64,000 nt of DNA. Origin: Phytoseiulus persimilis (Eukaryota; Arthropoda; Arachnida; Mesostigmata; Phytoseiidae). The position numbers were made by a program, and so were the translations under genes. Shown here one piece after another: positions 1 to 64,000 of the stretch; position 1 is the first letter of the stretch, and every line of letters begins with the position of its first letter. The notes below the pieces were generated by a model. It saw nothing but the letters and a program-made list of their open reading frames with translations. It had not been told where the DNA came from and searched no databases. The stretch lies in the NCBI GenBank assembly GCA_037576195.1, contig CM075103.1, forward strand, positions 29,162,723 to 29,226,722, written 5' to 3'.

Positions 1-594
1 CCGAATCTCGCATGCCGGGTTCGTCCAATGCGAGTCGCGCTTGAAATCGTCTGCTCAACTCGGTCTGGGGACGACCACCAACGGCCCCCGAGAAGTTTTC
101 CGTCGAGAAGTTCGCATCTCAGAGGGGAACGTGTCTTGGATGTCTCTCTTGCGCTTCAGAAATGCGTAGGATACACTCGGTACCGACCTCGTCCGTTGTC
201 CAGCTTTTGACATCTCGAGCCCAGCTCCCTCATTCTCAATTGGAAGTTCGGATTCCCCTAGGATCAGAGGAACTGAGGAAGACAGGTTATGGCCCCGGGG
301 AACATTTACCCATCCCCTCCCCAACTCAGCGATACCTGATCTCCATCCACGAGAGGTTTGCTTTCTGTAAATTTGATCTGCTGTTGGGGACATAGGGGGA
401 TTCGGGATGATTATCCTGGAATATCATGTTGTGTGCATGGTGGATGGATCATATGTGTTGAAGTTTCAGGTGCCCTGTGTGATAGCTGGAAATTTAGAGC
501 AGAACGTTCGGGAATTTGACTCACTCGATCAGGGGGGCGATCAGAAACAAGAACGCTGTAGGGCCGGGTTTGATGAAGTCCGATATGCATTTGA
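1..594. repeat. Tail of a preceding tandem unit (U0)
   Basis: Base 1 aligns with base 12,344 of the next unit, so the window opens inside the array and at least one more unit, whole or partial, must lie to the left. This tail ends at the same junction (after catttgac) seen at 13,726, 26,826 and 39,926. It differs from the later copies by scattered substitutions and by a loss of about 788 bp that removes nearly all of the P450-B pseudogene. Confidence 0.85.
531..594 (-). pseudogene. Remnant of P450-B pseudogene (psiB0), mostly deleted
   Basis: Only a short P450 piece survives, reading IKPGPTAFLFLIAP on the minus strand. It is joined directly to sequence that normally lies beyond the 3' end of psiB. 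The lost block corresponds to about 12,875-13,662 in U1. The surviving residues match intact P450-B better than psiB1-3 do (Gly in KPGPT, Pro in LIAP), so this copy keeps ancestral bases that the other copies have lost. Confidence 0.8.
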
Positions 595-2560
595 CGCGGA
601 GCGCGTCAACTCGGCCCCAGCTCCAATCAGGCCCCGGGAGCCGAATTATTACGAATCGAATGATCTGATCGAGCGGAGCGAGTTCATCTGGTCTCTCGTT
701 TTGTACCATAAACGTGACAGATCAGCAGACGGGTTGGACCTCGTGGTTTCCTGATGTCATTGTCAATTGCATACACTGGCTTCACGGATTGGGTACTTGT
801 CGTTGCATGGTCGACTTCGACGAAGCTTGTCTACGCGTGCTCCAAGTTCAAGTTCGGGGGACTTACTTGGGCATGATACGTGAAATCGCAGTATCGATGG
901 AATAAGGAGATCAATCTAAGCTCCTAGTTTCCATCGACTTCCTTCGCTGATAATTATTCAAGGTTGATGCCAGTTGATCAATATTTTGAAAACAAAGAAC
1001 GACACGGCTGCGAGATCCCTATGCGGATTTCACGAAATCTACCACCGATCAAAACCAAGTTTTGTTCTATTTCACCACTATGAATAACTCATTCGTCGAG
1101 GACTGCCTCTGGGGGAATAGTGTAATGACGATGCAGGCCTCAGTTGGGCGCAAATACCTTTTATTTGTCCTCCATGATGAAGGAGGCTCATGTCAGTAGC
1201 TTACCGACCTTCGGCGATGCCCGGGGCGAACCTCCGGTCTGGTGCACCATGCGGGCTCGCGCGGAACTTCGATCTATGATGTAACAACATAATACCAATG
1301 TAATTCATATTCATGTGTAGGGATGTGATGAAGACACAATATGCAAGGGAGACCTCGGCATCTGATTATTCTTACACTCATTAGTCGACTTCAAGATTGA
1401 GCGATCGTGGAAAAACCGTCGGTGCGATCATATTCGTGGGTGATTCAGGAGAAGTTCTCTGGGAATCGCGCCAGGAATTCAATGAGAAATTCGGTTGCGG
1501 AGGCTTCCACGCTCTATACTATGAAACCGCGAGAGCTTGATATGACATCCATTGCGTTGAATTTCTGTAGCTTCCCGAAGCGACCAGGTTGACTGTTCAA
1601 CCCAACTGCGTTCTGACGGAACTCCTAGCGGGGTAGGGAGAAATCGAACCGAAAATTTCTAGCGGGCTCAGCGGTGCGAGAGTTTCGAGACGATATCTTC
1701 AATGTTGTGTTCGGAAGATCATGATTCGGGACGCGCATGCGCCCTGCTATTCTGAAACCAGAGGTTTGCGAAGAATAGAAATGTCTCTCGCGCTTCCCCT
1801 CCCTGATTCACCAGGAGATGATTGAAGTTATTTGACAGCGCGGACGTCCTTCCGACCGCTCATATTGTGAGTGATCAGATGGATTATCTCACAGAGTGTG
1901 TGAGCGCGTTTCTCCCACAGTCAGTGCCATCTTGATGCTCCTGCAGCCTTGATGCCCCCAGCGACCTGATGCCCGGGGCGGAGCGCCCCCGCCTCGCTAC
2001 GCTACTGTATAGGGGTCGCGGCTGAGTGAATATTGCAGAATTCGAGCTCCAGAGAGCCGGAAATGTTTTTTTTTTCCTTCCTATCAGTGTTTTTCTCGCT
2101 GGAAAGCGTTCCAATCACAAAACTGATGCTTCATCCGCGATCCACATGCCTCAGATGCTAAGCAAGAACCCACCCCTTCAAAGTCGAAGCAACTGGGGAT
2201 GGGAAATCGGGGACACAGTGGACCTGACGGGACGAAAAATTGACAGCGACAATCTCAGCGGGTGGGCGACGATGCTCGTATTCCGATCGGGGCTCAGCAG
2301 TTCACACAAGAACAGTATTATGAGTTATTTCTTAACTTATATTTCGGAATCTAGTCGAGAGATTATCGTGTTCCCAGTTCGAAAAGAGAGATCTCTGATT
2401 CGATAGAATCGGATCCAGAGGTTTGGTTGTTCGGACCTCCAGGTTCGTTTTGACCGACATCGGAAATATGACGCGAAAAACGGACTTCTCAGAAACTGGG
2501 CTGGATCTCGCATCCCAGTACGGCTCGATGACAGAGGAATATTTCCTTTAACTCCCCATG
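595..2560. other. No recognisable gene (also 13,727-15,690; 26,827-28,790; 39,927-41,890)
   Basis: About 2 kb of unit-specific sequence with only short, overlapping reading frames on both strands and no motif I recognise. A run of T lies near 2,066-2,076. Nothing here resembles a tRNA, rRNA or transposase. The same stretch recurs in every unit. Confidence 0.6.
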
Positions 2561-2562
2561 CC

Positions 2563-2658
2563 ATGAAGTGCGTATTTCTTCCGATCCTTCTCGTTGCAGC
2601 CTCGTTTATACTGAATACTGTTGGCCCATCCTGGCCCCATGATTCGACAGTACCCTGA
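2563..2658 (+). CDS. Small reading frame with a signal-peptide-like start (possible first exon)
   Basis: A 31-codon frame begins MKCVFLPILLVAASFILNTV: Met, Lys, then a hydrophobic core, the shape of a secretory signal peptide. It continues for about eleven residues to a stop. It could be a tiny secreted peptide, the first exon of an unrecognised gene, or chance. The same frame recurs at 15,694-15,789, 28,794-28,889 and 41,894-41,989. Because the units are so similar, that recurrence is not independent evidence of selection. Confidence 0.22.
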   Translation: MKCVFLPILLVAASFILNTVGPSWPHDSTVP

Positions 2659-2913
2659 GAGGTATAGGCAGCCAACGTTGGAAGAGATCTCCTCGAGCTT
2701 GTAAATGAATCGACGGTGAAGAACACACCGCGAAGGAATGAAAATAATGCCTGCTAATCCGTGCGGGTACTATTCAATGATGCTGTTGAAGCACTATTGA
2801 CTGAAGAGCTCGAGAATTTTTGTATCTCAGTACACCACCCCTTGGTCCGTTCTCATGAGGACTCAGGCCGAAGGAAATCGCGTTTAATACATGGGAATGA
2901 AATCGTTCTCAAC

Positions 2914-2919
2914 TTTATT
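2914..2919 (-). terminator. AATAAA polyadenylation signal candidate for the F-box/LRR-like gene
   Basis: AATAAA on the minus strand, about 200 bases past the stop codon of the acidic-repeat gene. It recurs at 16,045-16,050, 29,145-29,150 and 42,245-42,250. It is placed by motif and distance only. Confidence 0.45.
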
Positions 2920-3117
2920 GACAATACGGTGATCCTTCTGATCTTTAGGTTAAACGCACGTCTCTACCTAGGCTGAACAATCTAATATTCTACGCCAAGG
3001 ACTGAAGGAATCGCCAAGCGAGGAGGAGCAAGAGTCGGCCATCGGTTCCCCTCCCGAGAACTCGACTGGACAAGCTCCTGGTGATGTCAAGAGGGACGGG
3101 TGCAGCGGTCGGGTGTT

Positions 3118-3753
3118 TCACCCGGAGTAATACCCTTCTTCGATGTCCTCCTCTTCATCGACTCCTTCGTCCTCGTCGAACATGGGAGCATCGTCAATCT
3201 CAAAGATGGGAGCACCCTGTTCGTCAAAGATGGGAGCCTCGTCTTCCTGAAATATGGGGGCGACGTCTTCGTCAAACACAGGAGCTTTGTCTTCGTCGTC
3301 CGCGTCGTTCGGATCGGGGTCGAAGTGAACCTCCTCGAGATTCGTCAGCGTCCGCATAACGACCCGAACGTCCTCTTCCGTGAGTTTTGTGTTTCTCACA
3401 TCCAGGCTCCTGAGTTCGGAGCACTTCAGGATGAGATCCATCATCCACTGAGGAGGCGTCGAGCACCCCGACAGGTTCAACGCGCGGACGTTAGTCGGGT
3501 GCATCCCGACAAACATGAACATGTTCAAACTTAAGTTTGAACTGCGCAGCTCTGTCGTGAATCTGAGCGCGAGGCGCTCAAGCCTTCTGTTCGCGAGTCC
3601 CACAGCGACCCGCGTCTCGTCGTCGCTGTGCTCGAGGATTTTCTCGATCTCCTCGTCCTCAAGGTTCATCAGCTGCCCGGGGTTGGAAGCAACGTCCGGG
3701 AAGGCGAGCTGGTACAGCACGCGGCGGTCGGCGACATCGATCTCGTTTGCCAT
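3118..3753 (-). CDS. F-box/LRR-like protein with acidic C-terminal repeats, copy 1
   Basis: A 211-residue intracellular protein is predicted. Residues about 27-65 (LEDEEIEKILEH ... ANRRLERLA) resemble a weak F-box. Residues about 89-145 form one or two leucine-rich repeats (LNLSGC, LRSLDVRNT). Residues about 156-197 hold five 8-9-residue acidic repeats of the form AP-x-F-[DE], followed by an acidic tail. If the F-box call is right, it would act as a substrate adaptor of an SCF-type ubiquitin ligase. I chose the Met opening MANEIDV, where protein-like composition begins. The frame stays open upstream to 3,999, so a longer start is possible. This copy differs from copies 2-4 at several residues, for example Ile-Phe-Gln instead of Met-Phe-Glu in one acidic repeat. 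I do not recognise the family with certainty. Confidence 0.65.
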   Translation of the reverse strand: MANEIDVADRRVLYQLAFPDVASNPGQLMNLEDEEIEKILEHSDDETRVAVGLANRRLERLALRFTTELRSSNLSLNMFMFVGMHPTNVRALNLSGCSTPPQWMMDLILKCSELRSLDVRNTKLTEEDVRVVMRTLTNLEEVHFDPDPNDADDEDKAPVFDEDVAPIFQEDEAPIFDEQGAPIFEIDDAPMFDEDEGVDEEEDIEEGYYSG

Positions 3754-3999
3754 TTCGATATCAGCAGAGGAGCTTCCACTGGGAACTTCTCGAAGAAACT
3801 TGTGATTCGTTTCGAAGAGTTCAGTTGTCTGAAAAGACTGTGAGTCTGAGCAGCCTCCAACCGGGGTTTTAAGCACAGACTCTCTCCTCATTGAGTCGGA
3901 GAGTGTGAGGGGGTCGGAGGGGTTCACCCAAGATCGGTCGACACGGCGAAGTCGTTCTTGGCGGGGGCAGATTCTGGATCTGCTTTGGTCCCACCACAA

Positions 4000-5265
4000 C
4001 GAGACGATAACACCGAAATATTAGGGGTTCCACCCCAGTGATGAAGCGGTTCATGGGGTGAAGCTCCCATCTGTTACGAATCCAAACGGGGCTCCAGATA
4101 ATTTCTGGATTCTGTTACTTCCGGATACCCCTCGTACGAGCCTCCCGAGAGCTGACCAGCAAGAACAGAGCTACCGCTGAGAAGCGCATCCCGAGTGATT
4201 TACGCGAATCCACATCGATCAAAGTTCGAATTCCTCGCTCTTCGCCGCAGTCCGACAGGTTCAACGCAAGAACGGTCGAATCCTGGGCTCACTTTACAGA
4301 AGTTTCTCAAGGTCCTCGAATGCCCTTGCTCGGAGAATCCACAACCGCACTGAACAGCTCTCAACAGGCGATTCATTGGCCCCGCGATCGACTCGTGATT
4401 CTGATTCAACTCCGAACGAAAACCAGCGAAGCTCGACAATAAGACCTATTTCCCGGTACAACAGAAAATCAATTCGGGAAAATGAATGGAAGACTTGCTA
4501 TTTGTCCATAGTCTGCAGAACTTCTCAAGAACCAGCACCAGGGGTACCAAGAGACAAGGGGTACCTGCAAATTTTACTCTGTTGTTCCCGATTGTGAGGT
4601 TATTGTGGGGTTCTAGAGTTCTGGTCCTATAGCGTCAGCGAATGCAACACAAATACGAGCATGATCATGAGCGCGTACCGTAAGGCCTCATCGAATAGCA
4701 AGTTATTCGAATATTTCTTCAGAGGAGAGGTCGCCGATGGGTGTAACTTGTCGTGTAAGCTCAACTCGAGACCCGGTTCGCACTCCCAAAGATCCATGGA
4801 AATACATGATTCGTGATAGAAATTTCCCAGATATCCACAAGCACCTTTGAGGAAATATTTGAGCGACAGCATCAGAGAGATTCAAGTTCACACACACAGT
4901 GGAGCCGCGTGAGATCCCCGTGATCTCGTGTCTCCTGGTACTCCCGGGACTGGTTTTTGAGGAGTAATGCAAAGTTTGGAGAGATAGGAAGTCTTCCATG
5001 TATTTTCTTGGATCGATTTTCCTCCATAACGGAAATACTATTTCCCGCTACGCGTTACAACGGAGAAGAGGTCTGCCGACGACGTACGAAGCCTATCCTG
5101 GCCCAGCGGCGCTCCTCAGGAGCTCGTTCCTCTCGTATGGGAACTCGGCCTGCGAGCATCGAATGATGAATCCAAAGGCGGATCTTCTCCATGCTCGAGA
5201 AATTCCTCGTATATCAACGCCGCAATCCACGGAAGTCTCAATGCACGAACTAATCAGCCAGTGAA
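4000..5265. other. No recognisable gene (also in U2-U4 at +13,131, +26,231, +39,331)
   Basis: No supported gene. A short stretch near 4,250-4,280 (ccgacaggttcaacgc) resembles the LRR-coding part of the neighbouring gene near 3,468 and may be a decayed fragment of a second copy. This rests on roughly 20 bases and is weak. Confidence 0.4.
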
Positions 5266-5269
5266 CTCA

Positions 5270-5630
5270 GGGAGCACCGGGTGCCCGTCAACTGGGCTTC
5301 GCCGTCAACTGGGCTTCGCCGTCAACCGGGCCATGGCGTCAACTGGGCTTCGCCGTCAACCGGGCCATGGCGTCAACTGGGCTTCGCCGTCAACCGGACC
5401 ACGGGGTCAACAGGGGCCTTAACCTGATCTCACCGGATTCCCCCGCACGATTTCGAGTGCGCTGGCTGTCGCTCCGCTCGCTCGCCCGAGCCCTAACCTA
5501 ACCTCACCCAATCTCCCAATCCGCTTCAAGTCCGCTGCCTGCCGGTCCGCTCGGAAGTCGACGGCGAGGCCCAGTTGACGCCGGGGCCCGGTTGACGCCG
5601 CGGCTCAGCTGACGCGCTCCCGGGAGCACC
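5270..5630. mobile_element. Foldback-type non-autonomous element, copy 1
   Basis: The element is bounded by the 9-bp direct repeat gggagcacc (5,270-5,278 and 5,622-5,630), which looks like a target-site duplication. Just inside, the left arm is a minisatellite of 17-bp monomers alternating gtcaactgggcttcgcc and gtcaaccgggccatggc. The right arm (cccagttgac, cccggttgac, cagctgac) is the same motif in inverted orientation. The middle holds two diverged copies of an approximately 75-85-bp segment starting aacctgatctcacc and aacctaacctcacc. It has no coding capacity. Inverted arms made of short tandem repeats plus a 9-bp duplication match the structure of foldback elements. This copy has one 17-bp monomer more than the others. 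Confidence 0.7.
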
Positions 5631-5639
5631 AGATTCGTG

Positions 5640-6645
5640 GTTCAAAAGAGCTGGATTGGGAACCAGGCTCTATAACTAGTCTGGGAACAGATCTCCCTGG
5701 GTCGCCCGGCGAGGATGGTGCGTCATCTCAGACAAGGAGAAGTGATTCCCGTCGATCTGGCTCGAACGGTTCTCTGAAATTAGCTCCACCGCGTTTAAGG
5801 GACCGGTATGCATACGGACAAAGCTGTAACTGCGACGTACGGCTCCACATTCTGCCTCAGAAGAAATTCTGGGCTGGTCATCATCCTTCGACGCAATCAA
5901 CGGCCGGACGCTACGTCGCGGTCGAGTCGAGTTCTGCGTTTCGCTGTGTTACTGGTGGTGAGGTGAGGCGGGTCGCTTTGCTTTGCTCGCAGTCAGATCT
6001 TCGTGGAAACACGAAAGCAACAGCAGAGGCTCGCTGACTCCTGATATTAGGACACTATCCACTAAGTCCATGCAGTTCCATCATGAGTCTGTCTTCACCG
6101 CTAGGGAGCCTTGGCGACCTCTTTGCTCCGTTATGGAAGTCGGTAACTTGAGCCTTACGAAATTGAAATATATTGTTCTCACGTCCTTCTTAGTCCATCC
6201 GTCGGGTTTCGCTCCGAGAATCAAGGCGGATGATTACCCGACAAATTGCCGAGGGGCGGCTGGTTCCGAAGCAACTTGGATGGGAGTTGTGAATTGGCTC
6301 AACCTGCGAATTCATCAACAAGCCGACCTCCGGCTGACTGTAGTGGGCCGCGCTTCGCGGGGTTGGACTGCAGCTTCTGGCACGGAGAAGAATCGACCTC
6401 AGAACCACCTCCACAGACCCCAAAAAGTATGGTCGATGGACAACTGAATCACCTCTATGGACTCCAATGAGTCTGGTCAGATTGCTCCCGGGATAAGCTT
6501 ATCAAGCTCCGGAAAGTATTCCGTCAGATCGATCCCGGAATCACCTCCCTAAACCCGAAAAGTATGTTCAGATCGCTTCCGAATCCTCGCGTTCGAAATA
6601 TCAATTGAACTTCAGATGCGAGACGTTTCAGGGCACGATTCTCCT
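5640..6645. other. No supported gene; degenerate direct repeats at about 6,420-6,600
   Basis: No gene is recognised. At 6,420-6,600 three loosely similar blocks recur, each with an aaaagtat or gaaagtatt core followed by a tcagatcg-like stretch and a gaatcacctc-like stretch. They look like an old, decayed tandem repeat. The sequence recurs in the other units. Confidence 0.35.
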
Positions 6646-6649
6646 AGCC

Positions 6650-6760
6650 CAGAGGTCGTCAAACTGTGTGTCGCGACACACCAGGGTGCCGAGGGTGTCA
6701 CGGGGTGTCGCGAGGTGTCACGGGTAGCTGCGAGGTGTCACGGGGTGCTGCGGGGGCAGA
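6650..6760. mobile_element. hAT-like terminal sequence with palindrome and 21-bp repeats
   Basis: The block starts CAGAGGTCGTCAAACTGTG, which resembles the CAG-x-GGT-x-x-TCAAACT ends of Charlie/ZBED-type hAT elements. It contains the perfect 16-bp palindrome gtgtgtcgcgacacac (6,666-6,681). Next come three copies of an approximately 21-bp unit containing GTGTCACGGG. I found no matching inverted end and no transposase, so this may be a solo end or a deleted element. It recurs at 19,750-19,860, 32,849-32,959 and 45,950-46,060. Confidence 0.4.
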
Positions 6761-6779
6761 GACTGTTGAGAGGTGACTC

Positions 6780-7970
6780 CGGTTGACCTCAGGACCGTTC
6801 CAACTCAATCCGGCACGCTCTTACGAGGCAGAAGCTTTGACCGCCGACAACAATGCCTACTGGAGTTTGTCGAAGAAACATCGAATATCGTCCGTCTGGC
6901 AATTAGGTCGCGCCATTGAGGACCTGTTAGCACAAAGAACTACTATGTTTTCATCGAATACGTGCCGAACATGCATTAATTTGACGGCATTCCAACATAC
7001 TGGTGTGATAGTTTTAATAGGGCACAGACAGTGAGCTACTGTTCGAAATTCGCCATACCATCTGTACTGATTCAGAAGACGATGGAACCAACACTTGCGA
7101 AACGAGAATGAACGAAAGCAGTTGAGAGCACCGATCGTTTGTTTTGCTCGAGGTCGATTTCTACGCCTCGGCTCCCAAGGGCAGTTTTTCAGTTTTCCAA
7201 CCCGGACTGTCCAAACTTTTTTTCCGATCGATCTATCGCATTGTGTTCGCACCGAAGGGGGACATAATGTGGCAGGAACCAGGAAGTGGTCAACCTTTGG
7301 TTTTGGGTCAGAAACATTCACTTTGAAGTTGGTCATTTTGAAGGTATTCAAACTCGTCGTGGAAACTTTCTGAAGGATGCATCAGAGAGGTGGATCCGCG
7401 AGTTTTCCAAAATTCACCTCATGAGCTCTGTTTCATGCGGTTAGTCTCCAAATAACATAGATATGGGCTCCGAACCGAGACGGCATATGGCCCGCCGATT
7501 GGACATAGATAGTTCTTTTTGGAAGAGGAACCCGACCCAATAGATTCCGTTCGAATCCCCGACCAAAGGCCAAGAGTGCCGAGACTCTTCAGAACGAAAT
7601 TTGTCTCCTCGGACAAGAATCGCGGAGACCTTCCGAGGCACGGTATGCCTCTGGTCAACGATGACTGAAAACTCCTGGAAATGGTTAATATCTCGCCATG
7701 TTATCAAAACAGCTCGTCTCTCGGTGTCTTCGCAAAGGAGAACCAGGAGAAGCGGATTTCCTGCATATGTATTTGCTTCTACTCGTGCGTAGAACAACCG
7801 GAGTCCAGTGGTATTAATCGAATCCGCGAAACAACCCCTGGAATCAGCTAGCCCGGTGGGAACGCACAACCATTATCAGCTCCGTCGCTGCCAGAGCGGT
7901 CTTTCAGCACCTTCGCACGATCCTCAGAACTCGGTCCAGCCTCTATTATGATCATCCTAACCCCTTGATC
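6780..7970. other. No recognisable gene (3' side of P450-A)
   Basis: Two moderate minus-strand frames occur (6,857-7,351, 164 codons; 7,441-7,869, 142 codons). Neither resembles a protein I know, and both are rich in Cys, Arg and Ser in the manner of chance frames. This stretch would include the 3' UTR of P450-A. I found no clear AATAAA on the minus strand close to the stop. The other units hold the same sequence. Confidence 0.4.
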
Positions 7971-7973
7971 GTT

Positions 7974-9452
7974 TCAACTGCTCCCCGCGACCCTTGGAAC
8001 CAATTTGAGTATTAGCGGCTCCACCGTGATATCGTTCGCTCGCAGACCAGGTTTGATTTTGAGAGGCAACGCCGGCGTTCGTGCCGTCTTTTCGAATCTG
8101 AATCGCAACAGAAGCTGCGCGAGAAGAACCTGCATGTTCATCAACGCGAGCCGCTTCCCCACACAATTTTTCGGGCCCTGCCCAAACATCATGAAGGCGG
8201 TGAGCTCGCTCGGTGGTCCTTCTTGATTCTTGAGGAACCTCTCGGGTTTGAACTTCTCAGGCTCCGGGAAATATTCGGGATTATAGTGCATGTGGCAGAA
8301 ACCGGCTTCGACCACCATGCCCTTGTGGATTTCTTGACCCGCAACAACCGTGTCATTTGTGCAAACCCGATCGATCTGTCCTCCCATGGGCACAAGTCTC
8401 AAAGATTCAAGGAAGCAAGATTCCACGAACTTCATCTTTTGAAGATCGTTGTAATCGATGTCTGACTTGTCCCCAACGACAGACTTGATCTCTTCCAAGG
8501 CCCGCTCCTGAGCTTCGGGGAAGACGGTTAAGTAGTAGGTAGCCAGCTCCAGCGTCAACACTGTGTTATCGGTTCCGAGAAGGAACAAGAACGCTTGTGA
8601 GGCCAACATCTCATCGGTAAGGATTGTTTTAGGGTCGTCGCGTTGTGCGATCAGATGCAGATCGAGAATGTCGGCGGTCCCATTCTGGATGACTTCGTCG
8701 AGATTCTTCTTCTTGTCCTCGATGACGTGCTTGGTCAGTTTGGAGACGAAATTCACGACGTTTTTCGGCGGGAAATTAACGAATGGGATGTATCTGATGA
8801 GTTGTGGAGCGAGAAGGAAGAATAGAGATGCGGCTCCAGGTTTGAATATCTGGGTGGTGTTTTTGATAAAATCCGAGTCGGGGTTGTCGAGAGAGTTCAC
8901 ATCCATGCCCAACGCTATGGCCGTTGTCGAATCGATCGCGTACGCTTTCAGATACTGGTGCAGTGTCATCTCCCGATTGGCCAGCGAATCCAGTTTGTTC
9001 ATCACTCGTTTGGAGATGAGGTCGAGCTTCAAGATCATGCCTCGCATCTTCGAGGTGGTGAAGGTGAAACCCATGATCGTCCGAACGGCCTTCCAAAGAT
9101 CGTACGGGAGTTGAACGAGCGTGTTGTCCCACAGAGGTTCGCCACTCGAGAACTCGAAGGATCGGCTGAAGAAATTGTCGAACTGTTTGATGAAAACGTC
9201 CTTGACGTGCTCGACGTCAGTCACGACCAACGCTGGTCGGATTCCTCGATAAGAACCATACATCGGACCGTACCGGTCGCAAGCTTCGCGTTGGACTTCT
9301 GCGATCGGTCGTCGATGAATTTCCCACAGCAATCGGTACAAATAGCGCCAGTAGGGCTCATAAGGAATTCCTCTGCTCTTCCAAAACTGGCTGATTTGGG
9401 ACAATTTCACGATAATCAGGGCCACGAGCACTCCGAGGAAAACGAACCACAT
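7974..9452 (-). CDS. Cytochrome P450, CYP3-clan type (P450-A1)
   Basis: A complete, intron-free gene for a 492-residue microsomal haem-thiolate monooxygenase. It has an N-terminal membrane anchor (about residues 2-20), an I-helix with GTDNT at 293-297, the K-helix ExxR at 349-352 (ESLR), PERF at 403-406 and the haem signature FGQGPKNCVG at 423-432 with Cys430 as haem ligand. Length and C-terminus fit the CYP3 clan, whose members often oxidise xenobiotics or endogenous lipophilic substrates; the actual substrate cannot be inferred. An oddity is that the residue expected to be the oxygen-activating Thr after the I-helix acid is Asn296. The start Met is followed directly by the anchor and has A at -3. 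The protein is identical to A2 and A3. Confidence 0.95.
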   Translation of the reverse strand: MWFVFLGVLVALIIVKLSQISQFWKSRGIPYEPYWRYLYRLLWEIHRRPIAEVQREACDRYGPMYGSYRGIRPALVVTDVEHVKDVFIKQFDNFFSRSFEFSSGEPLWDNTLVQLPYDLWKAVRTIMGFTFTTSKMRGMILKLDLISKRVMNKLDSLANREMTLHQYLKAYAIDSTTAIALGMDVNSLDNPDSDFIKNTTQIFKPGAASLFFLLAPQLIRYIPFVNFPPKNVVNFVSKLTKHVIEDKKKNLDEVIQNGTADILDLHLIAQRDDPKTILTDEMLASQAFLFLLGTDNTVLTLELATYYLTVFPEAQERALEEIKSVVGDKSDIDYNDLQKMKFVESCFLESLRLVPMGGQIDRVCTNDTVVAGQEIHKGMVVEAGFCHMHYNPEYFPEPEKFKPERFLKNQEGPPSELTAFMMFGQGPKNCVGKRLALMNMQVLLAQLLLRFRFEKTARTPALPLKIKPGLRANDITVEPLILKLVPRVAGSS

Positions 9453-9550
9453 CTTGTTTCTTTTCGCGAGAGTCTGTTAACAGAAGAAGTTTCCTCTCCA
9501 ACAGAGTAGCAGCGACTCGCATTCGTCAGCGCGCTACGGATCGTCGCTGA

Positions 9551-9676
9551 ATGACTCTCGGAGAGGGAAACACGATCGTCCTTGAAATGGCGCCGGGAGA
9601 AAGCATTTCAGACCCTGACAACAATGAAAGTTTGAGAAGCTCGTGTGATGCGTTAACTTGGCTCGGATATCCCCTC
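9551..9676 (-). promoter_or_regulatory. Conserved block upstream of P450-A (candidate promoter region)
   Basis: This block lies about 100-225 bases 5' of the P450-A start. It matches 48,851-48,976 upstream of the diverged A4 with only a handful of differences, whereas sequence on both sides is much less alike between the two loci. Conservation above background next to a gene start suggests regulatory function. I see no clear TATA box. Identical copies lie at 22,651-22,776 and 35,750-35,875. Confidence 0.35.
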
Positions 9677-9706
9677 ATTCGGTTTCATGCGATCCACCAT
9701 ACCGAA

Positions 9707-10069
9707 CTAGGGCGAGTTCGGAGATCCAACGTGTCGGGGAAATACTTCCTGTGGTGACCTTCGACTGGAATCATCGAGCGAAGCTCGCCTCTCACCGAAC
9801 AAGACCATAGCGAACGACTCCCACGCATGCTGAACAAGTATTCTGTCAGCGATGACTCGCACTGAATCGTATGGACTGCGATTCGACTCGGGGAGGTTGG
9901 AAAAGTCCTCCGAAAGTTCCAATATGTCCCGAGACGACAGGAACGATATCAGCTTGATGTCATCCTCTTCGAAATTCACGATGGATGGGGCATCCGTGAG
10001 ATTGAAACGACTCACGGGCGAAATGCTCTTCAAAAATTCGCGATTTCTCGACCGACGACGCTTGTTCAC
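9707..10069 (-). CDS. Hypothetical reading frame, weakly F-box-like, probably a relic
   Basis: A 120-codon frame contains the segment FLSSRDILELSEDFSNL and, at its start, NKRRRSRNREF. Both resemble the second half of F-box motifs. The counterpart in the diverged U4 (about 49,040-49,400) keeps KLISFPSSRDILVLS but has frameshifts, so at least that copy is dead. Copies lie at 22,807-23,169 and 35,906-36,268. It may be a fragment related to the acidic F-box/LRR-like gene. Whether it is expressed cannot be judged. Confidence 0.25.
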   Translation of the reverse strand: MNKRRRSRNREFLKSISPVSRFNLTDAPSIVNFEEDDIKLISFLSSRDILELSEDFSNLPESNRSPYDSVRVIADRILVQHAWESFAMVLFGERRASLDDSSRRSPQEVFPRHVGSPNSP

Positions 10070-10340
10070 AGAGGACAGGGCGATGAGTCGTCGATAACAA
10101 TATTTGAACGAGGCTCGAGGGCGCCGCTAACTGGTGAGTTGCAGTCAATTGAGAGCCGACCCGCGTCAACGTTGGTGGATGAGACTCAAACGCATTGACA
10201 CTGGCGGCATTCATCTCGGCTCACCGTATTTTTCCGTGGTGAGGCAACGCAATGGAGTCACATCCAGAAGATTTTTGAGCGATTCTACTGCTCAAGTTCA
10301 AACTTGAAGATACAGCGGCACTCCTGTCTGAAGAGTCAAG

Positions 10341-11280
10341 TACGGCAATCTGGTCGGCTTGATCAAGACAGTTGGAAGATGTTTCCGAAAATTTCGCGTG
10401 GGAGACATCAAAGATGCTCCAAGGTCTGGCAGACCTAACGAGATAGACGGCGATGCCGTAATGAGAGCATTGGGAAAGAGTCCTGAGCCGAGTAGTGTTT
10501 CGATATCGGAGAGGCTGGGTGTCTATGACCATGCGATCCGGAATCCCTTGCATGGGATGGGGAGAGTTTATGAGCTCGGCCAATGGATACCTCATCTCCT
10601 AACGTTTTGTCAGAACGAAATGCGTGCGGCGTTGTGCAGTTTCCTGGTGCAACGAAACTCCCCTGGAAGTTTCCTCGACCGGACCGTTACTGGTGATGAG
10701 AAGTTGGTCCCATACGACAACGTTTCCCACTGGTCGCTACTGGTTTCCTCGAGGAACACCGACCCCCGGGCACACCAAGCAAAATACAATGAAAAAGAGA
10801 GCTCCCCTGTGTGTCCGGTGGGATAACAAAGGAATCGTACATCATGAATTCTCGAAACCCGGCGAATTAGTTGCTCCTGGAGTCTACTCTGCGCAGGTGG
10901 AGCGGGTGTATGAAGCCTTGCTCAGGTAGCAACTCAGCCTCATGACGAGGCGGGGAGTCATCCTTCAACATGACAGAGCGAGGCCCCACATTGCAAACAC
11001 CACTCACAACACCTTCACACGATCGAAATTCGAGGTTCTGCCGCACCCACCTTGCTCTGTGGACCTCGCCCCGTCCGATTATCATTGCCTCCCCAATTTG
11101 CAAGACTATCTTGGTGGCAGAATTCTCAGCTCCGGAGAGCCCATGAAAAACGCTGTTGTATTCTTCCTCAAAGAAAACATAGTCAAGTTCTACCGGAAAG
11201 GTATCGCTGATTTGGTGGATTGGTGTTGTAAGTGTCTGGCTGTCGAGGGAGATTACTTCGATCGGAATCGGTCTTGGTGA
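10341..11280 (+). pseudogene. Mariner transposase relic, copy 1
   Basis: The transposase is recognisable from the helix-turn-helix linker (FRKFRVGD ... DAPRSGRP) to the C-terminal YFD. The catalytic triad is in place: Asp in TGDEK, Asp in LQHDRARPH, and Asp in PSDYH. The last two are separated by exactly 34 residues, the mariner D,D34D spacing. The gene is broken by a frameshift at about 10,725-10,745 and an in-frame stop at 10,927. The N-terminal part of the DNA-binding domain is missing, and I could not identify terminal inverted repeats. The last unit lacks this insertion. Confidence 0.92.
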
Positions 11281-11344
11281 TGAAAAAATGTGATAATTTT
11301 AATTTTCGGAAAAAAAACGGGCAATATTTATTTCCATCTCTGAT

Positions 11345-12870
11345 ATCACGGAAACCCACTATGAGACGAGATTTCCTGGTGGAGGAACGGCGGGCGTGCT
11401 CTTCAGTCGAACAATTAGCAGTGTGTTAGTTATGGCGAATGTTCGATCAACAGGATGGATAATGCCTTCAGCGTTGGCATTCTCTTAACATCAGCTCTTG
11501 ACCACCGTTCATTTTTCACAGGCACACCCGATTATTAGGACCTTTATCTGACTTTTTCTTGTACTCAAACTGCATTGGTGATGAAGCGATACGATCCCAG
11601 TTCTCTCAGAGAGTCTGAGAGTCCTAGAATCCTCATGGAAAGGCACAGAATCCCTCTCATTTCGATTTCACTCCGATTACTCTGAAACTGCCGGAGGCGT
11701 AACTTTCCAGGCGCTCGAAGGATTCCGAAAAACTCCATAAACTCTGTTTTCCACTCCGTTGCGAGCCGACGCCGACGTATCGAGTGTCCGGCAGAACAGC
11801 CTCGGCTGTGAGTTCTTCTCGAGGCGCGTCTCAGTTTTAAACCGAGCCGATTGACGTGGGAGCCTTCTCCCACAATTTCATCAAGTCGGGATATGGAAGT
11901 TGACACGATGGATTCGGATATAATAGGCACGTGGACGCTGAGCCCACAGCTTCCACGCCGTCTCAAGTCCCTTGCTGGCGGGAAGTAGGGGAAAATCGGT
12001 GAAAACGGAGCGATCGCGGGCCTGCGGGCGAGATGCGAAGCAGAGATCCGATATCATGAGTAGGCTACCAGTTTCGTGAAAGGATGTGAGCCAACTCCTC
12101 TTGAACTCGGGCCCTATAAGTCTCTCTGATGTCCGTCAGAATGGCTCTCCCGATGCTCGAGTATGCGGCGACACACCGAAACTTCGAAGGATATCAGCGC
12201 CGTGAATTTACGGTCAGCCCGTAATAATTTGGAGAACTTCGATGGTAGTCTCCCGTAGCCGCTCCAAACCTAAGAGTGTCGCTCTGTAGATCGAACCATG
12301 GAAACGCGGAACTCCAGTTCCGGTTTTTTTTCAAGACAAGTTTCCGAATCTCGCATGCCGGGTTCGTCCAATGCGAGTCGCGCTCGAAATCGTCGGCTCA
12401 ACTCGGTCTGGGGACAACCGCCCACGGCCCCCGAGAAGTTTTCCGTCGAGAAGTTCGCATCTCAGAGGGGAACGTGTCTTGGATGACTCTCTTGCGCTTC
12501 AGAAATGCGAAGGATACACTCGGTACCGACCTCGTCAGTTGTCCAGCTTCTGACATTTCGAACCCAACTTCCTCATTCTCAATTGGAAGTTCGGATTCCT
12601 CTAGGATGAGAGGAACTGAGGAAGACAGGTTATGGCCCCGGGGAACATTTACCCATCCCCTCCCCAACTCTGCGATACCTGATCTCCATCCACGAGAGGT
12701 TTGCTTTCTGTAGATTTGATCTGCTGTTGGGGACATCGGGGGATTTGGGATGATATTCCTGGAATATCAAGTTTTGTGCATGGTGGATGGATCATATGTG
12801 TTGAAGTTTCAGGTGCCCTGCGTGACAGCTGGAAATGAAGAGCAGAACGTTCGGGAATTTGACTCACTCG
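11345..12870. other. No recognisable gene (between mariner and psiB; also in U2 and U3)
   Basis: The first 600 bases are homologous to 49,700-50,340, which lies directly 3' of intact P450-B, so this part is ancestral P450-B downstream sequence. A 133-codon minus-strand frame (11,565-11,966) is partly matched in the same frame in the diverged copy (QFQSxRSEI), but it has no recognisable domain. The equivalent stretches are 24,445-25,970 and 37,544-39,070. Confidence 0.45.
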
Positions 12871-12872
12871 AT

Positions 12873-13726
12873 CATCCGAGAGTCTCAGCGGTTCTCGGGA
12901 CGAATCACAAACCGATGGGTTCCGCCGCGATATTGCTCCACTGGAGCCCAGGCTTGCGTTTCATCGGCATGTTCGGCGTATTTCCAGTTGCCTCCACTTT
13001 GAACCTCAGCAGGAGGTTCGCCAGCATCACCTGCATGTTCAACACCGCGAGGCACTTGCCCACACAGTTCTTCAATACTTGTTCGAATATCCTTCAGGAA
13101 ACTTCCGGGCTTTTACTCTCCAGGTTCCGGGAAATACTCGGGTTCTGCTGCATGTGAGAGAAGTTTACCCCCACCCTGCTCTTGGGAATGTCTTGACCCG
13201 CGACAACTGTCTCCGAGCGGCAAACACCATCAATGAATCCAGCCATGAGCGCGAGTCGGAGGGTTTCGAGGACGGAAGGCCCAAGGAACTTCATTCGCTG
13301 CAGATGTTTGTAATCCAACGTAGCTCTGTCCTCTACAAGCGATACGATTTCCTTCTGAGTTAGCTCTCGAGCTTCCGGACACAGGGTCAAGAACAAGATG
13401 GTCGAGTCCAGAGTCATAGTTCTGTTGTCGGAGCCGAGAATCAACGGAGAAGTCTGCGAGGCCAACATTTCACCCGTCAGAATAGAATTCGGATCATCAC
13501 GCTGCGCTGTCAGATACAGATCGAGGATATCGGCCGTTCGGTTCTTCATAACCTCGTCCAGGTTTTCGCGCTTGACTCTCAGCTGTTGCCGTGTCAGTTT
13601 GGTGAAAAGCTTCACCAATCTCTTGCGTGGGAAATGGATGAAAGGTATGTATCGAACGATCCTCAGGGCGATCAGAAACAAGAACGCTGTAGGGGCGGGT
13701 TTGATGAAGTCCGATATGCATTTGAC
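12873..13726 (-). pseudogene. 5'-truncated P450-B pseudogene psiB1
   Basis: It matches the 3' part of intact P450-B (50,341-51,231). An open stretch covers the segment from FIKPAPTAFLFLI through the K-helix (ETLRLA). The haem-binding region is wrecked: a deletion of about 33 bases shifts the frame, and the glycines of FGQGPKNCVG are lost (it now reads FEQVLKNCVG). The 5' portion (anchor to about residue 195) is absent, and the sequence runs straight into the next unit. A chance frame continues 5' into that unit to 13,840. Confidence 0.9.
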
Positions 13727-16248
13727 GCGGAGCGCGTCAACTCGGCCCCAGCTCCAATCAGGCCCCGGGAGCCGAATTATTACGAATCGAATGATCTGAT
13801 CGAGCGGAGCGAGTTCATCTGGTCTCTCGTTTTGTACCATAAACGTGACAGATCAGCAGACGGGTTGGACCTCGTGGTTTCCTGATGTCATTGTCAATTG
13901 CATACACTGGCTTCACGGATTGGGTACTTGTCGTTGCATGGTCGACTTCGACGAAGCTTGTCTACGCGTGCTCCAAGTTCAAGTTCGGGGGACTTCCTTG
14001 GGCATGATACGTGAAATCGCAGTATCGATGGAAGAAGGAGATCAATCTAAGCTCCTAGTTTCCATCGACTTCCTTCGCTGATAATTATTCAAGGTTGATG
14101 CCAGTTGATCAATATTTTGAAAACAAAGAACGACACGGCTGCGAGATTCCTATGCGGATTTCACGAAATCTACCACCGATCAAAACCAAGTTTTGTTCTA
14201 TTTCACCACTATGAATAACTCATTCGTCGAGGACTGCCTCTGGGGGAATAGTGTAATGACGATGCAGGCCTCAGTTGGGCGCAAATACCTTTTATTTGTC
14301 CTCCATGATGAAGGAGGCTCATGTCAGTAGCTTACCGACCTTCGGCGATGCCCGGGGCGAACCTCCGGTCTGGTGCACCATGCGGGCTCGCGCGGAACTT
14401 CGATCTATGATGTAACAACATAATACCAATGTAATTCATATTCATGTGTAGGGATGTGATGAAGACACAATATGCAAGGGAGACCTCGGCATCTGATTAT
14501 TCTTACACTCATTAGTCGACTTCAAGATTGAGCGATCGTGGAAAAACCGTCGGTGCGATCATATTCGTGGGTGATTCAGGAGAAGTTCTCTGGGAATCGC
14601 GCCAGGAATTCAATGAGAAATTCGGTTGCGGAGGCTTCCACGCTCTATACTATGAAACCGCGAGAGCTTGATATGACATCCATTGCGTTGAATTTCTGTA
14701 GCTTCCCGAAGCGACCAGGTTGACTGTTCAACCCAACTGCGTTCTGACGGAACTCCTAGCGGGGTAGGGAGAAATCGAACCGAAAATTTCTAGCGGGCTC
14801 AGCGGTGCGAGAGTTTCGAGACGATATCTTCAATGTTGTGTTCGGAAGATCATGATTCGGTACGCGCATGCGCCCTGCTATTCTGAAACCAGAGGTTTGC
14901 GAAGAATAGAAATGTCTCTCGCGCTTCCCCTCCCTGATTCACCAGGAGATGATTGAAGTTATTTGACAGCGCGGACGTCCTTCCGACCGCTCATATTGTG
15001 AGTGATCAGATGGATTATCTCACAGAGTGTGTGAGCGCGTTTCTCCCACAGTCAGTGCCATCTTGATGCTCCTGCAGCCTTGATGCCCCCAGCGACCTGA
15101 TGCCCGGGGCGGAGCGCCCCCGCCTCGCTACGCTACTGTATAGGGGTCGAGGCTGAGTGAATATCGCAGAATTCGAGCTCCAGAGAGCCGGAAATGTTTT
15201 TTTTTTCCTTCCTATCAGTGTTTTTCTCGCTGGAAAGCGTTCCAATCACAAAACTGATGCTTCATCCGCGATCCACATGCCTCAGATGCTAAGCAAGAAC
15301 CCACCCCTTCAAAGTCGAAGCAACTGGGGATGGGAAATCGGGGACACAGTGGACCTGACGGGACGAAAAATTGACAGCGACAATCTCAGCGGGTGGGCGA
15401 CGATGCTCGTATTCCGATCGGGGCTCAGCAGTTCACACAAGAACAGTATTATGAGTTATTTCTTAACTTATATTTCGGAATCTAGTCGAGAGATTATCGT
15501 GTTCCCAGTTCGAAAAGAGAGATCTCTGATTCGATAGAATCGGATCCAGAGGTTTGGTTGTTCGGACCTCCAGGTTCGTTTTGACCGACATCGGAAATAT
15601 GACGCGAAAAACGGACTTCTCAGAAACTGGGCTGGATCTCGCATCCCAGTACGGCTCGATGACAGAGGAATATTTCCTTTAACTCCCCATGCCATGAAGT
15701 GCGTATTTCTTCCGATCCTTCTCGTTGCAGCCTCGTTTATACTGAATACTGTTGGCCCATCCTGGCCCCATGATTCGACAGTACCCTGAGAGGTATAGGC
15801 AGCCAACGTTGGAAGAGATCTCCTCGAGCTTGTATATGAATCGACGGTGAAGAACACACCGCGAAGGAATGAAAATAATGCCTGCTAATCCGTGCGGGTA
15901 CTATTAAATGATGCTGTTGAAGCACTATTGACTGAAGAGCTCGAGAATTTTTGTATCTCAGTACACCACCCCTTGGTCCGTTCTCATGAGGACTCAGGCC
16001 GAAGGAAATCGCGTTTAATACATGGGAATGAAATCGTTCTCAACTTTATTGACAATACGGTGATCCTTCTGATCTTTAGGTTAAACGCACGTCTCTACCT
16101 AGGCTGAACAACCTAATATTCTACGCCAAGGACTGAAGGAATCGCCAAGCGAGGAGGAGCAAGAGTCGGCCATCGGTTCCCCTCCCGAGAACTAGACTGG
16201 ACAAGCTCCTGGTGATGTCAAGAGGGACGGGTGCAGCGGTCGGGTGTT

Positions 16249-16884
16249 TCACCCGGAGTAATACCCTTCTTCGATGTCCTCCTCTTCATCGACTCCTTCG
16301 TCCTCGTCGAACATGGGAGCATCGTCAATCTCAAAGATGGGAGCACCCTGTTCGTCAAAGATGGGAGCCTCGTCTTCCTCAAACATGGGGGCGACGTCTT
16401 CGTCAAACACGGGAGCTTTGTCTTCGTCGTCCGCGTCGTTCGGATCGGGGTCGAAGTGAACCTCCTCGAGATTCGTCAGCGTCCGCATAACGACCCGAAC
16501 GTCCTCTTCCGTGAGTTTTGTGTTCCTCACATCCAGGCTCCTGAGTTCGGAGCACTTCAGGATGAGATCCATCATCCACTGAGGAGGCGTCGAGCACCCC
16601 GAGAGGTTCAAAGCGCGGAGGTTAGTCGGGTGCATCCCGACGAACATGAACATGTTCAAACTTAAGTTTGAACTGCGCAGCTCTGTCGTGAATCTGAGCG
16701 CGAGGCGCTCAAGCCTTCTGTTCGCGAGTCCCACAGCGACCCGCGTCTCGTCGTCGCTGTGCTCGAGGATTTTCTCGATCTCCTCGTCCTCAAGGTTCAT
16801 CAGCTGCCCGGGGTTGGAAGCAACGTCCGGGAAGGCGAGCTGGTACAGCACGCGGCGGTCGGCGACATCGATCTCGTTTGCCAT
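16249..16884 (-). CDS. F-box/LRR-like protein with acidic C-terminal repeats, copy 2
   Basis: Same 211-residue architecture as copy 1: weak F-box, short LRR segment, five acidic AP-x-F repeats. The protein is identical to copies 3 and 4. The second and third acidic repeats read APMFEEDE and APIFDEQG. It lies about 4.2 kb 3' of P450-A2 on the same strand. An AATAAA on the minus strand lies about 200 bases past the stop. The frame is also open upstream to 17,130. Confidence 0.65.
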   Translation of the reverse strand: MANEIDVADRRVLYQLAFPDVASNPGQLMNLEDEEIEKILEHSDDETRVAVGLANRRLERLALRFTTELRSSNLSLNMFMFVGMHPTNLRALNLSGCSTPPQWMMDLILKCSELRSLDVRNTKLTEEDVRVVMRTLTNLEEVHFDPDPNDADDEDKAPVFDEDVAPMFEEDEAPIFDEQGAPIFEIDDAPMFDEDEGVDEEEDIEEGYYSG

Positions 16885-18400
16885 TTCGATAATAGCAGAG
16901 GAGCTTCCACTGGGAACTTCTCGAAGAAACTTGTGATTCGTTTCGAAGAGTTCAGTTGTCTGAAAAGACTGTGAGTCTGAGCAGCCTCCAACCGGGGTTT
17001 TAAGCACAGACTCTCTCCTCATTGAGTCGGAGAGTGTGAGGGGGTCGGAGGGGTTCACCCAAGATCGGTCGACACGGCGAAGTCGTTCTTGGCGGGGGCA
17101 GATTCTGGATCTTCTTTGGTCCCACCACAACGAGACGATAACACCGAAATATTAGGGGTTCCACCCCAGTGATGAAGCGGTTCATGGGGTGAAGCTCCCA
17201 TCTGTTACGAATCCAAACGGGGCTCCAAATAATTTCTGGATTCTGTTACTTCCGGATACCCCTCGTACGAGCCTCCCGAGAGCTGACCAGCAAGAACAGA
17301 GCTACCGCTGAGAAGCGCATTCCGAGTGATTTACGCGAATCCACATCGATCAAAGTTCGAATTCCTCGCTCTTCGCCGCAGTCCAACAGGTTCAACGCAA
17401 GAACGGTCGAATCCTGGGCTCACTTTACAGAAGTTTCTCAAGGTCCTCGAATGCCCTTGCTCGGAGAATCCACAACCGCACTGAACAGCTCTCAACAGGC
17501 GATTCATTGGCCCCGCGATCGACTCGTGATTCTGATTCAACTTCGAACGAAAACCAGCGAAGCTCGACAATAAGACCTATTTCCCGGTACAACAGAAAAT
17601 CAATTCGGGAGAATGAATGGAAGACTTGCTATTTGTCCATAGTCTGCAGAACTTCTCAAGAACCAGCACCAGGAGCACCAAGAGACAAGGGATACCTGCA
17701 AATTTTACTGTGTTGTTCCCGATTGTGAGGTTATTGTGGGGTTCTAGAGTTCTGGTCCTATAGCGTCAGCGAATGCAACACAAATACGAGCATGATCATG
17801 AGCGCGTACCGTAAGGCCTCATCGAATAGCAAGTTATTCGAATATTTCTTCAGAGGAGAGGTCGCCGATGGGTGTAACTTGTCGTGTAAGCTCAACTCGA
17901 GACCCGGTTCGCACTCCCAAAGATCCATGGAAATACATGATTCGTGATAGAAATTTCCCAGATATCCACAAGCACCTTTGAGGAAATATTTGAGCGACAG
18001 CATCAGAGAGATTCAAGTTCACACACACAGTGGAGCCGCGTGAGATCCCCGTGATCTCGTGTCTCCTGGTACTCCCGGGACTGGTTTTTGAGGAGTAATG
18101 CAAAGTTTGGAGAGATAGGAAGTCTTCCATGTATTTTCTTGGATCGATTTTACTTCATAACGGAAATACTATTTCCCGCTACGCGTTATAACGGAGAAGA
18201 GGTCTGCCGACGACGTACGAAGCCTATCCTGGCCCAGCGGCGCTCCTCAGGAGCTCGTTCCTCTCGTATGGGAACTCGGCCTGCGAGCATCGAATGATGA
18301 ATCCAAAGGCGGATCTTCTCCATGCTCGAGAAATTCCTCGTATATCAACGCCGCAATCCACGGAAGTCTCAATGCACGAACTAATCAGCCAGTGAACTCA

Positions 18401-18744
18401 GGGAGCACCGGGTGCCCGTCAACTGGGCTTCGCCGTCAACCGGGCCATGGCGTCAACTGGGCTTCGCCGTCAACCGGGCCATGGCGTCAACTGGGCTTCG
18501 CCGTCAACCGGACCACGGGGTCAACAGGGGCCTTAACCTGATCTCACCGGATTCCCCCGCACGATTTCGAGTGCGCTGGCTGTCGCTCCGCTCGCTCGCC
18601 CGAGCCCTAACCTAACCTCACCCAATCTCCCAATCCGCTTCAAGTCCGCTGCCTGCCGGTCCGCTCGGAAGTCGACGGCGAGGCCCAGTTGACGCCGGGG
18701 CCCGGTTGACGCCGCGGCTCAGCTGACGCGCTCCCGGGAGCACC
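18401..18744. mobile_element. Foldback-type non-autonomous element, copy 2
   Basis: Same element at the equivalent site in U2, with target duplications at 18,401-18,409 and 18,736-18,744. It is 17 bp shorter than copy 1 because one minisatellite monomer is missing from the left arm. It was carried by unit duplication, not by a separate insertion. Confidence 0.7.
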
Positions 18745-21073
18745 AGATTCGTGGTTCAAAAGAGCTGGATTGGGAACCAGGCTCTATAACTAGTCTGGGA
18801 ACAGATCTCCCTGGGTCGCCCGGCGAGGATGGTGCGTCATCTCAGACAAGGAGAAGTGATTCCCGTCGATCTGGCTCGAACGGTTCTCTGAAATTAGCTC
18901 CACCGCGTTTAAGGGACCGGTATGCATACGGACAAAGCTGTAACTGCGACGTACGGCTCCACATTCTGCCTCAGAAGAAGTTCTGGGCTGATCATCATCC
19001 TTCGACGCAATCACCGGCCGGACGCTACGTCGCGGTCGAGTCGAGTTCTGCGTTTCGTGGTGAGGTGAGGCGGGTCGCTTTGCTTTGCTCGCAGTCAGCA
19101 CTTCGTGGAAACACGAAAGCAACAGCAGAGGCTCGCTGACTCCTGATATTAGGAGAATTCACGAAGTCCATGCAGTTCCATCATGAGTCTGTCTTCACCG
19201 CTGGGGAGCCTTGGCGACCTCTTTGCTCCGTTATGGAAGTCGGTAACTTGAGCCTTACGAAATTGAAATATATTGTTCTCACGTCCTTCTTAGTCCATCC
19301 GTCGGGTTTCGCTCCGAGAATCAAGGCGGATGATTACCCGACAAATTGCCGAGGGGCGGCTGGTTCCGAAGCAACTTGGATGGGAGTTGTGAATTGGCTC
19401 AACCTGCGAATTCATCAACAAGCCGACCTCCGGCTGACTGTAGTGGGCCGCGCTTCGCGGGGTTGGACTGCAGCTTCTGGCACGGAGAAGAATCGACCTC
19501 AGAACCACCTCCACAGACCCCAAAAAGTATGGTCGATGGACAACTGAATCACCTCTATGGACTCCAATGAGTCTGGTCAGATTGCTCCCGGGATAAGCTT
19601 ATCAAGCTCCGGAAAGTATTCCGTCAGATCGATCCCGGAATCACCTCCCTAAACCCGAAAAGTATGTTCAGATCGCTTCCGAATCCTCGCGTTCGAAATA
19701 TCAATTGAACTTCAGATGCGAGACGTTTCAGGGCACGATTCTCCTAGCCCAGAGGTCGTCAAACTGTGTGTCGCGACACACCAGGGTGCCGAGGGTGTCA
19801 CGGGGTGTCGCGAGGTGTCACGGGTAGCTGCGAGGTGTCACGGGGTGCTGCGGGGGCAGAGACTGTTGAGAGGTGACTCCGGTTGACCTCAGGACCGTTC
19901 CAACTCAATCCGGCACGCTCTTACGAGGCAGAAGCTTTGACCGCCGACAACAATGCCTACTGGAGTTTGTCGAAGAAACATCGAATATCGTCCGTCTGGC
20001 AATTAGGTCGCGCCATTGAGGACCTGTTAGCACAAAGAACTACTATGTTTTCATCGAATACGTGCCGAACATGCATTAATTTGACGGCATTCCAACATAC
20101 TGGTGTGATAGTTTTAATAGGGCACAGACAGTGAGCTACTGTTCGAAATTCGCCATACCATCTGTACTGATTCAGAAGACGATGGAACCAACACTTGCGA
20201 AACGAGAATGAACGAAAGCAGTTGAGAGCACCGATCGTTTGTTTTGCTCGAGGTCGATTTCTACGCCTCGGCTCCCAAGGGCAGTTTTTCAGTTTTCCAA
20301 CCCGGACTGTCCAAACTTTTTTTCCGATCGATCTATCGCATTGTGTTCGCACCGAAGGGGGACATAATGTGGCAGGAACCAGGAAGTGGTCAACCTTTGG
20401 TTTTGGGTCAGAAACATTCACTTTGAAGTTGGTCATTTTGAAGGTATTCAAACTCGTCGTGGAAACTTTCTGAAGGATGCATCAGAGAGGTGGATCCGCG
20501 AGTTTTCCAAAATTCACCTCATGAGCTCTGTTTCATGCGGTTAGTCTCCAAATAACATAGATATGGGCTCCGAACCGAGACGGCATATGGCCCGCCGATT
20601 GGACATAGATAGTTCTTTTTGGAAGAGGAACCCGACCCAATAGATTCCGTTCGAATCCCCGACCAAAGGCCAAGAGTGCCGAGACTCTTCAGAACGAAAT
20701 TTGTCTCCTCGGACAAGAATCGCGGAGACCTTCCGAGGCACGGTATGCCTCTGGTCAACGATGACTGAAAACTCCTGGAAATGGTTAATATCTCGCCATG
20801 TTATCAAAACAGCTCGTCTCTCGGTGTCTTCGCAAAGGAGAACCAGGAGAAGCGGATTTCCTGCATATGTATTTGCTTCTACTCGTGCGTAGAACAACCG
20901 GAGTCCAGTGGTATTAATCGAATCCGCGAAACAACCCCTGGAATCAGCTAGCCCGGTGGGAACGCACAACCATTATCAGCTCCGTCGCTGCCAGAGCGGT
21001 CTTTCAGCACCTTCGCACGATCCTCAGAACTCGGTCCAGCCTCTATTATGATCATCCTAACCCCTTGATCGTT

Positions 21074-22552
21074 TCAACTGCTCCCCGCGACCCTTGGAAC
21101 CAATTTGAGTATTAGCGGCTCCACCGTGATATCGTTCGCTCGCAGACCAGGTTTGATTTTGAGAGGCAACGCCGGCGTTCGTGCCGTCTTTTCGAATCTG
21201 AATCGCAACAGAAGCTGCGCGAGAAGAACCTGCATGTTCATCAACGCGAGCCGCTTCCCCACACAATTTTTCGGGCCCTGCCCAAACATCATGAAGGCGG
21301 TGAGCTCGCTCGGTGGTCCTTCTTGATTCTTGAGGAACCTCTCGGGTTTGAACTTCTCAGGCTCCGGGAAATATTCGGGATTATAGTGCATGTGGCAGAA
21401 ACCGGCTTCGACCACCATGCCCTTGTGGATTTCTTGACCCGCAACAACCGTGTCATTTGTGCAAACCCGATCGATCTGTCCTCCCATGGGCACAAGTCTC
21501 AAAGATTCAAGGAAGCAAGATTCCACGAACTTCATCTTTTGAAGATCGTTGTAATCGATGTCTGACTTGTCCCCAACGACAGACTTGATCTCTTCCAAGG
21601 CCCGCTCCTGAGCTTCGGGGAAGACGGTTAAGTAGTAGGTAGCCAGCTCCAGCGTCAACACTGTGTTATCGGTTCCGAGAAGGAACAAGAACGCTTGTGA
21701 GGCCAACATCTCATCGGTAAGGATTGTTTTAGGGTCGTCGCGTTGTGCGATCAGATGCAGATCGAGAATGTCGGCGGTCCCATTCTGGATGACTTCGTCG
21801 AGATTCTTCTTCTTGTCCTCGATGACGTGCTTGGTCAGTTTGGAGACGAAATTCACGACGTTTTTCGGCGGGAAATTAACGAATGGGATGTATCTGATGA
21901 GTTGTGGAGCGAGAAGGAAGAATAGAGATGCGGCTCCAGGTTTGAATATCTGGGTGGTGTTTTTGATAAAATCCGAGTCGGGGTTGTCGAGAGAGTTCAC
22001 ATCCATGCCCAACGCTATGGCCGTTGTCGAATCGATCGCGTACGCTTTCAGATACTGGTGCAGTGTCATCTCCCGATTGGCCAGCGAATCCAGTTTGTTC
22101 ATCACTCGTTTGGAGATGAGGTCGAGCTTCAAGATCATGCCTCGCATCTTCGAGGTGGTGAAGGTGAAACCCATGATCGTCCGAACGGCCTTCCAAAGAT
22201 CGTACGGGAGTTGAACGAGCGTGTTGTCCCACAGAGGTTCGCCACTCGAGAACTCGAAGGATCGGCTGAAGAAATTGTCGAACTGTTTGATGAAAACGTC
22301 CTTGACGTGCTCGACGTCAGTCACGACCAACGCTGGTCGGATTCCTCGATAAGAACCATACATCGGACCGTACCGGTCGCAAGCTTCGCGTTGGACTTCT
22401 GCGATCGGTCGTCGATGAATTTCCCACAGCAATCGGTACAAATAGCGCCAGTAGGGCTCATAAGGAATTCCTCTGCTCTTCCAAAACTGGCTGATTTGGG
22501 ACAATTTCACGATAATCAGGGCCACGAGCACTCCGAGGAAAACGAACCACAT
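21074..22552 (-). CDS. Cytochrome P450, CYP3-clan type (P450-A2)
   Basis: Complete 492-residue P450 with a protein sequence identical to A1 and all motifs present (ExxR 349-352, PERF 403-406, haem Cys430, I-helix GTDNT). The gene is one uninterrupted frame in U2. Its 5' side includes the conserved upstream block and then the mariner relic. Its 3' side contains the hAT-like terminus. Because A1-A3 are identical, the array should raise the dose of one enzyme and not diversify its substrate range. Confidence 0.95.
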   Translation of the reverse strand: MWFVFLGVLVALIIVKLSQISQFWKSRGIPYEPYWRYLYRLLWEIHRRPIAEVQREACDRYGPMYGSYRGIRPALVVTDVEHVKDVFIKQFDNFFSRSFEFSSGEPLWDNTLVQLPYDLWKAVRTIMGFTFTTSKMRGMILKLDLISKRVMNKLDSLANREMTLHQYLKAYAIDSTTAIALGMDVNSLDNPDSDFIKNTTQIFKPGAASLFFLLAPQLIRYIPFVNFPPKNVVNFVSKLTKHVIEDKKKNLDEVIQNGTADILDLHLIAQRDDPKTILTDEMLASQAFLFLLGTDNTVLTLELATYYLTVFPEAQERALEEIKSVVGDKSDIDYNDLQKMKFVESCFLESLRLVPMGGQIDRVCTNDTVVAGQEIHKGMVVEAGFCHMHYNPEYFPEPEKFKPERFLKNQEGPPSELTAFMMFGQGPKNCVGKRLALMNMQVLLAQLLLRFRFEKTARTPALPLKIKPGLRANDITVEPLILKLVPRVAGSS

Positions 22553-23440
22553 CTTGTTTCTTTTCGCGAGAGTCTGTTAACAGAAGAAGTTTCCTCTCCA
22601 ACAGAGTAGCAGCGACTCGCATTCGTCAGCGCGCTACGGATCGTCGCTGAATGACTCTCGGAGAGGGAAACACGATCGTCCTTGAAATGGCGCCGGGAGA
22701 AAGCATTTCAGACCCTGACAACAATGAAAGTTTGAGAAGCTCGTGTGATGCGTTAACTTGGCTCGGATATCCCCTCATTCGGTTTCATGCGATCCACCAT
22801 ACCGAACTAGGGCGAGTTCGGAGATCCAACGTGTCGGGGAAATACTTCCTGTGGTGACCTTCGACTGGAATCATCGAGCGAAGCTCGCCTCTCACCGAAC
22901 AAGACCATAGCGAACGACTCCCACGCATGCTGAACAAGTATTCTGTCAGCGATGACTCGCACTGAATCGTATGGACTGCGATTCGACTCGGGGAGGTTGG
23001 AAAAGTCCTCCGAAAGTTCCAATATGTCCCGAGACGACAGGAACGATATCAGCTTGATGTCATCCTCTTCGAAATTCACGATGGATGGGGCATCCGTGAG
23101 ATTGAAACGACTCACGGGCGAAATGCTCTTCAAAAATTCGCGATTTCTCGACCGACGACGCTTGTTCACAGAGGACAGGGCGATGAGTCGTCGATAACAA
23201 TATTTGAACGAGGCTCGAGGGCGCCGCTAACTGGTGAGTTGCAGTCAATTGAGAGCCGACCCGCGTCAACGTTGGTGGATGAGACTCAAACGCATTGACA
23301 CTGGCGGCATTCATCTCGGCTCACCGTATTTTTCCGTGGTGAGGCAACGCAATGGAGTCACATCCAGAAGATTTTTGAGCGATTCTACTGCTCAAGTTCA
23401 AACTTGAAGATACAGCGGCACTCCTGTCTGAAGAGTCAAG

Positions 23441-24380
23441 TACGGCAATCTGGTCGGCTTGATCAAGACAGTTGGAAGATGTTTCCGAAAATTTCGCGTG
23501 GGAGACATCAAAGATGCTCCAAGGTCTGGCAGACCTAACGAGATAGACGGCGATGCCGTAATGAGAGCATTGGGAAAGAGTCCTGAGCCGAGTAGTGTTT
23601 CGATATCGGAGAGGCTGGGTGTCTATGACCATGCGATCCGGAATCCCTTGCATGGGATGGGGAGAGTTTATGAGCTCGGCCAATGGATACCTCATCTCCT
23701 AACGTTTTGTCAGAACGAAATGCGTGCGGCGTTGTGCAGTTTCCTGGTGCAACGAAACTCCCCTGGAAGTTTCCTCGACCGGACCGTTACTGGTGATGAG
23801 AAGTTGGTCCCATACGACAACGTTTCCCACTGGTCGCTACTGGTTTCCTCGAGGAACACCGACCCCCGGGCACACCAAGCAAAATACAATGAAAAAGAGA
23901 GCTCCCCTGTGTGTCCGGTGGGATAACAAAGGAATCGTACATCATGAATTCTCGAAACCCGGCGAATTAGTTGCTCCTGGAGTCTACTCTGCGCAGGTGG
24001 AGCGGGTGTATGAAGCCTTGCTCAGGTAGCAACTCAGCCTCATGACGAGGCGGGGAGTCATCCTTCAACATGACAGAGCGAGGCCCCACATTGCAAACAC
24101 CACTCACAACACCTTCACACGATCGAAATTCGAGGTTCTGCCGCACCCACCTTGCTCTGTGGACCTCGCCCCGTCCGATTATCATTGCCTCCCCAATTTG
24201 CAAGACTATCTTGGTGGCAGAATTCTCAGCTCCGGAGAGCCCATGAAAAACGCTGTTGTATTCTTCCTCAAAGAAAACATAGTCAAGTTCTACCGGAAAG
24301 GTATCGCTGATTTGGTGGATTGGTGTTGTAAGTGTCTGGCTGTCGAGGGAGATTACTTCGATCGGAATCGGTCTTGGTGA
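23441..24380 (+). pseudogene. Mariner transposase relic, copy 2
   Basis: Same relic in U2 with the same frameshift and the same stop (24,027-24,029). The lesions therefore predate amplification of the unit. It was carried by tandem duplication and not by transposition. Confidence 0.92.
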
Positions 24381-25972
24381 TGAAAAAATGTGATAATTTT
24401 AATTTTCGGAAAAAAAACGGGCAATATTTATTTCCATCTCTGATATCACGGAAACCCACTATGAGACGAGATTTCCTGGTGGAGGAACGGCGGGCGTGCT
24501 CTTCAGTCGAACAATTAGCAGTGTGTTAGTTATGGCGAATGTTCGATCAACAGGATGGATAATGCCTTCAGCGTTGGCATTCTCTTAACATCAGCTCTTG
24601 ACCACCGTTCATTTTTCACAGGCACACCCGATTATTAGGACCTTTATCTGACTTTTTCTTGTACTCAAACTGCATTGGTGATGAAGCGATACGATCCCAG
24701 TTCTCTCAGAGAGTCTGAGAGTCCTAGAATCCTCATGGAAAGGCACAGAATCCCTCTCATTTCGATTTCACTCCGATTACTCTGAAACTGCCGGAGGCGT
24801 AACTTTCCAGGCGCTCGAAGGATTCCGAAAAACTCCATAAACTCTGTTTTCCACTCCGTTGCGAGCCGACGCCGACGTATCGAGTGTCCGGCAGAACAGC
24901 CTCGGCTGTGAGTTCTTCTCGAGGCGCGTCTCAGTTTTAAACCGAGCCGATTGACGTGGGAGCCTTCTCCCACAATTTCATCAAGTCGGGATATGGAAGT
25001 TGACACGATGGATTCGGATATAATAGGCACGTGGACGCTGAGCCCACAGCTTCCACGCCGTCTCAAGTCCCTTGCTGGCGGGAAGTAGGGGAAAATCGGT
25101 GAAAACGGAGCGATCGCGGGCCTGCGGGCGAGATGCGAAGCAGAGATCCGATATCATGAGTAGGCTACCAGTTTCGTGAAAGGATGTGAGCCAACTCCTC
25201 TTGAACTCGGGCCCTATAAGTCTCTCTGATGTCCGTCAGAATGGCTCTCCCGATGCTCGAGTATGCGGCGACACACCGAAACTTCGAAGGATATCAGCGC
25301 CGTGAATTTACGGTCAGCCCGTAATAATTTGGAGAACTTCGATGGTAGTCTCCCGTAGCCGCTCCAAACCTAAGAGTGTCGCTCTGTAGATCGAACCATG
25401 GAAACGCGGAACTCCAGTTCCGGTTTTTTTTCAAGACAAGTTTCCGAATCTCGCATGCCGGGTTCGTCCAATGCGAGTCGCGCTCGAAATCGTCGGCTCA
25501 ACTCGGTCTGGGGACAACCGCCCACGGCCCCCGAGAAGTTTTCCGTCGAGAAGTTCGCATCTCAGAGGGGAACGTGTCTTGGATGACTCTCTTGCGCTTC
25601 AGAAATGCGAAGGATACACTCGGTACCGACCTCGTCAGTTGTCCAGCTTCTGACATTTCGAACCCAACTTCCTCATTCTCAATTGGAAGTTCGGATTCCT
25701 CTAGGATGAGAGGAACTGAGGAAGACAGGTTATGGCCCCGGGGAACATTTACCCATCCCCTCCCCAACTCTGCGATACCTGATCTCCATCCACGAGAGGT
25801 TTGCTTTCTGTAGATTTGATCTGCTGTTGGGGACATCGGGGGATTTGGGATGATATTCCTGGAATATCAAGTTTTGTGCATGGTGGATGGATCATATGTG
25901 TTGAAGTTTCAGGTGCCCTGCGTGACAGCTGGAAATGAAGAGCAGAACGTTCGGGAATTTGACTCACTCGAT

Positions 25973-26826
25973 CATCCGAGAGTCTCAGCGGTTCTCGGGA
26001 CGAATCACAAACCGATGGGTTCCGCCGCGATATTGCTCCACTGGAGCCCAGGCTTGCGTTTCATCGGCATGTTCGGCGTATTTCCAGTTGCCTCCACTTT
26101 GAACCTCAGCAGGAGGTTCGCCAGCATCACCTGCATGTTCAACACCGCGAGGCACTTGCCCACACAGTTCTTCAATACTTGTTCGAATATCCTTCAGGAA
26201 ACTTCCGGGCTTTTACTCTCCAGGTTCCGGGAAATACTCGGGTTCTGCTGCATGTGAGAGAAGTTTACCCCCACCCTGCTCTTGGGAATGTCTTGACCCG
26301 CGACAACTGTCTCCGAGCGGCAAACACCATCAATGAATCCAGCCATGAGCGCGAGTCGGAGGGTTTCGAGGACGGAAGGCCCAAGGAACTTCATTCGCTG
26401 CAGATGTTTGTAATCCAACGTAGCTCTGTCCTCTACAAGCGATACGATTTCCTTCTGAGTTAGCTCTCGAGCTTCCGGACACAGGGTCAAGAACAAGATG
26501 GTCGAGTCCAGAGTCATAGTTCTGTTGTCGGAGCCGAGAATCAACGGAGAAGTCTGCGAGGCCAACATTTCACCCGTCAGAATAGAATTCGGATCATCAC
26601 GCTGCGCTGTCAGATACAGATCGAGGATATCGGCCGTTCGGTTCTTCATAACCTCGTCCAGGTTTTCGCGCTTGACTCTCAGCTGTTGCCGTGTCAGTTT
26701 GGTGAAAAGCTTCACCAATCTCTTGCGTGGGAAATGGATGAAAGGTATGTATCGAACGATCCTCAGGGCGATCAGAAACAAGAACGCTGTAGGGGCGGGT
26801 TTGATGAAGTCCGATATGCATTTGAC
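25973..26826 (-). pseudogene. 5'-truncated P450-B pseudogene psiB2
   Basis: Identical in structure to psiB1: same 5' truncation point, same haem-region deletion and frameshift. It marks the U2/U3 junction. Confidence 0.9.
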
Positions 26827-29348
26827 GCGGAGCGCGTCAACTCGGCCCCAGCTCCAATCAGGCCCCGGGAGCCGAATTATTACGAATCGAATGATCTGAT
26901 CGAGCGGAGCGAGTTCATCTGGTCTCTCGTTTTGTACCATAAACGTGACAGATCAGCAGACGGGTTGGACCTCGTGGTTTCCTGATGTCATTGTCAATTG
27001 CATACACTGGCTTCACGGATTGGGTACTTGTCGTTGCATGGTCGACTTCGACGAAGCTTGTCTACGCGTGCTCCAAGTTCAAGTTCGGGGGACTTCCTTG
27101 GGCATGATACGTGAAATCGCAGTATCGATGGAAGAAGGAGATCAATCTAAGCTCCTAGTTTCCATCGACTTCCTTCGCTGATAATTATTCAAGGTTGATG
27201 CCAGTTGATCAATATTTTGAAAACAAAGAACGACACGGCTGCGAGATTCCTATGCGGATTTCACGAAATCTACCACCGATCAAAACCAAGTTTTGTTCTA
27301 TTTCACCACTATGAATAACTCATTCGTCGAGGACTGCCTCTGGGGGAATAGTGTAATGACGATGCAGGCCTCAGTTGGGCGCAAATACCTTTTATTTGTC
27401 CTCCATGATGAAGGAGGCTCATGTCAGTAGCTTACCGACCTTCGGCGATGCCCGGGGCGAACCTCCGGTCTGGTGCACCATGCGGGCTCGCGCGGAACTT
27501 CGATCTATGATGTAACAACATAATACCAATGTAATTCATATTCATGTGTAGGGATGTGATGAAGACACAATATGCAAGGGAGACCTCGGCATCTGATTAT
27601 TCTTACACTCATTAGTCGACTTCAAGATTGAGCGATCGTGGAAAAACCGTCGGTGCGATCATATTCGTGGGTGATTCAGGAGAAGTTCTCTGGGAATCGC
27701 GCCAGGAATTCAATGAGAAATTCGGTTGCGGAGGCTTCCACGCTCTATACTATGAAACCGCGAGAGCTTGATATGACATCCATTGCGTTGAATTTCTGTA
27801 GCTTCCCGAAGCGACCAGGTTGACTGTTCAACCCAACTGCGTTCTGACGGAACTCCTAGCGGGGTAGGGAGAAATCGAACCGAAAATTTCTAGCGGGCTC
27901 AGCGGTGCGAGAGTTTCGAGACGATATCTTCAATGTTGTGTTCGGAAGATCATGATTCGGTACGCGCATGCGCCCTGCTATTCTGAAACCAGAGGTTTGC
28001 GAAGAATAGAAATGTCTCTCGCGCTTCCCCTCCCTGATTCACCAGGAGATGATTGAAGTTATTTGACAGCGCGGACGTCCTTCCGACCGCTCATATTGTG
28101 AGTGATCAGATGGATTATCTCACAGAGTGTGTGAGCGCGTTTCTCCCACAGTCAGTGCCATCTTGATGCTCCTGCAGCCTTGATGCCCCCAGCGACCTGA
28201 TGCCCGGGGCGGAGCGCCCCCGCCTCGCTACGCTACTGTATAGGGGTCGAGGCTGAGTGAATATCGCAGAATTCGAGCTCCAGAGAGCCGGAAATGTTTT
28301 TTTTTTCCTTCCTATCAGTGTTTTTCTCGCTGGAAAGCGTTCCAATCACAAAACTGATGCTTCATCCGCGATCCACATGCCTCAGATGCTAAGCAAGAAC
28401 CCACCCCTTCAAAGTCGAAGCAACTGGGGATGGGAAATCGGGGACACAGTGGACCTGACGGGACGAAAAATTGACAGCGACAATCTCAGCGGGTGGGCGA
28501 CGATGCTCGTATTCCGATCGGGGCTCAGCAGTTCACACAAGAACAGTATTATGAGTTATTTCTTAACTTATATTTCGGAATCTAGTCGAGAGATTATCGT
28601 GTTCCCAGTTCGAAAAGAGAGATCTCTGATTCGATAGAATCGGATCCAGAGGTTTGGTTGTTCGGACCTCCAGGTTCGTTTTGACCGACATCGGAAATAT
28701 GACGCGAAAAACGGACTTCTCAGAAACTGGGCTGGATCTCGCATCCCAGTACGGCTCGATGACAGAGGAATATTTCCTTTAACTCCCCATGCCATGAAGT
28801 GCGTATTTCTTCCGATCCTTCTCGTTGCAGCCTCGTTTATACTGAATACTGTTGGCCCATCCTGGCCCCATGATTCGACAGTACCCTGAGAGGTATAGGC
28901 AGCCAACGTTGGAAGAGATCTCCTCGAGCTTGTATATGAATCGACGGTGAAGAACACACCGCGAAGGAATGAAAATAATGCCTGCTAATCCGTGCGGGTA
29001 CTATTAAATGATGCTGTTGAAGCACTATTGACTGAAGAGCTCGAGAATTTTTGTATCTCAGTACACCACCCCTTGGTCCGTTCTCATGAGGACTCAGGCC
29101 GAAGGAAATCGCGTTTAATACATGGGAATGAAATCGTTCTCAACTTTATTGACAATACGGTGATCCTTCTGATCTTTAGGTTAAACGCACGTCTCTACCT
29201 AGGCTGAACAACCTAATATTCTACGCCAAGGACTGAAGGAATCGCCAAGCGAGGAGGAGCAAGAGTCGGCCATCGGTTCCCCTCCCGAGAACTAGACTGG
29301 ACAAGCTCCTGGTGATGTCAAGAGGGACGGGTGCAGCGGTCGGGTGTT

Positions 29349-29984
29349 TCACCCGGAGTAATACCCTTCTTCGATGTCCTCCTCTTCATCGACTCCTTCG
29401 TCCTCGTCGAACATGGGAGCATCGTCAATCTCAAAGATGGGAGCACCCTGTTCGTCAAAGATGGGAGCCTCGTCTTCCTCAAACATGGGGGCGACGTCTT
29501 CGTCAAACACGGGAGCTTTGTCTTCGTCGTCCGCGTCGTTCGGATCGGGGTCGAAGTGAACCTCCTCGAGATTCGTCAGCGTCCGCATAACGACCCGAAC
29601 GTCCTCTTCCGTGAGTTTTGTGTTCCTCACATCCAGGCTCCTGAGTTCGGAGCACTTCAGGATGAGATCCATCATCCACTGAGGAGGCGTCGAGCACCCC
29701 GAGAGGTTCAAAGCGCGGAGGTTAGTCGGGTGCATCCCGACGAACATGAACATGTTCAAACTTAAGTTTGAACTGCGCAGCTCTGTCGTGAATCTGAGCG
29801 CGAGGCGCTCAAGCCTTCTGTTCGCGAGTCCCACAGCGACCCGCGTCTCGTCGTCGCTGTGCTCGAGGATTTTCTCGATCTCCTCGTCCTCAAGGTTCAT
29901 CAGCTGCCCGGGGTTGGAAGCAACGTCCGGGAAGGCGAGCTGGTACAGCACGCGGCGGTCGGCGACATCGATCTCGTTTGCCAT
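29349..29984 (-). CDS. F-box/LRR-like protein with acidic C-terminal repeats, copy 3
   Basis: Protein identical to copy 2. The intact frame in all four units is compatible with function but proves little for U2-U4, because those units are too similar to have built up disabling changes. The more diverged copy 1 is the better test, and it is also open. Confidence 0.65.
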   Translation of the reverse strand: MANEIDVADRRVLYQLAFPDVASNPGQLMNLEDEEIEKILEHSDDETRVAVGLANRRLERLALRFTTELRSSNLSLNMFMFVGMHPTNLRALNLSGCSTPPQWMMDLILKCSELRSLDVRNTKLTEEDVRVVMRTLTNLEEVHFDPDPNDADDEDKAPVFDEDVAPMFEEDEAPIFDEQGAPIFEIDDAPMFDEDEGVDEEEDIEEGYYSG

Positions 29985-31500
29985 TTCGATAATAGCAGAG
30001 GAGCTTCCACTGGGAACTTCTCGAAGAAACTTGTGATTCGTTTCGAAGAGTTCAGTTGTCTGAAAAGACTGTGAGTCTGAGCAGCCTCCAACCGGGGTTT
30101 TAAGCACAGACTCTCTCCTCATTGAGTCGGAGAGTGTGAGGGGGTCGGAGGGGTTCACCCAAGATCGGTCGACACGGCGAAGTCGTTCTTGGCGGGGGCA
30201 GATTCTGGATCTTCTTTGGTCCCACCACAACGAGACGATAACACCGAAATATTAGGGGTTCCACCCCAGTGATGAAGCGGTTCATGGGGTGAAGCTCCCA
30301 TCTGTTACGAATCCAAACGGGGCTCCAAATAATTTCTGGATTCTGTTACTTCCGGATACCCCTCGTACGAGCCTCCCGAGAGCTGACCAGCAAGAACAGA
30401 GCTACCGCTGAGAAGCGCATTCCGAGTGATTTACGCGAATCCACATCGATCAAAGTTCGAATTCCTCGCTCTTCGCCGCAGTCCAACAGGTTCAACGCAA
30501 GAACGGTCGAATCCTGGGCTCACTTTACAGAAGTTTCTCAAGGTCCTCGAATGCCCTTGCTCGGAGAATCCACAACCGCACTGAACAGCTCTCAACAGGC
30601 GATTCATTGGCCCCGCGATCGACTCGTGATTCTGATTCAACTTCGAACGAAAACCAGCGAAGCTCGACAATAAGACCTATTTCCCGGTACAACAGAAAAT
30701 CAATTCGGGAGAATGAATGGAAGACTTGCTATTTGTCCATAGTCTGCAGAACTTCTCAAGAACCAGCACCAGGAGCACCAAGAGACAAGGGATACCTGCA
30801 AATTTTACTGTGTTGTTCCCGATTGTGAGGTTATTGTGGGGTTCTAGAGTTCTGGTCCTATAGCGTCAGCGAATGCAACACAAATACGAGCATGATCATG
30901 AGCGCGTACCGTAAGGCCTCATCGAATAGCAAGTTATTCGAATATTTCTTCAGAGGAGAGGTCGCCGATGGGTGTAACTTGTCGTGTAAGCTCAACTCGA
31001 GACCCGGTTCGCACTCCCAAAGATCCATGGAAATACATGATTCGTGATAGAAATTTCCCAGATATCCACAAGCACCTTTGAGGAAATATTTGAGCGACAG
31101 CATCAGAGAGATTCAAGTTCACACACACAGTGGAGCCGCGTGAGATCCCCGTGATCTCGTGTCTCCTGGTACTCCCGGGACTGGTTTTTGAGGAGTAATG
31201 CAAAGTTTGGAGAGATAGGAAGTCTTCCATGTATTTTCTTGGATCGATTTTACTTCATAACGGAAATACTATTTCCCGCTACGCGTTATAACGGAGAAGA
31301 GGTCTGCCGACGACGTACGAAGCCTATCCTGGCCCAGCGGCGCTCCTCAGGAGCTCGTTCCTCTCGTATGGGAACTCGGCCTGCGAGCATCGAATGATGA
31401 ATCCAAAGGCGGATCTTCTCCATGCTCGAGAAATTCCTCGTATATCAACGCCGCAATCCACGGAAGTCTCAATGCACGAACTAATCAGCCAGTGAACTCA

Positions 31501-31843
31501 GGGAGCACCGGGTGCCCGTCAACTGGGCTTCGCCGTCAACCGGGCCATGGCGTCAACTGGGCTTCGCCGTCAACCGGGCCATGGCGTCAACTGGCTTCGC
31601 CGTCAACCGGACCACGGGGTCAACAGGGGCCTTAACCTGATCTCACCGGATTCCCCCGCACGATTTCGAGTGCGCTGGCTGTCGCTCCGCTCGCTCGCCC
31701 GAGCCCTAACCTAACCTCACCCAATCTCCCAATCCGCTTCAAGTCCGCTGCCTGCCGGTCCGCTCGGAAGTCGACGGCGAGGCCCAGTTGACGCCGGGGC
31801 CCGGTTGACGCCGCGGCTCAGCTGACGCGCTCCCGGGAGCACC
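31501..31843. mobile_element. Foldback-type non-autonomous element, copy 3
   Basis: Same element in U3, with 9-bp repeats at 31,501-31,509 and 31,835-31,843. One G is missing in a monomer near 31,593 (aactggcttcg instead of aactgggcttcg). Confidence 0.7.
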
Positions 31844-34172
31844 AGATTCGTGGTTCAAAAGAGCTGGATTGGGAACCAGGCTCTATAACTAGTCTGGGAA
31901 CAGATCTCCCTGGGTCGCCCGGCGAGGATGGTGCGTCATCTCAGACAAGGAGAAGTGATTCCCGTCGATCTGGCTCGAACGGTTCTCTGAAATTAGCTCC
32001 ACCGCGTTTAAGGGACCGGTATGCATACGGACAAAGCTGTAACTGCGACGTACGGCTCCACATTCTGCCTCAGAAGAAGTTCTGGGCTGATCATCATCCT
32101 TCGACGCAATCACCGGCCGGACGCTACGTCGCGGTCGAGTCGAGTTCTGCGTTTCGTGGTGAGGTGAGGCGGGTCGCTTTGCTTTGCTCGCAGTCAGCAC
32201 TTCGTGGAAACACGAAAGCAACAGCAGAGGCTCGCTGACTCCTGATATTAGGAGAATTCACGAAGTCCATGCAGTTCCATCATGAGTCTGTCTTCACCGC
32301 TGGGGAGCCTTGGCGACCTCTTTGCTCCGTTATGGAAGTCGGTAACTTGAGCCTTACGAAATTGAAATATATTGTTCTCACGTCCTTCTTAGTCCATCCG
32401 TCGGGTTTCGCTCCGAGAATCAAGGCGGATGATTACCCGACAAATTGCCGAGGGGCGGCTGGTTCCGAAGCAACTTGGATGGGAGTTGTGAATTGGCTCA
32501 ACCTGCGAATTCATCAACAAGCCGACCTCCGGCTGACTGTAGTGGGCCGCGCTTCGCGGGGTTGGACTGCAGCTTCTGGCACGGAGAAGAATCGACCTCA
32601 GAACCACCTCCACAGACCCCAAAAAGTATGGTCGATGGACAACTGAATCACCTCTATGGACTCCAATGAGTCTGGTCAGATTGCTCCCGGGATAAGCTTA
32701 TCAAGCTCCGGAAAGTATTCCGTCAGATCGATCCCGGAATCACCTCCCTAAACCCGAAAAGTATGTTCAGATCGCTTCCGAATCCTCGCGTTCGAAATAT
32801 CAATTGAACTTCAGATGCGAGACGTTTCAGGGCACGATTCTCCTAGCCCAGAGGTCGTCAAACTGTGTGTCGCGACACACCAGGGTGCCGAGGGTGTCAC
32901 GGGGTGTCGCGAGGTGTCACGGGTAGCTGCGAGGTGTCACGGGGTGCTGCGGGGGCAGAGACTGTTGAGAGGTGACTCCGGTTGACCTCAGGACCGTTCC
33001 AACTCAATCCGGCACGCTCTTACGAGGCAGAAGCTTTGACCGCCGACAACAATGCCTACTGGAGTTTGTCGAAGAAACATCGAATATCGTCCGTCTGGCA
33101 ATTAGGTCGCGCCATTGAGGACCTGTTAGCACAAAGAACTACTATGTTTTCATCGAATACGTGCCGAACATGCATTAATTTGACGGCATTCCAACATACT
33201 GGTGTGATAGTTTTAATAGGGCACAGACAGTGAGCTACTGTTCGAAATTCGCCATACCATCTGTACTGATTCAGAAGACGATGGAACCAACACTTGCGAA
33301 ACGAGAATGAACGAAAGCAGTTGAGAGCACCGATCGTTTGTTTTGCTCGAGGTCGATTTCTACGCCTCGGCTCCCAAGGGCAGTTTTTCAGTTTTCCAAC
33401 CCGGACTGTCCAAACTTTTTTTCCGATCGATCTATCGCATTGTGTTCGCACCGAAGGGGGACATAATGTGGCAGGAACCAGGAAGTGGTCAACCTTTGGT
33501 TTTGGGTCAGAAACATTCACTTTGAAGTTGGTCATTTTGAAGGTATTCAAACTCGTCGTGGAAACTTTCTGAAGGATGCATCAGAGAGGTGGATCCGCGA
33601 GTTTTCCAAAATTCACCTCATGAGCTCTGTTTCATGCGGTTAGTCTCCAAATAACATAGATATGGGCTCCGAACCGAGACGGCATATGGCCCGCCGATTG
33701 GACATAGATAGTTCTTTTTGGAAGAGGAACCCGACCCAATAGATTCCGTTCGAATCCCCGACCAAAGGCCAAGAGTGCCGAGACTCTTCAGAACGAAATT
33801 TGTCTCCTCGGACAAGAATCGCGGAGACCTTCCGAGGCACGGTATGCCTCTGGTCAACGATGACTGAAAACTCCTGGAAATGGTTAATATCTCGCCATGT
33901 TATCAAAACAGCTCGTCTCTCGGTGTCTTCGCAAAGGAGAACCAGGAGAAGCGGATTTCCTGCATATGTATTTGCTTCTACTCGTGCGTAGAACAACCGG
34001 AGTCCAGTGGTATTAATCGAATCCGCGAAACAACCCCTGGAATCAGCTAGCCCGGTGGGAACGCACAACCATTATCAGCTCCGTCGCTGCCAGAGCGGTC
34101 TTTCAGCACCTTCGCACGATCCTCAGAACTCGGTCCAGCCTCTATTATGATCATCCTAACCCCTTGATCGTT

Positions 34173-35651
34173 TCAACTGCTCCCCGCGACCCTTGGAACC
34201 AATTTGAGTATTAGCGGCTCCACCGTGATATCGTTCGCTCGCAGACCAGGTTTGATTTTGAGAGGCAACGCCGGCGTTCGTGCCGTCTTTTCGAATCTGA
34301 ATCGCAACAGAAGCTGCGCGAGAAGAACCTGCATGTTCATCAACGCGAGCCGCTTCCCCACACAATTTTTCGGGCCCTGCCCAAACATCATGAAGGCGGT
34401 GAGCTCGCTCGGTGGTCCTTCTTGATTCTTGAGGAACCTCTCGGGTTTGAACTTCTCAGGCTCCGGGAAATATTCGGGATTATAGTGCATGTGGCAGAAA
34501 CCGGCTTCGACCACCATGCCCTTGTGGATTTCTTGACCCGCAACAACCGTGTCATTTGTGCAAACCCGATCGATCTGTCCTCCCATGGGCACAAGTCTCA
34601 AAGATTCAAGGAAGCAAGATTCCACGAACTTCATCTTTTGAAGATCGTTGTAATCGATGTCTGACTTGTCCCCAACGACAGACTTGATCTCTTCCAAGGC
34701 CCGCTCCTGAGCTTCGGGGAAGACGGTTAAGTAGTAGGTAGCCAGCTCCAGCGTCAACACTGTGTTATCGGTTCCGAGAAGGAACAAGAACGCTTGTGAG
34801 GCCAACATCTCATCGGTAAGGATTGTTTTAGGGTCGTCGCGTTGTGCGATCAGATGCAGATCGAGAATGTCGGCGGTCCCATTCTGGATGACTTCGTCGA
34901 GATTCTTCTTCTTGTCCTCGATGACGTGCTTGGTCAGTTTGGAGACGAAATTCACGACGTTTTTCGGCGGGAAATTAACGAATGGGATGTATCTGATGAG
35001 TTGTGGAGCGAGAAGGAAGAATAGAGATGCGGCTCCAGGTTTGAATATCTGGGTGGTGTTTTTGATAAAATCCGAGTCGGGGTTGTCGAGAGAGTTCACA
35101 TCCATGCCCAACGCTATGGCCGTTGTCGAATCGATCGCGTACGCTTTCAGATACTGGTGCAGTGTCATCTCCCGATTGGCCAGCGAATCCAGTTTGTTCA
35201 TCACTCGTTTGGAGATGAGGTCGAGCTTCAAGATCATGCCTCGCATCTTCGAGGTGGTGAAGGTGAAACCCATGATCGTCCGAACGGCCTTCCAAAGATC
35301 GTACGGGAGTTGAACGAGCGTGTTGTCCCACAGAGGTTCGCCACTCGAGAACTCGAAGGATCGGCTGAAGAAATTGTCGAACTGTTTGATGAAAACGTCC
35401 TTGACGTGCTCGACGTCAGTCACGACCAACGCTGGTCGGATTCCTCGATAAGAACCATACATCGGACCGTACCGGTCGCAAGCTTCGCGTTGGACTTCTG
35501 CGATCGGTCGTCGATGAATTTCCCACAGCAATCGGTACAAATAGCGCCAGTAGGGCTCATAAGGAATTCCTCTGCTCTTCCAAAACTGGCTGATTTGGGA
35601 CAATTTCACGATAATCAGGGCCACGAGCACTCCGAGGAAAACGAACCACAT
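34173..35651 (-). CDS. Cytochrome P450, CYP3-clan type (P450-A3)
   Basis: Complete 492-residue P450 whose protein is identical to A1 and A2. It lies in U3 with the same flanks as A2. No disabling change is present. The base sequence is so close to A2 that the two are practically indistinguishable by short reads. Confidence 0.95.
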   Translation of the reverse strand: MWFVFLGVLVALIIVKLSQISQFWKSRGIPYEPYWRYLYRLLWEIHRRPIAEVQREACDRYGPMYGSYRGIRPALVVTDVEHVKDVFIKQFDNFFSRSFEFSSGEPLWDNTLVQLPYDLWKAVRTIMGFTFTTSKMRGMILKLDLISKRVMNKLDSLANREMTLHQYLKAYAIDSTTAIALGMDVNSLDNPDSDFIKNTTQIFKPGAASLFFLLAPQLIRYIPFVNFPPKNVVNFVSKLTKHVIEDKKKNLDEVIQNGTADILDLHLIAQRDDPKTILTDEMLASQAFLFLLGTDNTVLTLELATYYLTVFPEAQERALEEIKSVVGDKSDIDYNDLQKMKFVESCFLESLRLVPMGGQIDRVCTNDTVVAGQEIHKGMVVEAGFCHMHYNPEYFPEPEKFKPERFLKNQEGPPSELTAFMMFGQGPKNCVGKRLALMNMQVLLAQLLLRFRFEKTARTPALPLKIKPGLRANDITVEPLILKLVPRVAGSS

Positions 35652-36539
35652 CTTGTTTCTTTTCGCGAGAGTCTGTTAACAGAAGAAGTTTCCTCTCCAA
35701 CAGAGTAGCAGCGACTCGCATTCGTCAGCGCGCTACGGATCGTCGCTGAATGACTCTCGGAGAGGGAAACACGATCGTCCTTGAAATGGCGCCGGGAGAA
35801 AGCATTTCAGACCCTGACAACAATGAAAGTTTGAGAAGCTCGTGTGATGCGTTAACTTGGCTCGGATATCCCCTCATTCGGTTTCATGCGATCCACCATA
35901 CCGAACTAGGGCGAGTTCGGAGATCCAACGTGTCGGGGAAATACTTCCTGTGGTGACCTTCGACTGGAATCATCGAGCGAAGCTCGCCTCTCACCGAACA
36001 AGACCATAGCGAACGACTCCCACGCATGCTGAACAAGTATTCTGTCAGCGATGACTCGCACTGAATCGTATGGACTGCGATTCGACTCGGGGAGGTTGGA
36101 AAAGTCCTCCGAAAGTTCCAATATGTCCCGAGACGACAGGAACGATATCAGCTTGATGTCATCCTCTTCGAAATTCACGATGGATGGGGCATCCGTGAGA
36201 TTGAAACGACTCACGGGCGAAATGCTCTTCAAAAATTCGCGATTTCTCGACCGACGACGCTTGTTCACAGAGGACAGGGCGATGAGTCGTCGATAACAAT
36301 ATTTGAACGAGGCTCGAGGGCGCCGCTAACTGGTGAGTTGCAGTCAATTGAGAGCCGACCCGCGTCAACGTTGGTGGATGAGACTCAAACGCATTGACAC
36401 TGGCGGCATTCATCTCGGCTCACCGTATTTTTCCGTGGTGAGGCAACGCAATGGAGTCACATCCAGAAGATTTTTGAGCGATTCTACTGCTCAAGTTCAA
36501 ACTTGAAGATACAGCGGCACTCCTGTCTGAAGAGTCAAG

Positions 36540-37479
36540 TACGGCAATCTGGTCGGCTTGATCAAGACAGTTGGAAGATGTTTCCGAAAATTTCGCGTGG
36601 GAGACATCAAAGATGCTCCAAGGTCTGGCAGACCTAACGAGATAGACGGCGATGCCGTAATGAGAGCATTGGGAAAGAGTCCTGAGCCGAGTAGTGTTTC
36701 GATATCGGAGAGGCTGGGTGTCTATGACCATGCGATCCGGAATCCCTTGCATGGGATGGGGAGAGTTTATGAGCTCGGCCAATGGATACCTCATCTCCTA
36801 ACGTTTTGTCAGAACGAAATGCGTGCGGCGTTGTGCAGTTTCCTGGTGCAACGAAACTCCCCTGGAAGTTTCCTCGACCGGACCGTTACTGGTGATGAGA
36901 AGTTGGTCCCATACGACAACGTTTCCCACTGGTCGCTACTGGTTTCCTCGAGGAACACCGACCCCCGGGCACACCAAGCAAAATACAATGAAAAAGAGAG
37001 CTCCCCTGTGTGTCCGGTGGGATAACAAAGGAATCGTACATCATGAATTCTCGAAACCCGGCGAATTAGTTGCTCCTGGAGTCTACTCTGCGCAGGTGGA
37101 GCGGGTGTATGAAGCCTTGCTCAGGTAGCAACTCAGCCTCATGACGAGGCGGGGAGTCATCCTTCAACATGACAGAGCGAGGCCCCACATTGCAAACACC
37201 ACTCACAACACCTTCACACGATCGAAATTCGAGGTTCTGCCGCACCCACCTTGCTCTGTGGACCTCGCCCCGTCCGATTATCATTGCCTCCCCAATTTGC
37301 AAGACTATCTTGGTGGCAGAATTCTCAGCTCCGGAGAGCCCATGAAAAACGCTGTTGTATTCTTCCTCAAAGAAAACATAGTCAAGTTCTACCGGAAAGG
37401 TATCGCTGATTTGGTGGATTGGTGTTGTAAGTGTCTGGCTGTCGAGGGAGATTACTTCGATCGGAATCGGTCTTGGTGA
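36540..37479 (+). pseudogene. Mariner transposase relic, copy 3
   Basis: Same relic in U3 with the same two lesions. D,D34D residues remain readable in the third segment (37,141-37,479). Confidence 0.92.
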
Positions 37480-39072
37480 TGAAAAAATGTGATAATTTTA
37501 ATTTTCGGAAAAAAAACGGGCAATATTTATTTCCATCTCTGATATCACGGAAACCCACTATGAGACGAGATTTCCTGGTGGAGGAACGGCGGGCGTGCTC
37601 TTCAGTCGAACAATTAGCAGTGTGTTAGTTATGGCGAATGTTCGATCAACAGGATGGATAATGCCTTCAGCGTTGGCATTCTCTTAACATCAGCTCTTGA
37701 CCACCGTTCATTTTTCACAGGCACACCCGATTATTAGGACCTTTATCTGACTTTTTCTTGTACTCAAACTGCATTGGTGATGAAGCGATACGATCCCAGT
37801 TCTCTCAGAGAGTCTGAGAGTCCTAGAATCCTCATGGAAAGGCACAGAATCCCTCTCATTTCGATTTCACTCCGATTACTCTGAAACTGCCGGAGGCGTA
37901 ACTTTCCAGGCGCTCGAAGGATTCCGAAAAACTCCATAAACTCTGTTTTCCACTCCGTTGCGAGCCGACGCCGACGTATCGAGTGTCCGGCAGAACAGCC
38001 TCGGCTGTGAGTTCTTCTCGAGGCGCGTCTCAGTTTTAAACCGAGCCGATTGACGTGGGAGCCTTCTCCCACAATTTCATCAAGTCGGGATATGGAAGTT
38101 GACACGATGGATTCGGATATAATAGGCACGTGGACGCTGAGCCCACAGCTTCCACGCCGTCTCAAGTCCCTTGCTGGCGGGAAGTAGGGGAAAATCGGTG
38201 AAAACGGAGCGATCGCGGGCCTGCGGGCGAGATGCGAAGCAGAGATCCGATATCATGAGTAGGCTACCAGTTTCGTGAAAGGATGTGAGCCAACTCCTCT
38301 TGAACTCGGGCCCTATAAGTCTCTCTGATGTCCGTCAGAATGGCTCTCCCGATGCTCGAGTATGCGGCGACACACCGAAACTTCGAAGGATATCAGCGCC
38401 GTGAATTTACGGTCAGCCCGTAATAATTTGGAGAACTTCGATGGTAGTCTCCCGTAGCCGCTCCAAACCTAAGAGTGTCGCTCTGTAGATCGAACCATGG
38501 AAACGCGGAACTCCAGTTCCGGTTTTTTTTTCAAGACAAGTTTCCGAATCTCGCATGCCGGGTTCGTCCAATGCGAGTCGCGCTCGAAATCGTCGGCTCA
38601 ACTCGGTCTGGGGACAACCGCCCACGGCCCCCGAGAAGTTTTCCGTCGAGAAGTTCGCATCTCAGAGGGGAACGTGTCTTGGATGACTCTCTTGCGCTTC
38701 AGAAATGCGAAGGATACACTCGGTACCGACCTCGTCAGTTGTCCAGCTTCTGACATTTCGAACCCAACTTCCTCATTCTCAATTGGAAGTTCGGATTCCT
38801 CTAGGATGAGAGGAACTGAGGAAGACAGGTTATGGCCCCGGGGAACATTTACCCATCCCCTCCCCAACTCTGCGATACCTGATCTCCATCCACGAGAGGT
38901 TTGCTTTCTGTAGATTTGATCTGCTGTTGGGGACATCGGGGGATTTGGGATGATATTCCTGGAATATCAAGTTTTGTGCATGGTGGATGGATCATATGTG
39001 TTGAAGTTTCAGGTGCCCTGCGTGACAGCTGGAAATGAAGAGCAGAACGTTCGGGAATTTGACTCACTCGAT

Positions 39073-39926
39073 CATCCGAGAGTCTCAGCGGTTCTCGGGA
39101 CGAATCACAAACCGATGGGTTCCGCCGCGATATTGCTCCACTGGAGCCCAGGCTTGCGTTTCATCGGCATGTTCGGCGTATTTCCAGTTGCCTCCACTTT
39201 GAACCTCAGCAGGAGGTTCGCCAGCATCACCTGCATGTTCAACACCGCGAGGCACTTGCCCACACAGTTCTTCAATACTTGTTCGAATATCCTTCAGGAA
39301 ACTTCCGGGCTTTTACTCTCCAGGTTCCGGGAAATACTCGGGTTCTGCTGCATGTGAGAGAAGTTTACCCCCACCCTGCTCTTGGGAATGTCTTGACCCG
39401 CGACAACTGTCTCCGAGCGGCAAACACCATCAATGAATCCAGCCATGAGCGCGAGTCGGAGGGTTTCGAGGACGGAAGGCCCAAGGAACTTCATTCGCTG
39501 CAGATGTTTGTAATCCAACGTAGCTCTGTCCTCTACAAGCGATACGATTTCCTTCTGAGTTAGCTCTCGAGCTTCCGGACACAGGGTCAAGAACAAGATG
39601 GTCGAGTCCAGAGTCATAGTTCTGTTGTCGGAGCCGAGAATCAACGGAGAAGTCTGCGAGGCCAACATTTCACCCGTCAGAATAGAATTCGGATCATCAC
39701 GCTGCGCTGTCAGATACAGATCGAGGATATCGGCCGTTCGGTTCTTCATAACCTCGTCCAGGTTTTCGCGCTTGACTCTCAGCTGTTGCCGTGTCAGTTT
39801 GGTGAAAAGCTTCACCAATCTCTTGCGTGGGAAATGGATGAAAGGTATGTATCGAACGATCCTCAGGGCGATCAGAAACAAGAACGCTGTAGGGGCGGGT
39901 TTGATGAAGTCCGATATGCATTTGAC
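39073..39926 (-). pseudogene. 5'-truncated P450-B pseudogene psiB3
   Basis: Identical in structure to psiB1 and psiB2. It marks the U3/U4 junction. The next P450-B to the right, at 50,341, is intact. Confidence 0.9.
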
Positions 39927-42448
39927 GCGGAGCGCGTCAACTCGGCCCCAGCTCCAATCAGGCCCCGGGAGCCGAATTATTACGAATCGAATGATCTGAT
40001 CGAGCGGAGCGAGTTCATCTGGTCTCTCGTTTTGTACCATAAACGTGACAGATCAGCAGACGGGTTGGACCTCGTGGTTTCCTGATGTCATTGTCAATTG
40101 CATACACTGGCTTCACGGATTGGGTACTTGTCGTTGCATGGTCGACTTCGACGAAGCTTGTCTACGCGTGCTCCAAGTTCAAGTTCGGGGGACTTCCTTG
40201 GGCATGATACGTGAAATCGCAGTATCGATGGAAGAAGGAGATCAATCTAAGCTCCTAGTTTCCATCGACTTCCTTCGCTGATAATTATTCAAGGTTGATG
40301 CCAGTTGATCAATATTTTGAAAACAAAGAACGACACGGCTGCGAGATTCCTATGCGGATTTCACGAAATCTACCACCGATCAAAACCAAGTTTTGTTCTA
40401 TTTCACCACTATGAATAACTCATTCGTCGAGGACTGCCTCTGGGGGAATAGTGTAATGACGATGCAGGCCTCAGTTGGGCGCAAATACCTTTTATTTGTC
40501 CTCCATGATGAAGGAGGCTCATGTCAGTAGCTTACCGACCTTCGGCGATGCCCGGGGCGAACCTCCGGTCTGGTGCACCATGCGGGCTCGCGCGGAACTT
40601 CGATCTATGATGTAACAACATAATACCAATGTAATTCATATTCATGTGTAGGGATGTGATGAAGACACAATATGCAAGGGAGACCTCGGCATCTGATTAT
40701 TCTTACACTCATTAGTCGACTTCAAGATTGAGCGATCGTGGAAAAACCGTCGGTGCGATCATATTCGTGGGTGATTCAGGAGAAGTTCTCTGGGAATCGC
40801 GCCAGGAATTCAATGAGAAATTCGGTTGCGGAGGCTTCCACGCTCTATACTATGAAACCGCGAGAGCTTGATATGACATCCATTGCGTTGAATTTCTGTA
40901 GCTTCCCGAAGCGACCAGGTTGACTGTTCAACCCAACTGCGTTCTGACGGAACTCCTAGCGGGGTAGGGAGAAATCGAACCGAAAATTTCTAGCGGGCTC
41001 AGCGGTGCGAGAGTTTCGAGACGATATCTTCAATGTTGTGTTCGGAAGATCATGATTCGGTACGCGCATGCGCCCTGCTATTCTGAAACCAGAGGTTTGC
41101 GAAGAATAGAAATGTCTCTCGCGCTTCCCCTCCCTGATTCACCAGGAGATGATTGAAGTTATTTGACAGCGCGGACGTCCTTCCGACCGCTCATATTGTG
41201 AGTGATCAGATGGATTATCTCACAGAGTGTGTGAGCGCGTTTCTCCCACAGTCAGTGCCATCTTGATGCTCCTGCAGCCTTGATGCCCCCAGCGACCTGA
41301 TGCCCGGGGCGGAGCGCCCCCGCCTCGCTACGCTACTGTATAGGGGTCGAGGCTGAGTGAATATCGCAGAATTCGAGCTCCAGAGAGCCGGAAATGTTTT
41401 TTTTTTCCTTCCTATCAGTGTTTTTCTCGCTGGAAAGCGTTCCAATCACAAAACTGATGCTTCATCCGCGATCCACATGCCTCAGATGCTAAGCAAGAAC
41501 CCACCCCTTCAAAGTCGAAGCAACTGGGGATGGGAAATCGGGGACACAGTGGACCTGACGGGACGAAAAATTGACAGCGACAATCTCAGCGGGTGGGCGA
41601 CGATGCTCGTATTCCGATCGGGGCTCAGCAGTTCACACAAGAACAGTATTATGAGTTATTTCTTAACTTATATTTCGGAATCTAGTCGAGAGATTATCGT
41701 GTTCCCAGTTCGAAAAGAGAGATCTCTGATTCGATAGAATCGGATCCAGAGGTTTGGTTGTTCGGACCTCCAGGTTCGTTTTGACCGACATCGGAAATAT
41801 GACGCGAAAAACGGACTTCTCAGAAACTGGGCTGGATCTCGCATCCCAGTACGGCTCGATGACAGAGGAATATTTCCTTTAACTCCCCATGCCATGAAGT
41901 GCGTATTTCTTCCGATCCTTCTCGTTGCAGCCTCGTTTATACTGAATACTGTTGGCCCATCCTGGCCCCATGATTCGACAGTACCCTGAGAGGTATAGGC
42001 AGCCAACGTTGGAAGAGATCTCCTCGAGCTTGTATATGAATCGACGGTGAAGAACACACCGCGAAGGAATGAAAATAATGCCTGCTAATCCGTGCGGGTA
42101 CTATTAAATGATGCTGTTGAAGCACTATTGACTGAAGAGCTCGAGAATTTTTGTATCTCAGTACACCACCCCTTGGTCCGTTCTCATGAGGACTCAGGCC
42201 GAAGGAAATCGCGTTTAATACATGGGAATGAAATCGTTCTCAACTTTATTGACAATACGGTGATCCTTCTGATCTTTAGGTTAAACGCACGTCTCTACCT
42301 AGGCTGAACAACCTAATATTCTACGCCAAGGACTGAAGGAATCGCCAAGCGAGGAGGAGCAAGAGTCGGCCATCGGTTCCCCTCCCGAGAACTAGACTGG
42401 ACAAGCTCCTGGTGATGTCAAGAGGGACGGGTGCAGCGGTCGGGTGTT

Positions 42449-43084
42449 TCACCCGGAGTAATACCCTTCTTCGATGTCCTCCTCTTCATCGACTCCTTCG
42501 TCCTCGTCGAACATGGGAGCATCGTCAATCTCAAAGATGGGAGCACCCTGTTCGTCAAAGATGGGAGCCTCGTCTTCCTCAAACATGGGGGCGACGTCTT
42601 CGTCAAACACGGGAGCTTTGTCTTCGTCGTCCGCGTCGTTCGGATCGGGGTCGAAGTGAACCTCCTCGAGATTCGTCAGCGTCCGCATAACGACCCGAAC
42701 GTCCTCTTCCGTGAGTTTTGTGTTCCTCACATCCAGGCTCCTGAGTTCGGAGCACTTCAGGATGAGATCCATCATCCACTGAGGAGGCGTCGAGCACCCC
42801 GAGAGGTTCAAAGCGCGGAGGTTAGTCGGGTGCATCCCGACGAACATGAACATGTTCAAACTTAAGTTTGAACTGCGCAGCTCTGTCGTGAATCTGAGCG
42901 CGAGGCGCTCAAGCCTTCTGTTCGCGAGTCCCACAGCGACCCGCGTCTCGTCGTCGCTGTGCTCGAGGATTTTCTCGATCTCCTCGTCCTCAAGGTTCAT
43001 CAGCTGCCCGGGGTTGGAAGCAACGTCCGGGAAGGCGAGCTGGTACAGCACGCGGCGGTCGGCGACATCGATCTCGTTTGCCAT
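42449..43084 (-). CDS. F-box/LRR-like protein with acidic C-terminal repeats, copy 4
   Basis: Protein identical to copies 2 and 3. It lies in the left, homogenised part of U4, about 4.2 kb 3' of P450-A4 on the same strand. The frame remains open upstream to 43,330. Confidence 0.65.
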   Translation of the reverse strand: MANEIDVADRRVLYQLAFPDVASNPGQLMNLEDEEIEKILEHSDDETRVAVGLANRRLERLALRFTTELRSSNLSLNMFMFVGMHPTNLRALNLSGCSTPPQWMMDLILKCSELRSLDVRNTKLTEEDVRVVMRTLTNLEEVHFDPDPNDADDEDKAPVFDEDVAPMFEEDEAPIFDEQGAPIFEIDDAPMFDEDEGVDEEEDIEEGYYSG

Positions 43085-44600
43085 TTCGATAATAGCAGAG
43101 GAGCTTCCACTGGGAACTTCTCGAAGAAACTTGTGATTCGTTTCGAAGAGTTCAGTTGTCTGAAAAGACTGTGAGTCTGAGCAGCCTCCAACCGGGGTTT
43201 TAAGCACAGACTCTCTCCTCATTGAGTCGGAGAGTGTGAGGGGGTCGGAGGGGTTCACCCAAGATCGGTCGACACGGCGAAGTCGTTCTTGGCGGGGGCA
43301 GATTCTGGATCTTCTTTGGTCCCACCACAACGAGACGATAACACCGAAATATTAGGGGTTCCACCCCAGTGATGAAGCGGTTCATGGGGTGAAGCTCCCA
43401 TCTGTTACGAATCCAAACGGGGCTCCAAATAATTTCTGGATTCTGTTACTTCCGGATACCCCTCGTACGAGCCTCCCGAGAGCTGACCAGCAAGAACAGA
43501 GCTACCGCTGAGAAGCGCATTCCGAGTGATTTACGCGAATCCACATCGATCAAAGTTCGAATTCCTCGCTCTTCGCCGCAGTCCAACAGGTTCAACGCAA
43601 GAACGGTCGAATCCTGGGCTCACTTTACAGAAGTTTCTCAAGGTCCTCGAATGCCCTTGCTCGGAGAATCCACAACCGCACTGAACAGCTCTCAACAGGC
43701 GATTCATTGGCCCCGCGATCGACTCGTGATTCTGATTCAACTTCGAACGAAAACCAGCGAAGCTCGACAATAAGACCTATTTCCCGGTACAACAGAAAAT
43801 CAATTCGGGAGAATGAATGGAAGACTTGCTATTTGTCCATAGTCTGCAGAACTTCTCAAGAACCAGCACCAGGAGCACCAAGAGACAAGGGATACCTGCA
43901 AATTTTACTGTGTTGTTCCCGATTGTGAGGTTATTGTGGGGTTCTAGAGTTCTGGTCCTATAGCGTCAGCGAATGCAACACAAATACGAGCATGATCATG
44001 AGCGCGTACCGTAAGGCCTCATCGAATAGCAAGTTATTCGAATATTTCTTCAGAGGAGAGGTCGCCGATGGGTGTAACTTGTCGTGTAAGCTCAACTCGA
44101 GACCCGGTTCGCACTCCCAAAGATCCATGGAAATACATGATTCGTGATAGAAATTTCCCAGATATCCACAAGCACCTTTGAGGAAATATTTGAGCGACAG
44201 CATCAGAGAGATTCAAGTTCACACACACAGTGGAGCCGCGTGAGATCCCCGTGATCTCGTGTCTCCTGGTACTCCCGGGACTGGTTTTTGAGGAGTAATG
44301 CAAAGTTTGGAGAGATAGGAAGTCTTCCATGTATTTTCTTGGATCGATTTTACTTCATAACGGAAATACTATTTCCCGCTACGCGTTATAACGGAGAAGA
44401 GGTCTGCCGACGACGTACGAAGCCTATCCTGGCCCAGCGGCGCTCCTCAGGAGCTCGTTCCTCTCGTATGGGAACTCGGCCTGCGAGCATCGAATGATGA
44501 ATCCAAAGGCGGATCTTCTCCATGCTCGAGAAATTCCTCGTATATCAACGCCGCAATCCACGGAAGTCTCAATGCACGAACTAATCAGCCAGTGAACTCA

Positions 44601-44944
44601 GGGAGCACCGGGTGCCCGTCAACTGGGCTTCGCCGTCAACCGGGCCATGGCGTCAACTGGGCTTCGCCGTCAACCGGGCCATGGCGTCAACTGGGCTTCG
44701 CCGTCAACCGGACCACGGGGTCAACAGGGGCCTTAACCTGATCTCACCGGATTCCCCCGCACGATTTCGAGTGCGCTGGCTGTCGCTCCGCTCGCTCGCC
44801 CGAGCCCTAACCTAACCTCACCCAATCTCCCAATCCGCTTCAAGTCCGCTGCCTGCCGGTCCGCTCGGAAGTCGACGGCGAGGCCCAGTTGACGCCGGGG
44901 CCCGGTTGACGCCGCGGCTCAGCTGACGCGCTCCCGGGAGCACC
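44601..44944. mobile_element. Foldback-type non-autonomous element, copy 4
   Basis: Same element in U4, with 9-bp repeats at 44,601-44,609 and 44,936-44,944. It has the same length and monomer order as copy 2. Confidence 0.7.
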
Positions 44945-47273
44945 AGATTCGTGGTTCAAAAGAGCTGGATTGGGAACCAGGCTCTATAACTAGTCTGGGA
45001 ACAGATCTCCCTGGGTCGCCCGGCGAGGATGGTGCGTCATCTCAGACAAGGAGAAGTGATTCCCGTCGATCTGGCTCGAACGGTTCTCTGAAATTAGCTC
45101 CACCGCGTTTAAGGGACCGGTATGCATACGGACAAAGCTGTAACTGCGACGTACGGCTCCACATTCTGCCTCAGAAGAAGTTCTGGGCTGATCATCATCC
45201 TTCGACGCAATCACCGGCCGGACGCTACGTCGCGGTCGAGTCGAGTTCTGCGTTTCGTGGTGAGGTGAGGCGGGTCGCTTTGCTTTGCTCGCAGTCAGCA
45301 CTTCGTGGAAACACGAAAGCAACAGCAGAGGCTCGCTGACTCCTGATATTAGGAGAATTCACGAAGTCCATGCAGTTCCATCATGAGTCTGTCTTCACCG
45401 CTGGGGAGCCTTGGCGACCTCTTTGCTCCGTTATGGAAGTCGGTAACTTGAGCCTTACGAAATTGAAATATATTGTTCTCACGTCCTTCTTAGTCCATCC
45501 GTCGGGTTTCGCTCCGAGAATCAAGGCGGATGATTACCCGACAAATTGCCGAGGGGCGGCTGGTTCCGAAGCAACTTGGATGGGAGTTGTGAATTGGCTC
45601 AACCTGCGAATTCATCAACAAGCCGACCTCCGGCTGACTGTAGTGGGCCGCGCTTCGCGGGGTTGGACTGCAGCTTCTGGCACGGAGAAGAATCGACCTC
45701 AGAACCACCTCCACAGACCCCAAAAAGTATGGTCGATGGACAACTGAATCACCTCTATGGACTCCAATGAGTCTGGTCAGATTGCTCCCGGGATAAGCTT
45801 ATCAAGCTCCGGAAAGTATTCCGTCAGATCGATCCCGGAATCACCTCCCTAAACCCGAAAAGTATGTTCAGATCGCTTCCGAATCCTCGCGTTCGAAATA
45901 TCAATTGAACTTCAGATGCGAGACGTTTCAGGGCACGATTCTCCTAGCCCAGAGGTCGTCAAACTGTGTGTCGCGACACACCAGGGTGCCGAGGGTGTCA
46001 CGGGGTGTCGCGAGGTGTCACGGGTAGCTGCGAGGTGTCACGGGGTGCTGCGGGGGCAGAGACTGTTGAGAGGTGACTCCGGTTGACCTCAGGACCGTTC
46101 CAACTCAATCCGGCACGCTCTTACGAGGCAGAAGCTTTGACCGCCGACAACAATGCCTACTGGAGTTTGTCGAAGAAACATCGAATATCGTCCGTCTGGC
46201 AATTAGGTCGCGCCATTGAGGACCTGTTAGCACAAAGAACTACTATGTTTTCATCGAATACGTGCCGAACATGCATTAATTTGACGGCATTCCAACATAC
46301 TGGTGTGATAGTTTTAATAGGGCACAGACAGTGAGCTACTGTTCGAAATTCGCCATACCATCTGTACTGATTCAGAAGACGATGGAACCAACACTTGCGA
46401 AACGAGAATGAACGAAAGCAGTTGAGAGCACCGATCGTTTGTTTTGCTCGAGGTCGATTTCTACGCCTCGGCTCCCAAGGGCAGTTTTTCAGTTTTCCAA
46501 CCCGGACTGTCCAAACTTTTTTTCCGATCGATCTATCGCATTGTGTTCGCACCGAAGGGGGACATAATGTGGCAGGAACCAGGAAGTGGTCAACCTTTGG
46601 TTTTGGGTCAGAAACATTCACTTTGAAGTTGGTCATTTTGAAGGTATTCAAACTCGTCGTGGAAACTTTCTGAAGGATGCATCAGAGAGGTGGATCCGCG
46701 AGTTTTCCAAAATTCACCTCATGAGCTCTGTTTCATGCGGTTAGTCTCCAAATAACATAGATATGGGCTCCGAACCGAGACGGCATATGGCCCGCCGATT
46801 GGACATAGATAGTTCTTTTTGGAAGAGGAACCCGACCCAATAGATTCCGTTCGAATCCCCGACCAAAGGCCAAGAGTGCCGAGACTCTTCAGAACGAAAT
46901 TTGTCTCCTCGGACAAGAATCGCGGAGACCTTCCGAGGCACGGTATGCCTCTGGTCAACGATGACTGAAAACTCCTGGAAATGGTTAATATCTCGCCATG
47001 TTATCAAAACAGCTCGTCTCTCGGTGTCTTCGCAAAGGAGAACCAGGAGAAGCGGATTTCCTGCATATGTATTTGCTTCTACTCGTGCGTAGAACAACCG
47101 GAGTCCAGTGGTATTAATCGAATCCGCGAAACAACCCCTGGAATCAGCTAGCCCGGTGGGAACGCACAACCATTATCAGCTCCGTCGCTGCCAGAGCGGT
47201 CTTTCAGCACCTTCGCACGATCCTCAGAACTCGGTCCAGCCTCTATTATGATCATCCTAACCCCTTGATCGTT

Positions 47274-48752
47274 TCAACTGCTCCCCGCGACCCTTGGAAC
47301 CAATTTGAGTATTAGCGGCTCCACCGTGATATCGTTCGCTCGCAGACCAGGTTTGATTTTGAGAGGCAACGCCGGCGTTCGTGCCGTCTTTTCGAATCTG
47401 AATCGCAACAGAAGCTGCGCGAGAAGAACCTGCATGTTCATCAACGCGAGCCGCTTCCCCACACAATTTTTCGGGCCCTGCCCAAACATCATGAAGGCGG
47501 TGAGCTCGCTCGGTGGTCCTTCTTGATTCTTGAGGAACCTCTCGGGTTTGAACTTCTCAGGCTCCGGGAAATATTCGGGATTATAGTGCATGTGGCAGAA
47601 ACCGGCTTCGACCACCATGCCCTTGTGGATTTCTTGACCCGCAACAACCGTGTCATTTGTGCAAACCCGATCGATCTGTCCTCCCATGGGCACAAGTCTC
47701 AAAGATTCAAGGAAGCAAGATTCCACGAACTTCATCTTTTGAAGATCGTTGTAATCGATGTCTGACTTGTCCCCAACGACAGACTTGATCTCTTCCAAGG
47801 CCCGCTCCTGAGCTTCGGGGAAGACGGTCAAGTAGTAGGTAGCCAGCTCCAGCGTCAACACTGTGTTATCGGTTCCGAGAAGGAACAAGAACGCTTGTGA
47901 GGCCAACATCTCATCGGTGAGGATTGTTTTGGGGTCGTCGCGTTGTGCGATCAGATGCAGATCGAGAATGTCGGCGGTCCCATTCTGGATGACTTCGTCG
48001 AGATTCTTTTTCTTGTCCTCGATGACGTGCTTGGTCAGTTTGGAGACGAAATCCACGACGTTTTTCGGCGGGAAATTAACGAATGGGATGTATCTGATGA
48101 GTTGTGGAGCGAGAAGGAAGAATAGAGATGCGGCTCCAGGTTTGAATATCTTGGTGGTGTTTTTGATAAAATCCGAGTCGGGGTTGTCGAGAGAGTTCAC
48201 ATCCATGCCCAACGCTATGGCCGTTGTCGAATCGATCGCGTACGCTTTCAGATACTGGTGCAGTGTCATCTCCCGATTGGCCAGCGAATCCAGTTTGTTC
48301 ATCACTCGTTTGGAGATGAGGTCGAGCTTCAAGATCATGCCTCGCATCTTCGAGGTGGTGAAGGTGAAACCCATGATCGTCCGAACGGCCTTCCAAAGAT
48401 CGTACGGGAGTTGAACGAGCGTGTTGTCCCACAGAGGTTCGCCACTTGAGAACTCGAAGGATCGGCTGAAGAAATTGTCGAACTGTTTGATGAAAACGTC
48501 CTTGACGTGCTCGACGTCAGTCACGACCAACGCTGGTCGGATTCCTCGATAAGAACCATACATCGGACCGTACCGGTCGCAAGCTTCGCGTTGGACTTCT
48601 GCGATCGGTCGTCGATGAATTTCCCACAGCATTCGGTACAAATAGCGCCAGTAGGGTTCATAAGGAATTCCTCTGCTCTTCCAAAACTGGCTGATTTGGG
48701 ACAATTTCACGATAATCAGGGCCACGAGCACTCCGAGGAAAACGAACCACAT
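47274..48752 (-). CDS. Cytochrome P450, CYP3-clan type (P450-A4, diverged copy)
   Basis: Complete 492-residue P450 that differs from A1-A3 at three residues: L41M (after the membrane anchor), Q201K and N234D. The last two lie in the F-G region, which in P450s often contacts substrate. All catalytic motifs are unchanged, including the unusual GTDNT. The substitutions lie in the 5' two-thirds of the gene (above about 47,820); the 3' part is identical to the other copies. The upstream sequence is like the other copies for only about 50 bases and then diverges sharply, so this copy may be controlled differently. Confidence 0.95.
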   Translation of the reverse strand: MWFVFLGVLVALIIVKLSQISQFWKSRGIPYEPYWRYLYRMLWEIHRRPIAEVQREACDRYGPMYGSYRGIRPALVVTDVEHVKDVFIKQFDNFFSRSFEFSSGEPLWDNTLVQLPYDLWKAVRTIMGFTFTTSKMRGMILKLDLISKRVMNKLDSLANREMTLHQYLKAYAIDSTTAIALGMDVNSLDNPDSDFIKNTTKIFKPGAASLFFLLAPQLIRYIPFVNFPPKNVVDFVSKLTKHVIEDKKKNLDEVIQNGTADILDLHLIAQRDDPKTILTDEMLASQAFLFLLGTDNTVLTLELATYYLTVFPEAQERALEEIKSVVGDKSDIDYNDLQKMKFVESCFLESLRLVPMGGQIDRVCTNDTVVAGQEIHKGMVVEAGFCHMHYNPEYFPEPEKFKPERFLKNQEGPPSELTAFMMFGQGPKNCVGKRLALMNMQVLLAQLLLRFRFEKTARTPALPLKIKPGLRANDITVEPLILKLVPRVAGSS

Positions 48753-48803
48753 CTTGTTTCTTTTCGCGAGAGTCTGTTAACAGAAGAAGTTTCCTCTCCA
48801 ACA

Positions 48804-50340
48804 GCGTCGCAACGACTCACAGCTGTCAACGCGCTGCGGATCGTCGCTGAGTGACTCTCGGAGAGGGAAACACGATCGTCCTTGAATCGGCGCCGGGAGA
48901 AAGCATTTCAGACCCTGACAACAATGAAAGTTTGGGAAGCTCGTGTGATGCGCTAACTTGGCTCGGATATCCCCTGACTCGTTCTCGTGCGATTCATCTC
49001 ACCGAACTAGGGCGAGTTCGGAGATCCAACGTGTCGAGGAAATACTTCCTGTGATGACCTCAAGCTGGAATGGTCGAGTAGTGCTCGCCTTTCAACGAAC
49101 AAGACCATAGCTGCCGACTGTCCCCGACTCCTGCGCATGCTGAACATGAATTCTGTCAGCGATGACTTGCATTCAATCGTATGTACTGCGATCCGACTTG
49201 GGGGGGGGGGGGGTAAAATCAGAAAGTACCAAAATATCCCGAGACGACGGGAACGAGATCAGTTTCAGTGCAGATGTAGTTGTCGTCGAGCTTAAGGATT
49301 GAGGGAGCTTCTGAGAGTTTGAAACACGGTCAAAATACTTGTGAAACTCTCGCGATTCTGTGACCGACCGAGCCCATTCACCAAGGACAGGGCGATGAAT
49401 CGTCGATAACAATATTTGAGCTTGGCTCGAGGGTGCCACTAACTGGTGAGTTGACCTCAGCTCTCAATTGAGAGCCAAGCCGCGTCAACGTCGCGACGTC
49501 GCTCGCTTGCTCCGCACTGAGTGTAGCCTGAAGGCTGGTATACGTAGGTGTTTGCCAACTTTTGGGACAGAAATCACGCAGATAGAGATCTGGTCGGGGC
49601 GGCCGCGTATCTCATAACCGCGGAGTCTCACGGAATCGAAGGCCGTGCAGTTGATTCATCTCTGGCATGCTCAGGACAGTGTAAACTCGAAGTCCATCTA
49701 TCACAGAAACCCACAGTGGGGCGAGACCCGCTGGTGGATGTGCGTTAGTTGGAGGATCGAGAAACGGTCAGGCATGCTCTCCAGTGGAACAATTAGCAGT
49801 GTGAATGCCATGACGAATATCAGTTTGATCAACTGGATGGGAAATTCCTTCAGTGTTAGCATTCTCTTGACATCAACTTTCGATTACAATTTATTTTTCA
49901 CCGGCACACTCGATTATACGGACCGTTTTGTCCTGGTATTCGAGTGGCTGGCAAAGTCAGGTCATTCTCAGACATCTCTGCGATGAAGATCCGATGGAAC
50001 TTGTGCTCTTATCTCATGCTCGACCTCTATTTGTGATAAAGGGATCCGATCCCAGTTTGCGTTGAGAGTCTTGGAATCCACAGGGACGCTCCTCCCATTT
50101 TTATTTCGCTCCGATAACTCTGAAACTGCCGACGGTGTGACTTTCTCCGGGCGCCCTGAGGGATCCGGAAAAACTGTTTTTTCACTCTGTTGCGAATCGA
50201 CGCCGATGAGTCGAGTGTCCTGCAGACCAGCTTCGGCTGTGATTTCCAAGTGCCGTGCGTGGCAGCTGTAAACGAAGAGTTTTCGCATGCAAGCGAACGC
50301 GATTCTCCCACGCAGGCAGAGTCCCCATTCGTCGACTCAA
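48804..50340. other. Diverged intergenic region between P450-A4 and P450-B; no mariner
   Basis: Homologous to 9,504-10,172 plus 11,344-11,970 of U1 but much more diverged. It keeps recognisable stretches (ataacaatatttga, aattagcagtgtg). A run of 14 G lies at 49,200-49,213. Position 49,492-49,698 has no counterpart in the other units. An AATAAA on the minus strand at 49,890-49,895, about 450 bases past the P450-B stop, is a possible polyadenylation signal. Confidence 0.6.
48851..48976 (-). promoter_or_regulatory. Conserved block upstream of P450-A4
   Basis: Counterpart of the block at 9,551-9,676, in the otherwise diverged flank of the last unit. It keeps the segment around gacaacaatgaaagtttg and the segment taacttggctcggatatccc. 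Its position relative to the P450 start is the same as in the other units. Confidence 0.35.
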
Positions 50341-51816
50341 TCACCCGAGAGCCTCAGCGGTTCTCGGGACGAATCGCAAAACGATGGGTTCCGCCGTTAT
50401 ATTGCTCGACTGGAGCCCAGGCTTGAGTTTCAGAGGCATCTTCGGCGTATTTTCGGTTGGCCCCAGCTTGAATCGCAGCAGGAGGTTGGCCAGCATCACC
50501 TGCATGTTCATCACCGCGAGGCGCTTTCCCACACAGTTCTTCGGTCCTTGCCCGAACATCATGTAGGCTCCGAGTTCATTAGGAGGACCATCCTTCAGGA
50601 ACCTTTCGGGCTTGTATTTTTCAGGTTCCGGGAAATACTCAGGATTGTGCTGCATGTAAGGGAAGTTGACTTCCACCACCATGCCCTCGGGAATCTCTTG
50701 GCCGGCGACAACTGTCTTCGAGCGGCAAACACGATCCATGAATCCAGCCATGGGCACGAGGCGGAGGGTTTCGAGAACGGAAGCCTCCAGGAACTTCATC
50801 TTCTGCAGATCTTCGTAATCCAACGTAGCTCTGTTTTCGACCACCGATCTGATCTCCTTGTGAGCTCGCTCTTGAGCTTCGGGACAGACGGTCAAGAAGT
50901 AGATGGTCAAATCCAGAGTCATAGCTGTGTTGTCGGAGCCGAGAATGAACAGAAAAGCCTGCGAGGCCAACATTTCGTCCGTCAAAATCGAATTCGGATC
51001 ATCGCGCTGCGCTATCAGATGCAGATCGAGGATATCGGCCGTTCCGTTCCTTACAACCTCGTCTAGGTTTCCCCGCTTGGCTTTCAGCACTTGCCCGGTC
51101 AGTTCGGTGATGAACTTCACCAATCTCTTGGGTGGGAAATGGATGGAAGGTATGTATCGAACGATTCTCGGTGCGATCAGAAACAAGAACGCTGTGGGCC
51201 CGGGTTTGATGAGGTCCGATGTGCATTTGACAAAATCGCTATCTGGGTTCTCGAGGGAGTTGACGTCCATTCCGAGAGCTATCGCCGCGATCGAGTCGAT
51301 GGAATATTGTTTCAGAAGTTTACTAACAGAAGTTTCTTCGTCAGCGATCAAATGAATCTTGCTCATTAATCTCTTGCTGATCACATCGAGCTTGAGGATC
51401 ATTCCTCGCATCTTTGCAGTAGTGAACGTAGAGCCCATTATCGTTCGAACAGCTTTCCAGTGGTCGTAAGGTAAGTGGAGGATCATGTTGTCCCACAGGG
51501 GTTCGCCCGTCGAGAACTCCATCGAACGGTTGAAGAAATTCTCGAACTGTTTGATGAACACCTCCTTCACATGTTGGACTTCAGTCAACACCAGAGCGGG
51601 CTTCAGTCCTCGGTAGGAGCCGTATGTGGGTCCATAGCGGTTGCAAGTCTCGCACATGACTTCCGGAATCGGTCGCCGATGGATCTGCCACAACATTCGG
51701 TACAAATATCGCCAATAGGGCTCGTATGGAATGCCCCTTGATTTCCAAAACAGACTGACTTTGATAAATTTCACGACTAGTATTCCGACGAGCGCAGCCA
51801 GAAAAACAAACCACAT
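50341..51816 (-). CDS. Cytochrome P450, CYP3-clan type (P450-B), intact
   Basis: A complete, intron-free gene for a 491-residue microsomal P450 that is clearly similar to P450-A along its whole length, so the two are old tandem paralogues. It has an N-terminal anchor (MWFVFLAALVGILVV), I-helix GSDNT, K-helix ETLR with Glu349, PERF, and haem signature FGQGPKNCVG with Cys428. Like P450-A it has Asn where the I-helix usually has its Thr. I chose the Met aligning with the P450-A start. The frame is open upstream to 52,011, giving a 556-residue alternative, but those 65 residues are not membrane-anchor-like and would place the anchor internally. It is the source of the headless psiB copies. Confidence 0.94.
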   Translation of the reverse strand: MWFVFLAALVGILVVKFIKVSLFWKSRGIPYEPYWRYLYRMLWQIHRRPIPEVMCETCNRYGPTYGSYRGLKPALVLTEVQHVKEVFIKQFENFFNRSMEFSTGEPLWDNMILHLPYDHWKAVRTIMGSTFTTAKMRGMILKLDVISKRLMSKIHLIADEETSVSKLLKQYSIDSIAAIALGMDVNSLENPDSDFVKCTSDLIKPGPTAFLFLIAPRIVRYIPSIHFPPKRLVKFITELTGQVLKAKRGNLDEVVRNGTADILDLHLIAQRDDPNSILTDEMLASQAFLFILGSDNTAMTLDLTIYFLTVCPEAQERAHKEIRSVVENRATLDYEDLQKMKFLEASVLETLRLVPMAGFMDRVCRSKTVVAGQEIPEGMVVEVNFPYMQHNPEYFPEPEKYKPERFLKDGPPNELGAYMMFGQGPKNCVGKRLAVMNMQVMLANLLLRFKLGPTENTPKMPLKLKPGLQSSNITAEPIVLRFVPRTAEALG

Positions 51817-52011
51817 TTTGCTGGTGGCGTGGATCTCACTCGAACTGACTTTCTTCCAGGCAGCGGCCGAATCGAGCTGGTGTGCCAAGTTGACAGCCGT
51901 CACCTTGGCTGTGGCGAGGGAACCCGTGACCTTGGCAGACGAGCAGAAGCAGCATCGTTCCTCTCTGATGTTCAGTCTTTGCCTCGCGCTCGCCATCGGT
52001 GATGTTTTCAA

Positions 52012-52860
52012 TTCATCGGTGTCGCGCGGAAATGACTCGCGTCCGCGCAGTTCGTCTTCATCGCCGGTACAGTTCCGGGTCAGGCTGAGAGTCCCACCTG
52101 CAGCTCCAAAGCATCCACGATTCTACTTGCCGTGCAGTCGCCGTCGTTCCCCTTTCCCTCGAAGTTTGAACTGAAGGACCTGCGAGCTCCTGTGCTGGCC
52201 ATGCATCGGACTAAGATCTGGCTAGGGACACAACTGAGCAGAGATTCTCGGCGTAGCCATGTTGTATTCCCGGACAGCCTGCGTAGAACCGGTGATCGTT
52301 GAGGAGGGGCGCCCTGCCAGTCGAACGGATGCGGAAGAGCTCCATGATCCATTGATAGCGATCCTTGCAGGAGCGAACTTCTCGAAGGGGGAAACGTAGG
52401 AGCTCATCTGCTTCTTAGACAAATGTGGACCTTGCAGATCCAGTTCCAACGCCAACAGTCTACGGCGAATATCCCTAACCGTTGGCGTACGCAGCAGTAC
52501 TTGCGAAATGGTCCCCAAGCTCAAACTACTCAAAAACTATGTTCGTCCAACCATGACATGCGTATAAACATCGAGGGAGGGTGGCTGGGAGGCAGTCAAG
52601 GTTGGAGAAGCGGAGAAAAACACTAAGGCCCACTATGCTCGGTGGCGACACCAGGTGACTTTCGGCCTTAGCACGCCACGGCAATGCTTTCCTCAGTTTG
52701 TTGGCCTGCCACGACCGTGCTTGGGTGGCAACTCCCGTCAAGGATCCCACCGACTCACGAGTCTCCAAATGCTCCATTCTCCGAGCTCCCTCGTAACCGA
52801 CTTCAATTCCAAGGCCCATCATGGAATCGATATCGGCGCACACGGCTTCCCGCGCTCCGG
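52012..52860. other. No recognisable gene (5' side of P450-B)
   Basis: This stretch should contain the P450-B promoter and 5' UTR. No TATA box or conserved block is evident. Two minus-strand frames of about 100 codons (52,222-52,533; 52,526-52,843) have no domain I recognise. Confidence 0.4.
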
Positions 52861-52864
52861 GGCA

Positions 52865-53290
52865 CGGTCGGGTTCAGAATCTTTTTGATTCGCTTGACAA
52901 ACTCGTTTATCGGGTTACTACGCACAGTCTTTGCATGGACTGTGCATGGACACATCGGAGTCCATGCAAGAGAGAGTGGCTGTGGTCGAGTCTGCCCCAT
53001 GAGTCGTGGACCAGATTTCAGCTCGGTGTTAGCCTCTGACTCGAATTTCGTCGCGAAACGTTTTGCCATGACGTTCATTCCCAAAATAGTTTCTCGCACT
53101 CTGGCTCTGGTGGCAGTAAAGCTCGTGATTCTTCGAACAGCTTCGCATGAGGCAGCTGAACAAGCGCGTTGTGCCAGAGCGGCGCGTCTGTCGCGAACTC
53201 GAGAGTGCTTCCCACACTGCTTTATGAACACTTCCTCGACATTTCGAGGTCTGTAGAAAAACTAGTCTCAAACCCAGGGAGGAGCAGCGG
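52865..53290 (-). pseudogene. Decayed third P450 (psiC), N-terminal half fragment
   Basis: The minus strand carries broken stretches that align in order with P450-A and P450-B. These are NVEEVFIKQ (compare HVKEVFIKQF), then in another frame EFATDAPLWHNALVQLPH (compare EFSSGEPLWDNTLVQLPY), then AVRRITSFTATRARVRETIL (compare AVRTIMGFTFTTSKMRGMIL), and finally NPINEFVKRIKKILNP (compare NPDSDFIKNTTQIFKPG). At least two frame changes and internal losses exist, and the haem-binding half is absent. Orientation and position suggest the cluster once had three P450s in a row. Confidence 0.78.
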
Positions 53291-53299
53291 ATCGGCGAT

Positions 53300-54105
53300 T
53301 TTCCTCGCCGATTTCTACTCTGAGCTCTCACCGAGTTCCGTGAGAAGATCCCCAGGGGAAACAGTAGAGCAGCGAAAGGGCTGGGCTCGGCGATTGCTTC
53401 AACAAAACAGTCGCGACAGATAACAGCAGAAAGTAGTGCAACAAGCCGCGCGGTGGAAAGGCTCAAGCGTTCACAGATATCGAAACGAATCCGATCGCAG
53501 ACAGGGTTCCGAACGTTGTCTTCCTCAGAGAGTTCTGGGTTTTGTGAGTGAGCGTGAACCTCGACAGGATCCTGTCGGGACGAAGCTCGCTGTCAGTTCA
53601 GGAAGGAACGTCTGAGCTCTGTGGAGTCGGCTGCCGATCTCGGAAGCCAGTAGAGCATCGTTCTATCGAGTGTAGCGAGCATCAGCTTGACTGACAAATA
53701 AATTTCCAACTTCACTGTATAGAGGGGAACTCCGGGATCCTGCTCGTCTGGAAGTGCTTAGAAAACGCCTCGAAATAACGACGAAAACAAATAAGTCCCC
53801 GTTGCCTTATTCATCTGGCGGGTTCCGCTTGAGTGTTTCGGAAAATGGAAAGTCAGGTAAGGCTCATCTACGGGGACTCCCGGATATCGTAGCTCAACCG
53901 ATTTCCCTCGGGAATCTAAAAACGAGACGCACAGTGATTTCTTGTCCATATACATCTCGTGATTTTTCAGAAATGGGGGCGAGTACACTCTGCGGGTTAG
54001 GATTAGTCGTTGATCTTGCAGGTGCATGGGATGTATTCTTTCGTTGTTCTCTCCCATCTTTCTAGACTCCGTTTGGTCCGCTCTTCATTTGCTTTCGCTG
54101 AGTCC
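53300..54105. other. No recognisable gene
   Basis: Nothing is supported here. The one structural item is a perfect 16-bp palindrome, cgacaggatcctgtcg, at 53,562-53,577. Confidence 0.5.
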
Positions 54106-54110
54106 TCATA

Positions 54111-54143
54111 TAGTCTAGTCTAGTATAGTATAGCCTAGTCTTC
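54111..54143 (-). repeat. Short tandem repeat tail at the 3' end of the LINE
   Basis: An irregular (tagtc/tatag)n run directly follows the LINE stop codon in the element's orientation. Many LINE clades end in short tandem repeats instead of poly(A), so this probably marks the element's 3' terminus. Confidence 0.55.
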
Positions 54144-55285
54144 TGCAGATCCCCGCTTCGTTCCGCTTTTCTCCTTTGCACTCCATTATTGCGTACTCTA
54201 GGGACTCTGTGTGATGTCCGCATAACACACATTTACCATCGCCTCCTTCGAATCTTGTTCTGAAGGATTTGGTGTTGAGGAAGCCCGCTCTTGCACTGGC
54301 AATGAGCGTGCTCCCTCTGGAGTTGTCATATATATGATCAATCGTGCCTTTCTGCCTCTTGTTTTTCCTATATCTTTCTAGGCTGGATTTACTTTCCATT
54401 CCTTCTTTCCATTCCTTGTCCGTATATGCTGTGATTTGTTCTTCCACCCCTTTGCGGAAGGATCTCAAGCTTCTACCACCGCCTGTCGATTTTGGAGCTT
54501 CTATGTTCTCGCATTCGTACATTCTCTTGAGGTGTAGCATTCTCCTGTATGCTAAGCTAAATATGTTGGATCTTTCCATCGCCTCGAAGATTAGCTTTTG
54601 CCATCTATATGTCTGGATATTTGTCCGATTCTGGCAAAGTATAGTATTTCACTGTTGGCTTCTCTGCTTTCGTATGAAACCCACCCCAGTTCTCCTTTCA
54701 CGAACTCATTCGCAATATTGAAGGGTGAATGGCCTACTGCCCATTCGCCTGCCTCACGCCGTGATATTTCCATCCTCTTGCGTGTTTCGGCTCATGCTAC
54801 CAGGACTGAGTTGCAGTTCGTCCGCGCGGGCACACATGTCGCCTCCCATTGTATCTTGGTTGTCTCGGAGCCATTGAACTTCCACAGCGATTTCGCGTAC
54901 ATTTGTCCAAGCGTTTTCGTGGCTTCCTCTTTCCACAGCTTCTCCTGCTCAGCTAGGTAGTTCCTGTTTTTGCTTAGCAGGATCCCAATATATTTATACG
55001 ACTTCGCTCAAGGGATCAGTTGTGGCTGGATTTCTAGCCCGGGGCTCACGACACTTCCTTGCTCGTAGAAGTCGTGGCTCGTGGTGATTTTCTGGAGTTG
55101 AATACCAGGTTCAGCTCATTACACACCTCTGTGGTGATCTATAGAAGCTGTTAATCTGTGCCCATGTGTAAGACATCAGAATCAGATCATCGAAGTAAAA
55201 TATCCCCGGCATTACTTTTGCTCTGTTTTCCAGCCTCTCAGATATGATTCTAAGAGGTCCTGATGGTGATACCTCGTTTATTACC
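54111..55285 (-). mobile_element. 5'-truncated non-LTR retrotransposon (LINE), broken
   Basis: Reading on the minus strand, a reverse-transcriptase segment contains the catalytic YFDDL at 55,183-55,197. It is followed by a frameshifted and stop-containing stretch with WEATCVPARTN and GELGWVSYESREANSEI. The last 154 codons (54,115-54,579) are open and end in the Cys-rich C-terminus CVLCGHHTES ... MEC typical of LINE ORF2 proteins. The 5' end is missing, as is usual for truncated insertions. The clade cannot be fixed; CR1/Jockey-like is possible. Several stops and shifts in the RT part make it inactive. Confidence 0.82.
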
Positions 55286-55289
55286 ATCG

Positions 55290-55905
55290 TTCATTATGGT
55301 TAAGATTGATGATTCGTTTTTCGGCATACGAGGTGGTCAACGTTAGTGAGGAAGGCGCTCCGACCAATTTTCTGCTCTCTTTTTGGAAATCGAGCTTTTC
55401 CAGTTCTCCGTCCCCAAAGGAAAGACTCGATGAGCTCGATTTCGGGCGGAACAGAGTTCTCGTATCGACCCGGCTCCTTCAAACCCGGCACGTTTAGACC
55501 AATCAAAGATCTCCTTGGAATTGGCAAAATTCTCGAACCCGGCAGCTCTGAGCAGACACGGGTGGATTGAACTGGCGGTCAAGATTTCGTTACCAGATCA
55601 GTGATTTTCGGGAGGCTGTTGCGATCAGTCGCCTTTCTCGAGATCCGGAGTGACCCTCGCCATTTCTCCAGCGGACTCGAGAAGTTTCTCGGGTAGATTT
55701 TTGAAGAGTCGAAGAAAAGAAAGCGTTCCTCGAGCCCTCCAGGGAAATTCAACTCGTGACTGATTGACACAAATAAAGAAGGGAAACATGAGTCATCCTT
55801 CCCGCTATTGATCGCGAGAAGAAGAAATACAGAACCGACTTACGTTGACCACCCCGTATACACGGAAAAATAGTGCACTTTCTGTGCCAGAGATTTACAT
55901 TCACC
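55290..55905. other. No recognisable gene
   Basis: Short frames occur on both strands near 55,300-55,580, none with a domain I recognise. Nothing is supported. Confidence 0.5.
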
Positions 55906-55907
55906 TG

Positions 55908-56504
55908 TTAAGTGATGCGGTGTGCGATCCACGTGCTATTCAGTGAAGAACACGTGAGACGCATGATGAACGTGTGACGACGTGAATGAGCACACCGAAT
56001 GGACGGAACCTGTCCGCACCTCGACGAAGGATTGCAGGGCGCAGACCTTCTCATGGCGCCATATGCCCAGGTGTCAAACGAAGACTCGTCGATAATAGTG
56101 AGGAAGAATACGTCCAATGGCTGAATCGCCGGTCTTGCACATCCTCCAGGATTGATTCCTTCCATGAGCTGGATTCCGACCGGTGCACAGGCATCTGAAA
56201 GTGCAACATCCCTATCTTTCACACATGAGTCCATGAATATAACCATTATTTTGCGATGCTGGGGCATGCTCGGTCCCATGAGTTCGGTGCAGTGCGGCTG
56301 AAGATTTCCGATATTGGAAAGATATGAAAACTTCGGCCTCACCTCGGCTTCTGAACACAGGCATTCGACATTGGGTCGAATGAAAGAGCTAAATTTGCAT
56401 CTCGGTTCCCGGTACTTTCCGAGAGAGAAAAAGATGTCGGCTGATATTCGGCCGAGCGACAGTCTCCGACAGTACGCGCAAAAGAGGCTGACCCGACTTT
56501 TCAT
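55908..56504 (-). pseudogene. Probable DDE-superfamily transposase fragment (pogo/jerky-like)
   Basis: Within a 198-codon minus-strand frame, the part at about 56,099-56,280 reads GPSMPQHRKIMVIFMDSCVKD, then GIQLMEGINPGG, then PAIQPLDVFF. This is the order seen in DDE endonuclease domains of pogo/Tigger/jerky-like transposases: an Asp-containing strand, a stretch near IPGG, and the nearly invariant QPLD. The rest of the frame is unrecognisable. No inverted repeats were found, and other catalytic segments are missing, so it is treated as a relic. Confidence 0.5.
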
Positions 56505-56509
56505 TTCTT

Positions 56510-57590
56510 CAAACTCCTCATAAAATCACGCCTTATGGATATGGGGGCACGGAAGATCAATTTTCTCGTCGTTTCTTTCGAAGAACATCCTGAAGAGCAC
56601 GATGCGCAAAAGCCCCTCGATCCATCGAAAGTGCGTGTTTACTTGTGAGCGTGCTCGATGATGAAAAGCTGGCGCAATTCGTAGTCGATCTTCAGGGGAG
56701 TCATGTTTGTGGAGATCGGTCTCGTTGGAAATCATGGTGACGAGTGTGGGCGCAGTCGGACTTTGATTGTATCTTGTCTCAGAGCGTCACTCGATTGAGA
56801 GCGAGTGATGGTTCCCATTCTCCGTGGTCAGTTCCCGAACCGAGCAAAATGTTTAGAGAAGTGGTCCCGACTGTGTGCAGGTCAAGCCCCTGTTGCGAAT
56901 AGAATATCAGGGGGAACGAATGGGAGATCTCTACACTCTGGAGCCAGACGTGCAGTGGACCGGTGTGACTTTTGTCTCAAACGGACTCGTTCATAGGAGA
57001 GCTGATGCGACTCTGCGGTCAGCTTGAATAATTATTCAACGGCGACTCTTTCCCCGTCGAAGAGTTGCTCAGCAATTTTGAGCTGACAGTCGAGCGCGTA
57101 AGACATACCGGTAAGACATTTCGGAACCGAGGTCAACGGATGATTTGTGGATAACACACGTAGCTGCTGACAGCGATGTCGGACAAATGAAAGCGAATAC
57201 CAATGTGAGTAGTTCATGAATGCCTTTAGCGAGTTACTCCCTCATACTAGCCAGATCCTCCAGCTTTGTTCATCGCGATGCGAAATGACAACAGTTTCAC
57301 AGTCAACATGCGGTTCATGTCCTCCTTTGAACGAGCATGACCGTTATCATTCAGCGGGCGAGCGGAACAAGACCAACCGGTATCGGATGAAATGATTCGC
57401 GATCGATCGTCAGTAAAGAATCTGGATCGCTCTGGATGAATGCTGCCCTGTTTTGTTCCTGAATGACTTGCTGAACACGCCGGCGAGCTTAGACTCTTCA
57501 TTCGTCGAAGCCCGGAGTCCTCAAAGTACTCCACGACGAGCACTCAGAGCGATTCAAATAAAGAATCTCGGGTCACGATCTCGTAATACA
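56510..57590. other. No recognisable gene
   Basis: No coding region, RNA gene or mobile element is supported. The frames are all short and unlike known proteins. Confidence 0.5.
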
Positions 57591-57594
57591 TAAA

Positions 57595-57600
57595 TTTATT
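57595..57600 (-). terminator. AATAAA polyadenylation signal candidate for the Gasp-like gene
   Basis: AATAAA on the minus strand in an A/T-rich patch, about 330 bases past the stop codon at 57,926. It is the best candidate seen between the stop and the next unannotated sequence. Confidence 0.5.
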
Positions 57601-57925
57601 TTAAGTTTCCGCACTCCTTCATCCTCGGACGCGCATTCGGGTCCTCGTTACTTTCGGCTCGGTTCCTGAGCGTCTCGGGCTTGATATCGAGTGCGGAAAA
57701 CTACTTAACTGTTGATCTTGTCGTTGGCACTTCTTCGCTTACACCTCTAGTCTAACGGCTCTGACTGCCCTCGCAGAAGTATCCTGCATAACGCGTGCAA
57801 CCCACGGAAAAATGACTGAAATGCATGGAGATGGAGGCCCGCATGTGGCCAATCGGATGAGTTTCCCTATCCCTCGGGCACGGTGAAATGTCCGGCGTAC
57901 AATCGTTCCTTGAGTTCCGTTGTCG

Positions 57926-60900
57926 TTAGTGGTCATCCTTCTGGTTTGTCTTGCTTCCCTTGGCCTTCTGTTGTTGTTTCTTCAAGAGCTTGACCTCCGC
58001 ATCGTCTCCGTAATAGTTTTCGCTGCAAAGCACAAAGCTTAGTAAGAGTGCGAGCAGCAGGTCAGGTGCTGAACACGTCCGAAACACGACGAAACACTAA
58101 GGAAGCCGCCACCTGACCAAGTCCCATGCTCATGCTCCAGCGCTTGATTACAGAGGAACAAACCGACAACCGCCATTCGCAAAACTGCCACCGAAAGGAA
58201 GAATCTTGCAGAACCAGCTCCAGCCAGTCTACCGAACGAGATTTTAGTGGATTCAATCGATCGTTACGCAGTGTTTCTGTACGGGGCTAACATGAAAGCT
58301 AGCAAGTCCTGTGAGAGGTGCACGACACGTTCTCATGATACATGGAATGTTGACTAGTTTTGTTTTTGATTACTATGAGCGTGGTACGATGATTACGACA
58401 GAGGATTCGAATCAGGAAAACCGAGGAAGTTAGGAGACATTCTGAGTTGTTAAGAATGACGAGGGGTTGAACTGGTAAGAGGAACAGGAAAGCTCAGAGA
58501 ACGAAGGAACACACTGAAGCTGGTTTGTGCTTTGCTGTAGGCGAGATAGACCCGAATTTCGGACAGTCTATGACACCTACCATCCTTGGACGTTTTCGGG
58601 ATCGTCACACTGGAGCGTGTCGACGTTGAACACTGTTCCGATCGAGCATCCGTAAGGTCTGGCCTGTCCTTCGATGCAAACGTAGAATTTACGGCAATCA
58701 GTGGGGTGAGCGTGACGGGTGAAGACTCCAGGTGCATCGGCCTCGGTGGGGTCCGGGCACACGAATCCTTCGGCAACCTCTGCGATAGGGAGGATAATCG
58801 TTCTTGAGCCAGTTCGTAGTCATCGGAAGAGAGGAAGCTTCCCAGACAAACCCCACCTTCTATCGGACTTTCGGTTCGCCACGGAGTCGCGATCGATAAA
58901 AACAGAGTTCACCGTAAGCAAAACTCACCGCGTTGGTCACAGCGGTCGACAGTGTCAGCCCAGACGCAGACGCGTTGATCGTTGTCGTAAGCCAGTCCGG
59001 GAGGACACTCGTAACGGGAGGATTCCCCGTTCCAGCATGAGTAGAACACACGACAGTTGTTGTTGTCAGGGAAGATTCCGTACAGTCGGGGACAATGAGG
59101 GGTGGAGATCGGAGGCTCTGATCGACGGATGGAGTTGGTTAACATACGATCAGCTCACTTCCACCTTCACCGCGGAACCCAGCAACGAATCGACCCAAGT
59201 GATCTCAAGAAACATTACAGGACGAGCGAGGAGAACAGGTGTGATTACGAATCGGAACCGTTGCAAAAAACGATCGTGGCATCCGAGGTAACGGTCGTTT
59301 TCGGCGATCTATCGTCATGGAGGATCTCTCTGGAGCCCTCTTTTGTTCAATTCGAGTCCGGGGCCAACAAGCGTCCGTTCGGCAAAGTATTCTCTCGAAC
59401 GAACCCTCCGGGAACAGTACGACTAGGGTGCTCTGAAGTCCCCCTCATCGCGAAAACGCGGAGCCGTTGGAACGGCCGATCGTAGGACACTTGTGAATTG
59501 TGCAATCTGGGCGCGCGATATCGCTCCAAGCACATCTTTCTATTCGGTTCAAGGGTGGAGATATTTCGACGGTGTGACGTAATTAATTATCGAACTGGTC
59601 AGATCGTACGGGGAGTTGTCATTTACCAAGGTCGGTTCTGTCGCCACACTTCACAGAGAACGGGTAAGCGCAGTTCTCGCGGAGGGGGTCGGTATCATCG
59701 AAGACGAGACCGTTACCACACAGTTTCAGGGTAGCGGTTCCGTTGCTGCAAGCGAAGTACTTATCGCACGACTTGGAATGTGGGAAAAAACCAAAATCAT
59801 CTGCGCAATCGTAGTAGGCGTCCTGTTGGACCGGCGTTCCTTTGGTCGGTGCTCGCACTCCCTGCTGGGCAGCAGCTGCGGAGGAAAAAGAAAAAAAAAC
59901 GTTAATCTTCATCGACCACGGTTGCACCACGCGTGTGATTGGCAGCCACTGATACTGATAAGGGTCTTGCGTAACGCTCTTCTTGACTGAATCGTCCGGA
60001 ACTGGGCGTGGCTGTTAGCTGGCGACAACGGTAGCTGGCGAAAAGCACACAGGCACGCACGCACGCGTGCGCGAGGCGGACAAGAAACAGCCCAAACCCG
60101 ACCGTTAGCGCAACCAGTCGCTTAGTCCATCGCTGGGGAGCGTTGGCGTCTCGAGCCGACCTTGAAGTCGCTGGAAGGTCAACCATCGAGGGATGACGCT
60201 TATTAAACGCCGGGAGTTCTAGTTAACTTGACTGATTGGCCTATTCCGATCCGCTGCGTGAGGGGATGCGAGCCGCGCGAGTTTATCGGAATGGTTCCAA
60301 ATGCTTCGACGAGCGGTCACGAATCTCAGCGGCTTCACGTTCACTTCGGGCGCATGACAGCCAGGTATCGCGACAGATAAGATAATAATGTTGAATGGCC
60401 AAGGACAGCGTCTGCTTTTGTGCGCCGACAAAACGGTTACAAGGTCTCTGAGTCGAAATCAACAACCATTTCTGACCGGTGAAGATTCCGCACCGTCGGC
60501 TCGTTCAGTTCGGATCGAGTCCCCATCTTTCGTTGCGATAACGGTCCTCCCCCATTATTTGCTTCGGAACCGAAACACTGAACGGTTGTTGCCCAACAGG
60601 AGGGGTGTGTTCCTTATGAAGTGGCTCTGAAAACAGGAGTTCCCACAAAAGCACTCTTCGTGAATCTTCTCCCCCGGTCACAGCAGACTTCCGACAAAAA
60701 TGCGTTTCGCCCCGCGCTTCATCTAGGCGGAACAAACTTTTCGGATCCCGGCGCGGTCCGCACATTCAAGGAGCTTGAGCATCGCTTGATCAGTCTACAA
60801 GATCTAGAAGGCAAGTCGCCGCGGCTGAGCGGTCGGAGAACGTTCTCCCACGTGGTGGGGCAAACCGACGAATGGGGCGAAAAAGCGGCAGAGAGGAACA

Positions 60901-61093
60901 CAAAGCTTCCTGAGTCTCATATCATTCTTATCCATGAGAAACCGGTCCCTGCTACCGATATACTCTTCTACGAGTATCCCCTGAGCTGATCGGACACTCT
61001 CACAATCGGGTCGGCAGACCGAAATTGCTCGACGACGTAATCGGACTTACCGCCAGCTACGCATAGTACAGCGATAGCCAATCCTTTAAACAT
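57926..61093 (-). CDS. Gasp: Gasp/obstructor-type chitin-binding protein, five exons
   Basis: Exons in coding order are 61,093-61,051; 59,875-59,627; 59,117-58,929; 58,779-58,581; 58,022-57,926. All introns are GT-AG and the joined frame gives 258 residues. Residues 1-15 are a signal peptide (MFKGLAIAVLCVAG). Three peritrophin-A (CBM14) domains follow, each with six Cys: 38-91, 106-157 and 168-227. Exons 2, 3 and 4 each encode essentially one domain. The last Cys of domain 3 is split across the final splice junction. Next comes a short Asp/Lys/Gln-rich tail starting CENYYGDD. Domain spacing, the PDDFGFFP-like opening, RTDLEPPISTPHC and the CEDYYG-like end match arthropod Gasp, a secreted protein that binds chitin in cuticle and tracheal or gut linings. 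Confidence 0.94.
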
Positions 61094-61168
61094 GGCTAGC
61101 GTTGGTCGGAATCACACAGAGCACACGGATCAAAGCACACAGACTGTCTGCGATCCGGGGCCCGCGGG

Positions 61169-61177
61169 CCTTTTAAG
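61169..61177 (-). promoter_or_regulatory. TATA-like element upstream of the Gasp-like gene
   Basis: The sequence cttaaaagg on the minus strand lies about 80 bases 5' of the start codon, inside GC-rich sequence. That spacing would put transcription start at about 61,140 with a roughly 50-base leader. It is one mismatch from a good TATA box, and placement rests on motif and distance alone. Confidence 0.35.
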
Positions 61178-61279
61178 TGTTCACCACCCTCTCTTCCCTC
61201 CCCTGCTTCCATCCCGCGTCAGAGCCGCTCAACACCGAGCCAGCAGTTGTTGCTCCGACGTCCATCTGGTCATTGAACA

Positions 61280-61333
61280 CTTCGTTCGTTCGTTCGCTCG
61301 CTCGCTCGCTCGCCCGCCCGCCCGCACGCCCGC
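61280..61333. repeat. Tetranucleotide simple repeat, (TTCG)n to (CTCG)n to (CCCG)n
   Basis: A continuous run of 4-base units drifts from ttcg through ctcg to cccg. It is about 190 bases upstream of the Gasp-like start codon and is likely to vary in length between individuals. Confidence 0.9.
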
Positions 61334-61339
61334 TAAGCC

Positions 61340-64000
61340 GTTATTTGCCCTTCATCTGCTGTCGGCCCATCTTGGGGCATACTCGTCTGCTTCCGCTTCG
61401 CCGCTCACAACCCGCACTCGAGCCTAGAAATGTGCGAAACCTCGGCTCTTCCTCGGGACTGCACGTCGTCAGTTCCCAGTCAGATGGTGACTCGGCTTCA
61501 TGGCCTAGAAATTCTGTGCTTTTCCCCTTCCGTTGCGAACTAGATTCTCGATCTCGACTTCTTCCCCAAACACGGTCTCCCATCCTCGACGAGTCTCCAT
61601 TGCGCTCAGCGGACTTCTGGGTATCGACGACACGTGGTCGGTGGGCTCCCGCTTTCGCGTCTATAGAGTGTTGGACACCCGGCAAGCACGGAGTGAAGAT
61701 CGGCGTCGCTTCCGCTCTTGACTCGCTTCCCTGGAACGGAAAATCCACGAAGATGTGATTCTGGGTGGCATATGACCTTTTCGAACACGCCTGGTTACAG
61801 CCGCGTTTCTTCCGCGATGTGAACGATCGAAGTCTGAGAACGTTTGCGTTGTTGTCGGAACTTCCGCTCGCAGGTTCCTGGAGCTGTTCGCAAATACCTC
61901 CTCCTTGTCTTCAACCGACGGCTCTGTGCTCTACGGTTACCGACTGCTGTCCCCATCACATGGGGCTCCATTCCAGGTTTTCTGCTCGTGGGCCACCTGC
62001 ATCGAGCCGGAGCACACCGTGGATGACCCCACGAGGATGGATCGTCACGTTGATGATGCGCTGCGTTTCACACCCTGCTGTCGTCGTTGACTTCTTCAAG
62101 ATCCGTTCTACTGCAAGAGCATCTACATCGGCGCGGCCCGGCAAAGTCAGCAAGCAAACACGTAGTCAGCGGAGCAGTCAATAGCTCAGACAATGATTTT
62201 TTTTGAAGCAAAAACTCTTTCATAGGGGCGGGAACGGCTCGGGGGAGGCTCGCCTTCTTCTTTATTCTCGTTTTCCAACGTTCTTCACAGCTTTTTGCTC
62301 ATCGCACGCGCTCGTTCGCCCGGCCACCGGCCGGCTCCCGGGATGTCATCCTTGCTTGAGGCGGAAGTTCCGACAGGAACGCATCGTCGACTCTTCTCCT
62401 TTTGATACCATGTGCCACAGCCGACCGAAACGTAGCGCAGAGCCTCTCAGAGCCTTCTGCGTCCGGAGAAGCCACGAATTTCAACCCAGGCCCCGCTCCC
62501 CGGCTAGAGGGACGCGCCGTCGCGTACCTCTCAACGCTAAACTGGCAAGGATTGAATACAACTGCAGGTGGCGAGTGTTTAGGAAGGTTCGGAACACTCG
62601 CCCCGCTCGTTTCCGGCGCAGAAATTGGAGCTGGTTTTCCTTTATCCGACTCGGTAATTCGTAAACTTGTTGTTCGCAATGAGCAGGCAGGATAACGTAC
62701 ATCAGCTCGATCATGGTATCCGATCATAGAAAGAGTTGAAGAACCGGTGGACAGATGGATGGATGAATTCACGGGCGCGTGGTGGTAATCTACATCGAAA
62801 GTCTCGTTCAGGGCCGCGCAGCCGCGTTCAGAAGATGTTGACGCCGCCAACGACTCCTGTTACATCACAACGGCATTTGGGGGCGGAAGCATTATTTTCG
62901 CAGTCGGAACCCTACGCCTTCTTTTCGTTTCGTCTCGCGATGGCGGAGGGAGAATATTCGCATTCGGGCAAATTTGGGATTCAGAAGAAAATCAGTCGGC
63001 TGGCCGGCTATGGAACGGTAGGTGCTCCTGGATGTTGGAGACCTGCCACCGCGAAACTTATTCTGGACGGTTACGTTCGTTGCGTAAAGCGTTGTAACAG
63101 TTGTCTCGTCGGAATGATCATCGTCCACCCAAGAAGCCCGATCGCCGCCAAAATGTATCATTCGGGTGAAACAGCGACCGCTTTGGCCAGCGTTACGCAA
63201 TGGTTTACGGATCAAAAACCGAACACTATCTGTTCAGAAGAGCGTACTTGCGGACCCGAGCGCATCGACGATGACGAGAATTAGAAAATCCATGAATTCC
63301 ATAATTTTGCGACCTCGTGAGCATCTTGTCTCTCAATAGTTCATCCTGAGAACTGGAGGGAGAGTAGCTTCGTCTCCAGGATGGACACCCTGTCTCGTGT
63401 TGCAGGATTCGATTTCTCGTAGGCTAAGCAACGATTCCACTCCGCCAGAAGGATGGGCGAAGACCATGCGTGGCTTGAAACCGGATGCACTCGCGTGTGA
63501 AAATTCCGTGCGAAATTTCTTCCTCGAAATTAAGCTGATCGGGAATGAACGAAAGCAACATTCAAGGCTCCGCGAACTTTCCACTTCGGGTATCCCTTGA
63601 GGACGTCCTCAATTTCAAGGAGATGAGCAGTTTCTCATTGGCAGCTCGTTCCGAGCCGACGATCGGGGTCCAATATGTCGTTCAAAGGCGCTCATTCGAA
63701 ACTCCGCAACTGAAAGGGCTCAGGGTGCCGCGCGAGAACCACCTTTGTGATTGAAACGATTTCATCCAGAATGAATGCTGAGCGGGAAGTTCAGAAAGGA
63801 AGACAAACCAGGAACTGCTCGTTTTTTCTCATCTCTCTCACAACTACACGCTCTAGGAGAAGGGCAACTATGAGAAGTTCACTCGCGTGAGGTGCAGGCA
63901 GAACCTATGACCGGGCAGCCTCACCGCGAGCCGTTAGGATGAGGGTTGACCGAGCTGTCTGGAAGGGACAAAAATGGCCAGGCAGCTGAGAAGAAAGAAG
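61340..64000. other. No recognisable gene
   Basis: Several frames of 100-190 codons occur on both strands (for example 61,177-61,758 and 62,736-63,284 on +, 62,299-62,850 on -). Their composition is Arg/Ser/Pro-rich and I recognise no domain, signal peptide or splice-supported exon chain. The GC-rich composition makes chance open frames common here. Confidence 0.45.

Follow-up and report, generated by a model that had tools for sequence, protein, structure and literature searches.

Structure of the P450-A Array

The cytochrome P450 gene P450-A is clearly arranged in tandem in this assembly, and the present uniformity of the repeat units looks like the product of recombination between them, acting on an array whose founding duplication is much older than one would judge from how closely the P450-A copies agree. 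We analyzed a window of 64,000 bases (G000:C3:29162723-29226722; G+C content 51%) in an assembly of 181 Mb and 127 contigs, and the borders of the array were mapped with 40 kb added on the left of the window and 20 kb on the right. Self-comparison of the window gave one long direct repeat of 35.9 kb, 535-36371 against 13666-49491, with 99.38% identity; at 99.4% identity across 35.9 kb, a chance repeat was ruled out. The junctions at 13,726, 26,826, and 39,926 are identical in sequence, and the units lie head-to-tail, which is the arrangement of a tandem amplification. The units and their P450-A copies are as follows (window coordinates).

1..595: right end of the partial unit U0, which starts upstream at -4562 and carries P450-A0
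596..13726: full unit U1, 13,131 bases, with 42 private gap-free substitutions, all at 865-6103
13727..26826: full unit U2, 13,100 bases, hybrid, left part of U4 type and right part of U1 type
26827..39926: full unit U3, 13,100 bases, hybrid like U2, left part of U4 type and right part of U1 type
39927..49491: partial unit U4; past about 49491 only diverged homology, leading into intact P450-B
-4370..-2871 (G000:C3:29158352-29159851), minus strand: P450-A0, open, upstream of the window
7974..9476, ATG at 9452, minus strand: P450-A1, a single open frame, apparently intronless, CYP3 clan
21074..22576, minus strand: P450-A2, DNA identical to A1
34173..35675, minus strand: P450-A3, DNA identical to A1
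47274..48776, minus strand: P450-A4, 9 bases and 3 residues different from A1, with a diverged 5' flank

The first-pass annotation had described four open P450-A copies in a repeat of about 13.1 kb, and indeed three full units and a partial fourth each contain an open, apparently intronless frame of the CYP3 clan. The units had also been said to repeat at offsets of 13,100 bases. U2 and U3 are of this length, but U1 is not equal to the other units, being 13,131 bases long and set apart from U2-U4 by 42 gap-free sites. The expectation that the array extends to the left of the window proved correct, since the partial unit from -4562 to 595 holds the further open copy A0. The right limit previously assigned to the array, 51231, marks where a decayed P450-B fragment ceases to match intact P450-B.

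A genome search with P450-A listed 90 matches (86 of 139 candidates were scored, so the counts of weak matches are lower bounds). Among these listed matches, P450-A has five copies in total, with identities of 99-100% and all at the array; none was listed on an unplaced contig, and the next matches were P450-B at 68% and then an isolated relative with 48% identity at a distance of 1.3 Mb. A1, A2, and A3 had been described as encoding the same protein, and they are identical even in DNA (1,500 of 1,500 bases compared). A0 differs from these three at 7 of 1,500 bases and from A4 at 16. The possibility that P450-A is a pseudogene was rejected because all five copies are open. Four of the seven substitutions between A0 and A1 change an amino acid, and the resulting dN/dS of 0.39, from tiny counts, does not amount to strong purifying selection. 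Separately, the unplaced contig C126 repeats two P450 matches of C2 at 5.70 Mb with the same scores; thus, the assembly may hold some duplicate contigs, none of them with P450-A among the listed matches.

Hybrid Units between U1 and U4

The distribution of unit-specific sites revealed a mosaic. In gap-free columns, all 42 U1-private substitutions are located at 865-6103, all 124 U4-private substitutions are located at 8529-10160, and U2 and U3 have no private substitutions. The U4-private counts past 9500 come from a MAFFT alignment through diverged DNA, but the 9 sites that lie no further than 9476 are by themselves enough to uphold the separation, and the perfect separation of 42 U1-private and 9 U4-private sites up to this position has a chance of 3e-10 under random order. 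This pattern indicates that U2 and U3 resemble U4 in their left part and U1 in their right part, with the switch bracketed as follows.

6104..8528 (U1 coordinates): switch from U4 type to U1 type, 2.4 kb, identical in all four units

Two other histories were considered and rejected. Serial duplication without recombination conflicts with the perfect separation of the private sites, and false duplication of two whole haplotypes predicts two full copies rather than single-switch hybrids, with no unplaced P450-A among the 90 listed matches. We proposed instead that unequal crossing-over between a U4-type unit and a U1-type unit within 6104-8528 would have generated a hybrid lying between both, and that a second, late event would have doubled this hybrid to give U2 and U3. 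Along their 13.1 kb, these two units are free of substitutions and are told apart by two 1-base indels, the first of which falls in a run of G and the other in a run of T; at substitution rates of 1e-8 to 2.8e-9, their separation would date to less than about 11,000 to 41,000 generations ago.

It is unlikely, in our judgment, that the hybrids were instead written by an assembly loop, with fewer central units in the animal than in the assembly (a single one, or none at all). A path through the identical core, the right part of U1, the junction, the left part of U4, and the core again, if walked too often, would yield exactly the hybrids U2 and U3: a graph loop walked three times instead of once writes U1-left, core, U1-right; then U4-left, core, U1-right twice; and then U4-left, core, U4-right. 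The absence of both private sites and substitutions from U2 and U3 would be expected from such a loop, as would the identity of 6104-8528 in all four units. The two indels between U2 and U3 argue against it, although they are located in homopolymer runs and are perhaps consensus noise. In addition, the identical core is merely 2.4 kb, a length normally spanned by long reads, and again the 90 listed matches contain no unplaced P450-A copy. A0, A1, and A4 are less open to this doubt because distinguishing sites are located in or beside them, whereas the number of central units (U2 and U3) in the animal is a provisional figure taken from the assembly.

Probable Homogenization of the P450-A Copies

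The P450-A copies differ at 0-16 of 1,500 bases, whereas divergence rises to about 30% in the DNA flanking the outer copies. Between U1 and U4, no differences were found across 6104-8528 and 9 in the remainder of the gene, and upstream the divergence rises to as much as 16 of 50 bases, about 500 bases 5' of the ATG. Between U0 and U1, 49 of 179 aligned bases differ in the 3' flank of the gene, where the alignment is gappy, and in the other flank the divergence climbs from less than 1% to about 7% per 100 bases. U1, U2, and U3 show no substitutions across 6104-13726, the 5' flanks of A1-A3 included. The dS values among the P450-A copies are 0.009-0.028. Thus, the gene is far more alike than its flanks, synonymous sites included, which points to conversion or crossing-over rather than protein-level selection alone.

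Age of the Founding Duplication

The right side of the array leads into a related gene, P450-B, and a broken piece of this gene closes each full unit.

50341..52122, ATG at 51816, minus strand: P450-B, open frame, 68% identical to P450-A
12866..13726, minus strand: decayed fragment of P450-B that closes U1, from the C-terminal part, with two TGA codons and a heme-loop motif with a gap and changes
25966..26826, minus strand: decayed fragment of P450-B that closes U2, a repeat of the one in U1
39066..39926, minus strand: decayed fragment of P450-B that closes U3, a repeat of the one in U1

P450-A and P450-B have a dN/dS of 0.097, with dS of 2.2 near saturation. The decayed fragment shows 82.4% DNA identity and 67% protein identity to intact P450-B, and U0 is without about 790 bases matching most of this fragment. 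The presence of a broken and diverged P450-B fragment at the unit ends indicates that the founding duplication split a P450-B copy. The first-pass annotation had interpreted the locus as a gene-dose amplification; its tandem array stands in the assembly, but a simple recent event does not agree with a founding duplication that is old and with a uniformity that looks recombination-made.

We consider the following history, taken as a whole, to be rather probable. The CYP3-clan array would have been born by an old duplication with one breakpoint within the neighboring P450-B; unequal crossing-over and gene conversion among units would since have kept the P450-A copies nearly identical, with the hybrid arising and doubling along the way as proposed above; and protein-level selection would hold all five copies open. 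The likely benefit would be more transcript from copies that would share a promoter.

The LRR-Like Gene and the Neighborhood of the Array

The units carry a second open gene, labeled LRR-like from a reading of its sequence.

3118..4020, minus strand: LRR-like gene of U1, open frame
16249-17151, 29349-30251, and 42449-43351: LRR-like copies of U2, U3, and U4, open as in U1
G000:C3, 28.89-29.13 Mb (broadly 28.9-29.2 Mb) and 38.42-38.77 Mb (broadly 38.4-38.8 Mb): two LRR-like clusters on opposite strands

The LRR-like protein gave no Pfam match and only weak matches to the PDB (E = 0.047 for a ribosomal protein and 0.1 for an LRR protein). At least 136 matches to its family were listed (131 of 319 candidates scored), these being exon pieces rather than genes. 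Most fall in the two opposite-strand clusters of this chromosome; a few others lie outside them, on C3, C4, and C120. A single cluster may have been split in two by an inversion. The second cluster lies less than 0.5 Mb from the contig end. In the clusters, matches are often 347 bases apart. The P450 array is located at the edge of the first cluster, which comes as close as about 30 kb to the window, and recombination in this neighborhood may have started the array.

All four window copies of the LRR-like gene are likewise open, so P450-A need not be the selected gene. Recombination in a repeat-rich neighborhood could have made the array with P450-A as a passenger, or with the LRR-like gene as the target of selection; the LRR-like family is large and clustered near the array, and other dispersed repeats are present within the unit. 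We nevertheless assign this reading a low probability, because P450-A is open in five of five copies, including A0, whose partial unit is without the LRR-like gene, and because the P450-B fragment adjoining P450-A decayed within the same array. The position of A0 in such a unit indicates that the P450 gene is not a mere passenger of the LRR-like gene in every copy.

Enzyme Family and Altered I Helix

P450-A matches PF00067 (E = 1.4e-80), and its heme loop FGQGPKNCVG, ESLR (ExxR), and PERF motifs are intact. Against the PDB, the best 14 of 60 rows for P450-A are CYP3A4/3A5/3A7 (E = 2e-59 to 2e-57), and the next row, CYP4B1 at 1.1e-28, is weaker by about 29 orders of magnitude; P450-B gave the same pattern. 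The earlier assignment to the CYP3 clan is thus upheld in the sense that, in this PDB ranking, CYP3A4/3A5/3A7 are the closest among solved P450s.

The canonical P450 I-helix motif is [AG]-G-x-[DE]-T-[TS], and P450-A departs from this monooxygenase motif with L-G-T-D-N-T. The I helix reads FLFLL-GTDNT in P450-A and FLFIL-GSDNT in P450-B, whereas CYP3A4 has one residue more and Thr in place of Asn. For comparison within the genome, 30 P450 loci were taken, of which 27 gave readable rows (L032, L034, and L042 were not among them). Nine of these 27 rows are P450-A, P450-B, or a P450-B fragment; among the other 18, L030 and L043 represent one frame, and L044 (unalignable there) and L040 (four stops) were left out of the count, leaving 15 genes. 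The extra residue is present in 10 of 10 paralogs aligned in the P450-A register, while L035, L037, L038, L039, and L041 align in another register and are uninformative on this residue. At the position of the Asn of P450-A and P450-B, Thr was found in 14 of 15 paralogs and Ser in L025. The ordinary I-helix form is also seen in L021, the 48% relative, and the interrupted copy L040 has the extra residue and lacks the Thr.

Because the altered I helix is common to P450-A, P450-B, and the P450-B fragments, the change predates the split of the two genes and was retained in both. Ordinary detoxifying chemistry cannot be assumed for an enzyme with such an atypical helix, although its membership in the P450 family is unaffected. 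Exceptions exist, as P450cin has an altered motif and is still a monooxygenase. Our literature search found no publication matching an altered I helix of this kind. It is conceivable, though we hold it to be doubtful, that the array increases the dosage of a P450 with a rebuilt oxygen-activation site, which would catalyze a specialized non-standard reaction rather than xenobiotic detoxification; candidates may be an isomerase-type reaction, a peroxide-type reaction, or a step in the synthesis of a secretion or hormone. A recent amplification under selection by a pesticide or a plant toxin, along the lines of the resistance or host adaptation raised in the first-pass annotation, could also be the last step of the history that we favor. 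It would fit the CYP3-clan membership, the published arthropod cases, and the very recent origin that sequence suggests for U2 and U3, but it is distinctly improbable given that the first duplication is old, from the 82% identity of the P450-B fragment, and that the I-helix motif is atypical.

Comparison with Known P450 Amplifications

The P450-A array belongs with the known tandem P450 amplifications, a well-known route to higher gene dose, and its recombination history is more interesting than a simple gain in dose. In Myzus persicae nicotianae, the segment with CYP6CY3 and CYP6CY4 is repeated directly in tandem, its junction holds a gene fusion, and its passenger genes decay (PMC7202869). 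Both systems have direct repeats with a P450 and its neighbors, broken genes at junctions, and passenger decay. They differ in that the aphid unit is about 325 kb, with copy number from qPCR and placement by FISH, compared with 13.1 kb analyzed from sequence here, and in that the founding duplication here is old and the copies appear homogenized.

The P450 copy number is likewise raised in the mite Psoroptes ovis, where copy-number gains of CYP and UGT genes were described, the CYP gain only in resistant populations, and where the authors suggested unequal crossing-over for the UGT genes (PMC12364353). That CYP gain is linked to resistant populations and has several possible insertion places, whereas the present array has one place in one genome. 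In the predatory mite Metaseiulus occidentalis, CYP genes also form tandem arrays, of 2-3 genes, and CYP3 is the largest clan; the available portion of that report contains no near-identical five-copy array with hybrid units (PMC4965064). A literature search without the species name, and mostly by title, returned no description of the present array, and among the 8 of 12 titles listed for concerted evolution of P450 arrays, none indicated such an array.

The array would have been caught between an old duplication and continuing homogenization, with the decayed gene fragment dating the first step and the 2.4-kb bracket placing the switch behind the hybrid units. Should the copy number be borne out, the array would offer a test of the trade-off between dose and concerted evolution in a detoxification-type gene family, and a test of whether amplification can target a P450 whose I helix is altered.

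Other Features of the Region

A dispersed repeat of about 770 bases is present at window positions 1180-1963 and in each of U1-U4, and also on C1-C4 and C84; its copies are mostly 78-89% identical, with one at 70% (40 of 1451 candidates scored). Upstream of the window, repeats of about 45 bases stand in tandem from -39999 to -38687 (L012), and copies displaced by multiples of this period are 87-98% alike. When 7 more open frames within the unit were compared with Pfam, a single match was obtained, to P450 in the P450-B fragment, and 10 frames of at least 150 residues to the right of the array gave no match. Two shorter open frames there, at 58912-59154 and 59622-60014 (minus strand), have chitin-binding Peritrophin-A domains (PF01607), in agreement with the Gasp-like gene named in the first-pass annotation.
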